This document shows positions 1 through 64,000 of a stretch of 64,000 nt of DNA, piece after piece; position 1 is the first letter of the stretch, and each line of letters begins with the position of its first letter. The notes below the pieces were generated by a model that was not told where the DNA came from, ran no database searches, and saw only the letters and a list, made by a program, of their open reading frames with translations. The DNA is from Limnomonas spitsbergensis (taxonomy: Eukaryota > Chlorophyta > Chlorophyceae > Chlamydomonadales). The DNA lies in contig JAYJMM010000102.1 in NCBI GenBank assembly GCA_037349105.1, positions 558,001-622,000 on the forward strand. The letters are read 5' to 3'. The translations under genes and the position numbers were made by a program.

Positions 1-739
1 TTACATACGATTAGTGTTTGGTGAGCTTGTGTACGACCTCAGTGTTGTGGGCGTCCTCTTTCCTAGCGACATGTTCATTCCCCTGGGATGTGCTTGGTTT
101 TCACCTTGAGGGCTGGGATGATCCATCCCACGCCACTATTAGTGGTTGCACGTCGAGAGCCCTGTATTTTCGCTCGCTGTCCCAGTAAATTATCGAGCTC
201 GAACTGGCTTGTGGACATCAAGCCAATCATTTTACACCTCTGGGCCCTGCTAAAACAGGCTTGGCCACATGGGCGCCCAACGGTGAAGTTGGGAGGAGGA
301 CACTGAAGGCGAGAGGAGAAAGGAAATATAGAGAGGAGCACAAAGGATAAGGATATTATCCCTGCCCCTCTCCAAAAGGAAAGGCAGTGTGGTGGATCCT
401 CGCCACTAAAAAGTAAATTTCCGGTAAATTCCTGAACAAGTGGAAATAAATGGGAGGACAGAAAGCAAAAGAGGAACAAAAGGGAAACACCCTTCTTCCC
501 CCCAACAAAAAGGAAAATAAATGTACTCAGCTCCTCGAGAAACACATCCTCCACAAAAACCAGAGCCTCCCACCCTTGCCTGCCCCGGAACAACTGGTGA
601 AAGTCCGTAGCGCCCTCAGGGGGGCCTGCCCAACCCCTCTCCCTATGCTTGTCATTAACGCTAGGGCATCGAAACATGTAGCGCATCCTCCACGTGCTCG
701 CCATCTCCCCTCGCCCAGTACCGCTGACAGCAGCGTGAC

Positions 740-2110
740 TAACGCTCTTGACCGCTGCGCCATCCTCTGGTGTCAGCCGTGCTAAACGCTCTGAGCCACA
801 GCCAGAGATTAATGCGCAAAAACACACACGCCCTGTTGCTGGTGCGGCTTCCAGCGTGCGGCGTAGTCTGTAACCAGGCGCGGTAGGCGGCCACAGACCC
901 ATGCTCGGACGTGGGGTCTCTGGGGTCTCCTATGCCGGTCGCCTCCAGCTGCGCCCGCCTGTGGGCTGCGTTCTCTGGCTGTGGCACCTCTGGGACGGGG
1001 AGCGCCTTCAAGTCAGAGACTGCCTGAGACAGTATGGGGACGGCTGCTTCCTGCTCCAAAGTCTCCAGTGCTACCATCAGCTCACTGCACCATATGCGCC
1101 CTCCGGCGTTCTGTCGCACCACAAGCTGTAGGTCGGCCGCCATGGGTGGGCTGTCTTGCTGTGCTGCACGTGCCACTACTGTATTGTAGAAGCGGAGCAC
1201 GCGCCACCGCCAGTCTTGTTGTAATGAACGGCTGGATCTGCAGCTCCCGCATGACCCCCTAGATGGCAGTAGGTGCAGGAAGCCCCGCAGCCTGGCGCAG
1301 AACTCAAATTAGGCTGGACTGAATCCTGTCCTTAGGCAGCGCTGCGGCCGTAGGTGACCGGTGGCCCACACCACATCTCCGTGGTTCGCCGTAGCCGCCA
1401 GCTGGATGCCTGTAGGCAGATGGTGAAACAGACACACCCTATCGGCCATGCGGCGTACATGCTGCAGCCTGGCAGCCTACGATGCCTCTCTAGCCTGCAT
1501 TGCCTTCCTCATGTTCCCGCTTTCGCGCTGAATGATGCCCAAGAGCTTGAATTGTTGGACACGCGACAGCACTATCCGATTTGTGGCCGAGCAGGGCCCA
1601 GGGGTGTAACGTCACTGACATGTAGGCCAGGGCTGGCTGTCGAGGTTGCGCTGCTAGGCGGCTGCCAAACTCTGTCTTGCTGACTTAGACCAGAAGCTGT
1701 TTATTCGCTGTGTACTCATGAAGGGTATCTAGCATGCACTGCAGTCCGGCCAGGCTGCCGGCTAGCTGGGAGAGGTCATCCGGATATAGCGGACACCAAA
1801 GTCACCGCCCCACCTCCAGCTCAACGCCCTTTGCTGGGCACTTGGCTGCGGTCATGCCCGGCAGGTCGCTGATGTAGAGGCTGAAGAGCAGGGGGCTCAA
1901 TGTGCAGCCCTGGTCTATGCCTCTAGTGCAAGGCACAGGGCCAGTGCTTTTATGGCCATCGACGAGCGTGGAAACTACGTTATAGAGCGCTTTCACAGCA
2001 CCTGTTGGCATGTGAAGGTAGTCAGACAGATGCCGCCATAGCTGCCCCTGCGGCACACAGTCATAAGCCTTGATGACGTCCTAATGGGCCACATGCAGCT
2101 TGCCAGGGCC
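740..2110 (-). pseudogene. Decayed LINE (non-LTR retrotransposon) reverse transcriptase and C-terminal region
   Basis: Read on the minus strand, 2090-1805 encodes a reverse-transcriptase palm fragment: a motif-A-like block (KAYDCVPQG near 2073) followed by the block GIDQGCTLSPLLFSLYISDL. An in-frame stop follows at about 1800, then the catalytic box appears as YPDD (1775-1786) where YADD is usual. Farther on (1600-740) the minus strand matches the C-terminal part of a second LINE fragment at 25.2-25.8 kb (FKFLGII, MRELQ, ARQPTH blocks), but with several stops and frame changes. LINE reverse transcriptases copy their own RNA at a nicked target. This copy is 5'-truncated and cannot be functional. 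The boundaries are approximate; no poly(A) tail or target duplication was identified. Confidence 0.75.
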
Positions 2111-2339
2111 TCCACCGGCCCTTTGCGCGTGATGCTCTGCTGGATTGTAAAACTTAATAAGCTTTGTTTTTTCCTTTCGCCTCCCCTCGAGTTTTCCCTT
2201 CCTTCCCTCCTAACAGGTTGGCGTTTGTGCGGCTGAGCTTTCTTGAGCAGGGCCCGGAGGAAAAATGTTATTAACCTATGTTGGAAAGTTATGTTGCTCA
2301 TATCAGCTTCATAAAACTGATCCCACCACCAATGCACCA

Positions 2340-5300
2340 GGTCTCAACCAACAGTTGCTGCTTCATGCTGCCTGCGGTCTACATTTCCCTGGGTATCAAT
2401 TTCGCGGTATGGTTCAGGATTCCAGGCTGGCAAGGGCAAGCTGCATCTAGGTGTTGCTTGCCTTAGCTAGCCAGAAGCATTGAACCATGGGTATGAACCC
2501 CTACACTTTTCTAGTTGATCGGAAGAAGGAGGGGCTTTTACTGGTGCATGTATAAGATCCAGAAACACTCAGGCCCACAGTCTTCCAGATTGCATCAGCT
2601 ACACTTCAGCGACGGCCTGGCCTACATCTGTGAACGCCTGGTGCAGCGAGCCCTGTGGCACAGGCCACCGGTCGTGGGCCGGTCAAGGTTTGGTCCCAAT
2701 TGTTAAGATGGCTTCCGTTTGGAACAAGGGACAGATCCCACTGACACACAAGCCATTCAGTGTGGGGCTCTGTCGCCGTAAAAGGGGCTCAGTTGTAATA
2801 GAAGACGGTCACAACCATAAATTGCTCAACCCTGAAGCCAAGGGATCATGACGATGCGTGCTAAAACAAAGCGCATTAGTGTGGATGTGTTTCTGTTGAG
2901 AGAGACCCTGACCCCATCAAAAGCTCAGACAGAGGGGGAAAATAAAAGTATGCGTGGGCGAGAGATTGGCGTGTTTGGTATGGCTGTTGCAACTGGTAAG
3001 TGAGGAGCCTTTCGCATGCATGGGGCATCTCTAGCCGGCCATGCAGACTGGAAAGGGTCCCTGTCTCCCATCATCCAGGGTTGGGGTGGCAAGATCGCAC
3101 GATACTGGGCCATTGAGTCCGGGGGAGTTTTCCCCGGCCTCTGTGGCCCAGCTTTCCGGCCATGAAGTGACAGACGGTTGCAGTTGGCCTTAGCTGGGGA
3201 TGCAAGAGGACAGACAGTCCTTCTTCATGAGGGGGATAAGCTCGCTGGGAAAGTGATCGTGCGAAATAAGGGCAAGTCGAAGGGGACCTATTCAGGGAAT
3301 CCGTCGGAGGGAACCCGCAATGGGAGGATGGCTTGTGCAATGAGTAAGGCTTTCCGAGGTGGATGTAGCGCTGCCGAATCGGCCACATGGAGACAGGCTT
3401 AAAGTAACCTACAGTGATCTGCGGCGCTCGCCACCGTGGTTTGGCGGAGGGTCAGGAGTTGCTTGAAAACTGCCCCGTAATCGGCCCGAACCCTGAACCA
3501 TCGATTTCCTCGCAGCATATTTACAGCTATTCCCAGGTTAACTCCATCACTGAATACTTCAAAGGTAAGCAAGCTGTAGAAACCGACCATATCCTTTACG
3601 TCTTGACAACTGCCGAAGTGACGTTGTCCGATGCATCCAGCACCTGTTACTGGATGGTCTTTAGCCCGAGCATCATTCATCCACCTCATGCACCCCACCA
3701 TGCACCAGATTCTCCTAGCAGCAGTGGCCTGCGCTGACTGCGATTCATAGCGATAGCAAGGAGTTTGGCCTGGGATCGTTTTTGAGTGTTGCAGTTTCGT
3801 TCTGACCTTATTTATCATTCGTATCAGTGACACTGTCGCGGCACAGGGGTGCACCCTAAGGAATGGGTGCACCAAGCGAAAAGAACACAAGACATTAAAC
3901 AAGTACTAATAAACTCTTACAGAGGTTATAGTAGGAGCTTCTCGATCCACTGCTGTAACTCAGTGAACTCAGCTCGATATCAGGTGAAAGCTCTTGCTAC
4001 TTCACCTGGACTTCTTCGATACTGTTGACAAGATCTCGTAAAGCCTCGACTTCTGAGGTACTTCTTCACTTCTTGGGACGAACTTGGGCGAATGTGGCCG
4101 TTGATCTGCTGTGGTGAGTCGCTTGCTTGGCGACTTCTGGTGATTGAAGATATCTCTGACGAATCAGATGGTCGACTTGGAGCCAAAGGAAAGGCTGTAG
4201 GTTGGAGATGTGATGGTGGGTTGGTGGTAATATCCAGCTGTAAGGCTGGAGATATGCCTTGTTAAGAGGCAGGAATAACTCTAATTGCTGCAGATAGTCG
4301 ACTGTTGGCCTAGATGCACTGCCAGCTTCGTATTAGGAGACTTGTTGATGCTTATAGGGTCGCTGTTGGCCTAGCTGCTCTGCCAGTTTCCCCTTGGTAA
4401 GACTTTGGTTGACGATTAACTTGCAGATCGATAATCAGGGACAATAGCTGGAAACGTTAAGAGTCTATTGAAGGCCGTGAGATCAAGTAAGAAAGAAAAA
4501 GTAAAGGACCCAGTTCGGGATCCTCTAAGACGGCAACCACACTTGTTCAGGTTCACACATAACTTCCAACCGAAAAAGCAGTTGGCGCAGTCAAACGCAC
4601 GGTGCAGTCATACGTCGTGACAACACTCCCTTAGATTACAGATACCTCATTTATGCCCATTGTTTCCAGCTGCACATGCGAGCAGGACTTTCAAAAGGAA
4701 AATTGTCCTTGAATGAACGAAGAATATGGATTGCCAATTATTGCTGTAGGTTGCATCACATTGGGGCACCTCCTGAACATTTTTTCGTGAACACAAGGTT
4801 TGGAGTGCGCTGCATGGACTGTGAATTGATATTTATTTGTCTGATTCGGCTTGCAGCCTTGTAATAAGAGTATATGATTACAACGCCAAGCTTACGACAC
4901 TAAACAGAGGTTGAGTGAATATGCCTTACCGCCAGACTCAGTGGGAAAAATAGCAAAAGCATGTCCATCCTCCTTTTGTTCTTGTCCTCACCTAGCATTC
5001 TACGACGTTAATGGATCAATCCATGTGTTAGCTGTAGTGAAGGAGTCAACTGGCCACACAGTCGACTGATAAAACCTGAAACTATCCAATTCACCGTTAA
5101 GCCACTGCCGTTCAGTGGTCAAGTACCCGTAATCTCAAGTGATGTATGGCCCCTGGTCTAGAGCATGGCCACAATCCACAGACGTCTGAGCATCCTACCA
5201 TGCCCTGCCCGGCTAAGTTCAGTACGCTTAAGCCACATCATGACCTTCGGACGTGATGGCCTTGCTTCATGGGCCTCACTGAGGCAAGGATTCACCCCCA

Positions 5301-6640
5301 TCGGCCCCAGGTTGGCAGTTAAGCAGCCAAATGTGGTCTGAAGCTGAGCACTAGAAAAACATTGCTGTTTCACTGTATGACTTGTATGTGTCCTTTCTGG
5401 TGCAGATCAGCCCTGGTTCCGTGCCAGCAAATGGTGCATGTGAAGTGAAGTTCTTACAGTCCAACAGAGCATCACACTTGATGCATGGGACATGTGCCCG
5501 TAAACCGGTACATGCACTTGATACACTAGGACAGAAAGCGAAAACCAGTGACCCCCCTGGGCAAGCAACTAGCACACAACCACGACAGTGGCGTGGGAAT
5601 GAACCCCATAGTGCAGAAGATAAGCCCCAGCCATAAAGCATGACGTGGGTGCAAAAGATTTCGTAGAGCACCGCCTAGAGAGTTAGGGGGGAGAGGAATT
5701 TTGGCAAAGTTTTGAGATGATTCTCTCTTTTCATCATACACTGAAAGGTAAAACAACCAAATTTCTTCCAGAACACATATGCAGAATCCGCTGCATTTAG
5801 TTTGCCCCACACTCCATTTGCATGCGATCTATGACCCTGTCTATGCCTGTCAATACCGATGATCATACTTTGGAAGGGCTCGACCATGGTTAGACATGAT
5901 CATCCGCAACCCAATCATAGTGTGCACGCACCCATTCTGTGAGCCTGATGTTGCAGTGACGGCGTTTCAAGTCATTCCCTGTCCAGAACCCCGAGCCGTA
6001 ATATGTTATTTGTGACCCCGGGGGCATCCCTTGTCAGTCCACGATTTCACCTTTATTAAGAGAAGCTAGCATAAATCTATCACCTTGTTTGAGAGCACGG
6101 ATCGGGGATCCCTTGGCAAGGATGTTGGTCCCACCGACCCGACATCAACCAATCCTGTTTTTCAGGGTTTCCAGGAGAAATATATTTTCCACGGGGCGCA
6201 TATGCAGCATTCGCAAGTTCGTGGCCTCGTCCTGACGCTCACAGTACTAATATAATTTAAAGAAGACTTAAACTCGTCGGCCTTCTATTCTGAAGGAAGG
6301 GGAGAGTTGTAAGGGAACCGTGCAAATAATTTACAATTGAAGGTCGTACAAAGCTGCATAGCATTCAGCCTACCCGGTGTGGTTTCTGACTCTCAAGTCA
6401 GCCAGTTTCGTGTTCGGAGCCGCTGCTTCAGAAACCAGCTTCAGAGCGTGCCACGGGTAAGCAAAAGGTGTTCGAGTCCTGCTTCGATCCTCCTACCCTG
6501 AGTCATGTACCCTGACTGAAGTCTTCTGTGGGAGGGGAGGCTCTGAACAAATCAAACTTCCTCTGCCGGTACCAGTATCCGTGTTTGAAACGAAAGCACG
6601 AACAGAATCTCTCGCGTCTCTTTGCTCGGAGACCTTAAAA
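2340..6640. other. Intergenic stretch without a recognised gene
   Basis: Open frames here are short, overlap on both strands, lack G/C-ending codon bias and show no known motif. Visible items: a block at 2590-2700 resembling the dispersed repeat at 19.9-20.6 kb (CAGCTACA start, GGTTTGGTCCCAAT end); an imperfect two-copy direct repeat at about 4302 and 4362 (core CTGTTGGCCTAG); and a region from 6.3 to 6.65 kb that should hold the promoter and 5'UTR of the next gene. No terminal repeats of a complete transposon were seen. Confidence 0.5.
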
Positions 6641-6680
6641 CTGTCATGCCCGGCAAAGCAGGTAAAGACTGGCCTGAGAG

Positions 6681-9600
6681 ATGCAGGAGGGGCAGCCCGA
6701 GCAGCAGCCAGCTCCACCAGGCTCAAGCAGCACTGGAGTTGACGAGCTCATGCGCCTCATTCAAAGCCAGATGCAGCAACAGCTGGCTTCTCAGGAGGTA
6801 CCCAGCGAGACTTGGCTGGCGGCAGCCTCGAAAGCGCTCCTGGGTGCTCAGAACGAGGGCGCCGCGCTCGCGTCCATGTCAGCGCACCAGGCACTTGATG
6901 ACGCCGACAACCCTTCAGCAAGAAAGAGGCAAAAAATAGAAGAACCAGCCTCTGCCCCCCAGGAGGTGTGTGTCTGTCATAGAACTGTGCCAATCCTCCA
7001 TGCACCTGCCTGGCTGCGCCATGCAACCATCCCTGTCCATGCGGGGCCCCACTCTTTACTAGCTCATCACCGCCATGCATGCCTTGATCTAGGCTGTTAC
7101 TTAACACTGTTCAGATCCGGAACCTGTGTCAATTTGTCTAGCTGCGCATGACCATGGCCGTGCAGTAGATACAGCCTAGTGCGACGTTCGGTACATGCGA
7201 GCCAAGTGCATCGGCCAGCAATCACGTTCCCACCTTCAAACTACCAGTATTTTTTCCATTCATACTCATATAATTGACCGCAGCATTTTTGCGCTCTCCC
7301 TCGCTCGCAGGACTTTCGAATGTTTGAGCAGCAAAGCCTGTCAGAAGCTGCGACTACTGCTGCCGCAGCCGCAGCAGCTGCAGCTGCATTTACGACGGAT
7401 CCGTCACCCGCTACGCCTCTTGAACCGTCACCAGCGCCAGGCGGCTTGCCGGCTGACGGGGAAGAAGCCTTCGTGGAGCCTGATGTGGCTGCGAGTCTAC
7501 AGCGTCAGCAGCAGCAGCAGTCAAAGCTACTCATGACCGGGCCTTTGGGTTTAGATCTCCTCGCTGCTGCAGGTGAGGCTTGGCAGCATACCTTCACACT
7601 GAAGCAGTCTGCATCTGCTTCTTCATGCCCTCAGCCACTGGGGAAGCCGTGTGAGCAGAAAAACAGGGCTCTGGATGGAAAGATGGCTTTAGATTTTGCA
7701 GTATGACAACCAATGCTGTGCTCAATTTAGCAGAGGTGACAGCCGCCAACGTTCCTCTATAGTGTAAGAATGCATGTCAAGTACGTGTCAGCTACCTCCT
7801 GGCCATGCCCGGCCAGCCATGCTGCTTGGACTACCGGCCTCAAGCCGGTTGAGGTTTAGCCCAGGGGTCTACAATGGGGTCTGGGAACTGACCGGTTTAG
7901 CCGGGCACTTTTTCCCCCTCTCCGGTTTTTTTCCCCGAGCCGGAGTCATCTTTTTTTTCCGTCCGGTTTTCCGAAATAGTGTGAAAAGTGTGATTTTTTT
8001 CTTCCCGCTCATTACAAACTGTTCGATCTTCTCTAGTCTCAAAAGACACTCCTAGACACAAACCTGCACACACACATAACTACAGTTTATCCTTCTCTTT
8101 TGGAGCTGTCGGAAGAGGTAGGGAATCGAGGGCGTATATCAGGTAGGCTTTCAAGGTGCCGTCTGCCTGAGGGAAGATCGCCAGCGAGACGAGAGAGGAG
8201 GCTGTTTCGGCTGGGGCTGTTTCGTCTTTTTCGGCTGGGGCGGTTTCGGTGAGGTCGATCTCAACCTCGACTTCGCGACGTTGCTCCTCGACTTCGAGAC
8301 GTGGCTAGCTCCTTCGCTTTGTCTAACGACCACATGCCGAAGTTGAAGGGTTGGCTAGCAGACAACCGCTCTTTAGAACCACTAGCCATAATGGCGTGCT
8401 GAGAGTATGTTCAAGGGAATAAACATGGAACAGCCGGGGAGAATAAGAGCCGGATATGAGTTTGTGGGCCTCCGGCCCCAAATCACGAAAGCCGGAGAAC
8501 ATTCATACTTTCCCCTTTTTTTCCGGCTTCGCCGGAACCCCCCTCTCGCTTTTCCCCGGCTTTTTTTTCTTTTGTCCAATTCTGTCCGGGAACCGGCCGG
8601 TTTGTAGAGCCCTGGTTTAGCCCATATCCTGCCTTTGGGGCCCAACCTTGAAAGCCTACAGCTGGTGGCCCAAGCCTGAGGTGTACCCGTAGCCGGAAAA
8701 CAACACCGCCTGCCGCCAGTGACCCTCCGCGTGCCGGCGTCCTGACCAGCCAGCCGCTCACACACTTAATTTCAGGCTCTTTGGCCACCTTTGGTAGACG
8801 ACCCAACAGCCTGCTAGGCTTTTCATTAGGGCTCAACCTTGACCGGCCTACAGACACAGGCCCAAGCGGCATGGCAGTCCATGCATGAGGCCTCTGCCCG
8901 GAGGCCAGGCGGCAGCTAAATGTACCTGAGCTGCTGCTGCAGCCAAGCCACACAGGAACAAGTACTGCCTTCACCCCCTCACACAACCGCCCACATGTCA
9001 CGATCGTTTGCTACTGCAGCCGACGCAGCGGATGGTGCCGATGGGGATTACGCCAGCCTGGTGGCTGCCCAGGAGCGCGGGGAGGATATTGGGCCCGAGG
9101 CCACAGCTGCCATTGCGGCTCAGCGCCAGGTGGGTTACGAGTTCAAGAGCGCAAGGAGGGTGTCGAACCCGAGGCCACGGCCGCTATTGCAGCTCTGAGT
9201 CAGCTCTTACCCCCACTGCCCCTCCTCCCCACTACCCCTCCTCCCCACTACCCCTCCTCCCCACTGCCCCTCCTCCCCACTGCCCCTCCTCCCCACTGCC
9301 CCTCCTCCCCGCTGCCCCTCCTCCCCGCTGCCCCTCCTCCCCGCTGCCCCTCCTCCCCACTGCCCCTCCACCCCACTGCCCCTCCTCCCCACTGCCCCTC
9401 CACCCTACTGCCCCTCCTCCCCACTGCCCCTCCTCCCCACTGCCCCTCCTCCCCACTGCCCCTCCTCCCCACTGCCCCTCCTCCCCACTGCCCCTCCTCC
9501 CCACTGCCCCTCCACCCCACTTCCCCTCCACCCCTCTACCCCTCCTCCCCACTGCTCCACCTCCCCACTGCCCCTCCACCCCACTGCCCCTCCTCCCCAC

Positions 9601-12600
9601 TGCCCCTCCACCCCACTGCCCCTCCTCCCCACTGCCCCTCCTCCCCACTGCCCCTCCTCCCCACTGCCCCTCCTCCCCACTGCCCCTCCACCCCACTGCC
9701 CCTCCACCCCACTGCCCCTCCACCCTACTGCCCCTCCACCCCACTGCCCCTCCTCCCCACTGCCCCTCCACCCCACTGCCCCTCCACCCCACTGCCCCTC
9801 CACCCCACTGCCCCTCCATCCCACTGCCCTCCTCCTTGCTGCTCCCCACAGGTTCTCTTGCAGCAGCTTATCCAGCAGCACCACCTCTTGGAGGCCCAGC
9901 AGCGGCAGCAGGAGGCGGCCCTGGAGGAGTGCAGTGTTGGCGGAGAGGGGCAGGTGGGTGGAGGGTAGCTTAAGTGTTATGGGTAAGGGGGGGCTGACCC
10001 TAGGAAAGGCTCAAGGGTTAAAGTGGGGGGGCTGACCCTAATTGAGGCTCAAGAATTAGGAGGGGAGCTGACCCTACTTCAGGGTGATGGGCTAAGGGGG
10101 GGGGCAGACCCTAGTTTAGGCTCAAGGGTTGGGAGGGGGGCTGACCCTAGTCCAGGGTGATGGGCTAAGGGGGGGGGCTGACCCTAGTTCAGGGTGGTGG
10201 GCTAAGGGGGGGGGGCTGACCCTAGTTCAGGGTGATGGGCTAAGGGAGGGGGCTGACCCTAGTTCAGGGTGATGGGCTAAGGGAGGGGGCTGACCCTAGT
10301 TTAGGGTGATGGGCTAAGGGGGGGGGGGGGCTGACCCTAGTTCAGGGTGATGGGCTAAGGGGGGGGGGGGGCTGACCCTAGTTTAGGGTGATGGGCTAAG
10401 GGGGGGGGCTGACCCTAGTTTAGGGTGATGGGCTAAGGGGGGGGGGGCTGACCCTAGTTCAGGGTGATGGGCTAAGGGAGGGGGGGGCTGACCCTAGTTT
10501 AGGGTGATGGGCTAAGGGAGGGGGCTGACCCTAGTTTAGGGTGATGGGCTAAGGGGGGGGGGGGCTGACCCTAGTTCAGGGTGATGGGCTAAGGGGGGGG
10601 GGGCTGGCCCTAGTTTAGGGTGATGGGCTAAGGGGGGGGGGGCTGACCCTAGTTTAGGGTGATGGACAAAGGGGGGGGGCTGACCCTAGTTCAGGGTGAT
10701 GGGCTAAGGGGGGGGGCTGACCCTAGTTCAGGGTGAGGGGGTAAGGGGGGGGGCTGACCCTAGTTTAGGGTGATGGGCTAAGGGGGGGGGGCTGACCCTA
10801 GTTTAGGGTGATGGGCTAAGGGGGGGGGGGCTGACCCTAGTTTAGGGTGATGGGCTAAGGGAGGGGGCTGACCCTAGTTCAGGGTGATGGGCTAAGGGGG
10901 GGGGGCTGACCCTAGTTTAGGGTGATGGGCTAAGGGAGGGGGCTGACCCTAGTTCAGGGTGATGGGCTAAGGGGGGGGGGCTGACCCTAGTTTAGGGTGA
11001 TGGGCTAAGGGGGGGGGGCTGACCCTAGTTTAGGGTGATGGGCTAAGGGGGGGGGGCTGGCCCTAGTTTAGGGTGATGGGCTAAGGGGGGGGGCTGACCC
11101 TAGTTTAGGGTGATGGGCTAAGGGGGGGGCTGGCCCTAGTTTAGGGTGATGGGCTAAGGGGGGGGGGCTGACCCTAGTTTAGGGTGATGGGCTAAGGGGG
11201 GGGGGCTGGCCCTAGTTTAGGGTGATGGGCTAAGGGGGGGGGGCTGACCCTAGTTTAGGGTGATGGGCTAAGGGGGGGGGGCTGGCCCTAGTTTAGGGTG
11301 ATGGGCTAAGGGGGGGGGGCTGGCCCTAGTTTAGGGTGATGGGCTAAGGGGGGGGGGCTGACCCTAGTTTAGGGTGATGGGCTAAGGGGGGGGGCTGACC
11401 CTAGTTCAGGGTGATGGGCTAAGGGAGGGGGCTGACCCTAGTTTAGGGTGATGGGCTAAGGGGGGGGGGCTGACCCTAGTTTAGGGTGATGGGCTAAGGG
11501 GGGGGGGCTGACCCTAGTTTAGGGTGATGGGCTAAGGGGGGGGGGCTGGCCCTAGTTTAGGGTGATGGGCTAAGGGGGGGGGGCTGACCCTAGTTTAGGG
11601 TGATGGGCTAAGGGGGGGGCTGGCCCTAGTTTAGGGTGATGGGCTAAGGGGGGGGGGCTGACCCTAGTTTAGGGTGATGGGCTAAGGGGGGGGGGCTGGC
11701 CCTAGTTTAGGGTGATGGGCTAAGGGGGGGGGGCTGACCCTAGTTTAGGGTGATGGGCTAAGGGGGGGGGGCTGGCCCTAGTTTAGGGTGATGGGCTAAG
11801 GGGGGGGGGCTGGCCCTAGTTTAGGGTGATGGGCTAAGGGGGGGGGGCTGACCCTAGTTTAGGGTGATGGGCTAAGGGGGGGGGCTGACCCTAGTTCAGG
11901 GTGATGGGCTAAGGGAGGGGGCTGACCCTAGTTTAGGGTGATGGGCTAAGGGGGGGGGGCTGACCCTAGTTTAGGGTGATGGGCTAAGGGGGGGGGGCTG
12001 ACCCTAGTTTAGGGTGATGGGCTAAGGGGGGGGGGCTGGCCCTAGTTTAGGGTGATGGGCTAAGGGGGGGGGGCTGACCCTAGTTTAGGGTGATGGGCTA
12101 AGGGGGGGGCTGACCCTAGTTTAGGGTGATGGGCTAAGGGGGGGGCTGACCCTAGTTTAGACGCAAGGGTCAGGAGGGGGGCTGACAGCTTTTGACTTTC
12201 CTGGGCTTGCTGCACCAACCCCCGTGGCGGCAAGCCTTGATGTAGCCGAATGGTAGCTGAAATTGACCTGAAATGGAGCTGAATGAGAGCAGAAATACAT
12301 TAGAGTAAAGCGGTGCTATGAGCCCGTGGAGCCCTGAAGCTTTTGCTTCCAACTGAATCCTCTCTTATGGCTGTCTGCAGGTGCCTCCCCCCGCGCCGCT
12401 CTTGTCAGACGGGCTACTATCCGTGGGGCAGGCGCAACACCAAATGTTGCCGCAACACCCGCCGCAACATCTGCTGCAACAGCAGTCCCTGCCTGGAGCG
12501 GGCATCTCCACCAGCGGGCCTGAGGGCCTGGCAGGCGCTGTGGTTGCCGGCGAAGCGGAGGGGATCGATGCCTCTGTTCAGGTAAGGAGGTTGGGGTTAC

Positions 12601-15600
12601 GTTTGAGGGTTAATGTTTTAAGCTGGAGATTCAAATTTGAATTTGAGCAGTCCTCTTTTCACCTGTCCTCCCAGTGTGCCCCGCCGCTGGACCCCAACCT
12701 GGTCCCTGCTCTCAGCCAGGAGCAGCAGCGGGAGCTCCTCCTGCAGCAGCTGGCCGCAGCTGTACCGAGCGGGATGGACATCTCGTACCTGCAGGCGCTG
12801 CTCACCTCATCGGACCCGGTAAGAGGCAACCCTGGGCCCTAACCCCTAGCTTTGCTGACCTCCACCCGACCCGGAAAGTGCCGATCCATGACACCTTTAC
12901 CCCTTTTTCATGCTGGTCCCGTAGGCCCCATCGCTGCAGGCTATGGCACAGGCACTGCAGATGCAGCAGGAGGGTGTCATGACCTACACTGATGCCGATA
13001 GCTTCCAGCAGCAGCAGCAGCAACTACAACAGGTGCGCCAAAAGAAACAGGTGTAATAGTAGGAGCAAGTGCGTCAGCAGCAGCACCAGGTCTGACAGCA
13101 ATAGGAGCAGCAGTAGTAGGTGTGGCAGGAACAGTAGCAGGTGAGAGAAAAACGGCAGCAGTAGTAGGTGTGACAGCAACAGCAATAGGAGCAGCAGTAG
13201 GTCAAAAAGAAGCAGCAATAGCTGCAGCAGGTGAGTCAGAAGCAGCACTTGAGTCAGAAGCAGCAGTTGAGTCAGAAGCGGCAGTTGAGTCAGAAGCAGC
13301 ATGGCATGCTGCCCCAGGCTTCACGGCCGTAGGCGGTGATGTAGCACAAAAGCGAAGCTTAAGCACACAAGAACAAGCAGTGGTCTTGGCCCCAATGCAG
13401 TGGCCTGTTGTTTTGCGAATACCAAGTAGAAGAGGAAAAAACTCGATGGTTGGGCGGGGCTGGAAATCAAGGCCCGGTGCTGTGGTGCCGTCCCTCTTGC
13501 TTACCTTGGCCCCCTGAAACCCGACCTTGTAGGCGGAGATGAATGCGACGGCGATGGCTGCGGTGGCGGCCATGGGCGGGCTGCTACCAGGGGGCCTGCA
13601 GCAGCAGCTGCTAGGCATCAATTTCACGGGCCTGGGCGACCCCTGCGCGCCCGGTGGGGGTATGGTGGGCGGCGGGGATGACACGGACACGGAGGATGGC
13701 GGGGAGGATGCCCATGCTGACCTGGCACCTCATCTTTTGGCATGCCTAGTGGTGAGCAACGAGGTGTCAAAGGGGGTGGGGGAGGATGCTATGTTTAGGA
13801 TGAAGGGTCAAAGGCTGGACCCAAGAGCGGCGGGGATGATACGGTCACGGAGGAAGGCGGGGAGGATGCCCATGCTGACCCGGCACCTCATTTGCTGACG
13901 TGCCTAGTGGTGAGCCTTATGTGGTTTGAGGCGGGTGGAGGAGCATGCCCTGTTCAGGGTTCAGTGCCCTGCTTTCAAAGCGGGTTTTACGGGTCTTTTG
14001 TGTGACACAGACATGGAAGATGGTGGGGAACCCGCCCATTCTGACCCGGTACCTCATCTGCTGGCCTCCCCCGTCAAGAGGACGGGAGGGGATCAGCAGG
14101 GGGGAATTCGGCGGAAATGAGTTCATGTTTCATGTTGATTGTTGAACCCCGAAGCCATGGCTGTGGGGAGCGGATGAGGGTAGCAATTGTGTATTTGTGT
14201 GTCTGCTTGCCCGCTGCCTCAACATTGGGGACCTCCCCTTTTAAATGAGAAGCTTTCAGCCAGGGAACAAGTGAAGGGGAGTGTGTGGTTGTGGTGAATT
14301 GTGTGTTTGCTGCCACTTCAAATGACTCGCTGCTAGGCTACCTGTAGTTACCGATAGTGTCGAAACCCTCAACGTAAACCCCATGCCACTGTCTGCTTAA
14401 CAGCATTTGAATGGCTGCGGCTGCTCATAATCTCCTGATCCATGGACCCTCCCCCCACGCCGCACAGAACCCTGGTCACGCCCTGGTCACATCCAGGTCA
14501 TACCTGTGTCACGCCCTGGTCACTCCCTGGTCACACCCTGGTCACTCCCTGGTTGTTCCCTGGTCACACCCTGGTCACTCCCTAGTCACTTCCTGGTCAC
14601 TCCCCTGATCTGTCTCACCCGTCTCACCTGCTCCCCTCACCCCTCTCTGCAGAGCACTATGGGGGTTGTCGAGGGGACCGCGGCGGCTGAGGCCATCCTG
14701 CCTCGCAACCGCAAGAAAGTCCTTGCGGGGATCTACCAGCAACAGCTGCAGCAGCTGGGCGAGGGCTCTGCCGCAGCCGCAGCAGTCGCTGCCGCGGCCA
14801 ACGCAATCGGGCCCGGGAGCGCCCCGCTGCAGGGCGCGGGAGGCGCCTTCATTCCCCCGCGGCCGCAGGCGCGACGGTTCTACGAGCCGACGCAGAAGGT
14901 GCACTTTGAGGGCGAGGGGATGAAGCTGGCGGATGGGCGCATCTACGTGCCGCTGCCTTTCATTCACAAGAACTTCACCGAGGAGGTCGAGTGGCCGGTG
15001 CTGCTGCAGGTAAGTGAGGCTTTAGAGGATTAAGACGATTTGGGGTTTCGATGAATTGATGGTTTGGACGAATTTAGGGTTTCAACGAGTTAAAGATTTC
15101 GACGAATGTTACTTTGTTCTAGCTAGACATGGTCAGGTCTTCTATTGTACTGCTTCAGGGTGCCTTGCATGCCAGTGGCCAGTGCTGCTGCAGGTGAGGG
15201 AGGCTTCGGAGGGCTGACGATCTTCTAGTTTATAAAAGTCTGGCGATCTACTTCGGTGTTTTAGCGTAGAAGCAAGTGGCTGTTGAAGCTTCAGTGTGAG
15301 AGGCTGACGGTCCAGGGTTCTCTGAGTGATTTAGGGTCTTCTAGGTTAGGGGTTCAACGTTTGGGGTTAGGGCCAGTGGATGGTGCTACTGCATTTGAGA
15401 GAGGCTTTTGTGTGATGGTCTTCAAGGGTTCAAGGGTTGAGGGTTCAGTCTAGAGGCTGGTGTTGCTACAGGTCTGAGGGGGGGAGAGGTGGTCATCATG
15501 CGGGTTGTTGGCGGTCTCCTCGCTTTTGCATCGCTTGGACACTGGGCAGGTCACCCTTTTCCTCCGCTGCTGCAAGCTGGCATCTTCGTCCGCCCTGTTC

Positions 15601-18600
15601 CACACTTTGCCAACACATTCCACACTTTGGCTGCGGCTGCTTAGGCCAACCTAGTGTGCTAATGTCGATTGTATCAAGGATGGGTACCCAGCCAACACTC
15701 TGCACACACTTTCCACTCTTTGTTCATTCCGTGTACACAACGTGCTCACTCTTTTCCCTCTCTTTGTACGTAGGCAAGTGTCCTTGTGAATGCCAAGTGT
15801 ATCAAGGTCGTGTATCCGGTCAACACTCTTGTATCCACCCTTTGTTCCCTCTCTTCCCTCTCCTTGAACGCAGGCGGACATCTTTGTGAACGACGAGTGC
15901 ATCAAGGATGGGTACCCGGTCAAGATCGCACGCAGCCAGAATAAGACGCGGCGCCATGGTCTCGGGAACCACTGGGTGACTGGCCACCAGAAGCTGATCA
16001 AGAACTACAAGGACGTACGCATGCAGGCAAGCTGGCCATGCAGGTTTCCGACATACGGTATTGGTTGCTCTCAGACCATGAGGTATACAAATATAAACCT
16101 CATGTTTAGATACTTATATATTCCTATAACCCATGATTGATTCGGTCACTCAAACCTGCCTTGGCCCTGATTTTTATCCCTGAAGCGTTGACCCTGATTC
16201 TATCCCTGAGGCCTTGACCCTGGGTCATCCTTGCAGGGGCTGGAGATAGATCCGGAGACCGGCAGGCTCAAGGTAATGCTCTCCGCCACGGGATCCTGGG
16301 ACGAGGGCTCTGCCGGCGCCGCCGGCGGCAGCGGGGTGCCCTCGCCCATGATGATGTCCCCGTATGGCGCGCCAGCCATGGCGATGGCCCAGCTGCTGCT
16401 CTCGCAGCAGCAACAGCAGCAGCAGGCGTTTGCGCAGCAGGGAGGCTTTGGCCCGGAGCTCGCGGCAGCGCTGCTTAGTTTCGGAGCGGGCGGCGGCGGC
16501 TGCGGCCTGCCCGCGATCGCTGGGGGTGTCGGTGGCGGCGGTGCGGCTCCCTACTCGGGCTATATCGACAGCCAGACATTGGCTGCATTTGTGGCCGCCA
16601 CCGGGCAGCACTCCGTGCCACCGACGGACCAGCAGGGCGGCGAGGCGGGCGTGGGCGGGGTAGAGGGTGAGGGGGATCTCGTGGGAGTGGGAGGAGGCGC
16701 AGCGGAGGCCGGGCAGCAGGCCAGGGATGCTGCCGGGGGGGAGCCGCATATGGATATGGCTGCAGCCTTTGCCGCAATGACGGCCATGCAGCAGCAGCAG
16801 CAGGTAAGCGGGCTGCTGGAGACGGGACCAGGACCGTTTGCTGGGACACTAGGAAAGGATGAGAGAGGGAGGTGAAATGAGAGAGGGAGGTGTAGTGAGA
16901 GAGGGAGGTGTAATGAGAGAGGGAGGTGTAGTGCGAGAGGGAGGTGCAATGAGAGAGGGAGGTGTAATAAGAGAGGGAGGTGTAGTGAGAGAGGGAGGTG
17001 TAATGAGAGAGGGAGGTGTAGTGAGAAAGGGAGGTGCAATGAGAGAGGGAGGTGTAATAAGAGAGGGAGGTGTAGTGAGAGAGGGAGGTGTAATGAGAGA
17101 GGGAGGTGTAGTGAGAAAGGGAGGTGTAATGAGAGAGGGCGGTGTAATAAGAGAGGGAGGTGTAGTGAGAGAGGGAGGTGTAATGAGAGAGGGAGGTGTA
17201 GTGAGAGAGGGAGGTGAAATGAGAGAGGGAGGTGTAGTGAGAGAGGGAGGTGTAATGAGAGAGGGAGGTGTAGTGAGAGAGGGAGGTGTTATAAGAGAGG
17301 GAGGTGTAATAAGAGAGGGAGGTGTAGTGAGAGAGGGAGGTGCAATGAGAGAGGGAGGTGTAATGAGAGAGGGAGGTGTAATGAGAGAGGGAGGTGCAAT
17401 GAGAGAGGGAGGTGCAATGAGAGAGGGAGGTGTAATGAGAGAGGGAGGTGTAATGAGAGAGGGAGGTGTAGTGAGAGAGGGAGGTGTAGTGAGAGAGGGA
17501 GGTGTAATGAGTGAGGGAGGTGTAGTGAGAGAGGGAGGTGTAATGAGAGAGGGAGGTGTAGTGAGAGAGGGAGGTGTAATGATAGTTTTTGAACATAAGG
17601 AGGGCATTGGGTACCGGTTTTTAATGTGGACTTGCTTCCAGTGTTATGACTTGTTAAAATGAGACAGGTGGAAATCTCTGGGGAACTTGTTGACTGCCCG
17701 CCTTCCACCTCTGTTTCCTCAAATATCAGCGGGGGGATTCAAATTGAATGCGGCGCAGGCATGAACGCAAGCTCGTCTCAACATTGTGTCCGCACATGTG
17801 CATACCTCATGCAAATGTCGCATCACTCGAAAGGGAAAAACTACCGGTGCAGAAAAACAGTGTATACCAATATTGCGGTAGAAAATACAATATTTAAAAA
17901 CAGCATACAGGTACCGTTACTGAAATGACCACTGTTGTACTTTGAATGGGAGCTGCAGTGTCAAAAGCGTGGTTGAAAGCGAGCCCTACATGTGGCAAGC
18001 GTTTTTGTAAGTTGCGCCCCTCAGGTTGACGATGGCAAGCAAGAGAGCAAAAGGTACCTTCCCGTAAGCGTTCTTGTAACTGCGCCCTGCAGGTGGACGA
18101 AGGCGGCGGCGTTGGCGGCCAGCCCTGCATTGCCCTGGGTGACCGTGGGGCTGCAGTCGGCGACGGCAGCGATGGCGGAGCAGGGGGCGGCGAGGCGGCG
18201 GCGGCTTCCGCTGACCAGTCGCAGTCTTCCATGGATGCCGCAGCCGCCGGCCTGCACCAGCTGCTGGCGTCGGGGGCGCTCAACTTCTCAGGCGGCGATA
18301 TGATGCAGGTAGGGGTGTGCTCTTCTTGGCGTTGCTGGCCCGCTCAAGCTGCTTTGGCATCAGGGGGACGTGGAGGTGCTCACCCTTAGCTGGTCAGCGA
18401 TATTATGATGCAGGAAGGGGCTGCTTAATATGTCGATGCCGGCTTTCACCATGTTCTGCGGCGTCAGGAGGACAAAGGGACGCTCACCCATCAGGAGCTG
18501 GTCAGCGATATGATGATGCAGGTAAGGGGGATGCTGAACTTTTTGATGCCTGCCTGCATCAGCTGCTGGCTACAAGAGGACGAGTTGCTCATCCTTTCGG

Positions 18601-21600
18601 GGCTGGTCGGTGAAATGATGCAGGCAGGGGGGACTCAACTTGTCAATGTTGGCCAGCACAAGCTGCCACGCCGAAAGTAGGTGCTGTGGCGAAAGAAGAT
18701 GCTGAACTGTTCGGAGCCAGGCAGCGATGCAATGATGCAGATGGAGGATTGAGTGTAATTATTTAATATAAAATGGCGTGGCGAGAGGCGACCTTCATCA
18801 ACGTGCTTTGATTGTGGACTGTGTTCCTTTATGGAATTTTGTGGTGGCTTGGTGGGTGCAGGGTAGGGCAGGTTTGAGGGCAGAACGTTCACACTCTTTC
18901 AAAGGGCAAAGAGCTTACACTTTTGTAAATGAATGGCAGCAGTGTTGGCGCAATGCGACGTGGGGTGAGTGGGAGGAACACAGAGTGCTGTTTTGTTTTC
19001 CTCCCTTTTCAACTGACCGCTGCCACGCTGGGAATGCAGGCTGTTCAGTTTGTTTGCCTCTCCCCTTATCTCTAACTGCTGCTTTATCGCTGCAGGTGGG
19101 ACCCTCCTCTTTGTCAGGCGGGGGCATGCCCGGTGGAGGCGTGGTGGGCATGCCCGGGGATCAAGGCGGCAGCATGGACATCATGGCGATGATGCAGAGA
19201 GTTGCAGGAGGTGAGGGATGTATCTGCATGGTGATAGCATGGGTTTGCATGGTGTGATGGGCGGGAATATGGACATCATGGCGCAAACATGGACATCATG
19301 GCGATGATACAAAGAATTGCTGCAGATGAGGGATAAATCTTCATGGTGATGGCATGGGTCTGCATGGTGCCATGGTGAGAACATGGTGTGCATGGCGTGA
19401 GCATGGGTGTGCATGGCGATGAAGCAGAGGTTTCATACAGGTGAGGGATGTATCTGTATGGTGATGGCATGGTTGTACATGGATGGCATGGGTGTGCATG
19501 GGTAGGGTGTGCAACTGTGCATGAATGGCATGGGTGTGCATGGGTGGGGTGTGCAACTGTGCATGGGTGGCATGGGTGTGCATGGGTGGGGTGTGCAACT
19601 GTGCATGGGTGGCATGGGTGTGACTGGCGCGAACGAGGACATCATGGCAATGATGCAGGAGGTGGCAGTGGGTGAGAGAAGGGCTAGGACTCAAGGAGAC
19701 ATCTACTGTGTTAATGCATGGGTGAATGGTCGTGGTGGGAATCATCTGCTAGGTGATGTGAAAGACTGGAAGGTGTGGAAAGTGGTGGATTTAGTGTGAA
19801 TGTGTGTGGCGTGGGAGTCATCTGCAAGGTGGTGTGAAGGGTGTGACTGGAGATGGCAATCACAGCACCAGGGTGGATGTGGGCAGTGGCAGTTTTCAGC
19901 CAACGGGGCAGGAGGCCAATGGAGCATGAGCACTACTATTATTTTTTTCCGTGACTCAGCTACATGTCAGCTATACTCCGGCCTCTGGATCTAACACATT
20001 TGTGGACAGCCATGCTGCTTCGGCTGCCAATGGAAGGCTGGCCCAAGATTGGTCCCAATCAGGTCTTTCGCGGCCGTGGGGTGGGGCCTGCCAAATGTGG
20101 ACTTGCAGCAAAAAGAAGAAGCACTCACGCGCACTGTCAACAGCTATGCTCATGGCTGGAGGGGTGGGGGTCAAGAGTCATGCCCTACTGACATCCAATC
20201 CAGCCTCTTGATGCCCCCCCCTGATAAGACCAGTCCAGGGAATCAGCCATTCTTTATTTTTACGTGACTCAGCTACATGTCTGCTATACCCCGGGCTCCA
20301 CGGCCAGAGGCCCCAGGTGTGGACAGACGTGCTGCTTAGACCCGTGTCTGGCACTCGATCCAGGTTCGGTCCTAATCAGGTCTTTTGGCAGGACTAAGGC
20401 AGCCTCCAACGATGGCCTCTTGGACGAAAAATATACCCTGGAATCAGCCTAGACGACCTGATTGGCCTAAGGTAGAGCGCCTTCATCTCTGTCGATGGTC
20501 GATGAACCTGCCTGATGACCAGCCTGTGCACGTGCAGAAGGTAGCAAGCAGTGCTGACTCAGCGGATCACCCCACCATTCCCGATGGATACAAACATTAA
20601 CTATGAGACCTAGAGACCTGGTCCTGGTCCTGGCAACACAGCTGCACTCACAGTAGTTATGAAACGTTCATAGCTTGCATTCCGCTGGTAATTCAAAGTA
20701 TGATTCCCTCGATACTTGCTGAACCCTCTGTGTGTGTGTGTGTGTGCGTGTGAGCGCGCAGGCACCTCACCGGACATGCTGGCGTCGCTGTTGGCGTCCC
20801 TGGGCCAAGGCGGAGGGCAGTTGATGGGCTACCCACCCATGCCGGCAAGGTGGGAGGATCTGATATGTCGGGAAGGGCATCTCACATATTCCGGCAAGGT
20901 GGGTCAGGGTAGTGATACCGAGGCCGGCGCCAGGTGGGCCTTTAACAACCCCCCATCCCACCCCACCCCAGCGAATCCTGTACAAATTGGGGGGGCACCT
21001 GATTACCAGGTGGGCTCTAATCTTGCCCGGAGTGGGGGGAGATGCGATGTGACTGGGATCTGATCAGGGGAGGTTGAGGAGGAGGAGAAGGAGGGGAAGG
21101 GGGGGGGGGGGGGGAGAAGGAGGGGGGGGGGGGAGGAGGAGGGGACGGGGAGGAGGAGGGGGGGGGGGAGGAGGAGGGGGGGGGGGGAGGAGGAGGCGAG
21201 GAGGAGGAGGAGGGGACGGGGAGGGGGAGGGGGAGGAGGAGGGGACAGGGAGGGGGAGGGGGAGGGGCGAGAGGAGGAGGAGGGAAAGGGGGAGGGGGAG
21301 GAGGAGGGGACAGGGAGGGGGAGGAGGAGGAGGGGGAGGAGGAGGAGGGGGAGCAGGAGCAGGAGGGGGAGGGGAGGGGGAGGGAGAGGACGGGACTTAC
21401 TACCCCGTGAGCTCTCTGCAACGGTCCAAACACAGCTCGCTGCACTCTGCACCAGTTTTATGTTTTAGGAAGCTACTCCGCTCCGTACCACCTTTCGATG
21501 CCGACGGTCGGCCACCACTGGGTCGATGGGGACCAAATCTCGCCTGGCTCTCAGCCAGTTCCCAAGCAGCAGGCACTGCCGCTCCAGTCTCCCTTGGCCA

Positions 21601-24481
21601 TGATGTAGGTGAAGTGTGGTAAAAGAAGCAGGTATCTGCACACCTGTTACTGCCTCTCCGAGTCTCCGCCTTTGCCACTTTGCACTGCCCACCCCTGTCC
21701 AGGGCAGACCTATCCCTAAACCCTGAATCCTGCCTGTCTGGGGCCTGCACATCCCTAAACCTTGAACCCTGCCTGCCCAGGGCCTGCCTATCCCCAAACC
21801 TTACCCCCTGCCTGTCTGGGGCCTGCCTATCCTCAAACCCTTTATCCTGCTTGTCAAGGGCCTGCCTATCTCCAAACCTTGAACCCTGCCTGTCTGGGGC
21901 CTGCCTATCCCTAAACCCTTCATCCTGCTTGTCAAGGGCCTGCCTATCTCCAAACCTTGAAACCTGCCTGTCTGGGGCCTGCCTATCCCTAAACCCTTCA
22001 TCCTGCCGGAACCCTGTGGTGTACCTTTCCTCGGCTGGTCTCTGCTGACGCTGCCCGCCAGCCCGATCCATGCATCGACTTATCCTGTTCAGGTGTGCTT
22101 TGTTTGCATCAGGTCACAGCACGCCGCCAACGCCGCCAGCATGCCTCGCCTGTATGATGGCCGGATCCACGTTCCCTTGAACCTAGTCCAGGTGGGTGGA
22201 GGGGAGGGAGAGGACTTGACGGGGGGAGGGAGGTTTGAGCGGAGAGGAGGGAGGATTGAGCGGGGGGGGGGGGGGGCTGGAGGTGAGGGAGGGAACAGAC
22301 TTGAGTGGGTGAGGAGGGGGATTTGAGCGGGGGGAGAGGAGTTAAAAAGGAGTCCGGAAATTTGCCAGCATAAAGCTGTTTTGTCTTGATTGGGTTTTCT
22401 GCCAAAGCATGGAATATCTAGCCCCCAAATCAAGTGCTGTTGGCTGATCATGCTAAGACTTAAGGAGTGTCTGTTGGTGTGTGTGTGTGTGTGTGGCTGA
22501 TTGGGACTTGGGACGCGACGGCGTAGCTGCAACGCGCTTTTCATTTCATTTGGGAGCGTAAATTGAGCACCGTACATGTTGGGGCAATTTGCAGCTCGTT
22601 CCGATGATAAGAAGGAAGAAAAGTACGAAGTTGTTTGGCGATTGGAGAATTGAAGTGTGATGTTGTGACACTGTTCACGTTGCAGGAACATTTCCGCGAT
22701 GCCGAGTACCCCCTGCCCATCTTCACCACCGTCATTGTGAACAATGCCCTTGTGGGCGAGGGGATACAAGTGCGTGAAGAGGGGGAGGAGGGAGAGGCAG
22801 GGAGGGGGAGGGGAGGAGGAGGGGGAGGGGGAGAAACAGGGAGGAGGAGGGGAGGAGGATGAGAGGGAGGGGGAGAGGCAGGGAGGGGAGGGGGGGGCGG
22901 GAGGTAGAACATTGCGCAGGCACCATATTTTTGAATCATGTCCTGTCAGGGAGGGGGTCCAAATGTGTGTATGTGGGGGGGAGGGGAGGGGAGGGGAGGG
23001 GTGGGACAGAGTATGGCGCGGGCGCCGTGATTGTGCATGTCTGCAAGGGATCCACATGTGTGTATGTGCGAGGGGGGGAGCAGGGGATGGCGCGGGCAGA
23101 GAAACAAGGGATCGGAAGCATTAAGAATGGAGTCTGGATTTTTAATCCGGGATTTTTAATTCAGTCTATGACATGAAACGAAAGTGGGACCAGGGTGTGA
23201 CTCAGTGAGTTTGACCAGTTGAGTGTGACCAGGGTTTGACTCAAAAAGTGTGCCTAGGATGTGACTCCTTTCCTGACCCCCCATGAAACCTGAGACGTGA
23301 CTGTTGGGAAATAGGCTCATGATCTGACACGCTCTGAAAGAAGGTGTTTGGAGCAGAAGTCAGGCTTCAATCTAAAACTTGCTGATCTCATCTGAATCGT
23401 GGCCATTGGACTAAGCAAGCATGATCAGGCTTGTAGCATCAGGTACAAAAAGCATAGGCAGCAAAAGTAGGTTCTTGACTCATCACCTGATTATAAACAC
23501 CCAATTGGAAACTAAACGATTGGGACGTGACTGCTTGGTCAGGCTCGCATCGTCAAGTACAAGAAGCACAAGCGACCAAACCACTTCAATTTTTGGATAA
23601 CGGGGCTCCAGAAGACATTGGGGCCGTACAACGACGTTCGGCAGGTGCGCAGGGTTTGGCATGCAGGGGTTAAGCACATTGAGGCTTTTAATCTTCGTCG
23701 AGGTGAAAATACTACTGATTTGACTCCCTTTTGTAGGGCTGTGGGTTTAAAGCTCGAGCACATGCTTCTGTTTTCAATTGCAGTGGGCTGTTCATGTTGG
23801 GCTGCATGCTGCTTCTTGCTAGATGTAAAAAGGGATCGAAGTAGGTCTTTCCCTCGGTGCTGCCCTGAAATTCTTGCTCTGTGAATCACACTTCCGTTAA
23901 TAGTGTGACAGTACCAGCGAGCTCCGAACCTGTGCAATACTGCTCTCTCTAAATGGTGTTTTCCAGCTCACCTTTCATGATCTCACCCTGTCGTGGAATT
24001 CTCTTGGGCTGGTTTGGTGGCCACACAATATCTTGTCTCGCAGTGTGAATCAAGGCGCATTGTGCCTGTCCCCTGAGGATGAATGAAAGCTAGGACACAT
24101 TTCCCGGGTACTCGCCCATGGGGTAAGGGCGAAGGAGATACGGTTCCATGAAAGGTCAGCTTCTCTCTGATCGGTTTGAAGCATACCAATATTGTACGCT
24201 GTGACCTGTTTCACAATGCATATAGACACCTCCTTGAAATATTTTGAGGGTTTTGGCCCCATTTGTTCGGGTGATAGGGCCGAATGGATGCTGAAAGCTC
24301 ACTGCCGTAAATTATTCCTTTCTGTGGATTTAGTGTCTCAGACTGTTTAGACCAGTTAACAATAAAGGAGTCATGAAATGCCTTTATCTCACCACTGTGC
24401 TTTCTTGTCTCCTCTCTCCAGGCGGGCGTCCAGTGGGAGTCGGAGAATGTGCTGCGTGTCACGCTCCTGGCTGCGAATTGA
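6681..24481 (+). CDS. Gln/Ala-rich nuclear protein with two B3-like domains (18 exons, 1083 aa)
   Basis: Likely a DNA-binding regulator. Exons: 6681-6965, 7311-7572, 9020-9129, 9852-9953, 12381-12581, 12675-12818, 12925-13032, 13533-13751, 14653-15009, 15874-16026, 16237-16803, 18093-18308, 19096-19210, 20762-20849, 22113-22191, 22686-22769, 23543-23644, 24422-24481. All junction phases agree and the lengths sum to 1084 codons including the stop. Residues 1-560 are rich in Gln, Ala, Gly and Met, with a basic NLS-like ARKRQK near residue 80. Two related domains follow, at about 566-668 and 988-1083. Each reads DGRI-VP-, then a hydrophobic strand with V/IxVN, a basic loop, W(V/I)TG-QK, Y-DVR, and a final hydrophobic strand. 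That order resembles the plant B3 DNA-binding fold (inference). Between the domains lie polyQ and Gly/Met-rich stretches. The start at 6681 is the best in-frame ATG; an out-of-frame ATG lies at 6646. Other readings: a plant-lineage regulator outside B3. Confidence 0.78.
7862..8614. mobile_element. Non-autonomous hAT-type element (753 bp) in intron 2
   Basis: The left end begins CAGGGGTCTACAA and the right end, read in reverse, begins CAGGGCTCTACAA, so the 13-bp terminal inverted repeats match at 12 positions. The element is flanked by a perfect 8-bp target duplication, GTTTAGCC, at 7854-7861 and 8615-8622. CAGGG-type ends and 8-bp duplications are the hallmark of hAT transposons. It carries no transposase; the interior is rich in Cs and Ts and in CCGGCTT-like motifs. 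It sits inside an intron and would be removed by splicing. Confidence 0.85.
9190..9841. repeat. C-rich minisatellite (unit about 16 bp) in intron 3
   Basis: About 40 copies of CCCCTCCTCCCCACTG with C/T and C/A variants (CTCCACCCC in place of CTCCTCCCC). It ends just before the acceptor of exon 4. The strand bias (pyrimidine on plus) gives a long polypyrimidine tract upstream of the acceptor. Long Pro- or Gly-rich open frames across it are by-products of the repeat. Confidence 0.9.
9962..12170. repeat. 2.2-kb G-rich minisatellite (unit about 38 bp) in intron 4
   Basis: Roughly 55 units. Each is GGGTGATGGGCTAA, then a run of 6-12 Gs, then CTGACCCTAGTTTA (or TTCA). The run of Gs varies most. 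Each unit holds TTTAGGG on the plus strand and a short palindrome ACCCTA-GTT-TAGGGT. Part of the array is duplicated at a higher level: the variant pattern at 11.12-11.47 kb recurs at +490 bp. The array begins with more diverged units right after the exon 4 donor. Confidence 0.92.
13033..13300. repeat. CAG/donor-like repeat in intron 7
   Basis: Irregular AGCAGCAG, AGTAGTAGGTGTG and GCAGGTGAGTCAGA units following the exon 7 donor. Exon 7 ends in a CAG-repeat run of glutamines directly before GTGCGC. The intron copies keep the CAG-GTG pattern, so they look like decayed copies of the exon end and its donor. Confidence 0.6.
13752..14080 (+). repeat. Two decayed copies of the exon 8 3' end in intron 8
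   Basis: The real exon 8 ends with a segment encoding GDDTDTEDGGEDAHAD and a PHLLACLV tail before GTGAGC. A copy at 13828-13916 encodes GDDTVTEEGGEDAHAD with PHLLTCLV before the same donor. A third, more decayed copy at 14001-14073 encodes CDTDMEDGGEPAHSD with PHLLASPV and no donor. Protein-level similarity of the copies shows they derive from coding sequence. Confidence 0.85.
14464..14620. repeat. CCCTGGTCAC short tandem repeat in intron 8
   Basis: About a dozen copies of a 10-16-bp unit built on CCTGGTCACTCC / CCTGGTCACACC. It lies just upstream of the exon 9 polypyrimidine tract. Confidence 0.85.
15010..15480 (+). repeat. Copies of the exon 9 3' end and donor in intron 9
   Basis: Exon 9 ends AGTGGCCGGTGCTGCTGCAG then GTAAGTGAGGCTT. 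Copies lie at about 15174-15214 (AGTGGCCAGTGCTGCTGCAG then GTGAGGGAGGCTT), 15374-15410 (more decayed) and 15453-15480. The intervening ATTTAGGGTTTC-like segments are also repeated. Confidence 0.75.
15646..15840 (+). repeat. Two copies of the exon 10 5' end in intron 9
   Basis: Exon 10 begins encoding ADIFVNDECIKDGYPVK. At 15755-15840 a copy preceded by a plausible acceptor encodes ASVLVNAKCIKVVYPVN. At 15646-15715 a more decayed copy keeps TCAAGGATGGGTACCC. Each copy is followed by a pyrimidine-rich run like the real acceptor tract. Confidence 0.8.
16857..17582. repeat. 18-bp minisatellite in intron 11 (about 40 copies)
   Basis: The unit is GAGAGAGGGAGGTGTAAT, with TAGT, CAAT and AAAT variants of the last bases. 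Because 18 is divisible by three, every frame stays open on at least one strand, giving long spurious frames. The array starts about 50 bases after the exon 11 donor. Confidence 0.95.
17997..18040 (+). repeat. Copy of the exon 12 acceptor
   Basis: GCGTTTTTGTAAGTTGCGCC followed by CCTCAG and GTTGACGATGGC repeats the real boundary at 18068-18104 (GCGTTCTTGTAACTGCGCC, CTGCAG, GTGGACGAAGGC). The offset is about 70 bp. Confidence 0.75.
18309..18755 (+). repeat. Four copies of the exon 12 3' end and donor in intron 12
   Basis: The exon ends with CTGCACCAGCTGCTGGCGTC, a CTCAACTT block and GGCGATATGATGCAG before GTAGGGG. Copies ending ATTATGATGCAGGAAGGG (near 18413), ATATGATGATGCAGGTAAGG (near 18517), AAATGATGCAGGCAGGG (near 18627) and CAATGATGCAGATGG (near 18741) follow at intervals of about 105-115 bp. 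One keeps a good GT donor. Confidence 0.8.
19211..19682 (+). repeat. Copies of the exon 13 3' end in intron 13, plus a 40-bp array
   Basis: The exon end has ATGGACATCATGGCGATGAT and a GTTGCAGGAG-GTGAGGGATG donor. Related copies lie at 19267-19370, 19414-19470 and 19632-19682. Between them is a 3-4-copy array of about 44 bp built on GGCATGGGTGTGCATGGGT and GGGTGTGCAACTGTGCAT (19475-19620). Confidence 0.75.
19935..20610. repeat. Dispersed repeat, two tandem copies, in intron 13
   Basis: Two copies of about 320 bp, each starting TGACTCAGCTACATGTC then GCTATA-CCCGG (19951 and 20265) and containing CAATCAGGTCTTT. Related pieces occur at about 2590-2700, 7780-7860, 8630-8900 and 44510-44575. No coding motif or terminal inverted repeat was found; it may be a SINE or a fragment of a larger element. 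Confidence 0.5.
21085..21395. repeat. G-rich GGAGGAGGGGG tract in intron 14
   Basis: About 310 bases almost devoid of C and T on the plus strand, made of GGAGGA, GGGGG and GGGACGGGGA units. Similar but shorter tracts lie at 22198-22340 and 22780-23000 in the next introns. Confidence 0.9.
21690..22015. repeat. 38-bp tandem repeat in intron 14
   Basis: About eight copies built on GCCTGTCTGGGGCCTGCCTA then TCCCTAAACCCT or TCTCCAAACCTTGAA; alternate units form a ~76-bp higher-order pattern in the second half. Splicing of exons 14 and 15 in phase 2 skips it. Confidence 0.88.
22145..24481 (+). other. Second B3-like domain, exons 15-18 (protein C-terminus)
   Basis: It reads LYDGRIHVPLNLVQ (exon 15), EHFRDAEYPLPIFTTVIVNN (exon 16), a basic block with NFWITGLQKTLGPYNDVRQ (exon 17), and AGVQWESENVLRVTLLAAN then the stop (exon 18). 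The last intron falls at nearly the same place as the intron after YKDVRMQ in domain 1, one codon apart, so the two domains probably arose by duplication of an intron-containing unit. Domain 2 has an extra intron after VPLNLVQ that domain 1 lacks, and domain 1 has one after WPVLLQ. Confidence 0.6.
23417..23470 (+). repeat. Decayed copy of the exon 17 5' boundary in intron 16
   Basis: ATCAG followed by GCTTGTAGCATCAGGTACAA and AAAGCATAGGCAGC matches the real boundary at 23537-23579 (GTCAG then GCTCGCATCGTCAAGTACAA and GAAGCACAAGCGAC). The copy has gained a stop codon, so it marks an old duplication. Confidence 0.75.
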
Positions 24482-24631
24482 GGGCGGGCGTTGTTTGGGT
24501 TGATGATTGTAGAAGAAGGGGAAAAGCCTGGCAGACACGGAGAGATCAGCTGCTGTGTATCTGGCTTCTGGGAAATCAGGAGCGACGTTTTTTGTTTTGC
24601 AAAGTGAGCAGCAAGCACGTCCTTATTGGCT

Positions 24632-24636
24632 GTAAA
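24632..24636 (+). promoter_or_regulatory. TGTAA poly(A) signal of the B3-like gene
   Basis: TGTAA lies 151 bases after the stop codon of the 18-exon gene. TGTAA is the usual polyadenylation signal in volvocine algae (established knowledge), and its position supports the 3' end of the gene model. Confidence 0.5.
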
Positions 24637-25041
24637 CTAAGGTTTGGACTACCGGTACGGTACATTACCGTATATTGCGAATAAGGGAGGGTAGCGGTGA
24701 AGGGTGGTGCATGTTGTTTGTCAGTAGGTTAAGCTGTCCTGGGTCTAGCATCTGTTAAAAACAGTGCACAATGTCTGCCGAGTTCGACCAGGTTTGATGA
24801 AGGTTCCATGTTTTGTGGCTGCACGCTTTGAATTTGTCTATTCTTGCAGGTGGTTTCTACACCAGGTTAACGTCGCTACTAAGATTTCAAAATTCTCCAT
24901 TTAGAAACAGAAAAAACAAAAGAAACTGCCGAAAACGAGTGTGACCTGAGAGTTGAACGAGTGTGACTTGAGAGTTGTTCATGCTGTCAGGGTCTTTGTG
25001 AACCATAAGGGCAGTGATAGGCCATGCCAGAGTGCGTATCA

Positions 25042-25145
25042 TGTCGCACCATATATCAGTAACCGTGTTACTATGGCTATCTTGGAACAGGGCGCCTTAG
25101 AGAGGCGCCCGCTTCTCACAACCCAGTACTGTCTCGTTCTCTTCG
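25042..25145 (+). mobile_element. Terminal fragment of the same transposon family as 27957-29905
   Basis: It begins TGTCGCACCATA, then CAGTAACCGTG, TATGG and a hairpin (25090-25110) followed by TCACA. This matches the right end of the 1.95-kb insertion read on the minus strand (29905 downward). The match stops before the adjoining LINE fragment, so this is a truncated copy or solo end. Confidence 0.65.
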
Positions 25146-25850
25146 GTGCACTGTCCTACAACTGTTAAGGTACAGCAGGCTGTAAAGGTAACTACACACC
25201 GTACATTTAGCAAGTATGGCCCCGATAAGATGGTGCTAAAGCGTGACCATGATTTCAAGTTCTTGGGCATCATTCAGCTCCAGAGCGGCAGCATGAGGAA
25301 GACCATGCAAGGTAGAGATGTGCATTTCGCTCCCGCGTTGCACCATGTCCGCCGCATGGCCGCCAAGGTGCACCTCAGGCATCATCTGCCTACACGCATC
25401 CGGTTGGCGTCTGTCTATGCAGCGCCTGCGGCCAACTACGGTGATGTGGTGTGGGCCACCGATCACCTAAGGCCGCGGCATTGCCTCAAAAGCAACCTGC
25501 AGTCCAGCCTCCTTCACCATCTGCGCAGGGCTACCTCCGTCTGCTGCCAGTTGGGGGTCATGAGGGAGCTGCAGGTCCAGCCGTTACAGATAGGTTGGCG
25601 GCAGCATGTACTTCACTTCTACAACGCAGCGGTCGCAACAGCAGCACGCACAGCAAGACAGCCCACTCATGTCGGATGCCATGGCGGCCGACATGCAGCT
25701 CGCTGTCAGGCAGGGCACCGGAGGGTGCAACTGATGCAACAGCCCATGCCCTCATTAAACAGCCTCAGGGATTTAAATGCAAATTTATGTACCGAAATAC
25801 CTACCGTACCGTCAGTTACATACTGCTTTCAATGTTATGACAGTTCTTAA
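25146..25850 (+). pseudogene. LINE fragment, C-terminal region of the ORF
   Basis: The frame encodes KFLGIIQLQSG, a region rich in His, Arg and Leu, MRELQVQPLQIGW and TARQPTH. It is the same family as the minus-strand remnant at 0.74-2.1 kb, and here stays open for about 200 codons. It lacks the reverse-transcriptase catalytic core, so it is a truncated copy. Codons outside 25200-25690 look non-coding. Confidence 0.65.
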
Positions 25851-26190
25851 CCCGGATTCTTAACGGAGCAAAGAAATCAAGTGCTGACAGATTTCATGAG
25901 AAGATTTCTCCTCAAGAGGCAGCGACTCAAAACAGAGTAGTTAAAACAGAGAGAAGATAAACGTAGCATGATAACATTGAACCCGTATGTGACTGCCGGT
26001 ATGTGACTGCCCGTATGTGACTGCCGGTACGGTAATACCAAGTGTGACTTCTCAGACACGTGTGCATCCCCCCCTTCACCAGGTCCCCCATGCAGGCAGT
26101 CTGATGGGCAGACCAAATGTCAGGCAAACAGTGCACTTTCCGTTGGAGGCGACCTACACCTTGACCACCTTCACATACATGGCCTTCTGC

Positions 26191-26424
26191 TGGGTAAGCG
26201 GAATGGGGGCAGCGGTTGCATGCGGGCCATGGAATACCCCCATGCATCATCAACCATTTATGTTAACACAGCAGTTGTTCTGCTTGGGAGGGAAAGGACC
26301 AATAACGGAGTAGTTTGGGTTGTTCGTACCAAGGACCATAGCTTCATTGCCTGGCTTCTTGTTAGCAGGGCACTTGAAGTACGAGGTGCATACTTTCGTG
26401 GTGGCGCAGGTGGAGCATGCGCCC
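26191..26424 (-). CDS. Possible terminal exons of a Cys-rich secreted protein
   Basis: On the minus strand an acceptor near 26425 opens a frame with ACSTCATTKVCTSYFKCPAN and later NNCCVNIN, ending in a possible donor at about 26254. A second acceptor (CCGCTTACCCAG, about 26200) opens QKAMYVKVVKV then a stop near 26165. The amino-acid mix (Cys pairs, Asn, Lys) is like wall or secreted proteins and recalls the CC motifs of the pherophorin gene downstream, but no upstream exon was found across the repeats above 26.45 kb. The phase between the two pieces does not match, and the plus strand also has splice-like signals here. Treat as tentative, perhaps a broken gene 3' end. Confidence 0.3.
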
Positions 26425-26649
26425 TGGGGAGGAACGAGAAAGGAGGACATGGGAAACGAGGAGTATGGAGATCATGGGAAGGGTGAACGGGACTCGCTGG
26501 TGGGGATTTCAGTTATGAGGGAAGAGGCTCAACATTCTCTCAAGCACTGATGGGATGGAGCACAGAGGTCGAAGTGCAAGTGTGTGTAGATTTGTCGCAG
26601 AAAGAACTGGGTGGTTCTTGTGGCCCGTAAGCGATTGCAAGCCATGAGC

Positions 26650-26890
26650 GATTGATGAATCACTCATCTGACATGGTTAAAATCACTCATCTGACATGGT
26701 TAAATCACTCATCTGACATGGTTAAAATCACTCATCTGACATGGTTAAAATCACTCATCTGACGGTTAAATCACTCATCTGACATGGTTAAAATCACTCA
26801 TCTGGCATGGTTAAAATCACTCATCTGACATGGTTAAAATCACTCATCTGACATGGTTAAAATCACTCATCTGACATGGTTAAAATCACA
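26650..26890. repeat. 22-bp tandem repeat, about 10 copies
   Basis: The unit is AAATCACTCATCTGACATGGTT, nearly perfect, with one copy lacking the ATG of CATGG and one lacking a single A. It ends at the dispersed element that precedes the CTTT tract. Confidence 0.95.
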
Positions 26891-26922
26891 CGGTATCCAC
26901 AACAAGGATGGACACTCGCCTG

Positions 26923-27360
<438 letters not shown>

Positions 27361-27525
27361 ATTCGTTTGCCCCAAATGAGCAGGCAATGCCCCGCATCCT
27401 TGCCTTACCGCACAACACTCAGAGGCTGTGCAAGTTAGTCCAGCACATGCCCTCCCAGTCAGGGACCGTCGGCAAAGGCCACTCCAGAACTTGGTAATGC
27501 TGTGCTGCCGGTGCATAGCTTCGTT

Positions 27526-27956
27526 TGTTCAGGGGGCATGGCAGACGGAGGCAGGAGGATGAAGATGTTCAGGGGACATGGCAGACGGAGGGAGGAGGAT
27601 GAAGATGTTCAGGGGACATGGCAGACGGAGGGAGGAGGATGAAGATGTTCAGGGGGCATGGCAGACGGAGGCTGGAGGATGAAGATGTTCAGGGGGCATG
27701 GCAGACGGAGGGAGGAGGATGAAAATGTTCAGGGGGCATGGCAGACGGAGGCTGGAGGATGAAGATGTTCAGGGGGCATGGCAGACGGAGGGAGGAGGAT
27801 GAAGATGTTCAGGGGGCATGGCAGACGGAGGGAGGAGGATAAAGATGTTCAGGGGGCATGGCAGACGGAGGCTAGAGGATGAAGATGTTCAGGGGACATG
27901 GCAGACGGAGGGAGGAGGATAAAGATGTTCAGGGGGCATGGCAGACGGAGGCTGGA
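27526..27956. repeat. 40-bp minisatellite, left block
   Basis: About 11 copies of GCAGACGGAGG(GAG/CTG/CAG)GAGGAT then GAAGATGTTCAGGGGGCATG. The array resumes at 29906 after a 1.95-kb insertion. Confidence 0.95.
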
Positions 27957-29905
27957 TGTCACGGTATATTACCGTATACGTGACAGAACCGTTTAGACCG
28001 CAGTTAGCGGCCTCAGTGACTCCGCAGCTTCTCTGCGGAGCCTCCGGATTTGAACTGAGACCTAGAAACCCGCTTACGCAGGATAAGTTTGACAGGTTCT
28101 ACCGTACTCTGTATTGGGCCTGCCGGGTCCCTGTATCCCTGCAATTGCCTTGGCTAGTTACTTCGTCCCTTTCTAAAGGACAGACCTCTATTGTAAACAG
28201 CACCGGCCGTCATCCGTGTATGAGGCCTCTTAAGTTCACATAAGTCAGTACCCTTACTCGAGTCAAGCCTAGACCAGCCTCAGCTGAGATAGCTGGAGAC
28301 AAGTACCACAGCCAGAGAACCGAGACCACCCTGCCGAAGAAGAAGTACGCAGTCTACGTCCCGTCACCCTCACCGCGTGTAGCGCGGTAAGTGCACCTTA
28401 ACATAGCCCAGCTGGATCGCGCCCAGACGGCCAGAAGGCCTATGCTACCTAAGTCAATTGCTATATACACCAATATCCATCTAGCTGCTTAACTCGAAGA
28501 GCACTCGCAGCCAGTGAATAGTCACTGAGCCTGCCCGTAGGCGTCCGTCACTGCCGTGAGGAAAGAAGTCCGCCACGGACCTGAAGCGCACATCGCGTGT
28601 CCTTTAGAAAGGGACGAAGTGGATCTAGCCTGATCAGCCTGATTTGCCAATTCCTGCTAAAGGTGCTTGTGCAGCGAAGTTGGAATTTTGTTTGTATGCA
28701 AACGACCTTGGACAGCATATGAACTGCACTTTGCTGTGGTAATCTCCATAGAGAGTGCCAAGTTAAGCCCTGAGAATCACTAAGAGTGGCAACTTAGTGT
28801 TGAGTCCAGGAGAGGCTTGAGGATCTGGCTGTGGATTTATACACCCAGCAGATAATTCCTGTGTGACTGCAGATTGTGATCAGGTGGATCCAATCGTTCA
28901 TCATTGACAGAAGTGAACTTGTTGACAGATCATCCAAGTTTAAAATTTTGTGGTGTACCAAAGGATCCCCGCAGGTGTCAGAGAGGAACTGACACAGCGC
29001 AAGAGGATATATCCGCCCGGAGGCGAGACATCCGCAAGGGACGTGTGCCAGCTAGAGGCAGCCCAGCCAGCAAAGGTGGGAGGGACTAAAAAGGGCGAAG
29101 GAGGATTCCGCCAGATTAAAAGTTTAGTGAGCATAAAAGCAGAGGGCAAGGCCTAGCCTGCGAAATTGCTGTACCTGCCGTCCGGCCTTGACTAGCAGAT
29201 CCTCACCAGATTGCAGTAGGGATAAGGGGCAGAAGCCTAACGTTAGCAGGTTTTGTAGGGGGTGTCGCCAGCACACCTGCAGGACAGTGCGGTTCGTAAA
29301 ATGCCTGTGGAGATGACAGGCGTAGATCTGAACCCCGATAGGCACCAGCACCCTGACGTCCAACGGAAGAGTGGGCGTCTGAGGGGGCTGGAGCCGGGTG
29401 TAGACCTAAAAAATGCTAGTGCTGAGATTGTGGCAGAGGCCCTGTTGATGGCGGAGAAGCTGGCAGGGCCAGTGGAACCGCCTGCAGAGGACTGCAGGGT
29501 ACCTGAGCCGGGCCGCGTACCACCCAGAGGGGCAGGGGCGCAGGCAGATGGGGCAGTACTAGTAACACGAAAAGGCATTGGTCGAGGGGGTCCATTGCCC
29601 GCTGGTTCCGACAGCAGTCTGAATTTCGAGCAGGGGCAGACTCAAGCGGGGCAGCAGACTACAGCAGGATTGCGTAGTAAAGTAGTAGGGGCGGTACCCA
29701 CGAGACGGAGACTTCTATGCAGAGACATCCAGTTAGGAACTTCCAGTTACAGTTATCTTGTTGACACACTCTTGTCTGAAGTACAAGGAGCATGAGTGTA
29801 CGGTGATGTACCGTGTTTGTGAGTAGAGGACACCTCTCTAAGGTGTCCTGACCGGAGTTTACGGTATTTACCATATTAGCACGGTTACTGCTTTATGGTG
29901 CGACA
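27957..29905 (-). mobile_element. 1.95-kb unclassified insertion element splitting the 40-bp array
   Basis: Read on the minus strand it starts TGTCGCACCATA and ends CCGTGACA, so it has TG...CA ends and a 6-bp imperfect inverted terminus (TGTCGC/GTGACA). TGGA flanks both sides (27953-27956 and 29906-29909), a probable 4-bp target duplication. Inside are a hairpin near the 5' end (29828-29848), a 23-bp inverted repeat (28160-28182 with 28598-28620) and an 8-bp stem at 28021-28042. A 177-codon open frame on the plus strand at 29262-29795 has no recognised motif. No long direct repeats, integrase or transposase were seen. It could be an unusual LTR-type remnant or a non-autonomous DNA element. 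Confidence 0.65.
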
Positions 29906-30640
29906 TGGATGATGAAGATATTCAGGGGGTAGGGCAGACGGAGGCTGGAGGATGAAGATGTTCAGGGGGCATGGCAGACGGAGGCAGGAGGATGAAGATG
30001 TTCAGGGGGCATGGCAGTTTGTGGAAGGAGGATAAAGATGTTCAGGGGGCATGGCAGACGGAGGCTGGAGGATGAATATGTTCAGGGGGCATGGCAGACG
30101 GAGGGAGGAGGATTAAGATGTTTAGGGGGCATGGCAGACGGAGGCTGGAGGATGAAGATGTTCAGGGGGCATGGCAGAAGGAGGGAGGAGGATGAAGATG
30201 TTCAGGGGGCATGGCAGACGGAGGCTGGAGGATAAAGATGTTCAGGGGGCGTGGCAGACGGAGGCTGGAGGATGAAGATGTTCAGGGGGCATGGCAGACG
30301 GAGGCTGGAGGATGAAGATGTTCAGGGGGCATGGCAGACGGAGGGAGGAGGATGAAGATGTTCAGGGGGCATGGCAGACGGAGGGAGGAGGATAAAGATG
30401 TTCAGGGGGCATGGCAGACGGAGGCTAGAGGATGAAGATGTTCAGGGGACATGGCAGACGGAGGGAGGAGGATAAAGATGTTCAGGGGGCATGGCAGACG
30501 GAGGCTGGAGGATGAAGATGTTCAGGGGGTAGGGCAGACGGAGGCTGGAGGATGAAGATGTTCAGGGGGCATGGCAGACGGAGGGAGGAGGATGAAGATG
30601 TTCAGGGGATGGCACACGGAGGGAGGAGGATGAAGAAGGG
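29906..30640. repeat. 40-bp minisatellite, right block
   Basis: About 18 further copies of the unit found at 27526-27956, with the same GGGAG/GGCTG alternation. It ends in a poly-G run near 30650. Confidence 0.95.
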
Positions 30641-31019
30641 CAGGATGGAGGGGGGGGGGGGGTCACATGTATTGATGTGTATCCACCAGTTGATAGGAAG
30701 TACAGTGACTTTGTAAGGATTCCGTTGCCAGTCGAGGGACTTTAGAAGCTATCTATCTTGTGATCGCTTGCCTCCACACCTCCAAACTTACGCATTGTCA
30801 CATTGCTTGGATCCCGATGGCAGATTCAAAAACCCGTTCAGCGCGCACAAGGCAGATCCCTGTGGTTGGAAGGGAAAGAGAGCACACAAATGAGACGGGC
30901 GCAATGCCAGAGCACGTTCTGGTTACAAGATGGCAGGGTTGGGGGTCGGTGTCATGCTGCTCGAGAGCTCACAGAGGGTCAGCCGGGCGGGTTTCGTGGC
31001 ATACACTTGAAACATCACT
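30641..31019. other. Non-repetitive spacer downstream of the multicopper oxidase gene
   Basis: No motif, splice pattern or codon bias supports a gene. The sixth cupredoxin exons expected after the last recognised oxidase exon are not here. Confidence 0.5.
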
Positions 31020-31272
31020 GCCTATGGGCCGTTTGGCCAATGCCGGCTTTTGGCCAATGCCGGCTTTGGCCAATGCGGGCTTTTGGTCAATGCCGGCTTT
31101 TGGCCAATGCCGGCTTTGGCCAATGCGGGCTTTTGGCCAATGCCGGCTTTGGCCAATGCGGGCTTTTGGTCAATGCCGGCTTTGGCCAATGCGGGCTTTT
31201 GGTCAATGCCGGCTTTTGGCCAACGCCGGCTATTGCTAATGCCAGCTTTTGGCCAACGCCGGCTTTTGAGCA
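31020..31272. repeat. 17-bp minisatellite, about 15 copies
   Basis: The unit is GGCCAATGCCGGCTTTT with GGTCAATG and GCGGGC variants. It lies within 70 bases of the stop codon of the oxidase gene. Confidence 0.92.
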
Positions 31273-31339
31273 ATGCCTCTGGGCGCCTGCAAGCAGCATG
31301 TACAGTATCAAGACGATTGAGAATTGCCTCCCGTAATGG

Positions 31340-34300
31340 TCAGCTGCAAGTCTGCTGCCTCTCGCCCCTCCTACCTGTCTCCAGCCCCTGCCGCACCTGC
31401 TCCTGAACATCCTGCCTTAGCAAGTAGATCTCCTTGTCTGCGATCTCTTTCCTCACGCGGACCCGTGAGACCTTGAGCTTGTGGTTGTACAGCTCCTCCA
31501 GGTAGGGGCTCTGGCCAGCGCGTGGACCTGGGGAGTCGTACTCCTCCACTACCAGGCTGTTGTTCACACAGGCCAGGATCATGAAGGCCTGCAGAGGCAA
31601 GGGGCAGGACAAGTATTCCACCAAATTTATGGATTTTATTTTAAAAGAAAAAATCCATGATTTTGGTGGAATACTTGAAAAAACCTTATTAATAACTGAT
31701 ATTAACAGATCTGCCTCATAGGTAGGTAAAAGGCCCCTGTTCCTGAATCTTACCTTGTGCACACATGAAGGCGCTGGGCACAAAGTCATCGTGCTGCCTC
31801 GGGTACACGCTTCCAGATCCAAGCTGGTAGCCGTTAAACTTGGGGAAGTAGTTGGAAAGATCGCCGAACTCCTCGGGTCCCAGAAGCGACAGGCTCTGCC
31901 ATACCTCCTGGCCCACAATCCCAGGGTTGGCCGGGGTTTGTGTGCCTTTGAGGGGCGTGGGGCCACCCATATCGGTGGGGAGAACGTAGGCGTATCTGCA
32001 AAAGGAACCAAATGGAGGGGAGGTATCACACCCTGCGGCGTTGGTGCTCTGTTGATCCCCAGAGCCACCCAGGAGGAACTACAAATGGAGGGGTCCATCA
32101 TTCCCGGGTGGGAGAGACAATGCCCTTGATTACTCCACCTGCCTTCACCACCCTCGCTTGCACGACCTGCCTGCATCATGATCATAAACTTAAACCTTGA
32201 CACGCTACCAAAGAGATCCAGCATCCCGCTGCTTGCACCACTCAGGTGTTGGAGGTCATGTCGTAGTAGGGAGCGCCCTCATTGCCCTGGCAGTGTACAA
32301 GTGTGGAAATGAGAGGGGGGCACAGGCGACTCAGAGGCGAGTCAGAGTGATGGAGGTCCGGTGACTGCCCTACTCCAGCATGCCTTTCTCAGCTGACAAG
32401 TGGAGGCCACCAAGGCACCCAGGCTGTCTGTATCATGTCTGCAACTCAGGGTTTGAGGGGTTGGGCGTCCTGCCCCATAGACTGTGATATCCAATCAAAA
32501 GGTTGGGAGAGTGGGAATGAACTCGAGAGCATAGTGGTGGTGTAAGGCCTTGGAACAAGGAGTGGGAAAACGAGCAGGCTACCGGGTTAACACGAAGGTT
32601 GTGCAATTGGCTGACGAGGGAGAGAGTGCATGCACATTGGAAATCTTCCTGCCAGTGACCTGAAAACAGGGAGGAGCAAAGATAGAGCAAGGATATGGAA
32701 AGATAGCCCCACCAGGTACCCTCATCTCTTGTAGTCGTTAGGCCCAGTGAGCGTTGCATACCTTTGTGTACCACACTCCGTGGGGGTGCATGGAGAAGGC
32801 CAACTCAGACAGCTCGGAGGCAGAGCTCACGATAGCCTGAAGATCCAGGGGTGCAGGGGAGAGATGCGGTAGAGATAGTGAGGGAAGACAAGGAAAGGGC
32901 AGGAAGATACAGGGTTACAGGTCAGCTACCCCCCCCCCTCCTCCACTGACACACACACACGCGCTGGCTGGAGGGGGAGGAAGGCTCATTCGATGACATA
33001 GTCCAGTTTGCAGCCTGCTGCTCAGATGCTCTGCCCATCCTTGATGGGTCGATCCCACCCATTGGAAGGTAGGAGGAGTGCAGGGAAGGATGATTCCCAC
33101 AGTGGGGACCATGTGGGAAAGTGGGCCCCCTGTGGTAATCATCATTCCCCGCATTCCCCTACCTTCCAACTACACCCTGCTCCCGGCCCCACCTGGTTGC
33201 CACAAGGAACTTTGCAGTTCGGATCTTTGTTTGGTCCTGAGCAGGGGCCGCCGCAGGGTCCGGCCAAGAGATCTAGCTGGTCGACCGCAGCTAGGCTCAG
33301 AGTCTTGTAGTTGCCTGAAGGAGCAGCATGAGGTGCGCTGCTGAGAGAAGGGGCGAAGAAGAGTGCGTGGGTAGACAGGGGTCTGGTATATCCAGTGCCT
33401 ACTAAGGGCCCGTCAGTAGGCTGGCAAGTAGACAGGCAGGCAGCTTGAATGCAGAGTATTTTTATATCTCAACTGCAGTAGGCCTGGACAAGGGGCCTCC
33501 TTTGATTCAAAGGCTGAAGGGTACTTGGTTGAAGGATCAGGGATTTAGGTTCATCCCCCCTGCGCCTCCCTCGTCGCCCACCCACCGAATTGCAGGTTGC
33601 AGGATAGATTGCAAGAGTCAGCGAAGACCGAGTTCACCCCAGCTTGAGTTTTGCACAACGGGTTGGCGGTGGCTGGGACACACTGAGGGAAGGGGTCGTT
33701 CATGAAGTGGACCCGGAGCACGTCGCCCACCTTAGCCTTCAGCACAGGGCCCCAAGGCAGGCAGGGGGGATGTGAGAATGGGCCGGCGTATGAAGGAAAA
33801 GGGTGGTTGTTAAATAGTATGAATAGGGCGATGCTCAAGAGGTCTAGGAAGGTGGTAATTGCAGCAGCCTCAAAAGGGAGGTCCTGCAGGTTGCTTAAAT
33901 ACCAACTGACATAATGTACGATTGTACGCTAACCTTGATGTAGCCTGGCATAGGCTGTGCATAGGACACAAAGTGTGCGACAAAAGGACAGGGCCCTGCA
34001 TCCACTGTACCTCGTGCTAGTCCCTCTGCATGTGCCTTACCAGCAGGCCGCGATGGAAGTCATCCACATGACGGGGCTTGAGAAGGTCACATGACCAGCC
34101 ATTGCAGCCTGGCGGCAAAAAAGCTCCACATATATCTCCTGCAAGGGCCGGATGGGCGCAGTCGTGCAGTGGGAGGGAGGCATTTATGCAGTGGGAGGGA
34201 GGCAGTCATGCAGTGAAAGGGAGGCAGTCATGCAGTGAAAGGGAGGCAGTCATGCAGTGAAAGGGAGGCAGTCATGCAGTGGGAGGGAGGCAGTCATGCA

Positions 34301-37300
34301 GGGAAAGGGAGGCAGTCATGCAGTGGGAGAGAGGCAGTCATGTAGTGGGAGGGAGGCAGTCATGCAGTGGGAGGGAGGCAGTCATGCAGTGGGAGGGAGG
34401 CAGTCATGCAGTGGGAGGGAGGCAGTCATACAGTGGGAGGGAGGCAGTCATGTAGTGGGAGGGAGGCATTTATGCAGTGGGAGGGAGGCAGTCATGTAGT
34501 GGGAGGGAGGCAGTCATGTAGTGGGAGGGAGGCAGTCATGCAGTGGGAGGGAGGCAGTCATACAGTGGGAGGGAGGCATTTATGCAGTGGGAGGGAGGCA
34601 GTCATGTAGTGGGAGGGAGGCAGTCATGTAGTGGGAGGGAGGCAGTCATGTAGTGGGAGGGAGGCAGTCATGCAGTGGGAGGGAGGCAGTCATACAGTGG
34701 GAGGGAGGCATTTATGCAGTGGGAGGGAGGCAGTCATGCAGTGGGAGGGAGGCAGTCATGTAGTGGGAGGGAGGCAGTCATGCAGTGGGAGGGAGGCAGT
34801 CATGTAGTGGGAGGGAGGCAGTCATGCAGTGGGAGGGAGGCAGTCATGCAGTGGGAGGGAGGCAGTCATGTAGTGGGAGGGAGGCAGTCATGCAGTGGGA
34901 GAGAGGCAGTCATGTAGTGGGAGGGAGGCAGTCATGCAGTGGGAGGGAGGCAGTCATGCAGTGGGAGGGAGGCAGTCATGTAGTGGGAGGGAGGCAGTTA
35001 TGCAGTGGGAGGGAGGCAGTCATGCAGTGGGAGGGAGGCAGTCATGCAGTGGGAGGGAGGCATTTATGCAGTGGGAGGGAGGCAGTCATGTAGTGGGAGG
35101 GAGGCAGTCATGCAGTGGGAGGGAGGCAGTTATGCAGTGGGAGGGAGGCAGTCATGCAGTGGGAGGGAGGCAGTCATGCAGTGGGAGGGAGGCATTTATG
35201 CAGTGGGAGGGAGGCAGTCATGTAGTGGGAGGGAGGCATTTATGCAGTGGGAGGGAGGCAGTCATGCAGTGGGAGGGAGGCAGTCATGCAGTGGGAGGGA
35301 GGCAGTCATGTAGTGGGAGGGAGGCAGTCATGTAGTGGGAGGGAGGCAGTCATGTAGTGGGAGGGAGGCATTTATGCAGTGGGAGGGAGGCAGTCATGCA
35401 GTGGGAGGGAGGCAGTCATGCAGTGGGAGGGAGGCAGTCATGTAGTGGGAGGGAGGCAGTCATGCAGTGGGAGGGAGGCAGTCATGCAGTGGGAGGGAGG
35501 CAGTCATGCAGTGGGAGGGAGGCAGTCATGCAGTGGGAGGGAGGCAGTCATGCAGTGGGAGGGAGGCAGTCATGCAGTGGGAGGGAGGCAGTCATGTAGT
35601 GGGAGGGAGGCAGTCATGTAGTGGGAGGGAGGCAGTCATGCAGTGGGAGGGAGGCAGTCATGCAGTGGGAGGGAGGCATTTATGTAGTGGGAGGGAGGCA
35701 GTCATGCAGTGGGAGGGAGGCAGTCATGCAGTGGGAGGGAGGCAGTCATACAGTGGGAGGGAGGCAGTCATGTAGTGGGAGGGAGGCAGTCATGCAGTGG
35801 GAGGGAGGCAGTCATGTAGTGGGAGGGAGGCAGTCATGCAGTGGGAGGGAGGCAGTCATGCAGTGGGAGGGAGGCAGTCATGTAGTGGGAGGGAGGCAGT
35901 CATGTAGTGGGAGGGAGGCAGTCATGCAGTGGGAGGGAGGCAGTCATGTAGTGGGAGGGAGGCAGTCATGTAGTGGGAGGGAGGCAGTCATGCAGTGGGA
36001 GGGAGGCAGTCATGCAGTGGGAGGGAGGCATTTATGTAGTGGGAGGGAGGCAGTCATGCAGTGGGAGGGAGGCAGTCATGCAGTGGGAGGGAGGCAGTCA
36101 TACAGTGGGAGGGAGGCAGTCATGTAGTGGGAGGGAGGCAGTCATGCAGTGGGAGGGAGGCAGTCATGTAGTGGGAGGGAGGCAGTCATGCAGTGGGAGG
36201 GAGGCAGTCATGCAGTGGGAGGGAGGCAGTCATGCAGTGGGAGGGAGGCAGTCATGCAGTGGGAGGGAGGCAGTCATGCAGTGGGAGGGAGGCAGTCATG
36301 CAGTGGGAGGGAGGCAGTCATGTAGTGGGAGGGAGGCAGTCATGTAGTGGGAGGAGGCAGTCATGCAGTGGGAGGGAGGCAGTCATACAGTGGGAGGGAG
36401 GCAGTCATGTAGTGGGAGGGAGGCATTTATGCAGTGGGAGGGAGGCAGTCATGTAGTGGGAGGGAGGCAGTCATGCAGTGGGAGGGAGGCAGTCATACAG
36501 TGGGAGGGAGGCAGTCATGTAGTGGGAGGGAGGCATTTATGCAGTGGGAGGGAGGCAGTCATGTAGTGGGAGGGAGGCAGTCATGCAGTGGGAGGGAGGC
36601 AGTCATACAGTGGGAGGGAGGCAGTCATGTAGTGGGAGGGAGGCATTTATGCAGTGGGAGGGAGGCAGTCATGTAGTGGGAGGGAGGCAGTCATGCAGTG
36701 GGAGGGAGGCAGTCATGCAGTGGGAGGGAGGCAGTCATGTAGTGGGAGGGAGGCAGTCATGTAGTGGGAGGGAGGCAGTCATGTAGTGGGAGGGAGGCAG
36801 TCATGTAGTGGGAGGGAGGCATTTATGCAGTGGGAGGGAGGCAGTCATGCAGTGGGAGGGAGGCAGTCATGTAGTGGGAGGGAGGCAGTCATGTAGTGGG
36901 AGGGAGGCAGTCATGTAGTGGGAGGGAGGCAGTCATGTAGTGGGAGGGAGGCAGTCATGTAGTGGGAGGGAGGCATTTATGCAGTGGGAGGGAGGCAGTC
37001 ATGTAGTGGGAGGGAGGCAGTCATGCAGTGGGAGGGAGGCAGTCATGCAGTGGGAGGGAGGCAGTCATGTAGTGGGAGGGAGGCAGTCATGTAGTGGGAG
37101 GGAGGCAGTCATGTAGTGGGAGGGAGGCAGTCATGTAGTGGGAGGGAGGCATTTATGCAGTGGGAGGGAGGCAGTCATGCAGTGGGAGGGAGGCAGTCAT
37201 GTAGTGGGAGGGAGGCAGTCATGTAGTGGGAGGGAGGCAGTCATGCAGTGGGAGGGAGGCAGTCATGTAGTGGGAGGGAGGCAGTCATGTAGTGGGAGGG

Positions 37301-40300
37301 AGGCAGTCATGCAGTGGGAGGGAGGCAGTCATGCAGTGGGAGGGAGGCATTTATGTAGTGGGAGGGAGGCAGTCATGCAGTGGGAGGGAGGCAGTCATGC
37401 AGTGGGAGGGAGGCAGTCATACAGTGGGAGGGAGGCAGTCATGTAGTGGGAGGGAGGCAGTCATGCAGTGGGAGGGAGGCAGTCATGTAGTGGGAGGGAG
37501 GCAGTCATGTAGTGGGAGGGAGGCATTTATGCAGTGGGAGGGAGGCAGTCATGCAGTGGGAGGGAGGCAGTCATGTAGTGGGAGGGAGGCAGTCATGTAG
37601 TGGGAGGGAGGCAGTCATGTAGTGGGAGGGAGGCAGTCATGCAGTGGGAGGGAGGCAGTCATGTAGTGGGAGGGAGGCAGTCATGTAGTGGGAGGGAGGC
37701 AGTCATGTAGTGGGAGGGAGGCAGTCATGTAGTGGGAGGGAGGCATTTATGCAGTGGGAGGGAGGCAGTCATACAGTGGGAGGGAGGCAGTCATGTAGTG
37801 GGAGGGAGGCAGTCATGTAGTGGGAGGGAGGCAGTCATGTAGTGGGAGGGAGGCATTTATGCAGTGGGAGGGAGGCATTTATGCAGTGGGAGGGAGGCAG
37901 TCATACAGTGGGAGGGAGGCAGTCATGTAGTGGGAGGGAGGCAGTCATGTAGTGGGAGGGAGGCAGTCATGCAGTGGGAGGGAGGCAGTCATGTAGTGGG
38001 AGGGAGGCATTTATGCAGTGGGAGGGAGGCAGTCATGCAGTGGGAGGGAGGCAGTTATGCAGTAGGAGGGTGGCAGTCATGCAGTGGGAGGGAGGCAGTC
38101 ATGTAGTGGGAGGGAGGCATTTATGCAGTGGGAGGGAGGCAGTCATGTAGTGGGAGGGAGGCAGTCATACAGTGGGAGGGAGGCAGTCATGCAGTGGGAG
38201 TGAGGCAGTCATGTAGTGGGAGTGAGGCAGTCATGCAGTGGGAGGACCTTGATAGCAGGGCTTGGGTGCATCTCCTGGTATTTAAAGTTTAGGGTTGATG
38301 CCTTTTGTTAGCCAGCAATATAACCATAGCTTGAGCCAGTTTGCCTGCTCTTGTTCGAATCTGTGATTGTCCACTTGTGATATTGTGATAGTCCACTTGT
38401 CAGTCGGTACTTGAGAGGCTCACCTTCCAGAAGGTGCATCCATTGGGTCCGACCTCCCCGGGTAGCTTCAGCTGGCAGGGCTGGGCGTTCACTTTACAAG
38501 TCCCATGGTATGGATCGTAAGGATTCTTTTGTGAGGCCACGGGGTAATTGAAGCCATACTTTGTGTTCATCCCTGTATCATATTTCGGGTCAAAAGTTCC
38601 GTTGGGGAAGATGGAGCTGTAGTCCAGGTTGTGAGGCGTGGGGGCCGAGTAGTTGACTAGGACCTGGAAGGCAGGGGCGGGCAGGGGACAGCGGGACGGG
38701 TTGAAGTAGGGAGGAGAGGTGTACTGAGGTACACAAGGTGGGAGATGGAGTGAGCAGAGAGGCACCAATGAGAACCAAGATGCAAATGGCCCCCTCCCCA
38801 CCCTTCTTACCCCTAGGACAGCCGTGTGCACCCTGATCCCCATCCACCCTGCCCCTTCCCCTGCTCAGCCTTTCTCCACCCTCCTGGGCAGCCCCCCTCA
38901 TCCCCTTTATCTGCAAGGGACATGGCTCCCAGCGTTGGGCAAGCAGAGTTGAAACGATGCTTTGCCTAATGCTGATACACAGCATCCGCTATCCACGTGT
39001 CTTGAATGGCAGGCCGGTAACGACGCGGTATGGTAACGGCGAGGATGTGGCTGCGTCCCCATTACCTGTGGGGCCACAAGCTGCGTTGCTTCCTTAACCT
39101 CCACGCCCTTATAGGGGCGTAGCTTTCTTTATTTCTTTGGCAGGCTAGTAAACCACAGCCCCCCCCTGATTGTGACAAAGGGGAGTCCCACATCCCACAC
39201 CCACCCAGCCGCAGTCCATTGACAGGGGAACAATGCTCAGGTGGTCCTATTAGCCATCCTGCATCCTCCTCATATGCCCGAAAGGACATCCCCTTTATAT
39301 TCCCATCATGTGGCATCAGACACCGCCCTCCTAAATGCCCACCCACCGCATGTGTCTTGATCCAGTACTCTCGTACATCTCCTTCCCGAGTGCCGCCCTC
39401 AGGGGGCAGGGGTTTACCAGCTGTGGCTGCATCAGCCCGCTCCTGAGTTGTGAACTGACCCAAGGGCGGATAATATGTATCACCGGGTCTTTTGGGATCT
39501 GGTAACACGTTGTACCAAAATATCATTCCTGTGAAGATGAGGAGGTTTATTGATGTGGGCTGGGAGGTCAGCAAGGGGTAGGCAGCACCAGGCAGGCAGG
39601 CATGCAAGAAACAGGCAGGCAGACAGGCAGGCAAGAAGACAGGTAGGTATGTCACCTCCCTCACCCAGGCAAGTAGACTGGCAAGAGTGTGAGTGTGTGC
39701 CCTTTCATTGCGAGCAGGGAGACAAGTGTGACCTCACCCTCTCCCATGCTGTCTCTCCCCCACCTGCTCGAATGTGGTCACTGATGTGGCAGTGTGCGAG
39801 CCAGTTCCCTGGAGCATTATCGATGTACATATCCAGGGTCTGGACTGCGCCTGGCGCCAGAACGACCATGCCCACTCGCTTGCCATGCGCGTCCACCAGC
39901 GTGTTGCCGTGCATATGCAGCGGGTGCGTGTCGCCTTGGTCGCCGATGACCGAGACAAACCAGCGGACACGCTGACCGCGCTGCGGGCATGCGAGGTTGG
40001 GTTCGATTTGAAATGCAGTGGGTGGGTGAACGATTCATACGTCCTTGCAGGCGGAGAGGATCCATAGGCACAGGATATTGCTGCCGTTCTAGGGTCAGTA
40101 AAATTGTGAACAAGGAGAAAAATGCATGACAGGCATTTGGTTTAGGGTTTGGGTTAAGGGTAAAGGGATCAGGGTGATGGATTACTCAGGCCCTAAACCA
40201 CACCACCCAGGACTTGCTCTGTCCGTTCCGATCATCAGCGGTCCACCCAGGCCCCAGCAAAACTCACGTAGAGGTCGATCTCCGGCAGGTTGCAGTAGAA

Positions 40301-43300
40301 CAGGCCGTTGATTGTGTGATGGGTGAAGGGCTCCGGATCTACCCACCGGGGGAGTAGGAGAAGGCGCAGGAGAAGGAGAAGGAGGAGGAGTAAGAGGAGG
40401 GTCCCGTCAAGGAGAGGGAGGAAAGGTGTCACTAATTGTTGGTAGGTGTTTGAAAAAGGGCCGCTGCGGCATTAAATGCAGGAAGCTGGATAATTGTAGG
40501 GAGTACCGGTACTGTAGCCAGATCCTGATTGCAGGGCAATCTTGTGCAGCGATTCTTTTTTTTGAAAAAAAAATATATGTATACATATATCAAAAATATA
40601 TATATATGTATATATATGTATATATATATGTATATATTTTTTATATACAATGTAGCTGGCACTGCTAACCCGTGGCATGCAGAGACCCCCCACTCCCCCC
40701 AAAAGGTAAAACAACAAACAATTCGACGCCCCGTAGCTTCTGGGCGAAGTCTTCTTTCTGTCCTCACCTAGCACACTGTCTTGTTACCCCTCATGCCCAT
40801 GCGTCGGTATTCAGATTGCCGCCACAGTGCATTCACGAGCCAAAGGCTGTGTCCGCACCGATCCCCCCCAACTGACACATCCGCTCAGCCGACCTCTCTC
40901 TCCAGACTCACCTAGCACCGTGTTGCAGTGAGGCGCCCAGCTGCCGCCCGTGGCAGGGTCGCTAGGGTATAGCTGCGCAGCTGGCGTTATGGCTCTGTTG
41001 CGGTTGTACTTCCTGTCGTTGGAGCCGTAGCGGAAGGGAGACACCTGCATGGGGAGCGTTCAGGGTTCAGTCAGTTGATTAGGAGAGGCCAGCTTCAGGC
41101 AATGTCAGGTCCTGTTAAGTTTCCACAAGAGCACAGCAGGCCGCATCACATCCATACCTCATTCAAATTGTGTATATAAAGCACGTGAAATTCTATCAGC
41201 CTTTATAGTTTATGAGCCCTCTAATATACCCATCTGCATCTAGGGGCACTGCTGCCCAGCCCACCCAGCCCCTTGAGATGGACCCTACCGTGTTACAGTT
41301 CAAATCTGCGCAGAAAGATGCGTCCTCCAGCTGCACATGGATGACAATCACAATCTCCCTGTCGATACCTGCAGGGTATGACAGGGTGGGCAGCAGCAGT
41401 GGTGAGCAACAGAGAAGTATCAGAGTAGCAATGTCAAAGCAGCAGTGAACAATGAACATTATAGCACCAGAAGAGTAACAGCAGCATAGGAGCAACAGCA
41501 GCAGAGTAGCAACAGAGCAACAGCAACAGAGTAACAGTAGCAGAGCAACAGCAGTATAAAAGCAACAGCAGCAGCAACAGAGTAGCAGTTGCAGAGTGGC
41601 AGAGGCGGAAGCAGCAACATCAGCAGCAGAGCAACAGCAGAGTAGCAGTTGCAGAGTAGCAACATAATAGCAGAGCAACAGCAGTAGAGTAACAGCAGTA
41701 GAGGAGCAGCAGTAGAGTAACAGCAGTAGAGTAACAGCAGAGTAGCAGCAGAGCAACAACAGAGTAACAGCAGCAAAGCTACTGAGTAGCAGCAGAGTAA
41801 CAGCAGAGTAACAACAGAGTAACAGCAGAGTAGCAGCAGAGTAACATCAGAATAACAACATAGTGACAACAGAGTGGCAGCAGTGTAGCAGCAGAGTAAC
41901 AGCACAGCAACAGCAGAGAAGCAGCAGAGTAGCAGCAGAGTAACAGCAGAGCAACAACAGAGTGAAAGCAGAGGAACATCAGAGCAACAACAAGGGAGAT
42001 TCACTGAACATACCTGCAGGGGACTTTGGCATGTTTTGATTGTCCATATTCCACTTTGTGAAGCCAGTTGCTTTCTCGACAGCAATCATACCATACAGGC
42101 CAGCGTTTTGAGTGTGGTGGTATGTCAAAGGTTGGCCCTGCGCCAAAGTGGACATGGTTTAGGGTTAGAAGGCATAAACCCTTCACCCTAAGCTAGGCGA
42201 AATGTGGGTTAAGCTCTTGACCCTAAGCCCCTAAGCCTAGATAGGCAAGGCGGGTTCAAGGATTGCAATCAATGTCCGGAGCGCTTGCGCTGTTCCTCTC
42301 AAATGTGGCACTAGGCGCACTGGCCTATCAAAGCATTTGAGACAGCAGAATAAAGGGTGGTGTTGCTTTAGACATCTCAGCCCTTGGTTTCGGGAACAGT
42401 TTCCATTGGGTGAAGGTTAATGCTTTGGGTTAACAGTTGAAGGTTTCAGGCTAGGGTAGTGGGGGGAAATAAATTGTACCGGTAGTCGGTAGATGGGTAC
42501 TCATAAGTGGCTTTTCACACCTATAGAAATATGCCTGCGCACTCGGGTTGGCCGTAGGGGCGGCATACCACAGGAACCTGCCAAGCGAGTCGCTGGAGGC
42601 TTTCACGGCCAGGTCATACTTGGAGGGCTGGATCTCGGTGGCAAGGTGAGTGAAGTCAACGAGACCCCGATCGGTGCCGTTGGCGTAGCGCACAGCCTGG
42701 GTGCCCTCAATGACATTGATGCCAGTCTGAGGGAAGAGGGGAGTTGAGTCACGGAGGGATGGGCGGAGAAAGGCGGGGCATGAAGGAAAACTCCGGATTT
42801 AGGGTTTAGGGTAGGCAGGCAAGCAGGCAGATAGGCAGGCAGGTGGACAGGCAGGCAGGTGGACAGGCATATAGGCCGGCAGGTGGACAGGCAGGCAGGT
42901 GGACAGGCATATAGGCAGGCAGGTGGACAGGTAGGCAGGTGGACGGGCATATAGGCAGGCAGGTGGACAGGTAGGCAGGTGGACAGGCATATAGGCCGGC
43001 AGGTGGACAGGTAGGCAGGTGGACAGGCATATAGGCCGGCAGGTGGACAGGCAGGGTGGACAGGCATATAGGCCGGCAGGTGGACAGGCAGGCAGGTGGA
43101 CAGGCATACAGGCAGGCAGGTGGACAGGTAGGCAGGTGGACGGGCATATAGGCAGGCAGGTGGACAGGTAGGCAGGTGGACGGGCATATAGGCAGGCAGG
43201 TGGACAGGTAGGCAGGTGGGCAGGCATATAGGCAGGCAGGTGGACAGGCAGGCAGGTGGACAGGCAAATAGGCCGGCAGGTGGACAGGCAGGGTGGACAG

Positions 43301-46300
43301 GCATATAGGCCGGCAGGCGGACAGGCAGGCAGGTGGACAGGTAGGCAGGTGGACGGGCATATAGGCAGGCAGGTGGACAGGTAGGCAGGTGGGCAGGCAT
43401 ATAGGCAGGCAGGTGGACAGGCAGGCAGGTGGACAGGCATATAGGCCGGCAGGTGGACAGGCAGGGTGGACAGGTATATAGGCCGGCAGGTGGACAGGTA
43501 GGCAGGTGGACGGGCATATAGGCAGGCAGGTGGACAGGTAGGCAGGTGGACGGGCATATAGGCAGGCAGGTGGACAGGTAGGCAGGTGGACAGGCATATA
43601 GGCAGGCAGGTGGACAGGTAGGCAGGTGGACGGGCATATAGGCAGGCAGGTGGACAGGTAGGCAGGTGGACGGGCATATAGGCAGGCAGGTGGACAGGTA
43701 GGCAGGTGGACAGGCATATAGGCAGGCAGGTGGACAGGTAGGCAGGTGGACAGGCAGGCAGGTGGACAGGCATATAGGCAGGCAGGTGGACAGGTAGGCA
43801 GGTGGACGGGCATATAGTCAGGCAGGTGGACAGGTAGGCAGGTGGACAGGCATGTAGGCAGGCAGGTGGATAGGCAGGCAGGTGGACAGGTAGGCAGGTG
43901 GACAGGTAGGCAGGTGGACAGGCATATAGGCAGGCAGGTGGACAGGTAGGCAGGTGGACAGGTGGACGGGCAGGCAGGTGGACAGGCAGGCAGGTGGACA
44001 GTTAGGCAGGTGGACAGGCATATAGGCAGGCAGGTGGACAGTTAGGCAGGTGGACAGGCATATAGGCAGGCAGGTGGACAGGCCGGCAGGTGGACAGGCA
44101 GGTGGACAGGCAGGCAGGTGGACAGGCATATAGGCCGGCAGGTGGACGGGCAGGCAGGTGGACAGGCAGGCAGGTGGACAGGCATATAGGCAGGCAGGTG
44201 GACAGGCAGGCAGGTGGACAGGGAGGTGGACAGGCATATGGGCAGGCAGGTGGACAATGGGGTAGGCCAGCAGACAGGAAGGCAGGGCTGGATTCAGGGA
44301 AGGGCTGGTAGGCGGGCAGCAGGCAGCAGGCAGAGGGGTCAGAAGCTAATACAGACAAGCCTGGAGCCCATTCGAGACAGCTCTCTTCTTTGGAGAGCAG
44401 CTGCCCTGGAGGCACACTTCACGGTCCTCCAAATAATGAACTTATCTGTACGGTACTAAGCGCCTCTACAGCCCGTACCATTTGGTACTTACTTACCTTC
44501 AGCTACCTTTCAGCTACACTCCAGCCTCTGCAGCTGTGAGCGCGGCTGGTGCTGGCAGCTATGCTGTTCAAGTCACCGGAAAGCGGATCCATGTTGGGAG
44601 AGAGGATCAGCCCATTGGCGGCCTTGCCATGCAGTAGGGCCTATTTAGGTTGGCCTAGCACTTACCTCAAGGCAGCGCGATACAGCATGATGCTGCATGA
44701 TACAGCACAGCTTCAGCGGAAACGTACTACCAAGGTAGTCCGATATACGGCACGGTACCATTCTCTGGCACATGTTAAGCCAGAGAATGGTACCATGCTG
44801 GCACCCACTGGGGCACGAAGCTGTTGGTCACATACCTGGGGGTAAAGGGAGAGAGGCTCATTGAGATCCCATGATGGGATGTCGAACATCTTGGGGGCGT
44901 ACTTCCGGATGAGATCCGTGTCATTGAAGTTGCAAGCCGGAAACACGACCGTGGGTTTGTGCTTGGGTCGATGGTGCTTGGGTCGACCACGTCGGATTAT
45001 GGACCTTGCACGGTCTCGTTCCAGCCCGTCTTGCGTACAATGTCGATCGTGTTACAAAAAACGACCTCCACGTACTCTGCACGCACGAGGAATGGGTTTG
45101 GGAGACACAGGGATAATGCATGGGCACGCGCATCCCAGTGTCCGATTATAGTGGGTGCGCTGTGCAGGGAGGACAGATCGCCCAGAAGAACGTTTTTTGA
45201 AACGGCCCGTTGCATGTCCTCCACTATACTCGTCAGCTTGGAAGCCCCGCTGAGTCACACCAGTATGAGGGGGCGGGGGACAGAGCAAAGGAACGGCTAG
45301 CTATGGATTGGGTGTCGGACAATTGAATAGATAGAGGCCATCCACATGTACCGTATGCATGATTCCTTTTAACGCTGATCATGGCAGCTGGCTGCCGGTC
45401 GCTCCTAGGGAGCTCTGTGTGCCCACTCACCTCCCTCCACAGCATGCAGCAGAGGGCCCAGGGTGCCGAGGTAAGCATCCTGCAGAGAGGAGGCAGGCGG
45501 CCAGGGGATGAGACAGAAGGTAAGTAAGGGGACAGATGCATCAGTGAACAACTGAGCAGCAGCAGAGGAGCAGCAACAGAGGCAACAGAGAAGAGAGAGG
45601 GACAGGTTGGGGAGGGGAACCCTTGACCATACAGCCTAGAATCAGCCTCGACCCTCAACTCAGATTGAGCAGAAGTTAAGGAACGGCTGCACCAAAACCA
45701 AACCCCATGCTCAAGGTATCCTGGCAGGATTGTGTGATATCTGGAAGACAGGGGGAGCAAGTAGGCCAGCGGACGCACACGAAGGTTTTACTGCCCTGTG
45801 CCCACTGGCTTGTGAGGGGAGGCTCACATCATCTACGTTGTGGTCGACCCTTTTGGTGAAGGTTTCGTCGGTGTACTCCCTGTACACGGCCTTGATGAAA
45901 ATAGAGCCGACCCCGGAGGGGCAGAAGGGGGGCAGGCAGAAGGAGGAAGAGGGTGTGGTGAGACCAAGGGGGTCAGCCACTCAAGTGGAAGCAAGCATGA
46001 GGGAGAGGGCAGCTGCCTAACTGCAAGGGGGGTGAGGGTCTTTTGAAGAGCAAGGGGTTGAGGTTGTTTTAAAATGCAAAGGGTTGAGTATATTTTGTAG
46101 AGGACAGGGGTCAGGAACTTTTGAAGCGGGGTATATGGGTAAGGGATAAGGGGTGGATGTTTCTGTCTGCTATGTGATTCAACACTTTACGCTGAGGGGC
46201 TTCACTGCTGCACCTTTCCTTATCAGCGTGGTCTTACTTAGATATCCCATAGGGTCTCTCACCCTCCAATGAACTGGTTGGCCACTTGCACCCCTCCGAC

Positions 46301-47946
46301 GACCTGCTCCACATAGCCTCCTGAGTAGATCTGGAGGAGGCGCCAGGGGACAGTTGGAGAAGGGGAGTGGGGTCAGGAGGGTGAGTGGTGAGTAGGAGAG
46401 AAGGAAGAGGGGGACAGGAAGGGATAGGGGGGGGTGGTTTCGGCTAAGGGCAGAGACAGAGAAGAGGGCACAGGGGGAGGGAGGGCCTCCAGCAAAGAGA
46501 TTCGCATACAGGGAACCCCAGCTCATTTGTCAAAGACTGGCTGTGAAAAATGCACTATGCCCTGCAGGAGCCTCGTGGGGCGCTGCCGCGTCGCATTGGC
46601 GGGCAGATAAAGTGGACATAGGAGCGCCTTGCAGGAGCGGCCTTCATCATGAAGGATGATGCCCTGCCTTCATCCTAGTGGCGGCTCCTAGGCACAACCC
46701 ACTTACATCTGAGAAGAGCAGTGCATCCTGATGGAAAAGGTCTCTGCAGCGATTAACGTAGTCGCGGTCGTTAGGGTTGAACCAGCCAAGGGTGTACTGC
46801 TGCATGTTACGGCGCCCGCGTGAGGTGGTGTCCCGGTCGTTGTCACGGGTACTCAGGCAGTCCGGCCGGGTGGCATTGAGGTGGGGTGAGCCGAGCTCGC
46901 CTGCAGGTAAGGAGGGACGGGGGGGGGAGGGAGGAAGGGGGGCATGAAGGAGGGGGGGGGGGAGGGGGCAGCAAAAAAGATGAATACAAAAGTGAGGGGC
47001 ATGTCAAGGTTAGGAAAACAGTGAGGCAGTGGCTGAGGCCAAGGCTGCCACCGCACCCATGCCACCAGGGCTGGAGGGATGCTTATAATCTGGAATTGAT
47101 CTCCATGGTGATCTGCATAGGCTAGGCGACGCAGTCAGTGTCTGTCTGGTGAGAAGCGCGCAAACAGGCAGATATTACAGCATCGATGCAACCGGTACCA
47201 CCACGCACTATAAAAGGGCCAGGCAGAGCAAGCCGCTAGATTTGCGTATCAGTATATGTCCCGAAGTCAGATGGTGCGATGATGCGGTCAGCAGTGGCAA
47301 CAGCCTTATCAGCTGGATATGTCTGTGTCTGTCAAACTATGAAAGAAAAATACGCTCCCCTAGGGGCCTGTAGGTTAAGGGAGCAGCGCAACTCGGGGCC
47401 AAGCATGTCTGTTTGTCAGGTGAGTGTATGTATGCGCTCACCACAGAAGTTGGACCACCAGACCAGCTCGGCCTGACTGTAGTAGGTGCGAGCGACCGTG
47501 ATAGTCGCAGCGGTAGGGGGGTAGGTGGGGGCAGCATTGCCCCCTGTGACCAGCTTGGCTCGGCGCTCAGGGCCCAGGCTCTTATTGGCAGTGGCAGAGA
47601 GGTCTGCTCGTACAGCAGGTCGGGGAAGGACAGGGAAAGGCAGTAAGGGGTACAGCCACAAGACTGAGCATGAAGGGATGCTCTAAGTAGGGTTGAATAT
47701 TCAGCAAAAAAAAGAATTGAAAAGGATAGATGAGAAATGTTCTAGGTGCATGCTAACTTGTTGACTGTCTCGCACACTTTTGGAAACTCACACAATTGTG
47801 AGGAAGAACTGAAGAAGCATGCACAAAACTGACAGCATTAGGAAAGCATTTCACTTACCTTTGCTGGAGGCGGCTTTGATCAGGACGAGGCATGCTAAAA
47901 AGAGCACCCGTAGACAGCGGTCGCCTTGGCATGACGGAGGCATCAT
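31340..47946 (-). CDS. Multicopper ferroxidase-like protein (ceruloplasmin/hephaestin/FOX type), about 990 aa
   Basis: Likely secreted Fe(II) oxidase of high-affinity iron uptake. Exons in transcript order: 47946-47859, 47603-47442, 46900-46707, 46330-46263, 45912-45828, 45479-45431, 45076-45005, 44961-44836, 42726-42521, 42137-42014, 41368-41289, 41044-40912, 40338-40268, 39980-39764, 39528-39377, 38663-38424, 34076-34041, 33751-33586, 33314-33193, 32836-32762, 32286-32246, 31995-31782, 31588-31340. Exon 1 encodes a signal peptide (CLRVLFLACLVLIKAAS). Cupredoxin signatures: FIKAVYREYTDETF, LGTLGPLLHAVEG, YHHTQNAGLYGMI, TINGLFYCNLP, HPLHMHGN, WLAHCHISDH, GPVLKAKVGD, HPHGVWYTKGNEGAPYYD. The order suggests one full unit followed by a second, truncated unit lacking its own HCH block. 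Most junctions agree in phase; those near 45.0, 42.5, 33.75, 45.91 and 32.25 kb do not fit standard rules, so missing exons or decay are possible. Confidence 0.75.
31610..31677. repeat. 68-bp near-perfect palindrome in the last intron of the oxidase gene
   Basis: Two 28-base arms starting CAAGTATTCCACCAAA and ending in TTTT differ at two positions, around a short A/T-rich loop. It could be a tiny MITE-like element; no target duplication was seen. In RNA it would fold into a stable hairpin about 20 bases before the acceptor at 31589. Confidence 0.85.
34155..38248. repeat. 4.1-kb satellite of a 22-bp unit inside an oxidase intron
   Basis: About 186 copies of CAGTCATGCAGTGGGAGGGAGG, with TGTAGT, ACAGT and CATTTATG variants. 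Blocks of variants recur in the same order (for example a TGTAG-TGCAG-ACAG-TGTAG-CATTTATG series at 36.4-36.7 kb), showing expansion by block duplication. It lies between the exon ending at 38424 and the exon at 34076-34041. Many open frames across it (GGRQSCSGREAVMQWE) are artefacts. Confidence 0.97.
39070..39140. repeat. Short dispersed element with T-rich tail
   Basis: GCTGCGTTGCTTCCTTAACC, then GGGGCGTAGCTTTC and TTTATTTCTTT. Related to the elements next to the (CTTT)n tract at 26.9 kb and, inverted, at 47.35 and 48.86 kb. Read on the minus strand all copies encode a YAP(L/I/W)-x-RLR-QR-like string, which reflects shared DNA rather than a gene. Confidence 0.65.
40560..40645. repeat. A/T-rich TATATGTATA microsatellite
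   Basis: A run of A followed by TATATATGTATATATATG-type repeats in the intron between oxidase exons at 40912 and 40338. Confidence 0.9.
41380..41995. repeat. AGCAGAGTAACAGC repeat in an oxidase intron
   Basis: Irregular units of AGCAGCAGAGTAACAGCAG, AACAACAGAGT and GTAGCAGTTGCAGAG fill most of the intron between exons 42137-42014 and 41368-41289. On the coding (minus) strand this is a long CTGCTGTTAC-type pyrimidine-rich run. Poly-Leu/Cys frames are artefacts. Confidence 0.9.
42808..44262. repeat. 1.45-kb minisatellite of GGCAGGCAGGTGGACA units in an oxidase intron
   Basis: Units of about 40-44 bp made of AGGCAGGCAGGTGGACAGG, TAGGCAGGTGGACGGG and CATATAGGC(A/C)GG, with many variants. It lies between exons 44961-44836 and 42726-42521, where the first His-x-His-Gly exon expected for this family is missing. 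Confidence 0.95.
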
Positions 47947-48434
47947 GCCCTTCCTCCGACATCTCGCCCTCCCAGGCTCCCACTACCCCCTGCTGGTATA
48001 TTACTTCCATGATCATCCAAAGCAGGTCTTAGATCAAACGTCTCCTGGACAGATAATCATAGTCACCCATGATCACAACCGTCATACAAGCGGCTCAAAT
48101 GGTAATGAACGGTAATGAACGCCCGATTCCGCACTCACCGACTATTATGTCTGACACAGTGAGCACAATACTTGTAAGCACCAAGAACACAGCCTGTCTC
48201 CATCACCATGCTCAGCCAAACGTACTTGCTGCCTTGTGCTGCGCTCCTGCTACAACATTTTTTAAACAGCTGCATTTCTCGAACCATTAGAAGCGCACTG
48301 TTCTTCTGATTAGACCCTGCCCCACCCAAGGACTCGGACATTTTACTGAGGAAATACATTTGTACCAGGTTAAGGAGACAGAGGGGAGGTGGGGTCAGCC
48401 AGGGTCCTTCCCTTCCCTCCCCTACCCTTTGATC
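47082..48434. repeat. Inner copy of a tandem duplication covering oxidase promoter and exons 1-2
   Basis: Segment A (47082-47946, exons 1 and 2) and segment B (47947-48434, 5' flank) match 48443-49458 and about 50648-51134. Compared with the outer copy, this one lacks about 150 bp near 47240 (outer 48598-48749) and lacks the 1.18-kb piece between A and B. Exon 1 differs by a few codons (CLRVLFLACLVLIKAASSK against CLQLLFLACLVLIKAASGE); exon 2 is identical in protein. This copy directly precedes the rest of the gene. Confidence 0.9.
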
Positions 48435-48442
48435 CCCTACCC

Positions 48443-49458
48443 TTATAATCTGGAATTGATCTCCATGGTGATCTGCATAGGCTAGGCGACGCAGTCAGTG
48501 TCTGTCTGGTGAGAAGCGCGCAAACAGGCAGATATTACAGCATCAATGCAACCGGTACCACCACGCACTAGAAAAGGGCCAGGCAGAGCGAGCCGCGAAG
48601 AAAGCAAGGAAGAGAAGTAAAAAGGTAAGCCAAGACCGACAAGCAAAGATAGATAAAGCAAGAGGCAGGTAGCGGCATGCCCGCCCTTTCGTGGTGGAGG
48701 TGGTCCAGGGCATGAACTACCTCGCTAATTTGCGGTTGCACGATTTGCTAGATTTGCGTATCAGTATATGTCCCGAAGTCAGATGGTGCGATGATGCGGT
48801 CAGCAGTGGCAACAGCCTTATCAGCTGGATATGTCTGTGTCTGTCAAACTATGAAAGAAAAATACGCTCCCCTAGGGGCTTGTAGGTTAAGGGAGCAGCG
48901 CAACTCGGGGCCAAGCATGTCTGTTTGTCAGGTGAGTGTATGTATGCGCTCACCACAGAAGTTGGACCACCAGACCAGCTCGGCCTGACTGTAGTAGGTG
49001 CGAGCGACCGTGATAGTCGCAGCGGTAGGGGGGTAGGTGGGGGCAGCATTGCCCCCTGTGACCAGCTTGGCTCGGCGCTCAGGGCCCAGGCTCTTATTGG
49101 CAGTGGCAGAGAGGTCTGCTCGTACAGCAGGTCGGGGAAGGGCAGGGAAAGGCAGTAAGGGGTACAGCCACAAGACTGAGCATGAAGGGATGCTCTAAGT
49201 AGGGTTGAATATTCAGCAAAAAAAAGAATTGAAAAGGATTGATGAGAAATGTTCTAGGTGCATGCTAACTTGTTGACTGTCTCGCACACTTTTGGAAACT
49301 CACACAATTGTGAGGAAGAACTGAAGAAGCATGCACAAAACTGACAGCATTAGGAAAGCATTTCACTTACCTTCGCCGGAGGCGGCTTTGATCAGGACGA
49401 GGCATGCTAAAAAGAGCAGCTGTAGACAGCGGTCGCCTTGGCATGACGGAGGCATCAT
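48443..49458 (-). pseudogene. Duplicate first two exons of the oxidase gene (outer copy)
   Basis: Exon 1 copy is 49458-49371 (ATG ATG start, signal peptide, phase-1 GTAAGT donor). Exon 2 copy is 49115-48954, with the same splice sites. Both are intact, so a transcript starting here could splice into exon 3 at 46900, skipping the inner copies, or read into them. No other oxidase exon is duplicated. Whether it is an alternative first exon or a dead duplicate cannot be told from sequence. Confidence 0.8.
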
Positions 49459-50644
49459 GGCCTGGATTGGTCCTGTGATTGGCGGAACCCACACAGGCCG
49501 ATCCGAAGGTAACCAAATCGGAACACAAGCGGCCAGTATAGGGTCCAATGTCACAGGCACGATGTACATGAATGGCCGAGAGCAGAAAGACGTGTTGGTC
49601 ATTCTTGACCACCTATATTCTGCCTCCTACTAATGGAGTCTATGATTTCAGGATCAGCCCTCGTGGTGATTAGACTCCCACCCTCACAAGTCAACTAGGA
49701 CAATCCAGTTCTGGCTTTAATTCCAAGAATTGCAAGATTTTATTTTAGGCGGTGTCAACCTTGTTGCCAAAACAATCTTCTTCAATGAGTTATGAGTTCT
49801 TCCTAGCAGGATAGAACTCAGGTTTGTTCCGCGATTATTCCGAGGGATTGCACCAGTAGGGTGAGTGCCCGCCCAAGCAAGCAGTGAAAAGGTGCACCCT
49901 GCCTGTGATGATCCTGGGGCGGCGCCGAACATCAAACTTGTTCTCATGCTCTCAGGGTGGAGCAGGCATAATAAATATCACACGACAGCTCAGGGAAGTG
50001 ATGACTGATAGCAGCGACAAAATACTTTGTTACTGGGAAACAGTGGGACGGACGCACGGGTACACGTCAGCAGATGCCGGCAGTTCCGCGGACTGACCCC
50101 CCTCCACATCCGCGGTGAGCGAGTGCTGGCTTCCACAGTTGGGCCCAAGAGGCCACGCCAAGAGGCTGCAGAAAGTGGTGACTCTTCGACTCGAATATGT
50201 GTGCGAATATCTACCGTATTCGACATACTTAAGGATATGATGATCCCGCTCATCACCTTCGGGGACGGACTGGCGGGAGACAAAGTCAAGATCTTGCGAT
50301 CCGAGAGAAAGGAGGTCGCCAAGCGTATGTCAGAGAGGTCCGGTGGCCACCAGGATGACAGCACGAAAAACGAATCGACGGATGCCAGGAAAGATGCTGC
50401 TTCGAAGTATATACTTGTTTTTGCATCGAAAATATCGTAACCTCCATCGGACAGCAGATTGGACAGTTCGAGACTTGGATCCCTACGTCAAATCCGCCAG
50501 AAGCAGAACATCCTCCAGCTGGACTTCTTACTAGACCTCTGGTCTTGGGTGTGCCGACTCTTGCTCGCGTACAAGATAGGATAGGCCAGTCTTCTCGGTA
50601 CTTAGCCGCCTGTCGTGCGCTTTCTTGGCTCTCCAGGGCATGCC
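49459..50644. other. 1.18-kb segment present only in the outer duplicate, directly upstream of the start codon copy
   Basis: The inner copy joins A to B directly (CATCATG then CCCTTCCTCCGAC), while here 1.18 kb intervenes, beginning GCCTGGATTGG and ending CTCTCCAGGG before CATG. The ends form a short imperfect inverted repeat (CATGGCCTGG/CCAGGGCATG) and CATG may be a target duplication, although four extra bases follow the right end. A 137-codon plus-strand frame (50027-50440) has no recognised motif. Confidence 0.55.
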
Positions 50645-51134
50645 CCGCCCTTCCTCCGACATCTGGCCCTCCCAGGCTCCCACTACCCCCTGCTGGTATA
50701 TTACTTCCATGATCATCCAAAGCAGGTCCTAGATCAAACGTCTCCTGGACAGGCAATCATAGTCACCCATGATCAGAACCGTCATACAAGCAGCTCAAAT
50801 GGTAATGAACTGTAATGAACGCCCGATTCCGCACTCACCGACTATTATGTCTGACACAGTGAGCACAATACTTGTAAGCACCAAGAACACAGCCTGTCTC
50901 CATCACCATGCTCAGCCAAACGTACTTACTGCCTTGTGCTGCGCTCCTGCTACAACATTTTTTAAACAGCTACATTTTTCGAACCATTAGAAGCGCACTG
51001 TTCTTCTGATTAGACCCTGCCCCACCCAAGGACTCGGACATTTTACTGAGGAAATACATTTGTACCAGGTTAAGGAGACAGAGGGGAGGTGGGGTCAGCC
51101 AGGGTCCTTCCCTTCCCTCCCCTACCCTTTGATC

Positions 51135-51929
51135 ATCTGTTTTTCAAATGAGTGTTACAAATCACAGCCATACCCTCTGGCCACACCGAAACAAAAAAAT
51201 AATCAAAAGCCCAGATGGGGCATGCCTCCCTCCTCCACACTCTCCAACTGAAACCAGGCTTGGGACTTGCAGGCCTAGACTCCCTGACAAGCCGGACCTG
51301 TCACAACCTACAACTACCAAACCAATCGCCGTTGCCGTCTACATTGAGAGCAGTCTACCAAGGTGGGGGGCAGTCAGCCAACAATCACTGAATGCTCAAT
51401 ATGTCCAATTGCCTACTCTGCGGCAAACTGTCACACATGGTGACACTCACCGTAAAGCCACCAAGTAAATTATGGTACCGGTAGGCCCATAAAGAAGAAG
51501 AACACGTGCACTTTTTGAAAGCAAACTCGCTGCTCCTCCTTACCGACCCCGAATCAACCGGCTGGGATGACTATATTAGCCTGCCTCTGGGATCACAAAT
51601 CCAAGTCTGCAGAGCTATCCAGCCGCAAGTCTCATCAACATGAGGGGGGCCTTAGCCAACGCGTGCATCCCCCCCTCCTCGAAACACACAACATCCTCAA
51701 GTCGCCAATCTGGGGGAGAAAACAACAACCCGTTCCCTCCCCTTCTCTTGGAACATCCAAAGGCGATTCCCTCAAACCAGCCTCGCTGCTCTAACCAGCC
51801 CTGAGCAGTCGTTTATCTAAACCGGCGTCATGCTGGGTGGGCAGCGCCAAAACTCCTCGACCAGCAAGGAGCGGCCGGACTCCATTTCAAAACACCAAGC
51901 AGACCGCTTGCTTCACACTGCCTCCATGC
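51135..51929. other. Spacer between the oxidase duplication and the pherophorin gene
   Basis: No gene recognised. It should contain the pherophorin 3'UTR; a minus-strand TGTAA lies at 51155-51159, though nearly 780 bases past the stop. Frames here lack codon bias. Confidence 0.45.
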
Positions 51930-54900
51930 CTACACCCTTGAGCAGTCATTGACTTCCACTGGAGTGGCGCTGTGCGGGCAGCATTGGAAGTCCTCCTCCA
52001 TCTGCGAGTAGGCGCCGCGGAGGGTGTACTCACACACCAGGCTCGCCCCCACGCTGGTGCTGCAGAGATCGGTCGGCTGCAGATCCCCGTTAACAAACAA
52101 GGTCACCTGGACAAGTAAGCGGGCGGGCGGGCAGATTAGGGCAGGTGAATACCTAGCACGTGAAAACGTACCTGAGTTCATCTGTACCTGGCCCTGCCTC
52201 CCATACCAGAGCTGACCTGCCCAGGTGAATACCTAGCACGTGAAAACGTACCTGAGTTCATCTGTACCTGGCCCTGCCTCCCATACCAGAGCTGACCTGC
52301 CCAGGTGAATACCTAGCACGTGAAAACGTACCTGAGTTCATCTGTACCTGGCCCTGCCTCCCATACCAGAGCTGACCTGCCCAGGTGAATACCTAGCACG
52401 TGAAAACGTTACCATGTTCCCTGACTCCGAACCCCTTCGCAACAGGATGCCAAATTATGTATCCCCATCATATAGGAACCCTATGTCGAGGCCCTGCCTC
52501 CCCCCTTACCAGCGCTGAAGCTGTCATGTTGGTCCAATGTAAGTTGATGAGTGTGATCCAGGTGCGGTACGGATCCGCATCCTTGTAGAAGTCCACATTC
52601 TGACTATTGAATTGGACCTAAGAGGAATGACAGGGCAGGTTCAGTGTCGGGTATGACAGCTCACAGCTTTAGTGTGAGGATTGACTGGGCAGCTTCAGTG
52701 CGCGAGCGGCTCTCACAGGATGGTAGCACAATCCACGCAAGATATCTGGTTTGTCCACACTCATCAAACAATTGCGTGCCTCCTAAAACCATTGCACCCT
52801 TGCAACAGATATCAGGTCCGTTCCCAACAGATGCTCCAGAAGCTGCGGTAGGGTAAATCAGTATATGCAAACAAAGTGGGACTGCTGCGGGTATGTTTAA
52901 CGGCTACCGTATATACTATGCGGGACAGCTCACATTGATGATGTTGTCTACCACAGTGGGTTCCACATAGATCTGGATCTGGTCCACGTCTGAGGCTGTA
53001 CAGTCAATGGGGTTGGGCGACAGTGTCATGGCTGTCCCCTTGTAGTTGACGGTGAAGGCAAACGCCGTGAGGGCGGAAGAGGACGTCATGGTCTGGTACT
53101 GGAGCCTGCACAACATGGCAGAACAAATGTTAGAGGCAGGGGGGCAAAATGCCGTGTGGACGGGAGAGAAGGTCATGGTCTGGTACTGGAGCCTGCGCAA
53201 CACAACATAACATATGTAAGAGGCAGGGGGGGCGATAAACGCCGTGAGGACGGGAGAGAAGGACATGGTCTGGTACTGGAGCCTGCGCAACACAACATAA
53301 CATATGTATGAGGCAGGGGGGGCGATAAACGCCGTGAGGACGGGAGAGAAGGTCGTGGTCTGGTACTGGAGCCTGCGCAACACAACAGAACATTTGTAAG
53401 AGGCAGGGGGGGCGATAAACGCCGTGAGGACGGGAGAGAAGGTCATGGTCTGGTACTGGAGCCTGCGCAACACAACAGAAGAGAATGTTGGAGCCAGGTG
53501 GGGCGATAAAACAGAATGTTAGAGGCATGGGGGCGAAAGAACGAATGTTAGAAGCAGGGGGGCAGTAAAACATAATGTTACAGGCAGGGGGGCAACAGAA
53601 CAATATGTGGCAAGTGGGGGGCGATAGAACAGAATGTAAGAGGCAGGGGGGCGATATAACTGAATGTTAGAGGCAGGGGTGCGGCATACAGGGCTTGTAC
53701 AGATTGCACACATGCTTTCCGTTCTTGACCTCAGATGGTTGTGATGCTAATCCCTCCTGGAGTGGCAAGTCAGGGAGGCAGACCATCACTCCACAGTCCC
53801 CTCCACCTGTACCCGGCTGAGCATGCACTGCCTGGCTCACCACTCACTTTGATTTTTTTTGTCACAAACTTAGCGCAACCACCCACAGCCCTTTCCAAAA
53901 GGGCCAGGCAGAGCGAAACGTGGGGAAACCAGCGACATTGGGTTGCCCCGTCGGCGCTCAAAACCATACCTGTCCCTCCTCTCAGTCTTGACCCCCACAG
54001 TCCCACACTCACGCTAAGGGTTTCACAGTTGTGGTCAGCTTTCATAAACAAATGTGTGACTAGGTATGCTTTAAAAAACAGCGAAGTTGGAAAATACTAC
54101 GTGCCTGTCTGTCCCCCATTTCAAGTGCCAGTTCCTCCCCATTTGCCTGCCCCCCCTCCTCCCCCTCTCCACTCACGCATAGGGGTTCTCGGCGTAGTTG
54201 TCCACGCAGCAGTTGTCCGGCTGGCTGTTGTAGAAAGGAATGATGCCGTTGGGGCAGCAAGGGGCCTCGTTAAAGGCAGTCAGGGGCAGTGTGGGATCAC
54301 CGGGAGCCGTCTGCTGGCCTTTCATGGTGTAGTCGCAGTTGCCTGTGGCCGTTGAGGTGAGGGGCAGAGGGGGTGAGGGGATGAGGGCAGGCAGAACATG
54401 CCGAGGCGGAAAGGTACTCATGAGTGCCATGATCCGGATTGGTTGTTTGCCTAGAGGATAAGGGAGAGGGCGTCCTCAGAATTATAGAGAAGTGGCAGGG
54501 GATTGCGAGCACTTGAAGAGGCCAAGGAGCGTCACAGTTGCAGGTAAAGCAATCTGAAGTGTCATGGGGAGCGTTCCACGACCTGGAGTGTGTGTTAAAT
54601 GGTTCCAAGCCCAGAAGGGGGGAAAGGACACAAGCCGCATCAGCAAGCTATCTGACCGACAAGTTTTCCAAGCTCTCAAGACCCGAAGCGTTTCAAAGCC
54701 GGACCCAAGATGCCGGAGGCCTCCCCACCTGGCTCCCAAGGCGTGAACTCGCTGGCCTGGCAGGGCCAAGTGATTGTGTTATTCCACGCCGAAGCGTCAA
54801 ACGTGACGGACAGAAACCACGGGACACCGACTGTGAGGTTGGAGGTGAAGAGCTGCGGAGGGTTGGGGGAGGAAGGGGGGACAGGGGGAGCAGTTTTTAT

Positions 54901-57900
54901 CAGCTGGCTGCGGAAGGGGGAACACCTTTTTTATCAGCTGGCTGCGGAAGGGGGAACAGGGGGGTAGCGTTCTTATCAGCTGGCTGCGGAAGGGGGAACA
55001 GGGGGGGCAGCGTTCTTATCAGCTGGCTGCGGAAGGGGTAGGGAACAGAGAGCAGCGTTTTCATCTGCTGGCTGCGGGGGGACAGGGGGAGCTGTGGTGG
55101 CACAACTCCAAGGAGTGTTAGAATTGAATTCTCGGGGCTCTGGGGGTGGGTTGGTCAGGGAGAGACAACCCTGGAGAGACCGGCAAAGGAGCAATTTCCC
55201 CCCCTTGAGCCTCCTTGTCTTCTTCCACCTCATTCCCTCCACCCCATGCCATCATGGGGCTGATGGGGGTGTGGTGGCCAGGGAGAGACAACCCTGGAAA
55301 TATCGGCAAAGGCAGTACCGTAGATTTGATTTGCCTTCCCTCGGGCATACCGGGAATAAATTCTTTTAATGCTGCCCTCAGGCAAATTTTCGACAAAAAC
55401 TCTTAATTTCCGACTGAAACCTGGCGTCGACAATCAAGCATTAGTAAATCCATGGATTGCATAACCCTAAACAAAGTTAGTAATGAGGGAAGGCATGAGG
55501 TTAGAACTGGGGCCCAAAACCTGCCCTCCACTACGTGTCCCTCCAGGCAAACAAAATCTACGGTAGCGGTCTTTCCAATGCTCCTTCCCTTGTCCTGGCT
55601 CATTTTCACTTGCAAGCTCCGCCTCTGTCGTTACCTGGGGGGGTGCATTACGCTCGGTGGCCAGGGGGAAGAACTGCACGCCCCACTCATCCGTGGTTTT
55701 GACAGTCTGGATGACTTCACCAGTGTCCGTGGCGATATAGGCGCTGGCGATATAGGGAGACAGGCCTGCAGGCCCACACAGGCAATTTGCAGGAGCGGTC
55801 AGATGACTAAGAACTAGTGCCCGTCCCACATGCAAACACCCTGAGCCTGAGCCAGCCCTCTCGGCTTAATTTCCGACGGGAGCGGACAAGGTGCGGCCCA
55901 CAGCTACATAAGGCTGTGTCTGGGCTCTCTTAAGCTGTCCCTCCCAACATCCAAACAACACAGCCATATGGTATATATACGGTACCCTGATTGATTACGG
56001 TGTCATGCTCGTATTTATATGTTATACGGTATCTTATATATAACCTTATATGGATCATTTTTGTTGGATCCGACTCTTTAGTGACTGGCTGCGCCCACCC
56101 CCCAGTGTTTGAAATGCGTGTGTATGCCCCCGGCCCCCAGGTGAGCTCCCTGCTCACCCGGTATGGTGCTGATCCCAATGCTGTCCAGGGTCTGATCGCA
56201 GCAGTTGCCGAGCCGGTAGCCCGCAGGCCAGCAGGCGGAGGAGTCCACCACGTTGATTTCAAAGAGGAACATGTTGGTGAGGCCCGAGTTCACTGCCTCG
56301 CGGAAGGTCAGGCGCCACCTAAGCAGCGGGACGGGGAGCGGGGGGGCTGATGATACCAAGAGCCCGGGCGGGTGGTGCTGATAATACCGAAAGCGTGAGC
56401 AGGGGGTGCTGATTATGCCTAGAGCGTGAGCGGGTGGTGCTGATTACTGAGACCGGGAGCAGGTTAGGCGGGGGCGAATGCAGAATGGGCGGTGAAGAAA
56501 GCCGGTCAAAGGCTGAACAGCCGCTGGATGTATTCAACATAATTAAGGAGCCTGGTTTGAACAGATGCAGGCCTGTGATGAATGCAGGTGTGCGACATGC
56601 TGGCAGCCAAGGTCATGAAAGTATGAAACCATGGGTTGCACCTCCGTACGAAGGTACACAGACTTTTCAGCCCCAGGTACCCCTGCCTCACAGATGAAGG
56701 GATCAACAAAGGAATATCAAAGAAGGGCATTATTGAGCCCATGGATCTACCTCCGCGCCCAGCCCAGAGAAGCTTCACAGCCCCAAGCTCCCTTACATCA
56801 ATTAGGAGATCGATAATGGACTCCCGGTCTACCAGCATACATTCAGACTGTCAATTGGGACAATCAGCACACCTTGATGCCTGGACGATGAGGGCGCCAA
56901 TGCAGGGGCACTGCGGCTGCTTGGGCTTCAGGTTGGGGAAGGGAGGAGGAGGAGGAGGGGGAGGGGGGGGGGAGGAGGAGGAGGCGGAGGGGGGGAAGGA
57001 GGAGGGGGAGGAGGGGGAGGAGGAGGGGGAGGAGGGGGGGGAGGGGGAGGGGGAGGAGGGGGAGGAGGAGTTGGAGGCCCAGGAGAAGGAGGGGGAGGGG
57101 GAGGGGGAGGGGGAGGGGGAGGAGGAGGAGGGGGAGGGGGAGGAGGGCTTGGGGGAATGGGTGGCGGGGGGGGGGGGAGGAGGGGGGGGAGGAGGGGGAG
57201 GAGGGGACGGTGGAGGGGGGGGAGGGGGAGGGGGAGGGGGGGGGGGGGAGGGGGGGGGGGGAGGAGGGCTTGGGGGAATTGGTGGGGGAGGAGGAGGCGG
57301 AGGTGGAGGAGGAGGTGGAGGGGGTGGAGGAGATGGGCTGGTGGGCAGAGGAGGGCTGGGTGACGGTGGAGGGGCAGGGGGGGAGGGCGACAGAGGTAGG
57401 GGGGGAGGGGGAGGGTTTGTCTGAGCACAAATGGGGCAGCAGACGTGGTAGCTGCTCTCCATCATGGAATACCTGCAAGGGTGCAACACGGTCGGATATT
57501 CTTCGCTTCTTACAATATGGGGGAGAAGCACGTTAGCCCCTCAGGCACACATTTCGGCTCAAAAGGGGGCAAACGCTCTCAGGCAGTGGGATGGAGAACA
57601 ACAGAGCACCTCTTTGAACAAATCATGCTTCAGATGGCGGCTAAGACTTGCTCAGACCCCTCCCTGCCTAATATCTAAGATTCTGATCGAGGGACAGCCC
57701 CAATTCTTCTCTTTCCTGCAGACACATTCCCATGAGCCCCATTTTCCCCATCCTCGCCTCACGGACAACAAACAGCCCCCAGCACCCCCCCCTGGTGACC
57801 CCCCACCCCATCCAGCTCTCACAGGCAGGTCCCGTCCGGGTTATCACACAAATTGGCGTAGGTATTGCAAGTCGAGCCTGTCTTCATGCGGAAGCACAGA

Positions 57901-59533
57901 GTCGAGCCCGGCGCCGAGGCGGCGTCCAGATTCACGGGCGTCACGCGGATCTTGCCGGTGGCAAAGTTTGTGTCGAAGAAGGCAGTCCGCTTCTGACCGT
58001 TGAGATAGGCGCCCTCAAACTGGGGGTAACAGGCCTTGTCTGCAGTGTGGGCGCGGATGGCAGGGAGGATCAACGGGCTGTGGGAGCTGGGAATCAAGGA
58101 GCCCAGGGTGTATTCTATGGTTTTTCGGACAGAGGTTCAGCACAGCTGTTTTCAGGTATCAAAAATCCATGAGAATGATAACCGGGGTTCGATAGACGGT
58201 GGTTTGGCACAGCTGTTTACAGGAAGACAGCTGTTTTCAAACAGGCTTAGCAAAAAAGCATGCCAAGCAGGTAGGCATGGCGGCCTCACTGTCTGGAAAT
58301 CCAGTGGCATGCTTATTACAAATCTCAGCCCCATACGATGGGGCAGAGTGTTGTCAGCTAGGGGAAAAAGTGATGCTGCCTTTGAAGGCCCTGATGTCAG
58401 ATCAGCAAAGCCCTGATGCTAGGTAAGTAAAGCACTGATGTGGATGAAAGCTTAAACGCACCAATGCTGACCTCCACCTTGCCGAGATTCATCGTGATCT
58501 CCTGGCAGCACCTTTGTGACATGTCGCAACCAACCTGCAGGTGGCAAGCAAGCATGAGATGTTAGATTGAGAGCTTGCATGCCTTGGGTGATCCGCCCTC
58601 CACCTCACAAACTGCTGGTAAGCCTGACAAACTGCGACAGGTGATCGGCGTTCAACCTTTTATCGAGCTTGCAAGAGGCATGGCCAGCGGGACAGCAAGC
58701 TTGCCTCCTTGTTGGGGCTTAGCCAACCCTCAGCTAAGGAAAACGCGGGTTAAGGCAGTAAGAGCTCACACAGGAAGCCGGGACTGGCTTCATGGGCTAT
58801 TGACGTTCAGGGCATGAAGTTTTAGGATACCACAGCAGAGATTTTGACAGCTGGGTGGGCTATTCGTAGTAGCTTTCAGCATGCGTAAAATTCATGGACA
58901 CTGGCCCCGGGGATGCATGGCATGCAGGCTTGCTTTATGAGAATCAGCCAACACTTGCAACTGCTGGAGGTGCTCCTTCTATCACAGCAGATGGAGGGAA
59001 GAGGCTCGAGGGTCAGCACATTTTTGAGGATCCAGAATCAGCTGGCGCTATCTTTGCAGCACCGCTGGGGTAAAGCAAGTTGCTTATGATCATGCCAGAG
59101 TCGCATGGCAGTAAGAATTACAGGTTTGTGAATCAGGGACGTACATAGTCGAGCTTGAAGCAAATGTCGGTGCTGCCACCAACAGTGTTGATTCCTCCGA
59201 AGTCTAGACGGTAGGGATTTGACGAGCATTTGTAGTCCGTGCAGGAGCAGAACGGGAAAGAGATGAGGGCAGCAGTAGGCACCAACGAGGTGTCAACGAC
59301 TGCGGGCTCAATTCCTTGATCAAGTTGTGCATGGCCTGAGCAAGGAGCAAGGTCAATATTGATAGGTCAACCTAGTGACAGGTGGTCAGCAAGGCCATGC
59401 AACATGACACAATTTCAAAAGTATTATGATTATGCTGTTGCGCCTTACCTGAAGGCAATAGCACGGCGATGACTAGGAAAGCGCTAGTGAGCCACAACGA
59501 CCCCGTTCTGGGGCTTCGTTCTCGGCACCCCAT
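51930..59533 (-). CDS. Pherophorin-family extracellular matrix glycoprotein, three Cys-rich modules (734 aa)
   Basis: Wall protein of volvocine algae. Exons in transcript order: 59533-59449, 59335-59145, 58534-58462, 58039-57823, 57472-56873, 56318-56158, 55765-55635, 54852-54729, 54342-54177, 53105-52934, 52617-52510, 52106-51930. All phases agree; 735 codons with the stop. Exon 1 is a signal peptide (SLWLTSAFLVIAVLLPSG). Module 1 (about residues 45-205) has FPFCSCTDYKCSSNPYRLDF, ICFKLDYVGCDMSQRCCQEI and CCPIC, the standard pherophorin Cys pattern. Then comes a linker of almost pure Pro and Ser (about 57.43-56.94 kb), a substrate for hydroxyproline O-glycosylation. Module 2 has CPCIGALIV, FLFEINVVDSSACW, LGNCCDQTLDSI, APCCPNGI and DNCCV. 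Module 3 has FTVNYKGT, DLCSTS, LVCEYTLRG and FQCCP, ending DCSRV. Usual pherophorins have two modules around the linker, so module 3 is an extension. Confidence 0.88.
52143..52410. repeat. 80-bp repeat (3.3 copies) carrying a copy of the pherophorin exon 11 donor
   Basis: Starts AGGTGAATACCTAGCACGTG at 52143, 52223, 52303 and 52383, almost identical copies. Each contains, on the minus strand, TCAGCTCTGGTATGGGAGGC and AGGGCC, matching the real exon 11 end and donor (TCAGCGCTG-GTAAGGG, GGAGGCAGGGCC at 52490-52520). Confidence 0.88.
53115..53690. repeat. 90-bp repeat carrying copies of the pherophorin exon 10 5' boundary
   Basis: Four copies at 90-bp spacing (53171, 53261, 53351, 53441) plus the true exon at 53082. 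On the minus strand each has TTGCGCAG then GCTCCAGTACCAGACCATGA and CCTCACGGCGTTT, as in the exon. A looser array of AGGCAGGGGGGCGATA-type units follows to 53690. Confidence 0.92.
54880..55085. repeat. TTATCAGCTGGCTGCGGAAG repeat upstream of pherophorin exon 8
   Basis: About five copies of a 40-50-bp unit with GGGGGAACAGGGGG and TTATCAGCTGGCTGCGGAAG. On the minus strand the unit reads CCTTCCGCAGCCAGCTGATAA, close to the real acceptor (CCTCCGCAG, 54853-54861), so it may be a further boundary-derived repeat. Confidence 0.75.
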
Positions 59534-60500
59534 TACGAAGTAATCCTGGGCAGGGGTCGATGATACATATTTAATAATGAAAGCGACTCTGATCTATTTG
59601 AGAACATGTAGGACATGAACAACAGCCTGGTGACGACGAAGGCGGTGCTTGTCAAAACAACAGACCAAGCGGAAGAAGGTGTGATGAGGCATATCATATT
59701 GACAGTCCTTCGATTCTAGTTATGCCGCTTAGTTCTACGTGGTGATTAGAAAGCCTTCTCGAGGTCACGGGGGCCCAATTCAAATTGTGCACAAGGTGCA
59801 CTCGCTCTCTCCGCACCTATCCTTTCGCTAAAATTAAGCTCTTCGCTATCTATGCCCGGATGCAGCAAAATCTCCCAGCTGGATACCAGCTCGAACTGGA
59901 GAAACGTAGCTGTCTGAGAGGAGGAAGACCGACAACGATGTGACAGAGATGAAAAGCAGGCAAATGAATGTGTTTGATTGATTAATCAAGGGGGTCCTGA
60001 ATGAACACAGTGCATGACCTCGGCCGTTTCATGCAAGGTGGTTGTGTACGACAAAATCAGGCCTCAAGGTCGTTGCCATGGCAATTTAGGGTCATCAGCA
60101 TTGCAAAACCGCAGCCACTCAGCAGCAGCATCGTGTAATCTATCATACTTACGTCATATGGTAATAACACGTATTATTATGATGCCAACATCACCATGCA
60201 CCTGCATGGCAGATGGATTGCGTTTGCACAACTAGTTTCACTGCAGTAACGCACGCACGCTCTGTCATTAAAAATTCTCTGCATGCAAAGTAATCTGGCA
60301 TGTGTCGAAGCCATGTCCTTCACCACCCAAGCGCGCAATTGGAGGTGCAAGTGCAAAGCAGCGAGAGAAGGCACTCTGACCGAGCGAAACCGCCGACAAA
60401 GCCCGTCTCTTGCGTCACCCATCGGACGAAAATTTTCGTCTTTATATTTGGTGAGAATTGCGGAAGTAAGCGAAGATATTTTCGAGTGTGCACATCCACC
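59534..60500. promoter_or_regulatory. Shared intergenic region between divergently transcribed wall-protein genes
   Basis: The pherophorin start (59533, minus) and the first recognised piece of the plus-strand proline-rich gene (before 60615) face away from each other. The region is less G/C-rich than the exons and holds a 12-bp perfect palindrome TTGATTAATCAA at 59978-59989. No TATA box could be assigned with confidence. The first exon of the plus-strand gene may lie inside this stretch. Confidence 0.4.
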
Positions 60501-60548
60501 AACCCGCACGTAATAACCGACTCCTCGCCTGTTTCTCTACCGCCCTTG

Positions 60549-63500
60549 GCTTGGTGCCCAGTCGTCTTTACCAGCTGTTCCAGATTCAGCGTACATCTCG
60601 TCGCAGCTGAATCGGGTAAGGCACCACAGCTTCTAAATGGTTTGTCATTGGTCAGCATGGTCAGTGGCAGCTGTCCAGAGCAGCTTGGGCACTACGCAGG
60701 CGCTTTGGGTTGGCATCGGCCGCAGTCTGGACACCCGGGCCTCCCACTGCCCTAGAGCTCACGCTATCAGGATTTCAGTTGGTACCACAGACTCATCCAA
60801 CTGTAACATTTAATACCGGCTTCCCCCTTTCAACCAAGCTCTATAGTATCTGGCTTCCAGGCTGGCTCAAGATCTACGGTACGTGCATGGGTTCATTGCA
60901 CACAGAAGTCCAAATGCATGCAGGCATGCAGCGTGTGTACTCCATGTGAGAGCTGCCATGCAGCAGCTGAATGCGGCGAGCTGCCTAGAGCTCTACACCC
61001 TTAGCTGTGTCCTGCTGTTGTTTGTTACAGCATCTACACATCCTCCCAGTCAGCCACTAGCCTTTTTCCCTTATTTTTCCAGAAGGGCCAGCGGGCATTG
61101 GAAGGGGAGGTGGAGGTGGAAGCATTGGTTGGCTATGAAATGAGGGGAAATCTAAAACGCCAGTGACGCCAGGAGAAATTCTGTTTTTACGCCCTCGGTG
61201 TAATGGTTCACAATGCCCCTACCTATTCGTTACTTGTTCAGTATCTCTGGCACGGCCTGTACTAAAATACACGAAGAGCCGTGCAGCGGAAGGGCCTCAG
61301 GCCAACATTAATGGCAGAACCGGCTGTTGGCAGGTCTATGCCATGCTAGGGTTTCAGCCTCAACCTGCAGATCCGGCTGTTGGCAGGTCTATGCCATGCT
61401 AGGGTTTCAGCCTCAACCTGCAGAACCTGCTTGTCTATTTGTTGTACATTGGGATGCCCATTCAAGTGAAAAAGTGTGAACATGCATGCCTGTTGAGAGA
61501 GAACCTTACCCGCTGTCCTTCAGTTAAGTGTGAAGCTGTCCTGGAGCATCTAGGTCGCATTGCCACATGCAAATCCTCCACTCAAAACCCTTTGCCCCAA
61601 ATCTTACACCCCAAACGCTCCCTTCCTCCTTGTGCTTGTTTACAGGCCCACCCCCTCAGGCCTCTGTAACGCCGAAACCTCCAGCATCTGCCTCACCTAG
61701 CCCTCCGAAACCCCTCCCTGGGCCGCCTCAACCACAGCCGCCTACTCCTGTCCCCCCACTCTTCCACACTCCTCCCTCCACACTTCCCTCACCTCCTCTC
61801 CCCCCTCGGCCATCCCCCTCACCTCCTCCCCCCCTTAAGCCATTCCCTGCACCTCCACCTCCTCCGTCACCTCGTCCTCCAGAACCACGACCCCCCGCGC
61901 CGCACCCACCCTCTCCACCACCCTCCCCACCCCCGCCCCCATCTCCTCCCCAGCCCTTCGTGCCTCCCCAGCCCCCTTCCCCATTCCCGCCAATCATCTT
62001 TGTCCGTCTCCCGCCTCCGATACCGAATTCGCCCGACACTCCTCCCCCTCCCCCTCCCCCTCCCCCACCACTGCCAGGATACCCGCGATACCCGCCACCC
62101 CCGCCGCCACCCCCGCCACCGCCCGCGGCCCCCCCTGATCCTCCCCCACCCTCCCACCCTCCAGGCTACAAAGCCCCGCCCTCTCCCCCCCCTCTGCTCC
62201 CACCCAACCCATGGCCTAAATGGCCGAATCGTCCCCCTAGGGCTCCTCCCTTCCCGCCTCAAAGACCTCCCTGGCCACCGCGCCCCCCTCCCGTCCCCAC
62301 ACCGCCACCCAATGCTCCCAGCCCCCGTCCACCACCCCGACCACCCCGGCCATCGCCCCCCTGGCCCCCTGGAGCCATCCCGGCCTCCCCCCCACGTCCT
62401 CCCCCGCAGCCCCCGGCACCCCCAATGCCCCCGCCCGCCCCCCGGCCACCTCCGCCGCCCTATGCGGCCCTCAGCGTCCACTTCAAATGGAACAGCCCGT
62501 TTTTCCAGCTGTCATGCAGCACGCTTGACATATACTACGGTGGCAAAGCTGTGGATCTGATGAACGGGATCCTCATATCGGCCAACCTGCACGTGAGACC
62601 CAAACGTTACCTTAAACCCTAGATCTGATTGAAAAAACTTAAAACCATAACCTCTGAAACATGATCTCTCAACTCCTCTAATCCATGATCTCTTAATCAT
62701 GACCTCCAAACCATCATTTTGGAAATGTTAGTTCTAAACCATCACCTTAAAATCATGACTTCCAAACCCTTAACCCTAAACATGACCCCTGAGCGCCTCT
62801 CATGCTTGCTGCACCCATATGCGGCTATGCATACCCCCCTTGGGACCGTAGCTCCATGTGGCCCTCCTGCAGCTATGCATTTCACACCTTGCACACTTTC
62901 CACACCTCCTACCCCAGGGACATGGCTCCATGTGGTCCTCCTGCAGCTATGCATTTCACACCTTGCACACTTTCCACACCTCCTACCCCAGGGACATGGC
63001 TCCATGTGGCCCAGGGGGATGTGGCCCTCCTGCAGCTATATATTTCACACCTTCCACACAGTTCAAACCTTTTAACCCAGAACCATGGCTCCATATGGCC
63101 CTACTGCAGCTATGCCTTCACATTTTTCACACCTTCCACACCTCCTACCGCCCAGGGACGTTGCACCACATGGCCCTACTGCACCGATGATGACTCGTCA
63201 CAGAAGGGCCTGTCGATCACAATGATGTTCGATGGCGTTTCTGTGGTAACGGCCATGCTGCGCTACATGGTCAAACAGCGGGGAGCGGAGACCCTGATCA
63301 GGGGCTTGCATGTGAGGCGGGTCAAGGGTAGACAAGGCCCCTGTCACCCAGGGGGTGGGACCCATCCCCCGGCTTATAATACAGGATATGTTTCCAAATG
63401 GTGTTATTAAGGGATTTCAGAAGCCTGTGTCGCTGGTTAGACCCTGCCTGAGGGTCTGTATCATGGTATGTGATAGAGAGGGAGCAAAGGAAGTCATCCA

Positions 63501-64000
63501 AGGCGTACATGAGAGAGGGAGAGGAAGGGAAGGGTAGACCATTATTCAAGTATTGCGTATGAGAGGTCCTATGTCTTTCATGAGGGCGTTGCTGGATGCA
63601 CGTTGCCTCACTTGAGTCTGCATGCAAATACCTGGGTAGGGGGGGGTAACACGCACCTAAGCCTAGTGTCCGCACTTTCAGGTATAGAGTTCAGCGTACC
63701 CCCGCACCTGAGAACGCTGGATTAATACGAAATGCTGTTGCTGTCACAGCACGGCTGTGAATCTAACCAATAGCCTCCGTTCTCCGAGAAAGGGCCAGGC
63801 AGTTGTAGCTGAACGTCCAGGTGCCTCCTGTGTCTGAATGCAGGTGTGCACACTTCACAGGCTGCAGACTACAAAATCCATCACCCTAATTGAGCTGTAC
63901 CCTTTTCGGATACCTGCAGATCCAGTGTGGCTCGTCCACCACATTATAAACCCTAACTTTACTGTGTCATTTTTGATGTATAAAGATCCCGTGTGGCACA
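60549..64000 (+). CDS. Hydroxyproline-rich wall glycoprotein-like gene, incomplete at both ends
   Basis: Recognised exons: a 5' piece ending at 60615 (CSRFSVHLVAAES), 60756-60878 (ELTLSGFQLVPQ, WLPGWLKIYG), 61646-62592 and 63156-63311. All junctions are consistent (phase 1, 1, 0). The third exon is over 80% Pro, Ser, Ala and Arg for about 270 residues, then YAALSVHFKWNSPFFQLSC, DIYYGGKAVDLMNG and ISANLH. The fourth has GRCTTWPYCTDDD, a hydrophobic strand and MVKQRGAETLIRGLH. Both end in LH before GTGAG. Pro/Ser-rich rods flanked by small folded domains are typical of algal wall glycoproteins. The start codon is not resolved: an in-frame ATG at 60300 exists but the frame after it is not signal-peptide-like. 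A later acceptor at about 63919 suggests the gene runs past the window. Confidence 0.6.
61322..61424. repeat. Two-copy 52-bp direct repeat in the second intron of the proline-rich gene
   Basis: GGCTGTTGGCAGGTCTATGC followed by CATGCTAGGGTTTCAGCC occurs at 61322 and 61374 with no differences over about 50 bases, so the duplication is recent. Confidence 0.9.
62839..63120 (+). repeat. Four copies of the exon 4 5' boundary in an intron of the proline-rich gene
   Basis: The real boundary reads CCTACCGCCCAG then GGACGTTGCACCACATGGCC and CTACTGCA. Copies near 62839, 62915, 62990 and 63078 read CCTACCCCAG then GGACATGGCTCCATGTGG and CCTCCTGCAGCTATGCA, spaced 76-80 bp. Confidence 0.85.

Follow-up and report, generated by a model that had tools for sequence, protein, structure and literature searches.

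What do tandem repeats that resemble the edges of neighbouring exons reveal about the history of an intron? The window (the whole stretch of Limnomonas spitsbergensis DNA that was analysed, 64,000 nucleotides) raises this question in three genes, whose intron repeats had been read as made specially from exon-intron boundaries, as a recurrent route of intron growth, as a supply of spare splice sites and possibly as the seed of longer minisatellites. The 10 gene models contain 76 introns (152 junctions), none shorter than 90 bp; at 29 of these junctions, 69 copies that include 10 or more exon bases were found, 14 of the 47 introns outside the window being among the carriers. With one exception, which consists of exon bases only, the repeat units combine exon with intron sequence and lie in tandem with the real junction. 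Both copy types described in the initial annotation were recovered: exon end plus donor (e.g. gene 1 intron 8) and acceptor plus exon start (e.g. the intron of the proline-rich gene).

Gene 1 (6681..24481, plus strand) was rebuilt independently as a single open frame of 1083 aa across 18 exons, a model backed by its Chlamydomonas eustigma homologue; no Pfam family scored above the cut-off for its protein, leaving its earlier “B3-like” label without Pfam backing. The seven introns in which copies had been reported (7, 8, 9, 11, 12, 13 and 16) all passed, intron 7 weakly and with a CAG-rich sequence, and introns 3 and 6 passed too, making 9 of 17; intron 14 gave a match with a 60-bp probe, but no copy with 10 exon bases with a longer one. 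The 3′ end of exon 3 (exon end 9129) was copied in intron 3 (9170..9203; 34 exon bases, 79% identity, exon bases only). Copies of exon end plus donor were weak in intron 6 (12859..12904; 14 exon and 29 intron bases, 70%, score 13.5 against a threshold of 13.0) and in intron 7 (13208..13265; CAG-rich, 67% identity, score 20.0 against a threshold of 17.0, within a tract matching elsewhere in the genome). They occurred twice in intron 8 (13850-13948 and 14016-14103; 81% and 70%, 60 exon bases each, periods 158 and 324), three times in intron 9 (15174-15231, 15369-15416 and 15448-15479; 75-78% identity), twice in intron 12 (18357-18443 and 18552-18662; 67-68%, 55-59 exon bases), three times in intron 13 (19275-19365, 19391-19480 and 19626-19679; 76-84%, periods 115, 230 and 461, the middle copy within a tract matching elsewhere) and once in intron 16 (22921..23001; 71%, 43 exon bases). 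Acceptor plus exon start was copied for exon 10 in intron 9 (15599-15705 and 15743-15823; 67% and 75%, 58 and 50 exon bases respectively), for exon 12 in intron 11 (17997..18036; 82% identity, 12 exon bases, AG kept) and for exon 17 in intron 16 (23419..23465; 75%, 38 exon bases, AG kept). A further stretch of intron 12 (18468-18521), outside the counted copies, resembles the exon-12 end by eye. In the C. eustigma protein, exons 3, 8, 9, 13, 14 and 16 each run straight into the next exon, without copies.

The pherophorin gene (51930..59533, minus strand, 12 exons) encodes a product with a Pherophorin domain (PF12499, E 5.9e-25; Pfam, first 208 aa). Its intron 9 contained four 90-bp copies of the acceptor plus 46 bases of exon 10 (53147..53504, minus strand; exon start 53105) with 85-86% identity and AG kept in 4 of 4, in an array spanning ~53060-53510. 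Intron 11 contained an 80-bp array of 3.3 copies with 100% matches (52142..52409, minus strand), in which the exon-11 end and donor were matched over 9 exon and ~20 intron bases, below the rule of 10 exon bases for counted copies. Of the two or three introns originally proposed for this gene, one thus passes, the second reaches only 9 exon bases and the third was not confirmed. Part of the 90-bp unit is reused in a 30-bp array (53477..53683, minus strand; TRF consensus units compared by eye), the one instance found of a copy seeding a minisatellite. The proline-rich gene (61647..63311, plus strand; two exons modelled, 61647-62592 and 63156-63311, the start of the first being predicted) carried four copies of the acceptor plus the next exon start in its intron (62832..63114; 72-82%, 21-34 exon bases), as had been described. 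The fourth window gene, on the minus strand, which from our own reading of its sequence we take to be multicopper-oxidase-like, had copies at 0 of 16 junctions (8 introns, ten hand-picked exons), and a search with this rough gene model as query returned no relative at E <= 1e-40.

Outside the window, 7 genes and 54 exons were kept by hand from the output of a small HMM; Pfam families above the cut-off were found in 5 of these 7 genes (of the WD40 protein, 1085 aa long, 924 aa were submitted, and of the window's pherophorin 208 aa). Weak or wrong-strand predictions were dropped, together with a small exon of C4m (7957-7921) and five predicted exons of the C4 LRR gene (41633-41752, 41779-41815, 44811-44876, 47746-47763 and 49264-49290), the last two of which resemble exon-edge copies. 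The distribution of copies was uneven: two of the 7 outside genes had none, and one gene supplied 8 of the 16 outside junctions. A scan of the whole DNA for local copies was also strongly uneven (153/507 in the window, 93/395 in C4 and 71/395 in C119).

Such copies might be functional spare sites, kept as alternative donors, acceptors or exons. Copied acceptors retained AG in 22 of 25 cases, with the core kept at 0.95 versus 0.77 and 0.71 in the flanks, a retention that ranks only third among 46 adjacent pairs and hints weakly at more than decay alone would leave. Donor positions +3 to +5 were kept well too (0.86). In intron 12, a simple gene HMM that had been trained on gene 1 predicted an additional exon at 18468-18521, and the two small predicted exons of the C4 LRR gene that look like exon-edge copies point the same way. 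Against this, the GT core of donor copies was kept at 0.75, like its flanks (0.78 and 0.74), with GT retained in 29 of 43 copies. Frame bias was absent as well: periods modulo 3 (0/1/2) were 8/12/8 for the nearest copies (n=28) and 18/28/22 for successive ones (n=68). Mismatches were nearly even over codon positions (0.15, 0.16 and 0.19), with a slightly higher third position when weighted by junction (0.24 vs. 0.19 and 0.16), the exon part was gapped in 26 of 69 copies, and the C. eustigma homologue lacks the copies. Judged from sequence, a function as spare sites appears unlikely.

The exon-intron junction could itself be the source of the repeats, through AG|GT or the splicing machinery. 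The excess of junction matches over exon interiors, on which the initial annotation had staked its reading, was present both outside (19/94 vs. 3/72) and inside the window (16/58 vs. 6/51); the copies keep GT and AG at the frequencies given above, and in Chlamydomonas and Volvox tandem repeats are commoner towards intron ends, according to the available text of PMC3887541. The profile obtained with 40-bp probes argues otherwise. Leaving aside three window introns shorter than 150 bp, matches rose smoothly from the exon side (1/75, 2/103, 3/124, 9/142 and 22/146) through junction-straddling probes (28/146) to the intron side (23/146, 28/146, 32/146 and 38/146, then a plateau of 0.27-0.31), without a peak at the splice site. 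Pseudo-junctions placed within the 63 of 76 introns that reach 340 bp gave the same or higher rates than real junctions, both outside (donors 10/39 vs. 0.28 and acceptors 6/39 vs. 0.27 for pseudo-junctions) and inside the window (donors 8/24 vs. 0.51 and acceptors 5/24 vs. 0.31). Arbitrary points in the intron interior were therefore duplicated as often as real junctions or more, and the copy rate is continuous across the junction, as duplication blind to the border predicts. The proposal that the repeats are made specially from boundaries is not supported by this comparison, and we regard targeting of the junction as very unlikely.

Recent intron gain by the Rogers model, in which each intron is a duplicated piece of exon, is established in other organisms (PMC4974935 and PMC3443670, in the text available) and is highly improbable here. 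The intron 5′ end resembled the downstream exon start in 0 of 76 introns, the intron 3′ end resembled the upstream exon end in 0 of 76, and the copied sequence is that of a junction already present. The route of gain through AG|GT exon duplication that the initial annotation had invoked lacks its expected structure, and because the introns lack it at either end, the process looks like growth rather than gain. The recurrent growth that had been proposed holds good, since tandem duplication across junctions recurs and must lengthen an intron that keeps it. Distances to the nearest copy ran from 55 to 259 bp, with a median of 97. In introns of at least 380 bp, 200 of 516 probes had a local copy no farther than 300 bp away, versus 2 of 98 probes in four small, hand-picked intergenic stretches; these values supersede those of an earlier run (55/516 vs. 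1/98), in which the null included the tested introns. From this contrast, the duplication process is not uniform over the genome.

The copies are local in origin. Exon-only edge probes of 40 bp matched their own adjacent intron in 20 of 146 cases (score of at least 14, the three window introns below 150 bp again omitted), versus 0 of 146 for the reverse complement of the same intron and 0 of 136 when the target was another, non-adjacent intron of that gene; probes taken 100-140 bp into the exon matched the intron in 1 of 61 cases at this score. Fifteen window junctions reached z values of 4.6-21 over swapped introns. In a search of the 260 Mb genome with simple repeats skipped, the pherophorin (52930-53480) and proline-rich (62593-63230) arrays matched only themselves. 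Two stretches of gene 1, 13033-16237 and 18250-19700 (40 of 117 candidates scored in one search), had matches beyond the locus. Apart from one short piece (13294-13393), these fell in tracts of simple or minisatellite sequence: CAG-like at 13052-13312, a CTGGTCAC minisatellite at ~14468-14627 and CATGGGTGTG at 19348-19628. Two counted copies lie inside these tracts (13208-13265 in intron 7 and 19391-19480 in intron 13); for the remaining copies in these stretches no match was listed, save short overlaps at tract ends. The copies do not form a dispersed repeat family, with the caveat that some gene 1 tracts match elsewhere. Chance, low complexity, dispersed repeats or assembly error as the source of the copies, for which the CAG-rich junction of gene 1 intron 7, the abundance of minisatellites in the window and the two copies in elsewhere-matching tracts might speak, is barely credible given the empty reverse-strand and non-adjacent-intron controls, the two arrays that match only themselves and the 14-33% divergence from the exon edge seen among the copies counted in gene 1, the pherophorin gene and the proline-rich gene.

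The explanation we consider probable is local tandem duplication that is blind to exon-intron borders and lengthens introns, with splicing hiding the copies that overrun a border. Intron segments would be duplicated in tandem, locally and repeatedly, with end points indifferent to the junctions; where a duplicated segment overlapped a junction, the exon edge together with its splice site would be copied into the intron. The outer site, adjoining the body of the exon, would presumably remain the one used and the extra copies would be spliced out, so that the protein would be unchanged; the spliced-out copies may then drift or be amplified further into arrays. Duplications lying fully within exons would alter the protein and would mostly be lost by selection, and junction copies would therefore look special. 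Slippage, template switching or unequal exchange are candidate mechanisms for the duplication itself.

A broader possibility, which we put forward tentatively, is that intron length in this green algal clade is driven mainly by local tandem duplication that is largely confined to introns. The process would be specific to the individual intron, would ignore exon borders, would be far less frequent in intergenic DNA and might depend on transcription or on relaxed selection inside introns. If so, the long and broadly spread intron lengths of the Chlamydomonadales would be explained without transposons or introners, and copied acceptors would occasionally be captured as alternative splice sites. 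Junction-spanning copies provide an oriented record of intron growth: since the original sequence of their exon part is known, that part serves as an anchor from which the order and the decay of the duplications can be read for each intron. Copied exon edges also put gene finders at risk of calling false exons wherever their splice sites are intact. Annotation and full-length transcripts that already exist would allow this idea of intron growth to be put to the test; for L. spitsbergensis, 43,157 isoforms from PacBio full-length transcripts are reported (PMC11228838).

Introners and introner-like elements of Micromonas and fungi, which are dispersed families, share with the present copies a recurrent sequence tied to introns, but the copies seen here are local to one intron; introner-like spread was not seen for the two arrays that match only themselves in 260 Mb, nor among non-adjacent introns (0/136). 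In Chlamydomonas and Volvox, tandem-repeat density is highest in introns (PMC3887541), and the core-Reinhardtinia have atypically long introns, the driver of their length being likely ancient and its mechanism unnamed (PMC8226300). These are green algae too, and the edge of the neighbouring exon within repeat units is not reported in the available portions of either source. Human genes in segmental duplications carry internal tandem repeats over exon-intron boundaries which can be spliced out, and 27 intron modifications were described in human genes of recent duplication; for two thirds of them, RNA supports a transcript that keeps the repeat (PMC2812944, available text). Tandem units cross exon-intron boundaries in both systems, whereas the algal case concerns ordinary genes, 29 of 152 junctions and mostly decayed copies without a frame signal. 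In the potato RdRp gene, a segment with splice signals was duplicated in tandem across one intron-exon boundary (PMC4974935, as far as its accessible text goes); segments with splice signals are duplicated in tandem in both cases, but the new-intron structure was found in 0 of 76 algal introns, where duplication falls within an existing intron, is repeated and decays. Finally, the direct repeats near splice sites described in the available part of PMC11782384 are of 4-30 bp, were compared around both intron borders and were read as footprints of insertion; direct repeats at intron-exon borders are common to both, while those of the alga are arranged in tandem on a single side of the intron.

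Copies of exon edges with their splice sites were confirmed in the neighbouring introns of several genes. Counting only copies with 10 or more exon bases and a score higher than every one of 200 scores from swapped introns gave 69 copies at 29 of 152 exon-intron junctions, in 25 of 76 introns and 8 of 10 gene models, with identities of about 67% to 100%; at the listed junctions, probe scores against the own intron clearly exceeded those against dinucleotide shuffles and other introns. Exon-only 40-bp edge probes (match: score at least 14) matched their own intron in 20/146 cases, with 0/146 matches for their reverse complements and 0/136 in non-adjacent introns of the same gene; exon sequence 100-140 bp inside matched in 1/61. 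Introns with copies had a median length of 722 bp vs. 534 bp for those without (only medians were compared).

In gene 1 (6681-24481, forward strand; 18 exons, a single open frame, 1083 aa), copies were detected in introns 3, 6, 7, 8, 9, 11, 12, 13 and 16, including all seven introns named in the initial annotation (7, 8, 9, 11, 12, 13 and 16), and the two kinds of copy described there, exon end plus donor and acceptor plus exon start, were both found. Its best homologue, a Chlamydomonas eustigma protein, spans the exon joints adjoining the arrays without extra copies, and agrees with a GC donor at the 3' end of exon 10 (CAG|GCAAGC, 16021-16032). Hand-built models were used for the pherophorin gene (reverse strand, 12 exons, identity supported by Pfam), whose 80-bp array of near-identical units included only about 9 exon bases, and for the proline-rich gene (forward strand, two exons modelled). 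Outside the window, 14 of 47 introns carried copies in seven genes (five of them with Pfam support above cut-off) whose models came from a small HMM, its training set being two genes of the window; these seven lay in two 50-kb nuclear stretches (C4:200001-250000 and C119:1000001-1050000) of the source assembly (260,226,709 bases, 124 contigs), and one LRR gene held 8 of the 16 outside junctions with copies.

The junction was not special as a duplication site. Copies in the own intron were found for 1/75 40-bp probes at 120 bp inside the exon, 22/146 taken from the final 40 bases of the exon, 28/146 lying across the junction, 23/146 covering the first 40 intron bases, and a fraction of 0.27-0.31 from 80 bp into the intron onward. 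Among 60-bp probes, intron-internal ones matched in 23/88 cases outside the window and 20/50 inside, junction ones in 19/94 and 16/58, and exon-internal ones in 3/72 and 6/51. Duplication rates at true junctions vs. arbitrary intron points were 10/39 vs. 0.28 (donors) and 6/39 vs. 0.27 (acceptors) outside the window, and 8/24 vs. 0.51 and 5/24 vs. 0.31 inside. The probe profile and these rates are predicted by local tandem duplication whose end points are indifferent to exon-intron borders, with mild loss at junctions. Tandem copies at junctions were as described in the initial annotation, with a less exotic mechanism than the one put forward there.

A local copy within 300 bp was found for 200/516 intron probes vs. 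2/98 probes from intergenic DNA (four stretches picked by hand within the window), a contrast that fits either promotion of duplication in introns or survival only there. Duplications were strongly clustered in a scan of all three regions (the window and the C4 and C119 stretches).

Regarding a role for the copies, AG was retained in 22/25 acceptor copies, which might at most hint at function, and GT in copied donors decayed as did its surroundings. Nearest periods (55-259 bp, median 97) fell into the three classes modulo 3 as 8, 12 and 8 of 28; raw mismatches per codon position were 0.15, 0.16 and 0.19, and junction weighting changed these values to 0.19, 0.16 and 0.24; the exon part was gapped in 26/69 copies.

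A dispersed repeat family would place the copies elsewhere in the genome. Two gene 1 stretches, 13033-16237 and 18250-19700, did have counterparts at other genomic sites: one short piece, and tracts of minisatellite, CAG-like or CATGGGTGTG sequence (one search scored 40 of 117 candidates). Two counted copies (introns 7 and 13) lay within these tracts; for the remaining copies in the two stretches, the matches listed included none beyond brief overlaps where a tract ended. When the pherophorin (52930-53480) and proline-rich (62593-63230) stretches were searched against the genome, each matched only itself. Intron gain by duplication of AG|GT-containing exon segments, cited in the initial annotation as a proposed route, found no support, the expected new-intron structure being present in 0/76 introns at either end.

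The multicopper-oxidase-like gene of the window (reverse strand), absent from the initial annotation's list, had copies at 0 of 16 junctions (8 introns). By eye, its 5' end seems present twice (47436-48400 and 48936-51150), apparently through a recent segmental duplication whose two copies differ slightly, and within its span lies a minisatellite (34158-38245) with a 22-bp unit repeated about 186 times. Other repeats of the window included a CTTT tract (26978-27360) in which about 96 copies follow one another without a mismatch, and two arrays with a common 40-bp unit (27526-27951 and 29906-30636). The arrays lie about 2 kb apart, and the different sequence between them looks like an insertion into what was a single array. 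Elsewhere in the assembly, five loci (L002-L006) of contig C3 (1,058,996 bp) showed 36-38% GC in the 50 kb sampled, vs. about 55% in the window; L004, the sole locus examined there, was AT-rich satellite throughout (periods 91, 251 and 342) without any ORF of 150 aa. One possible reading of C3 as a whole is a giant array of satellite DNA, perhaps at a centromere.

Among the matches listed (open-access titles and abstract starts, a scope mostly outside the subscription literature), none reported recurrent exon-edge copies feeding intron length in green algae. The general kind of phenomenon is already known: tandem genomic duplication is described as a route of intron gain (PMC4974935, PMC3443670, PMC2891723), genes within human segmental duplications have tandem repeats at their exon-intron boundaries (PMC2812944), and in Chlamydomonas and Volvox tandem repeats concentrate in introns (PMC3887541).
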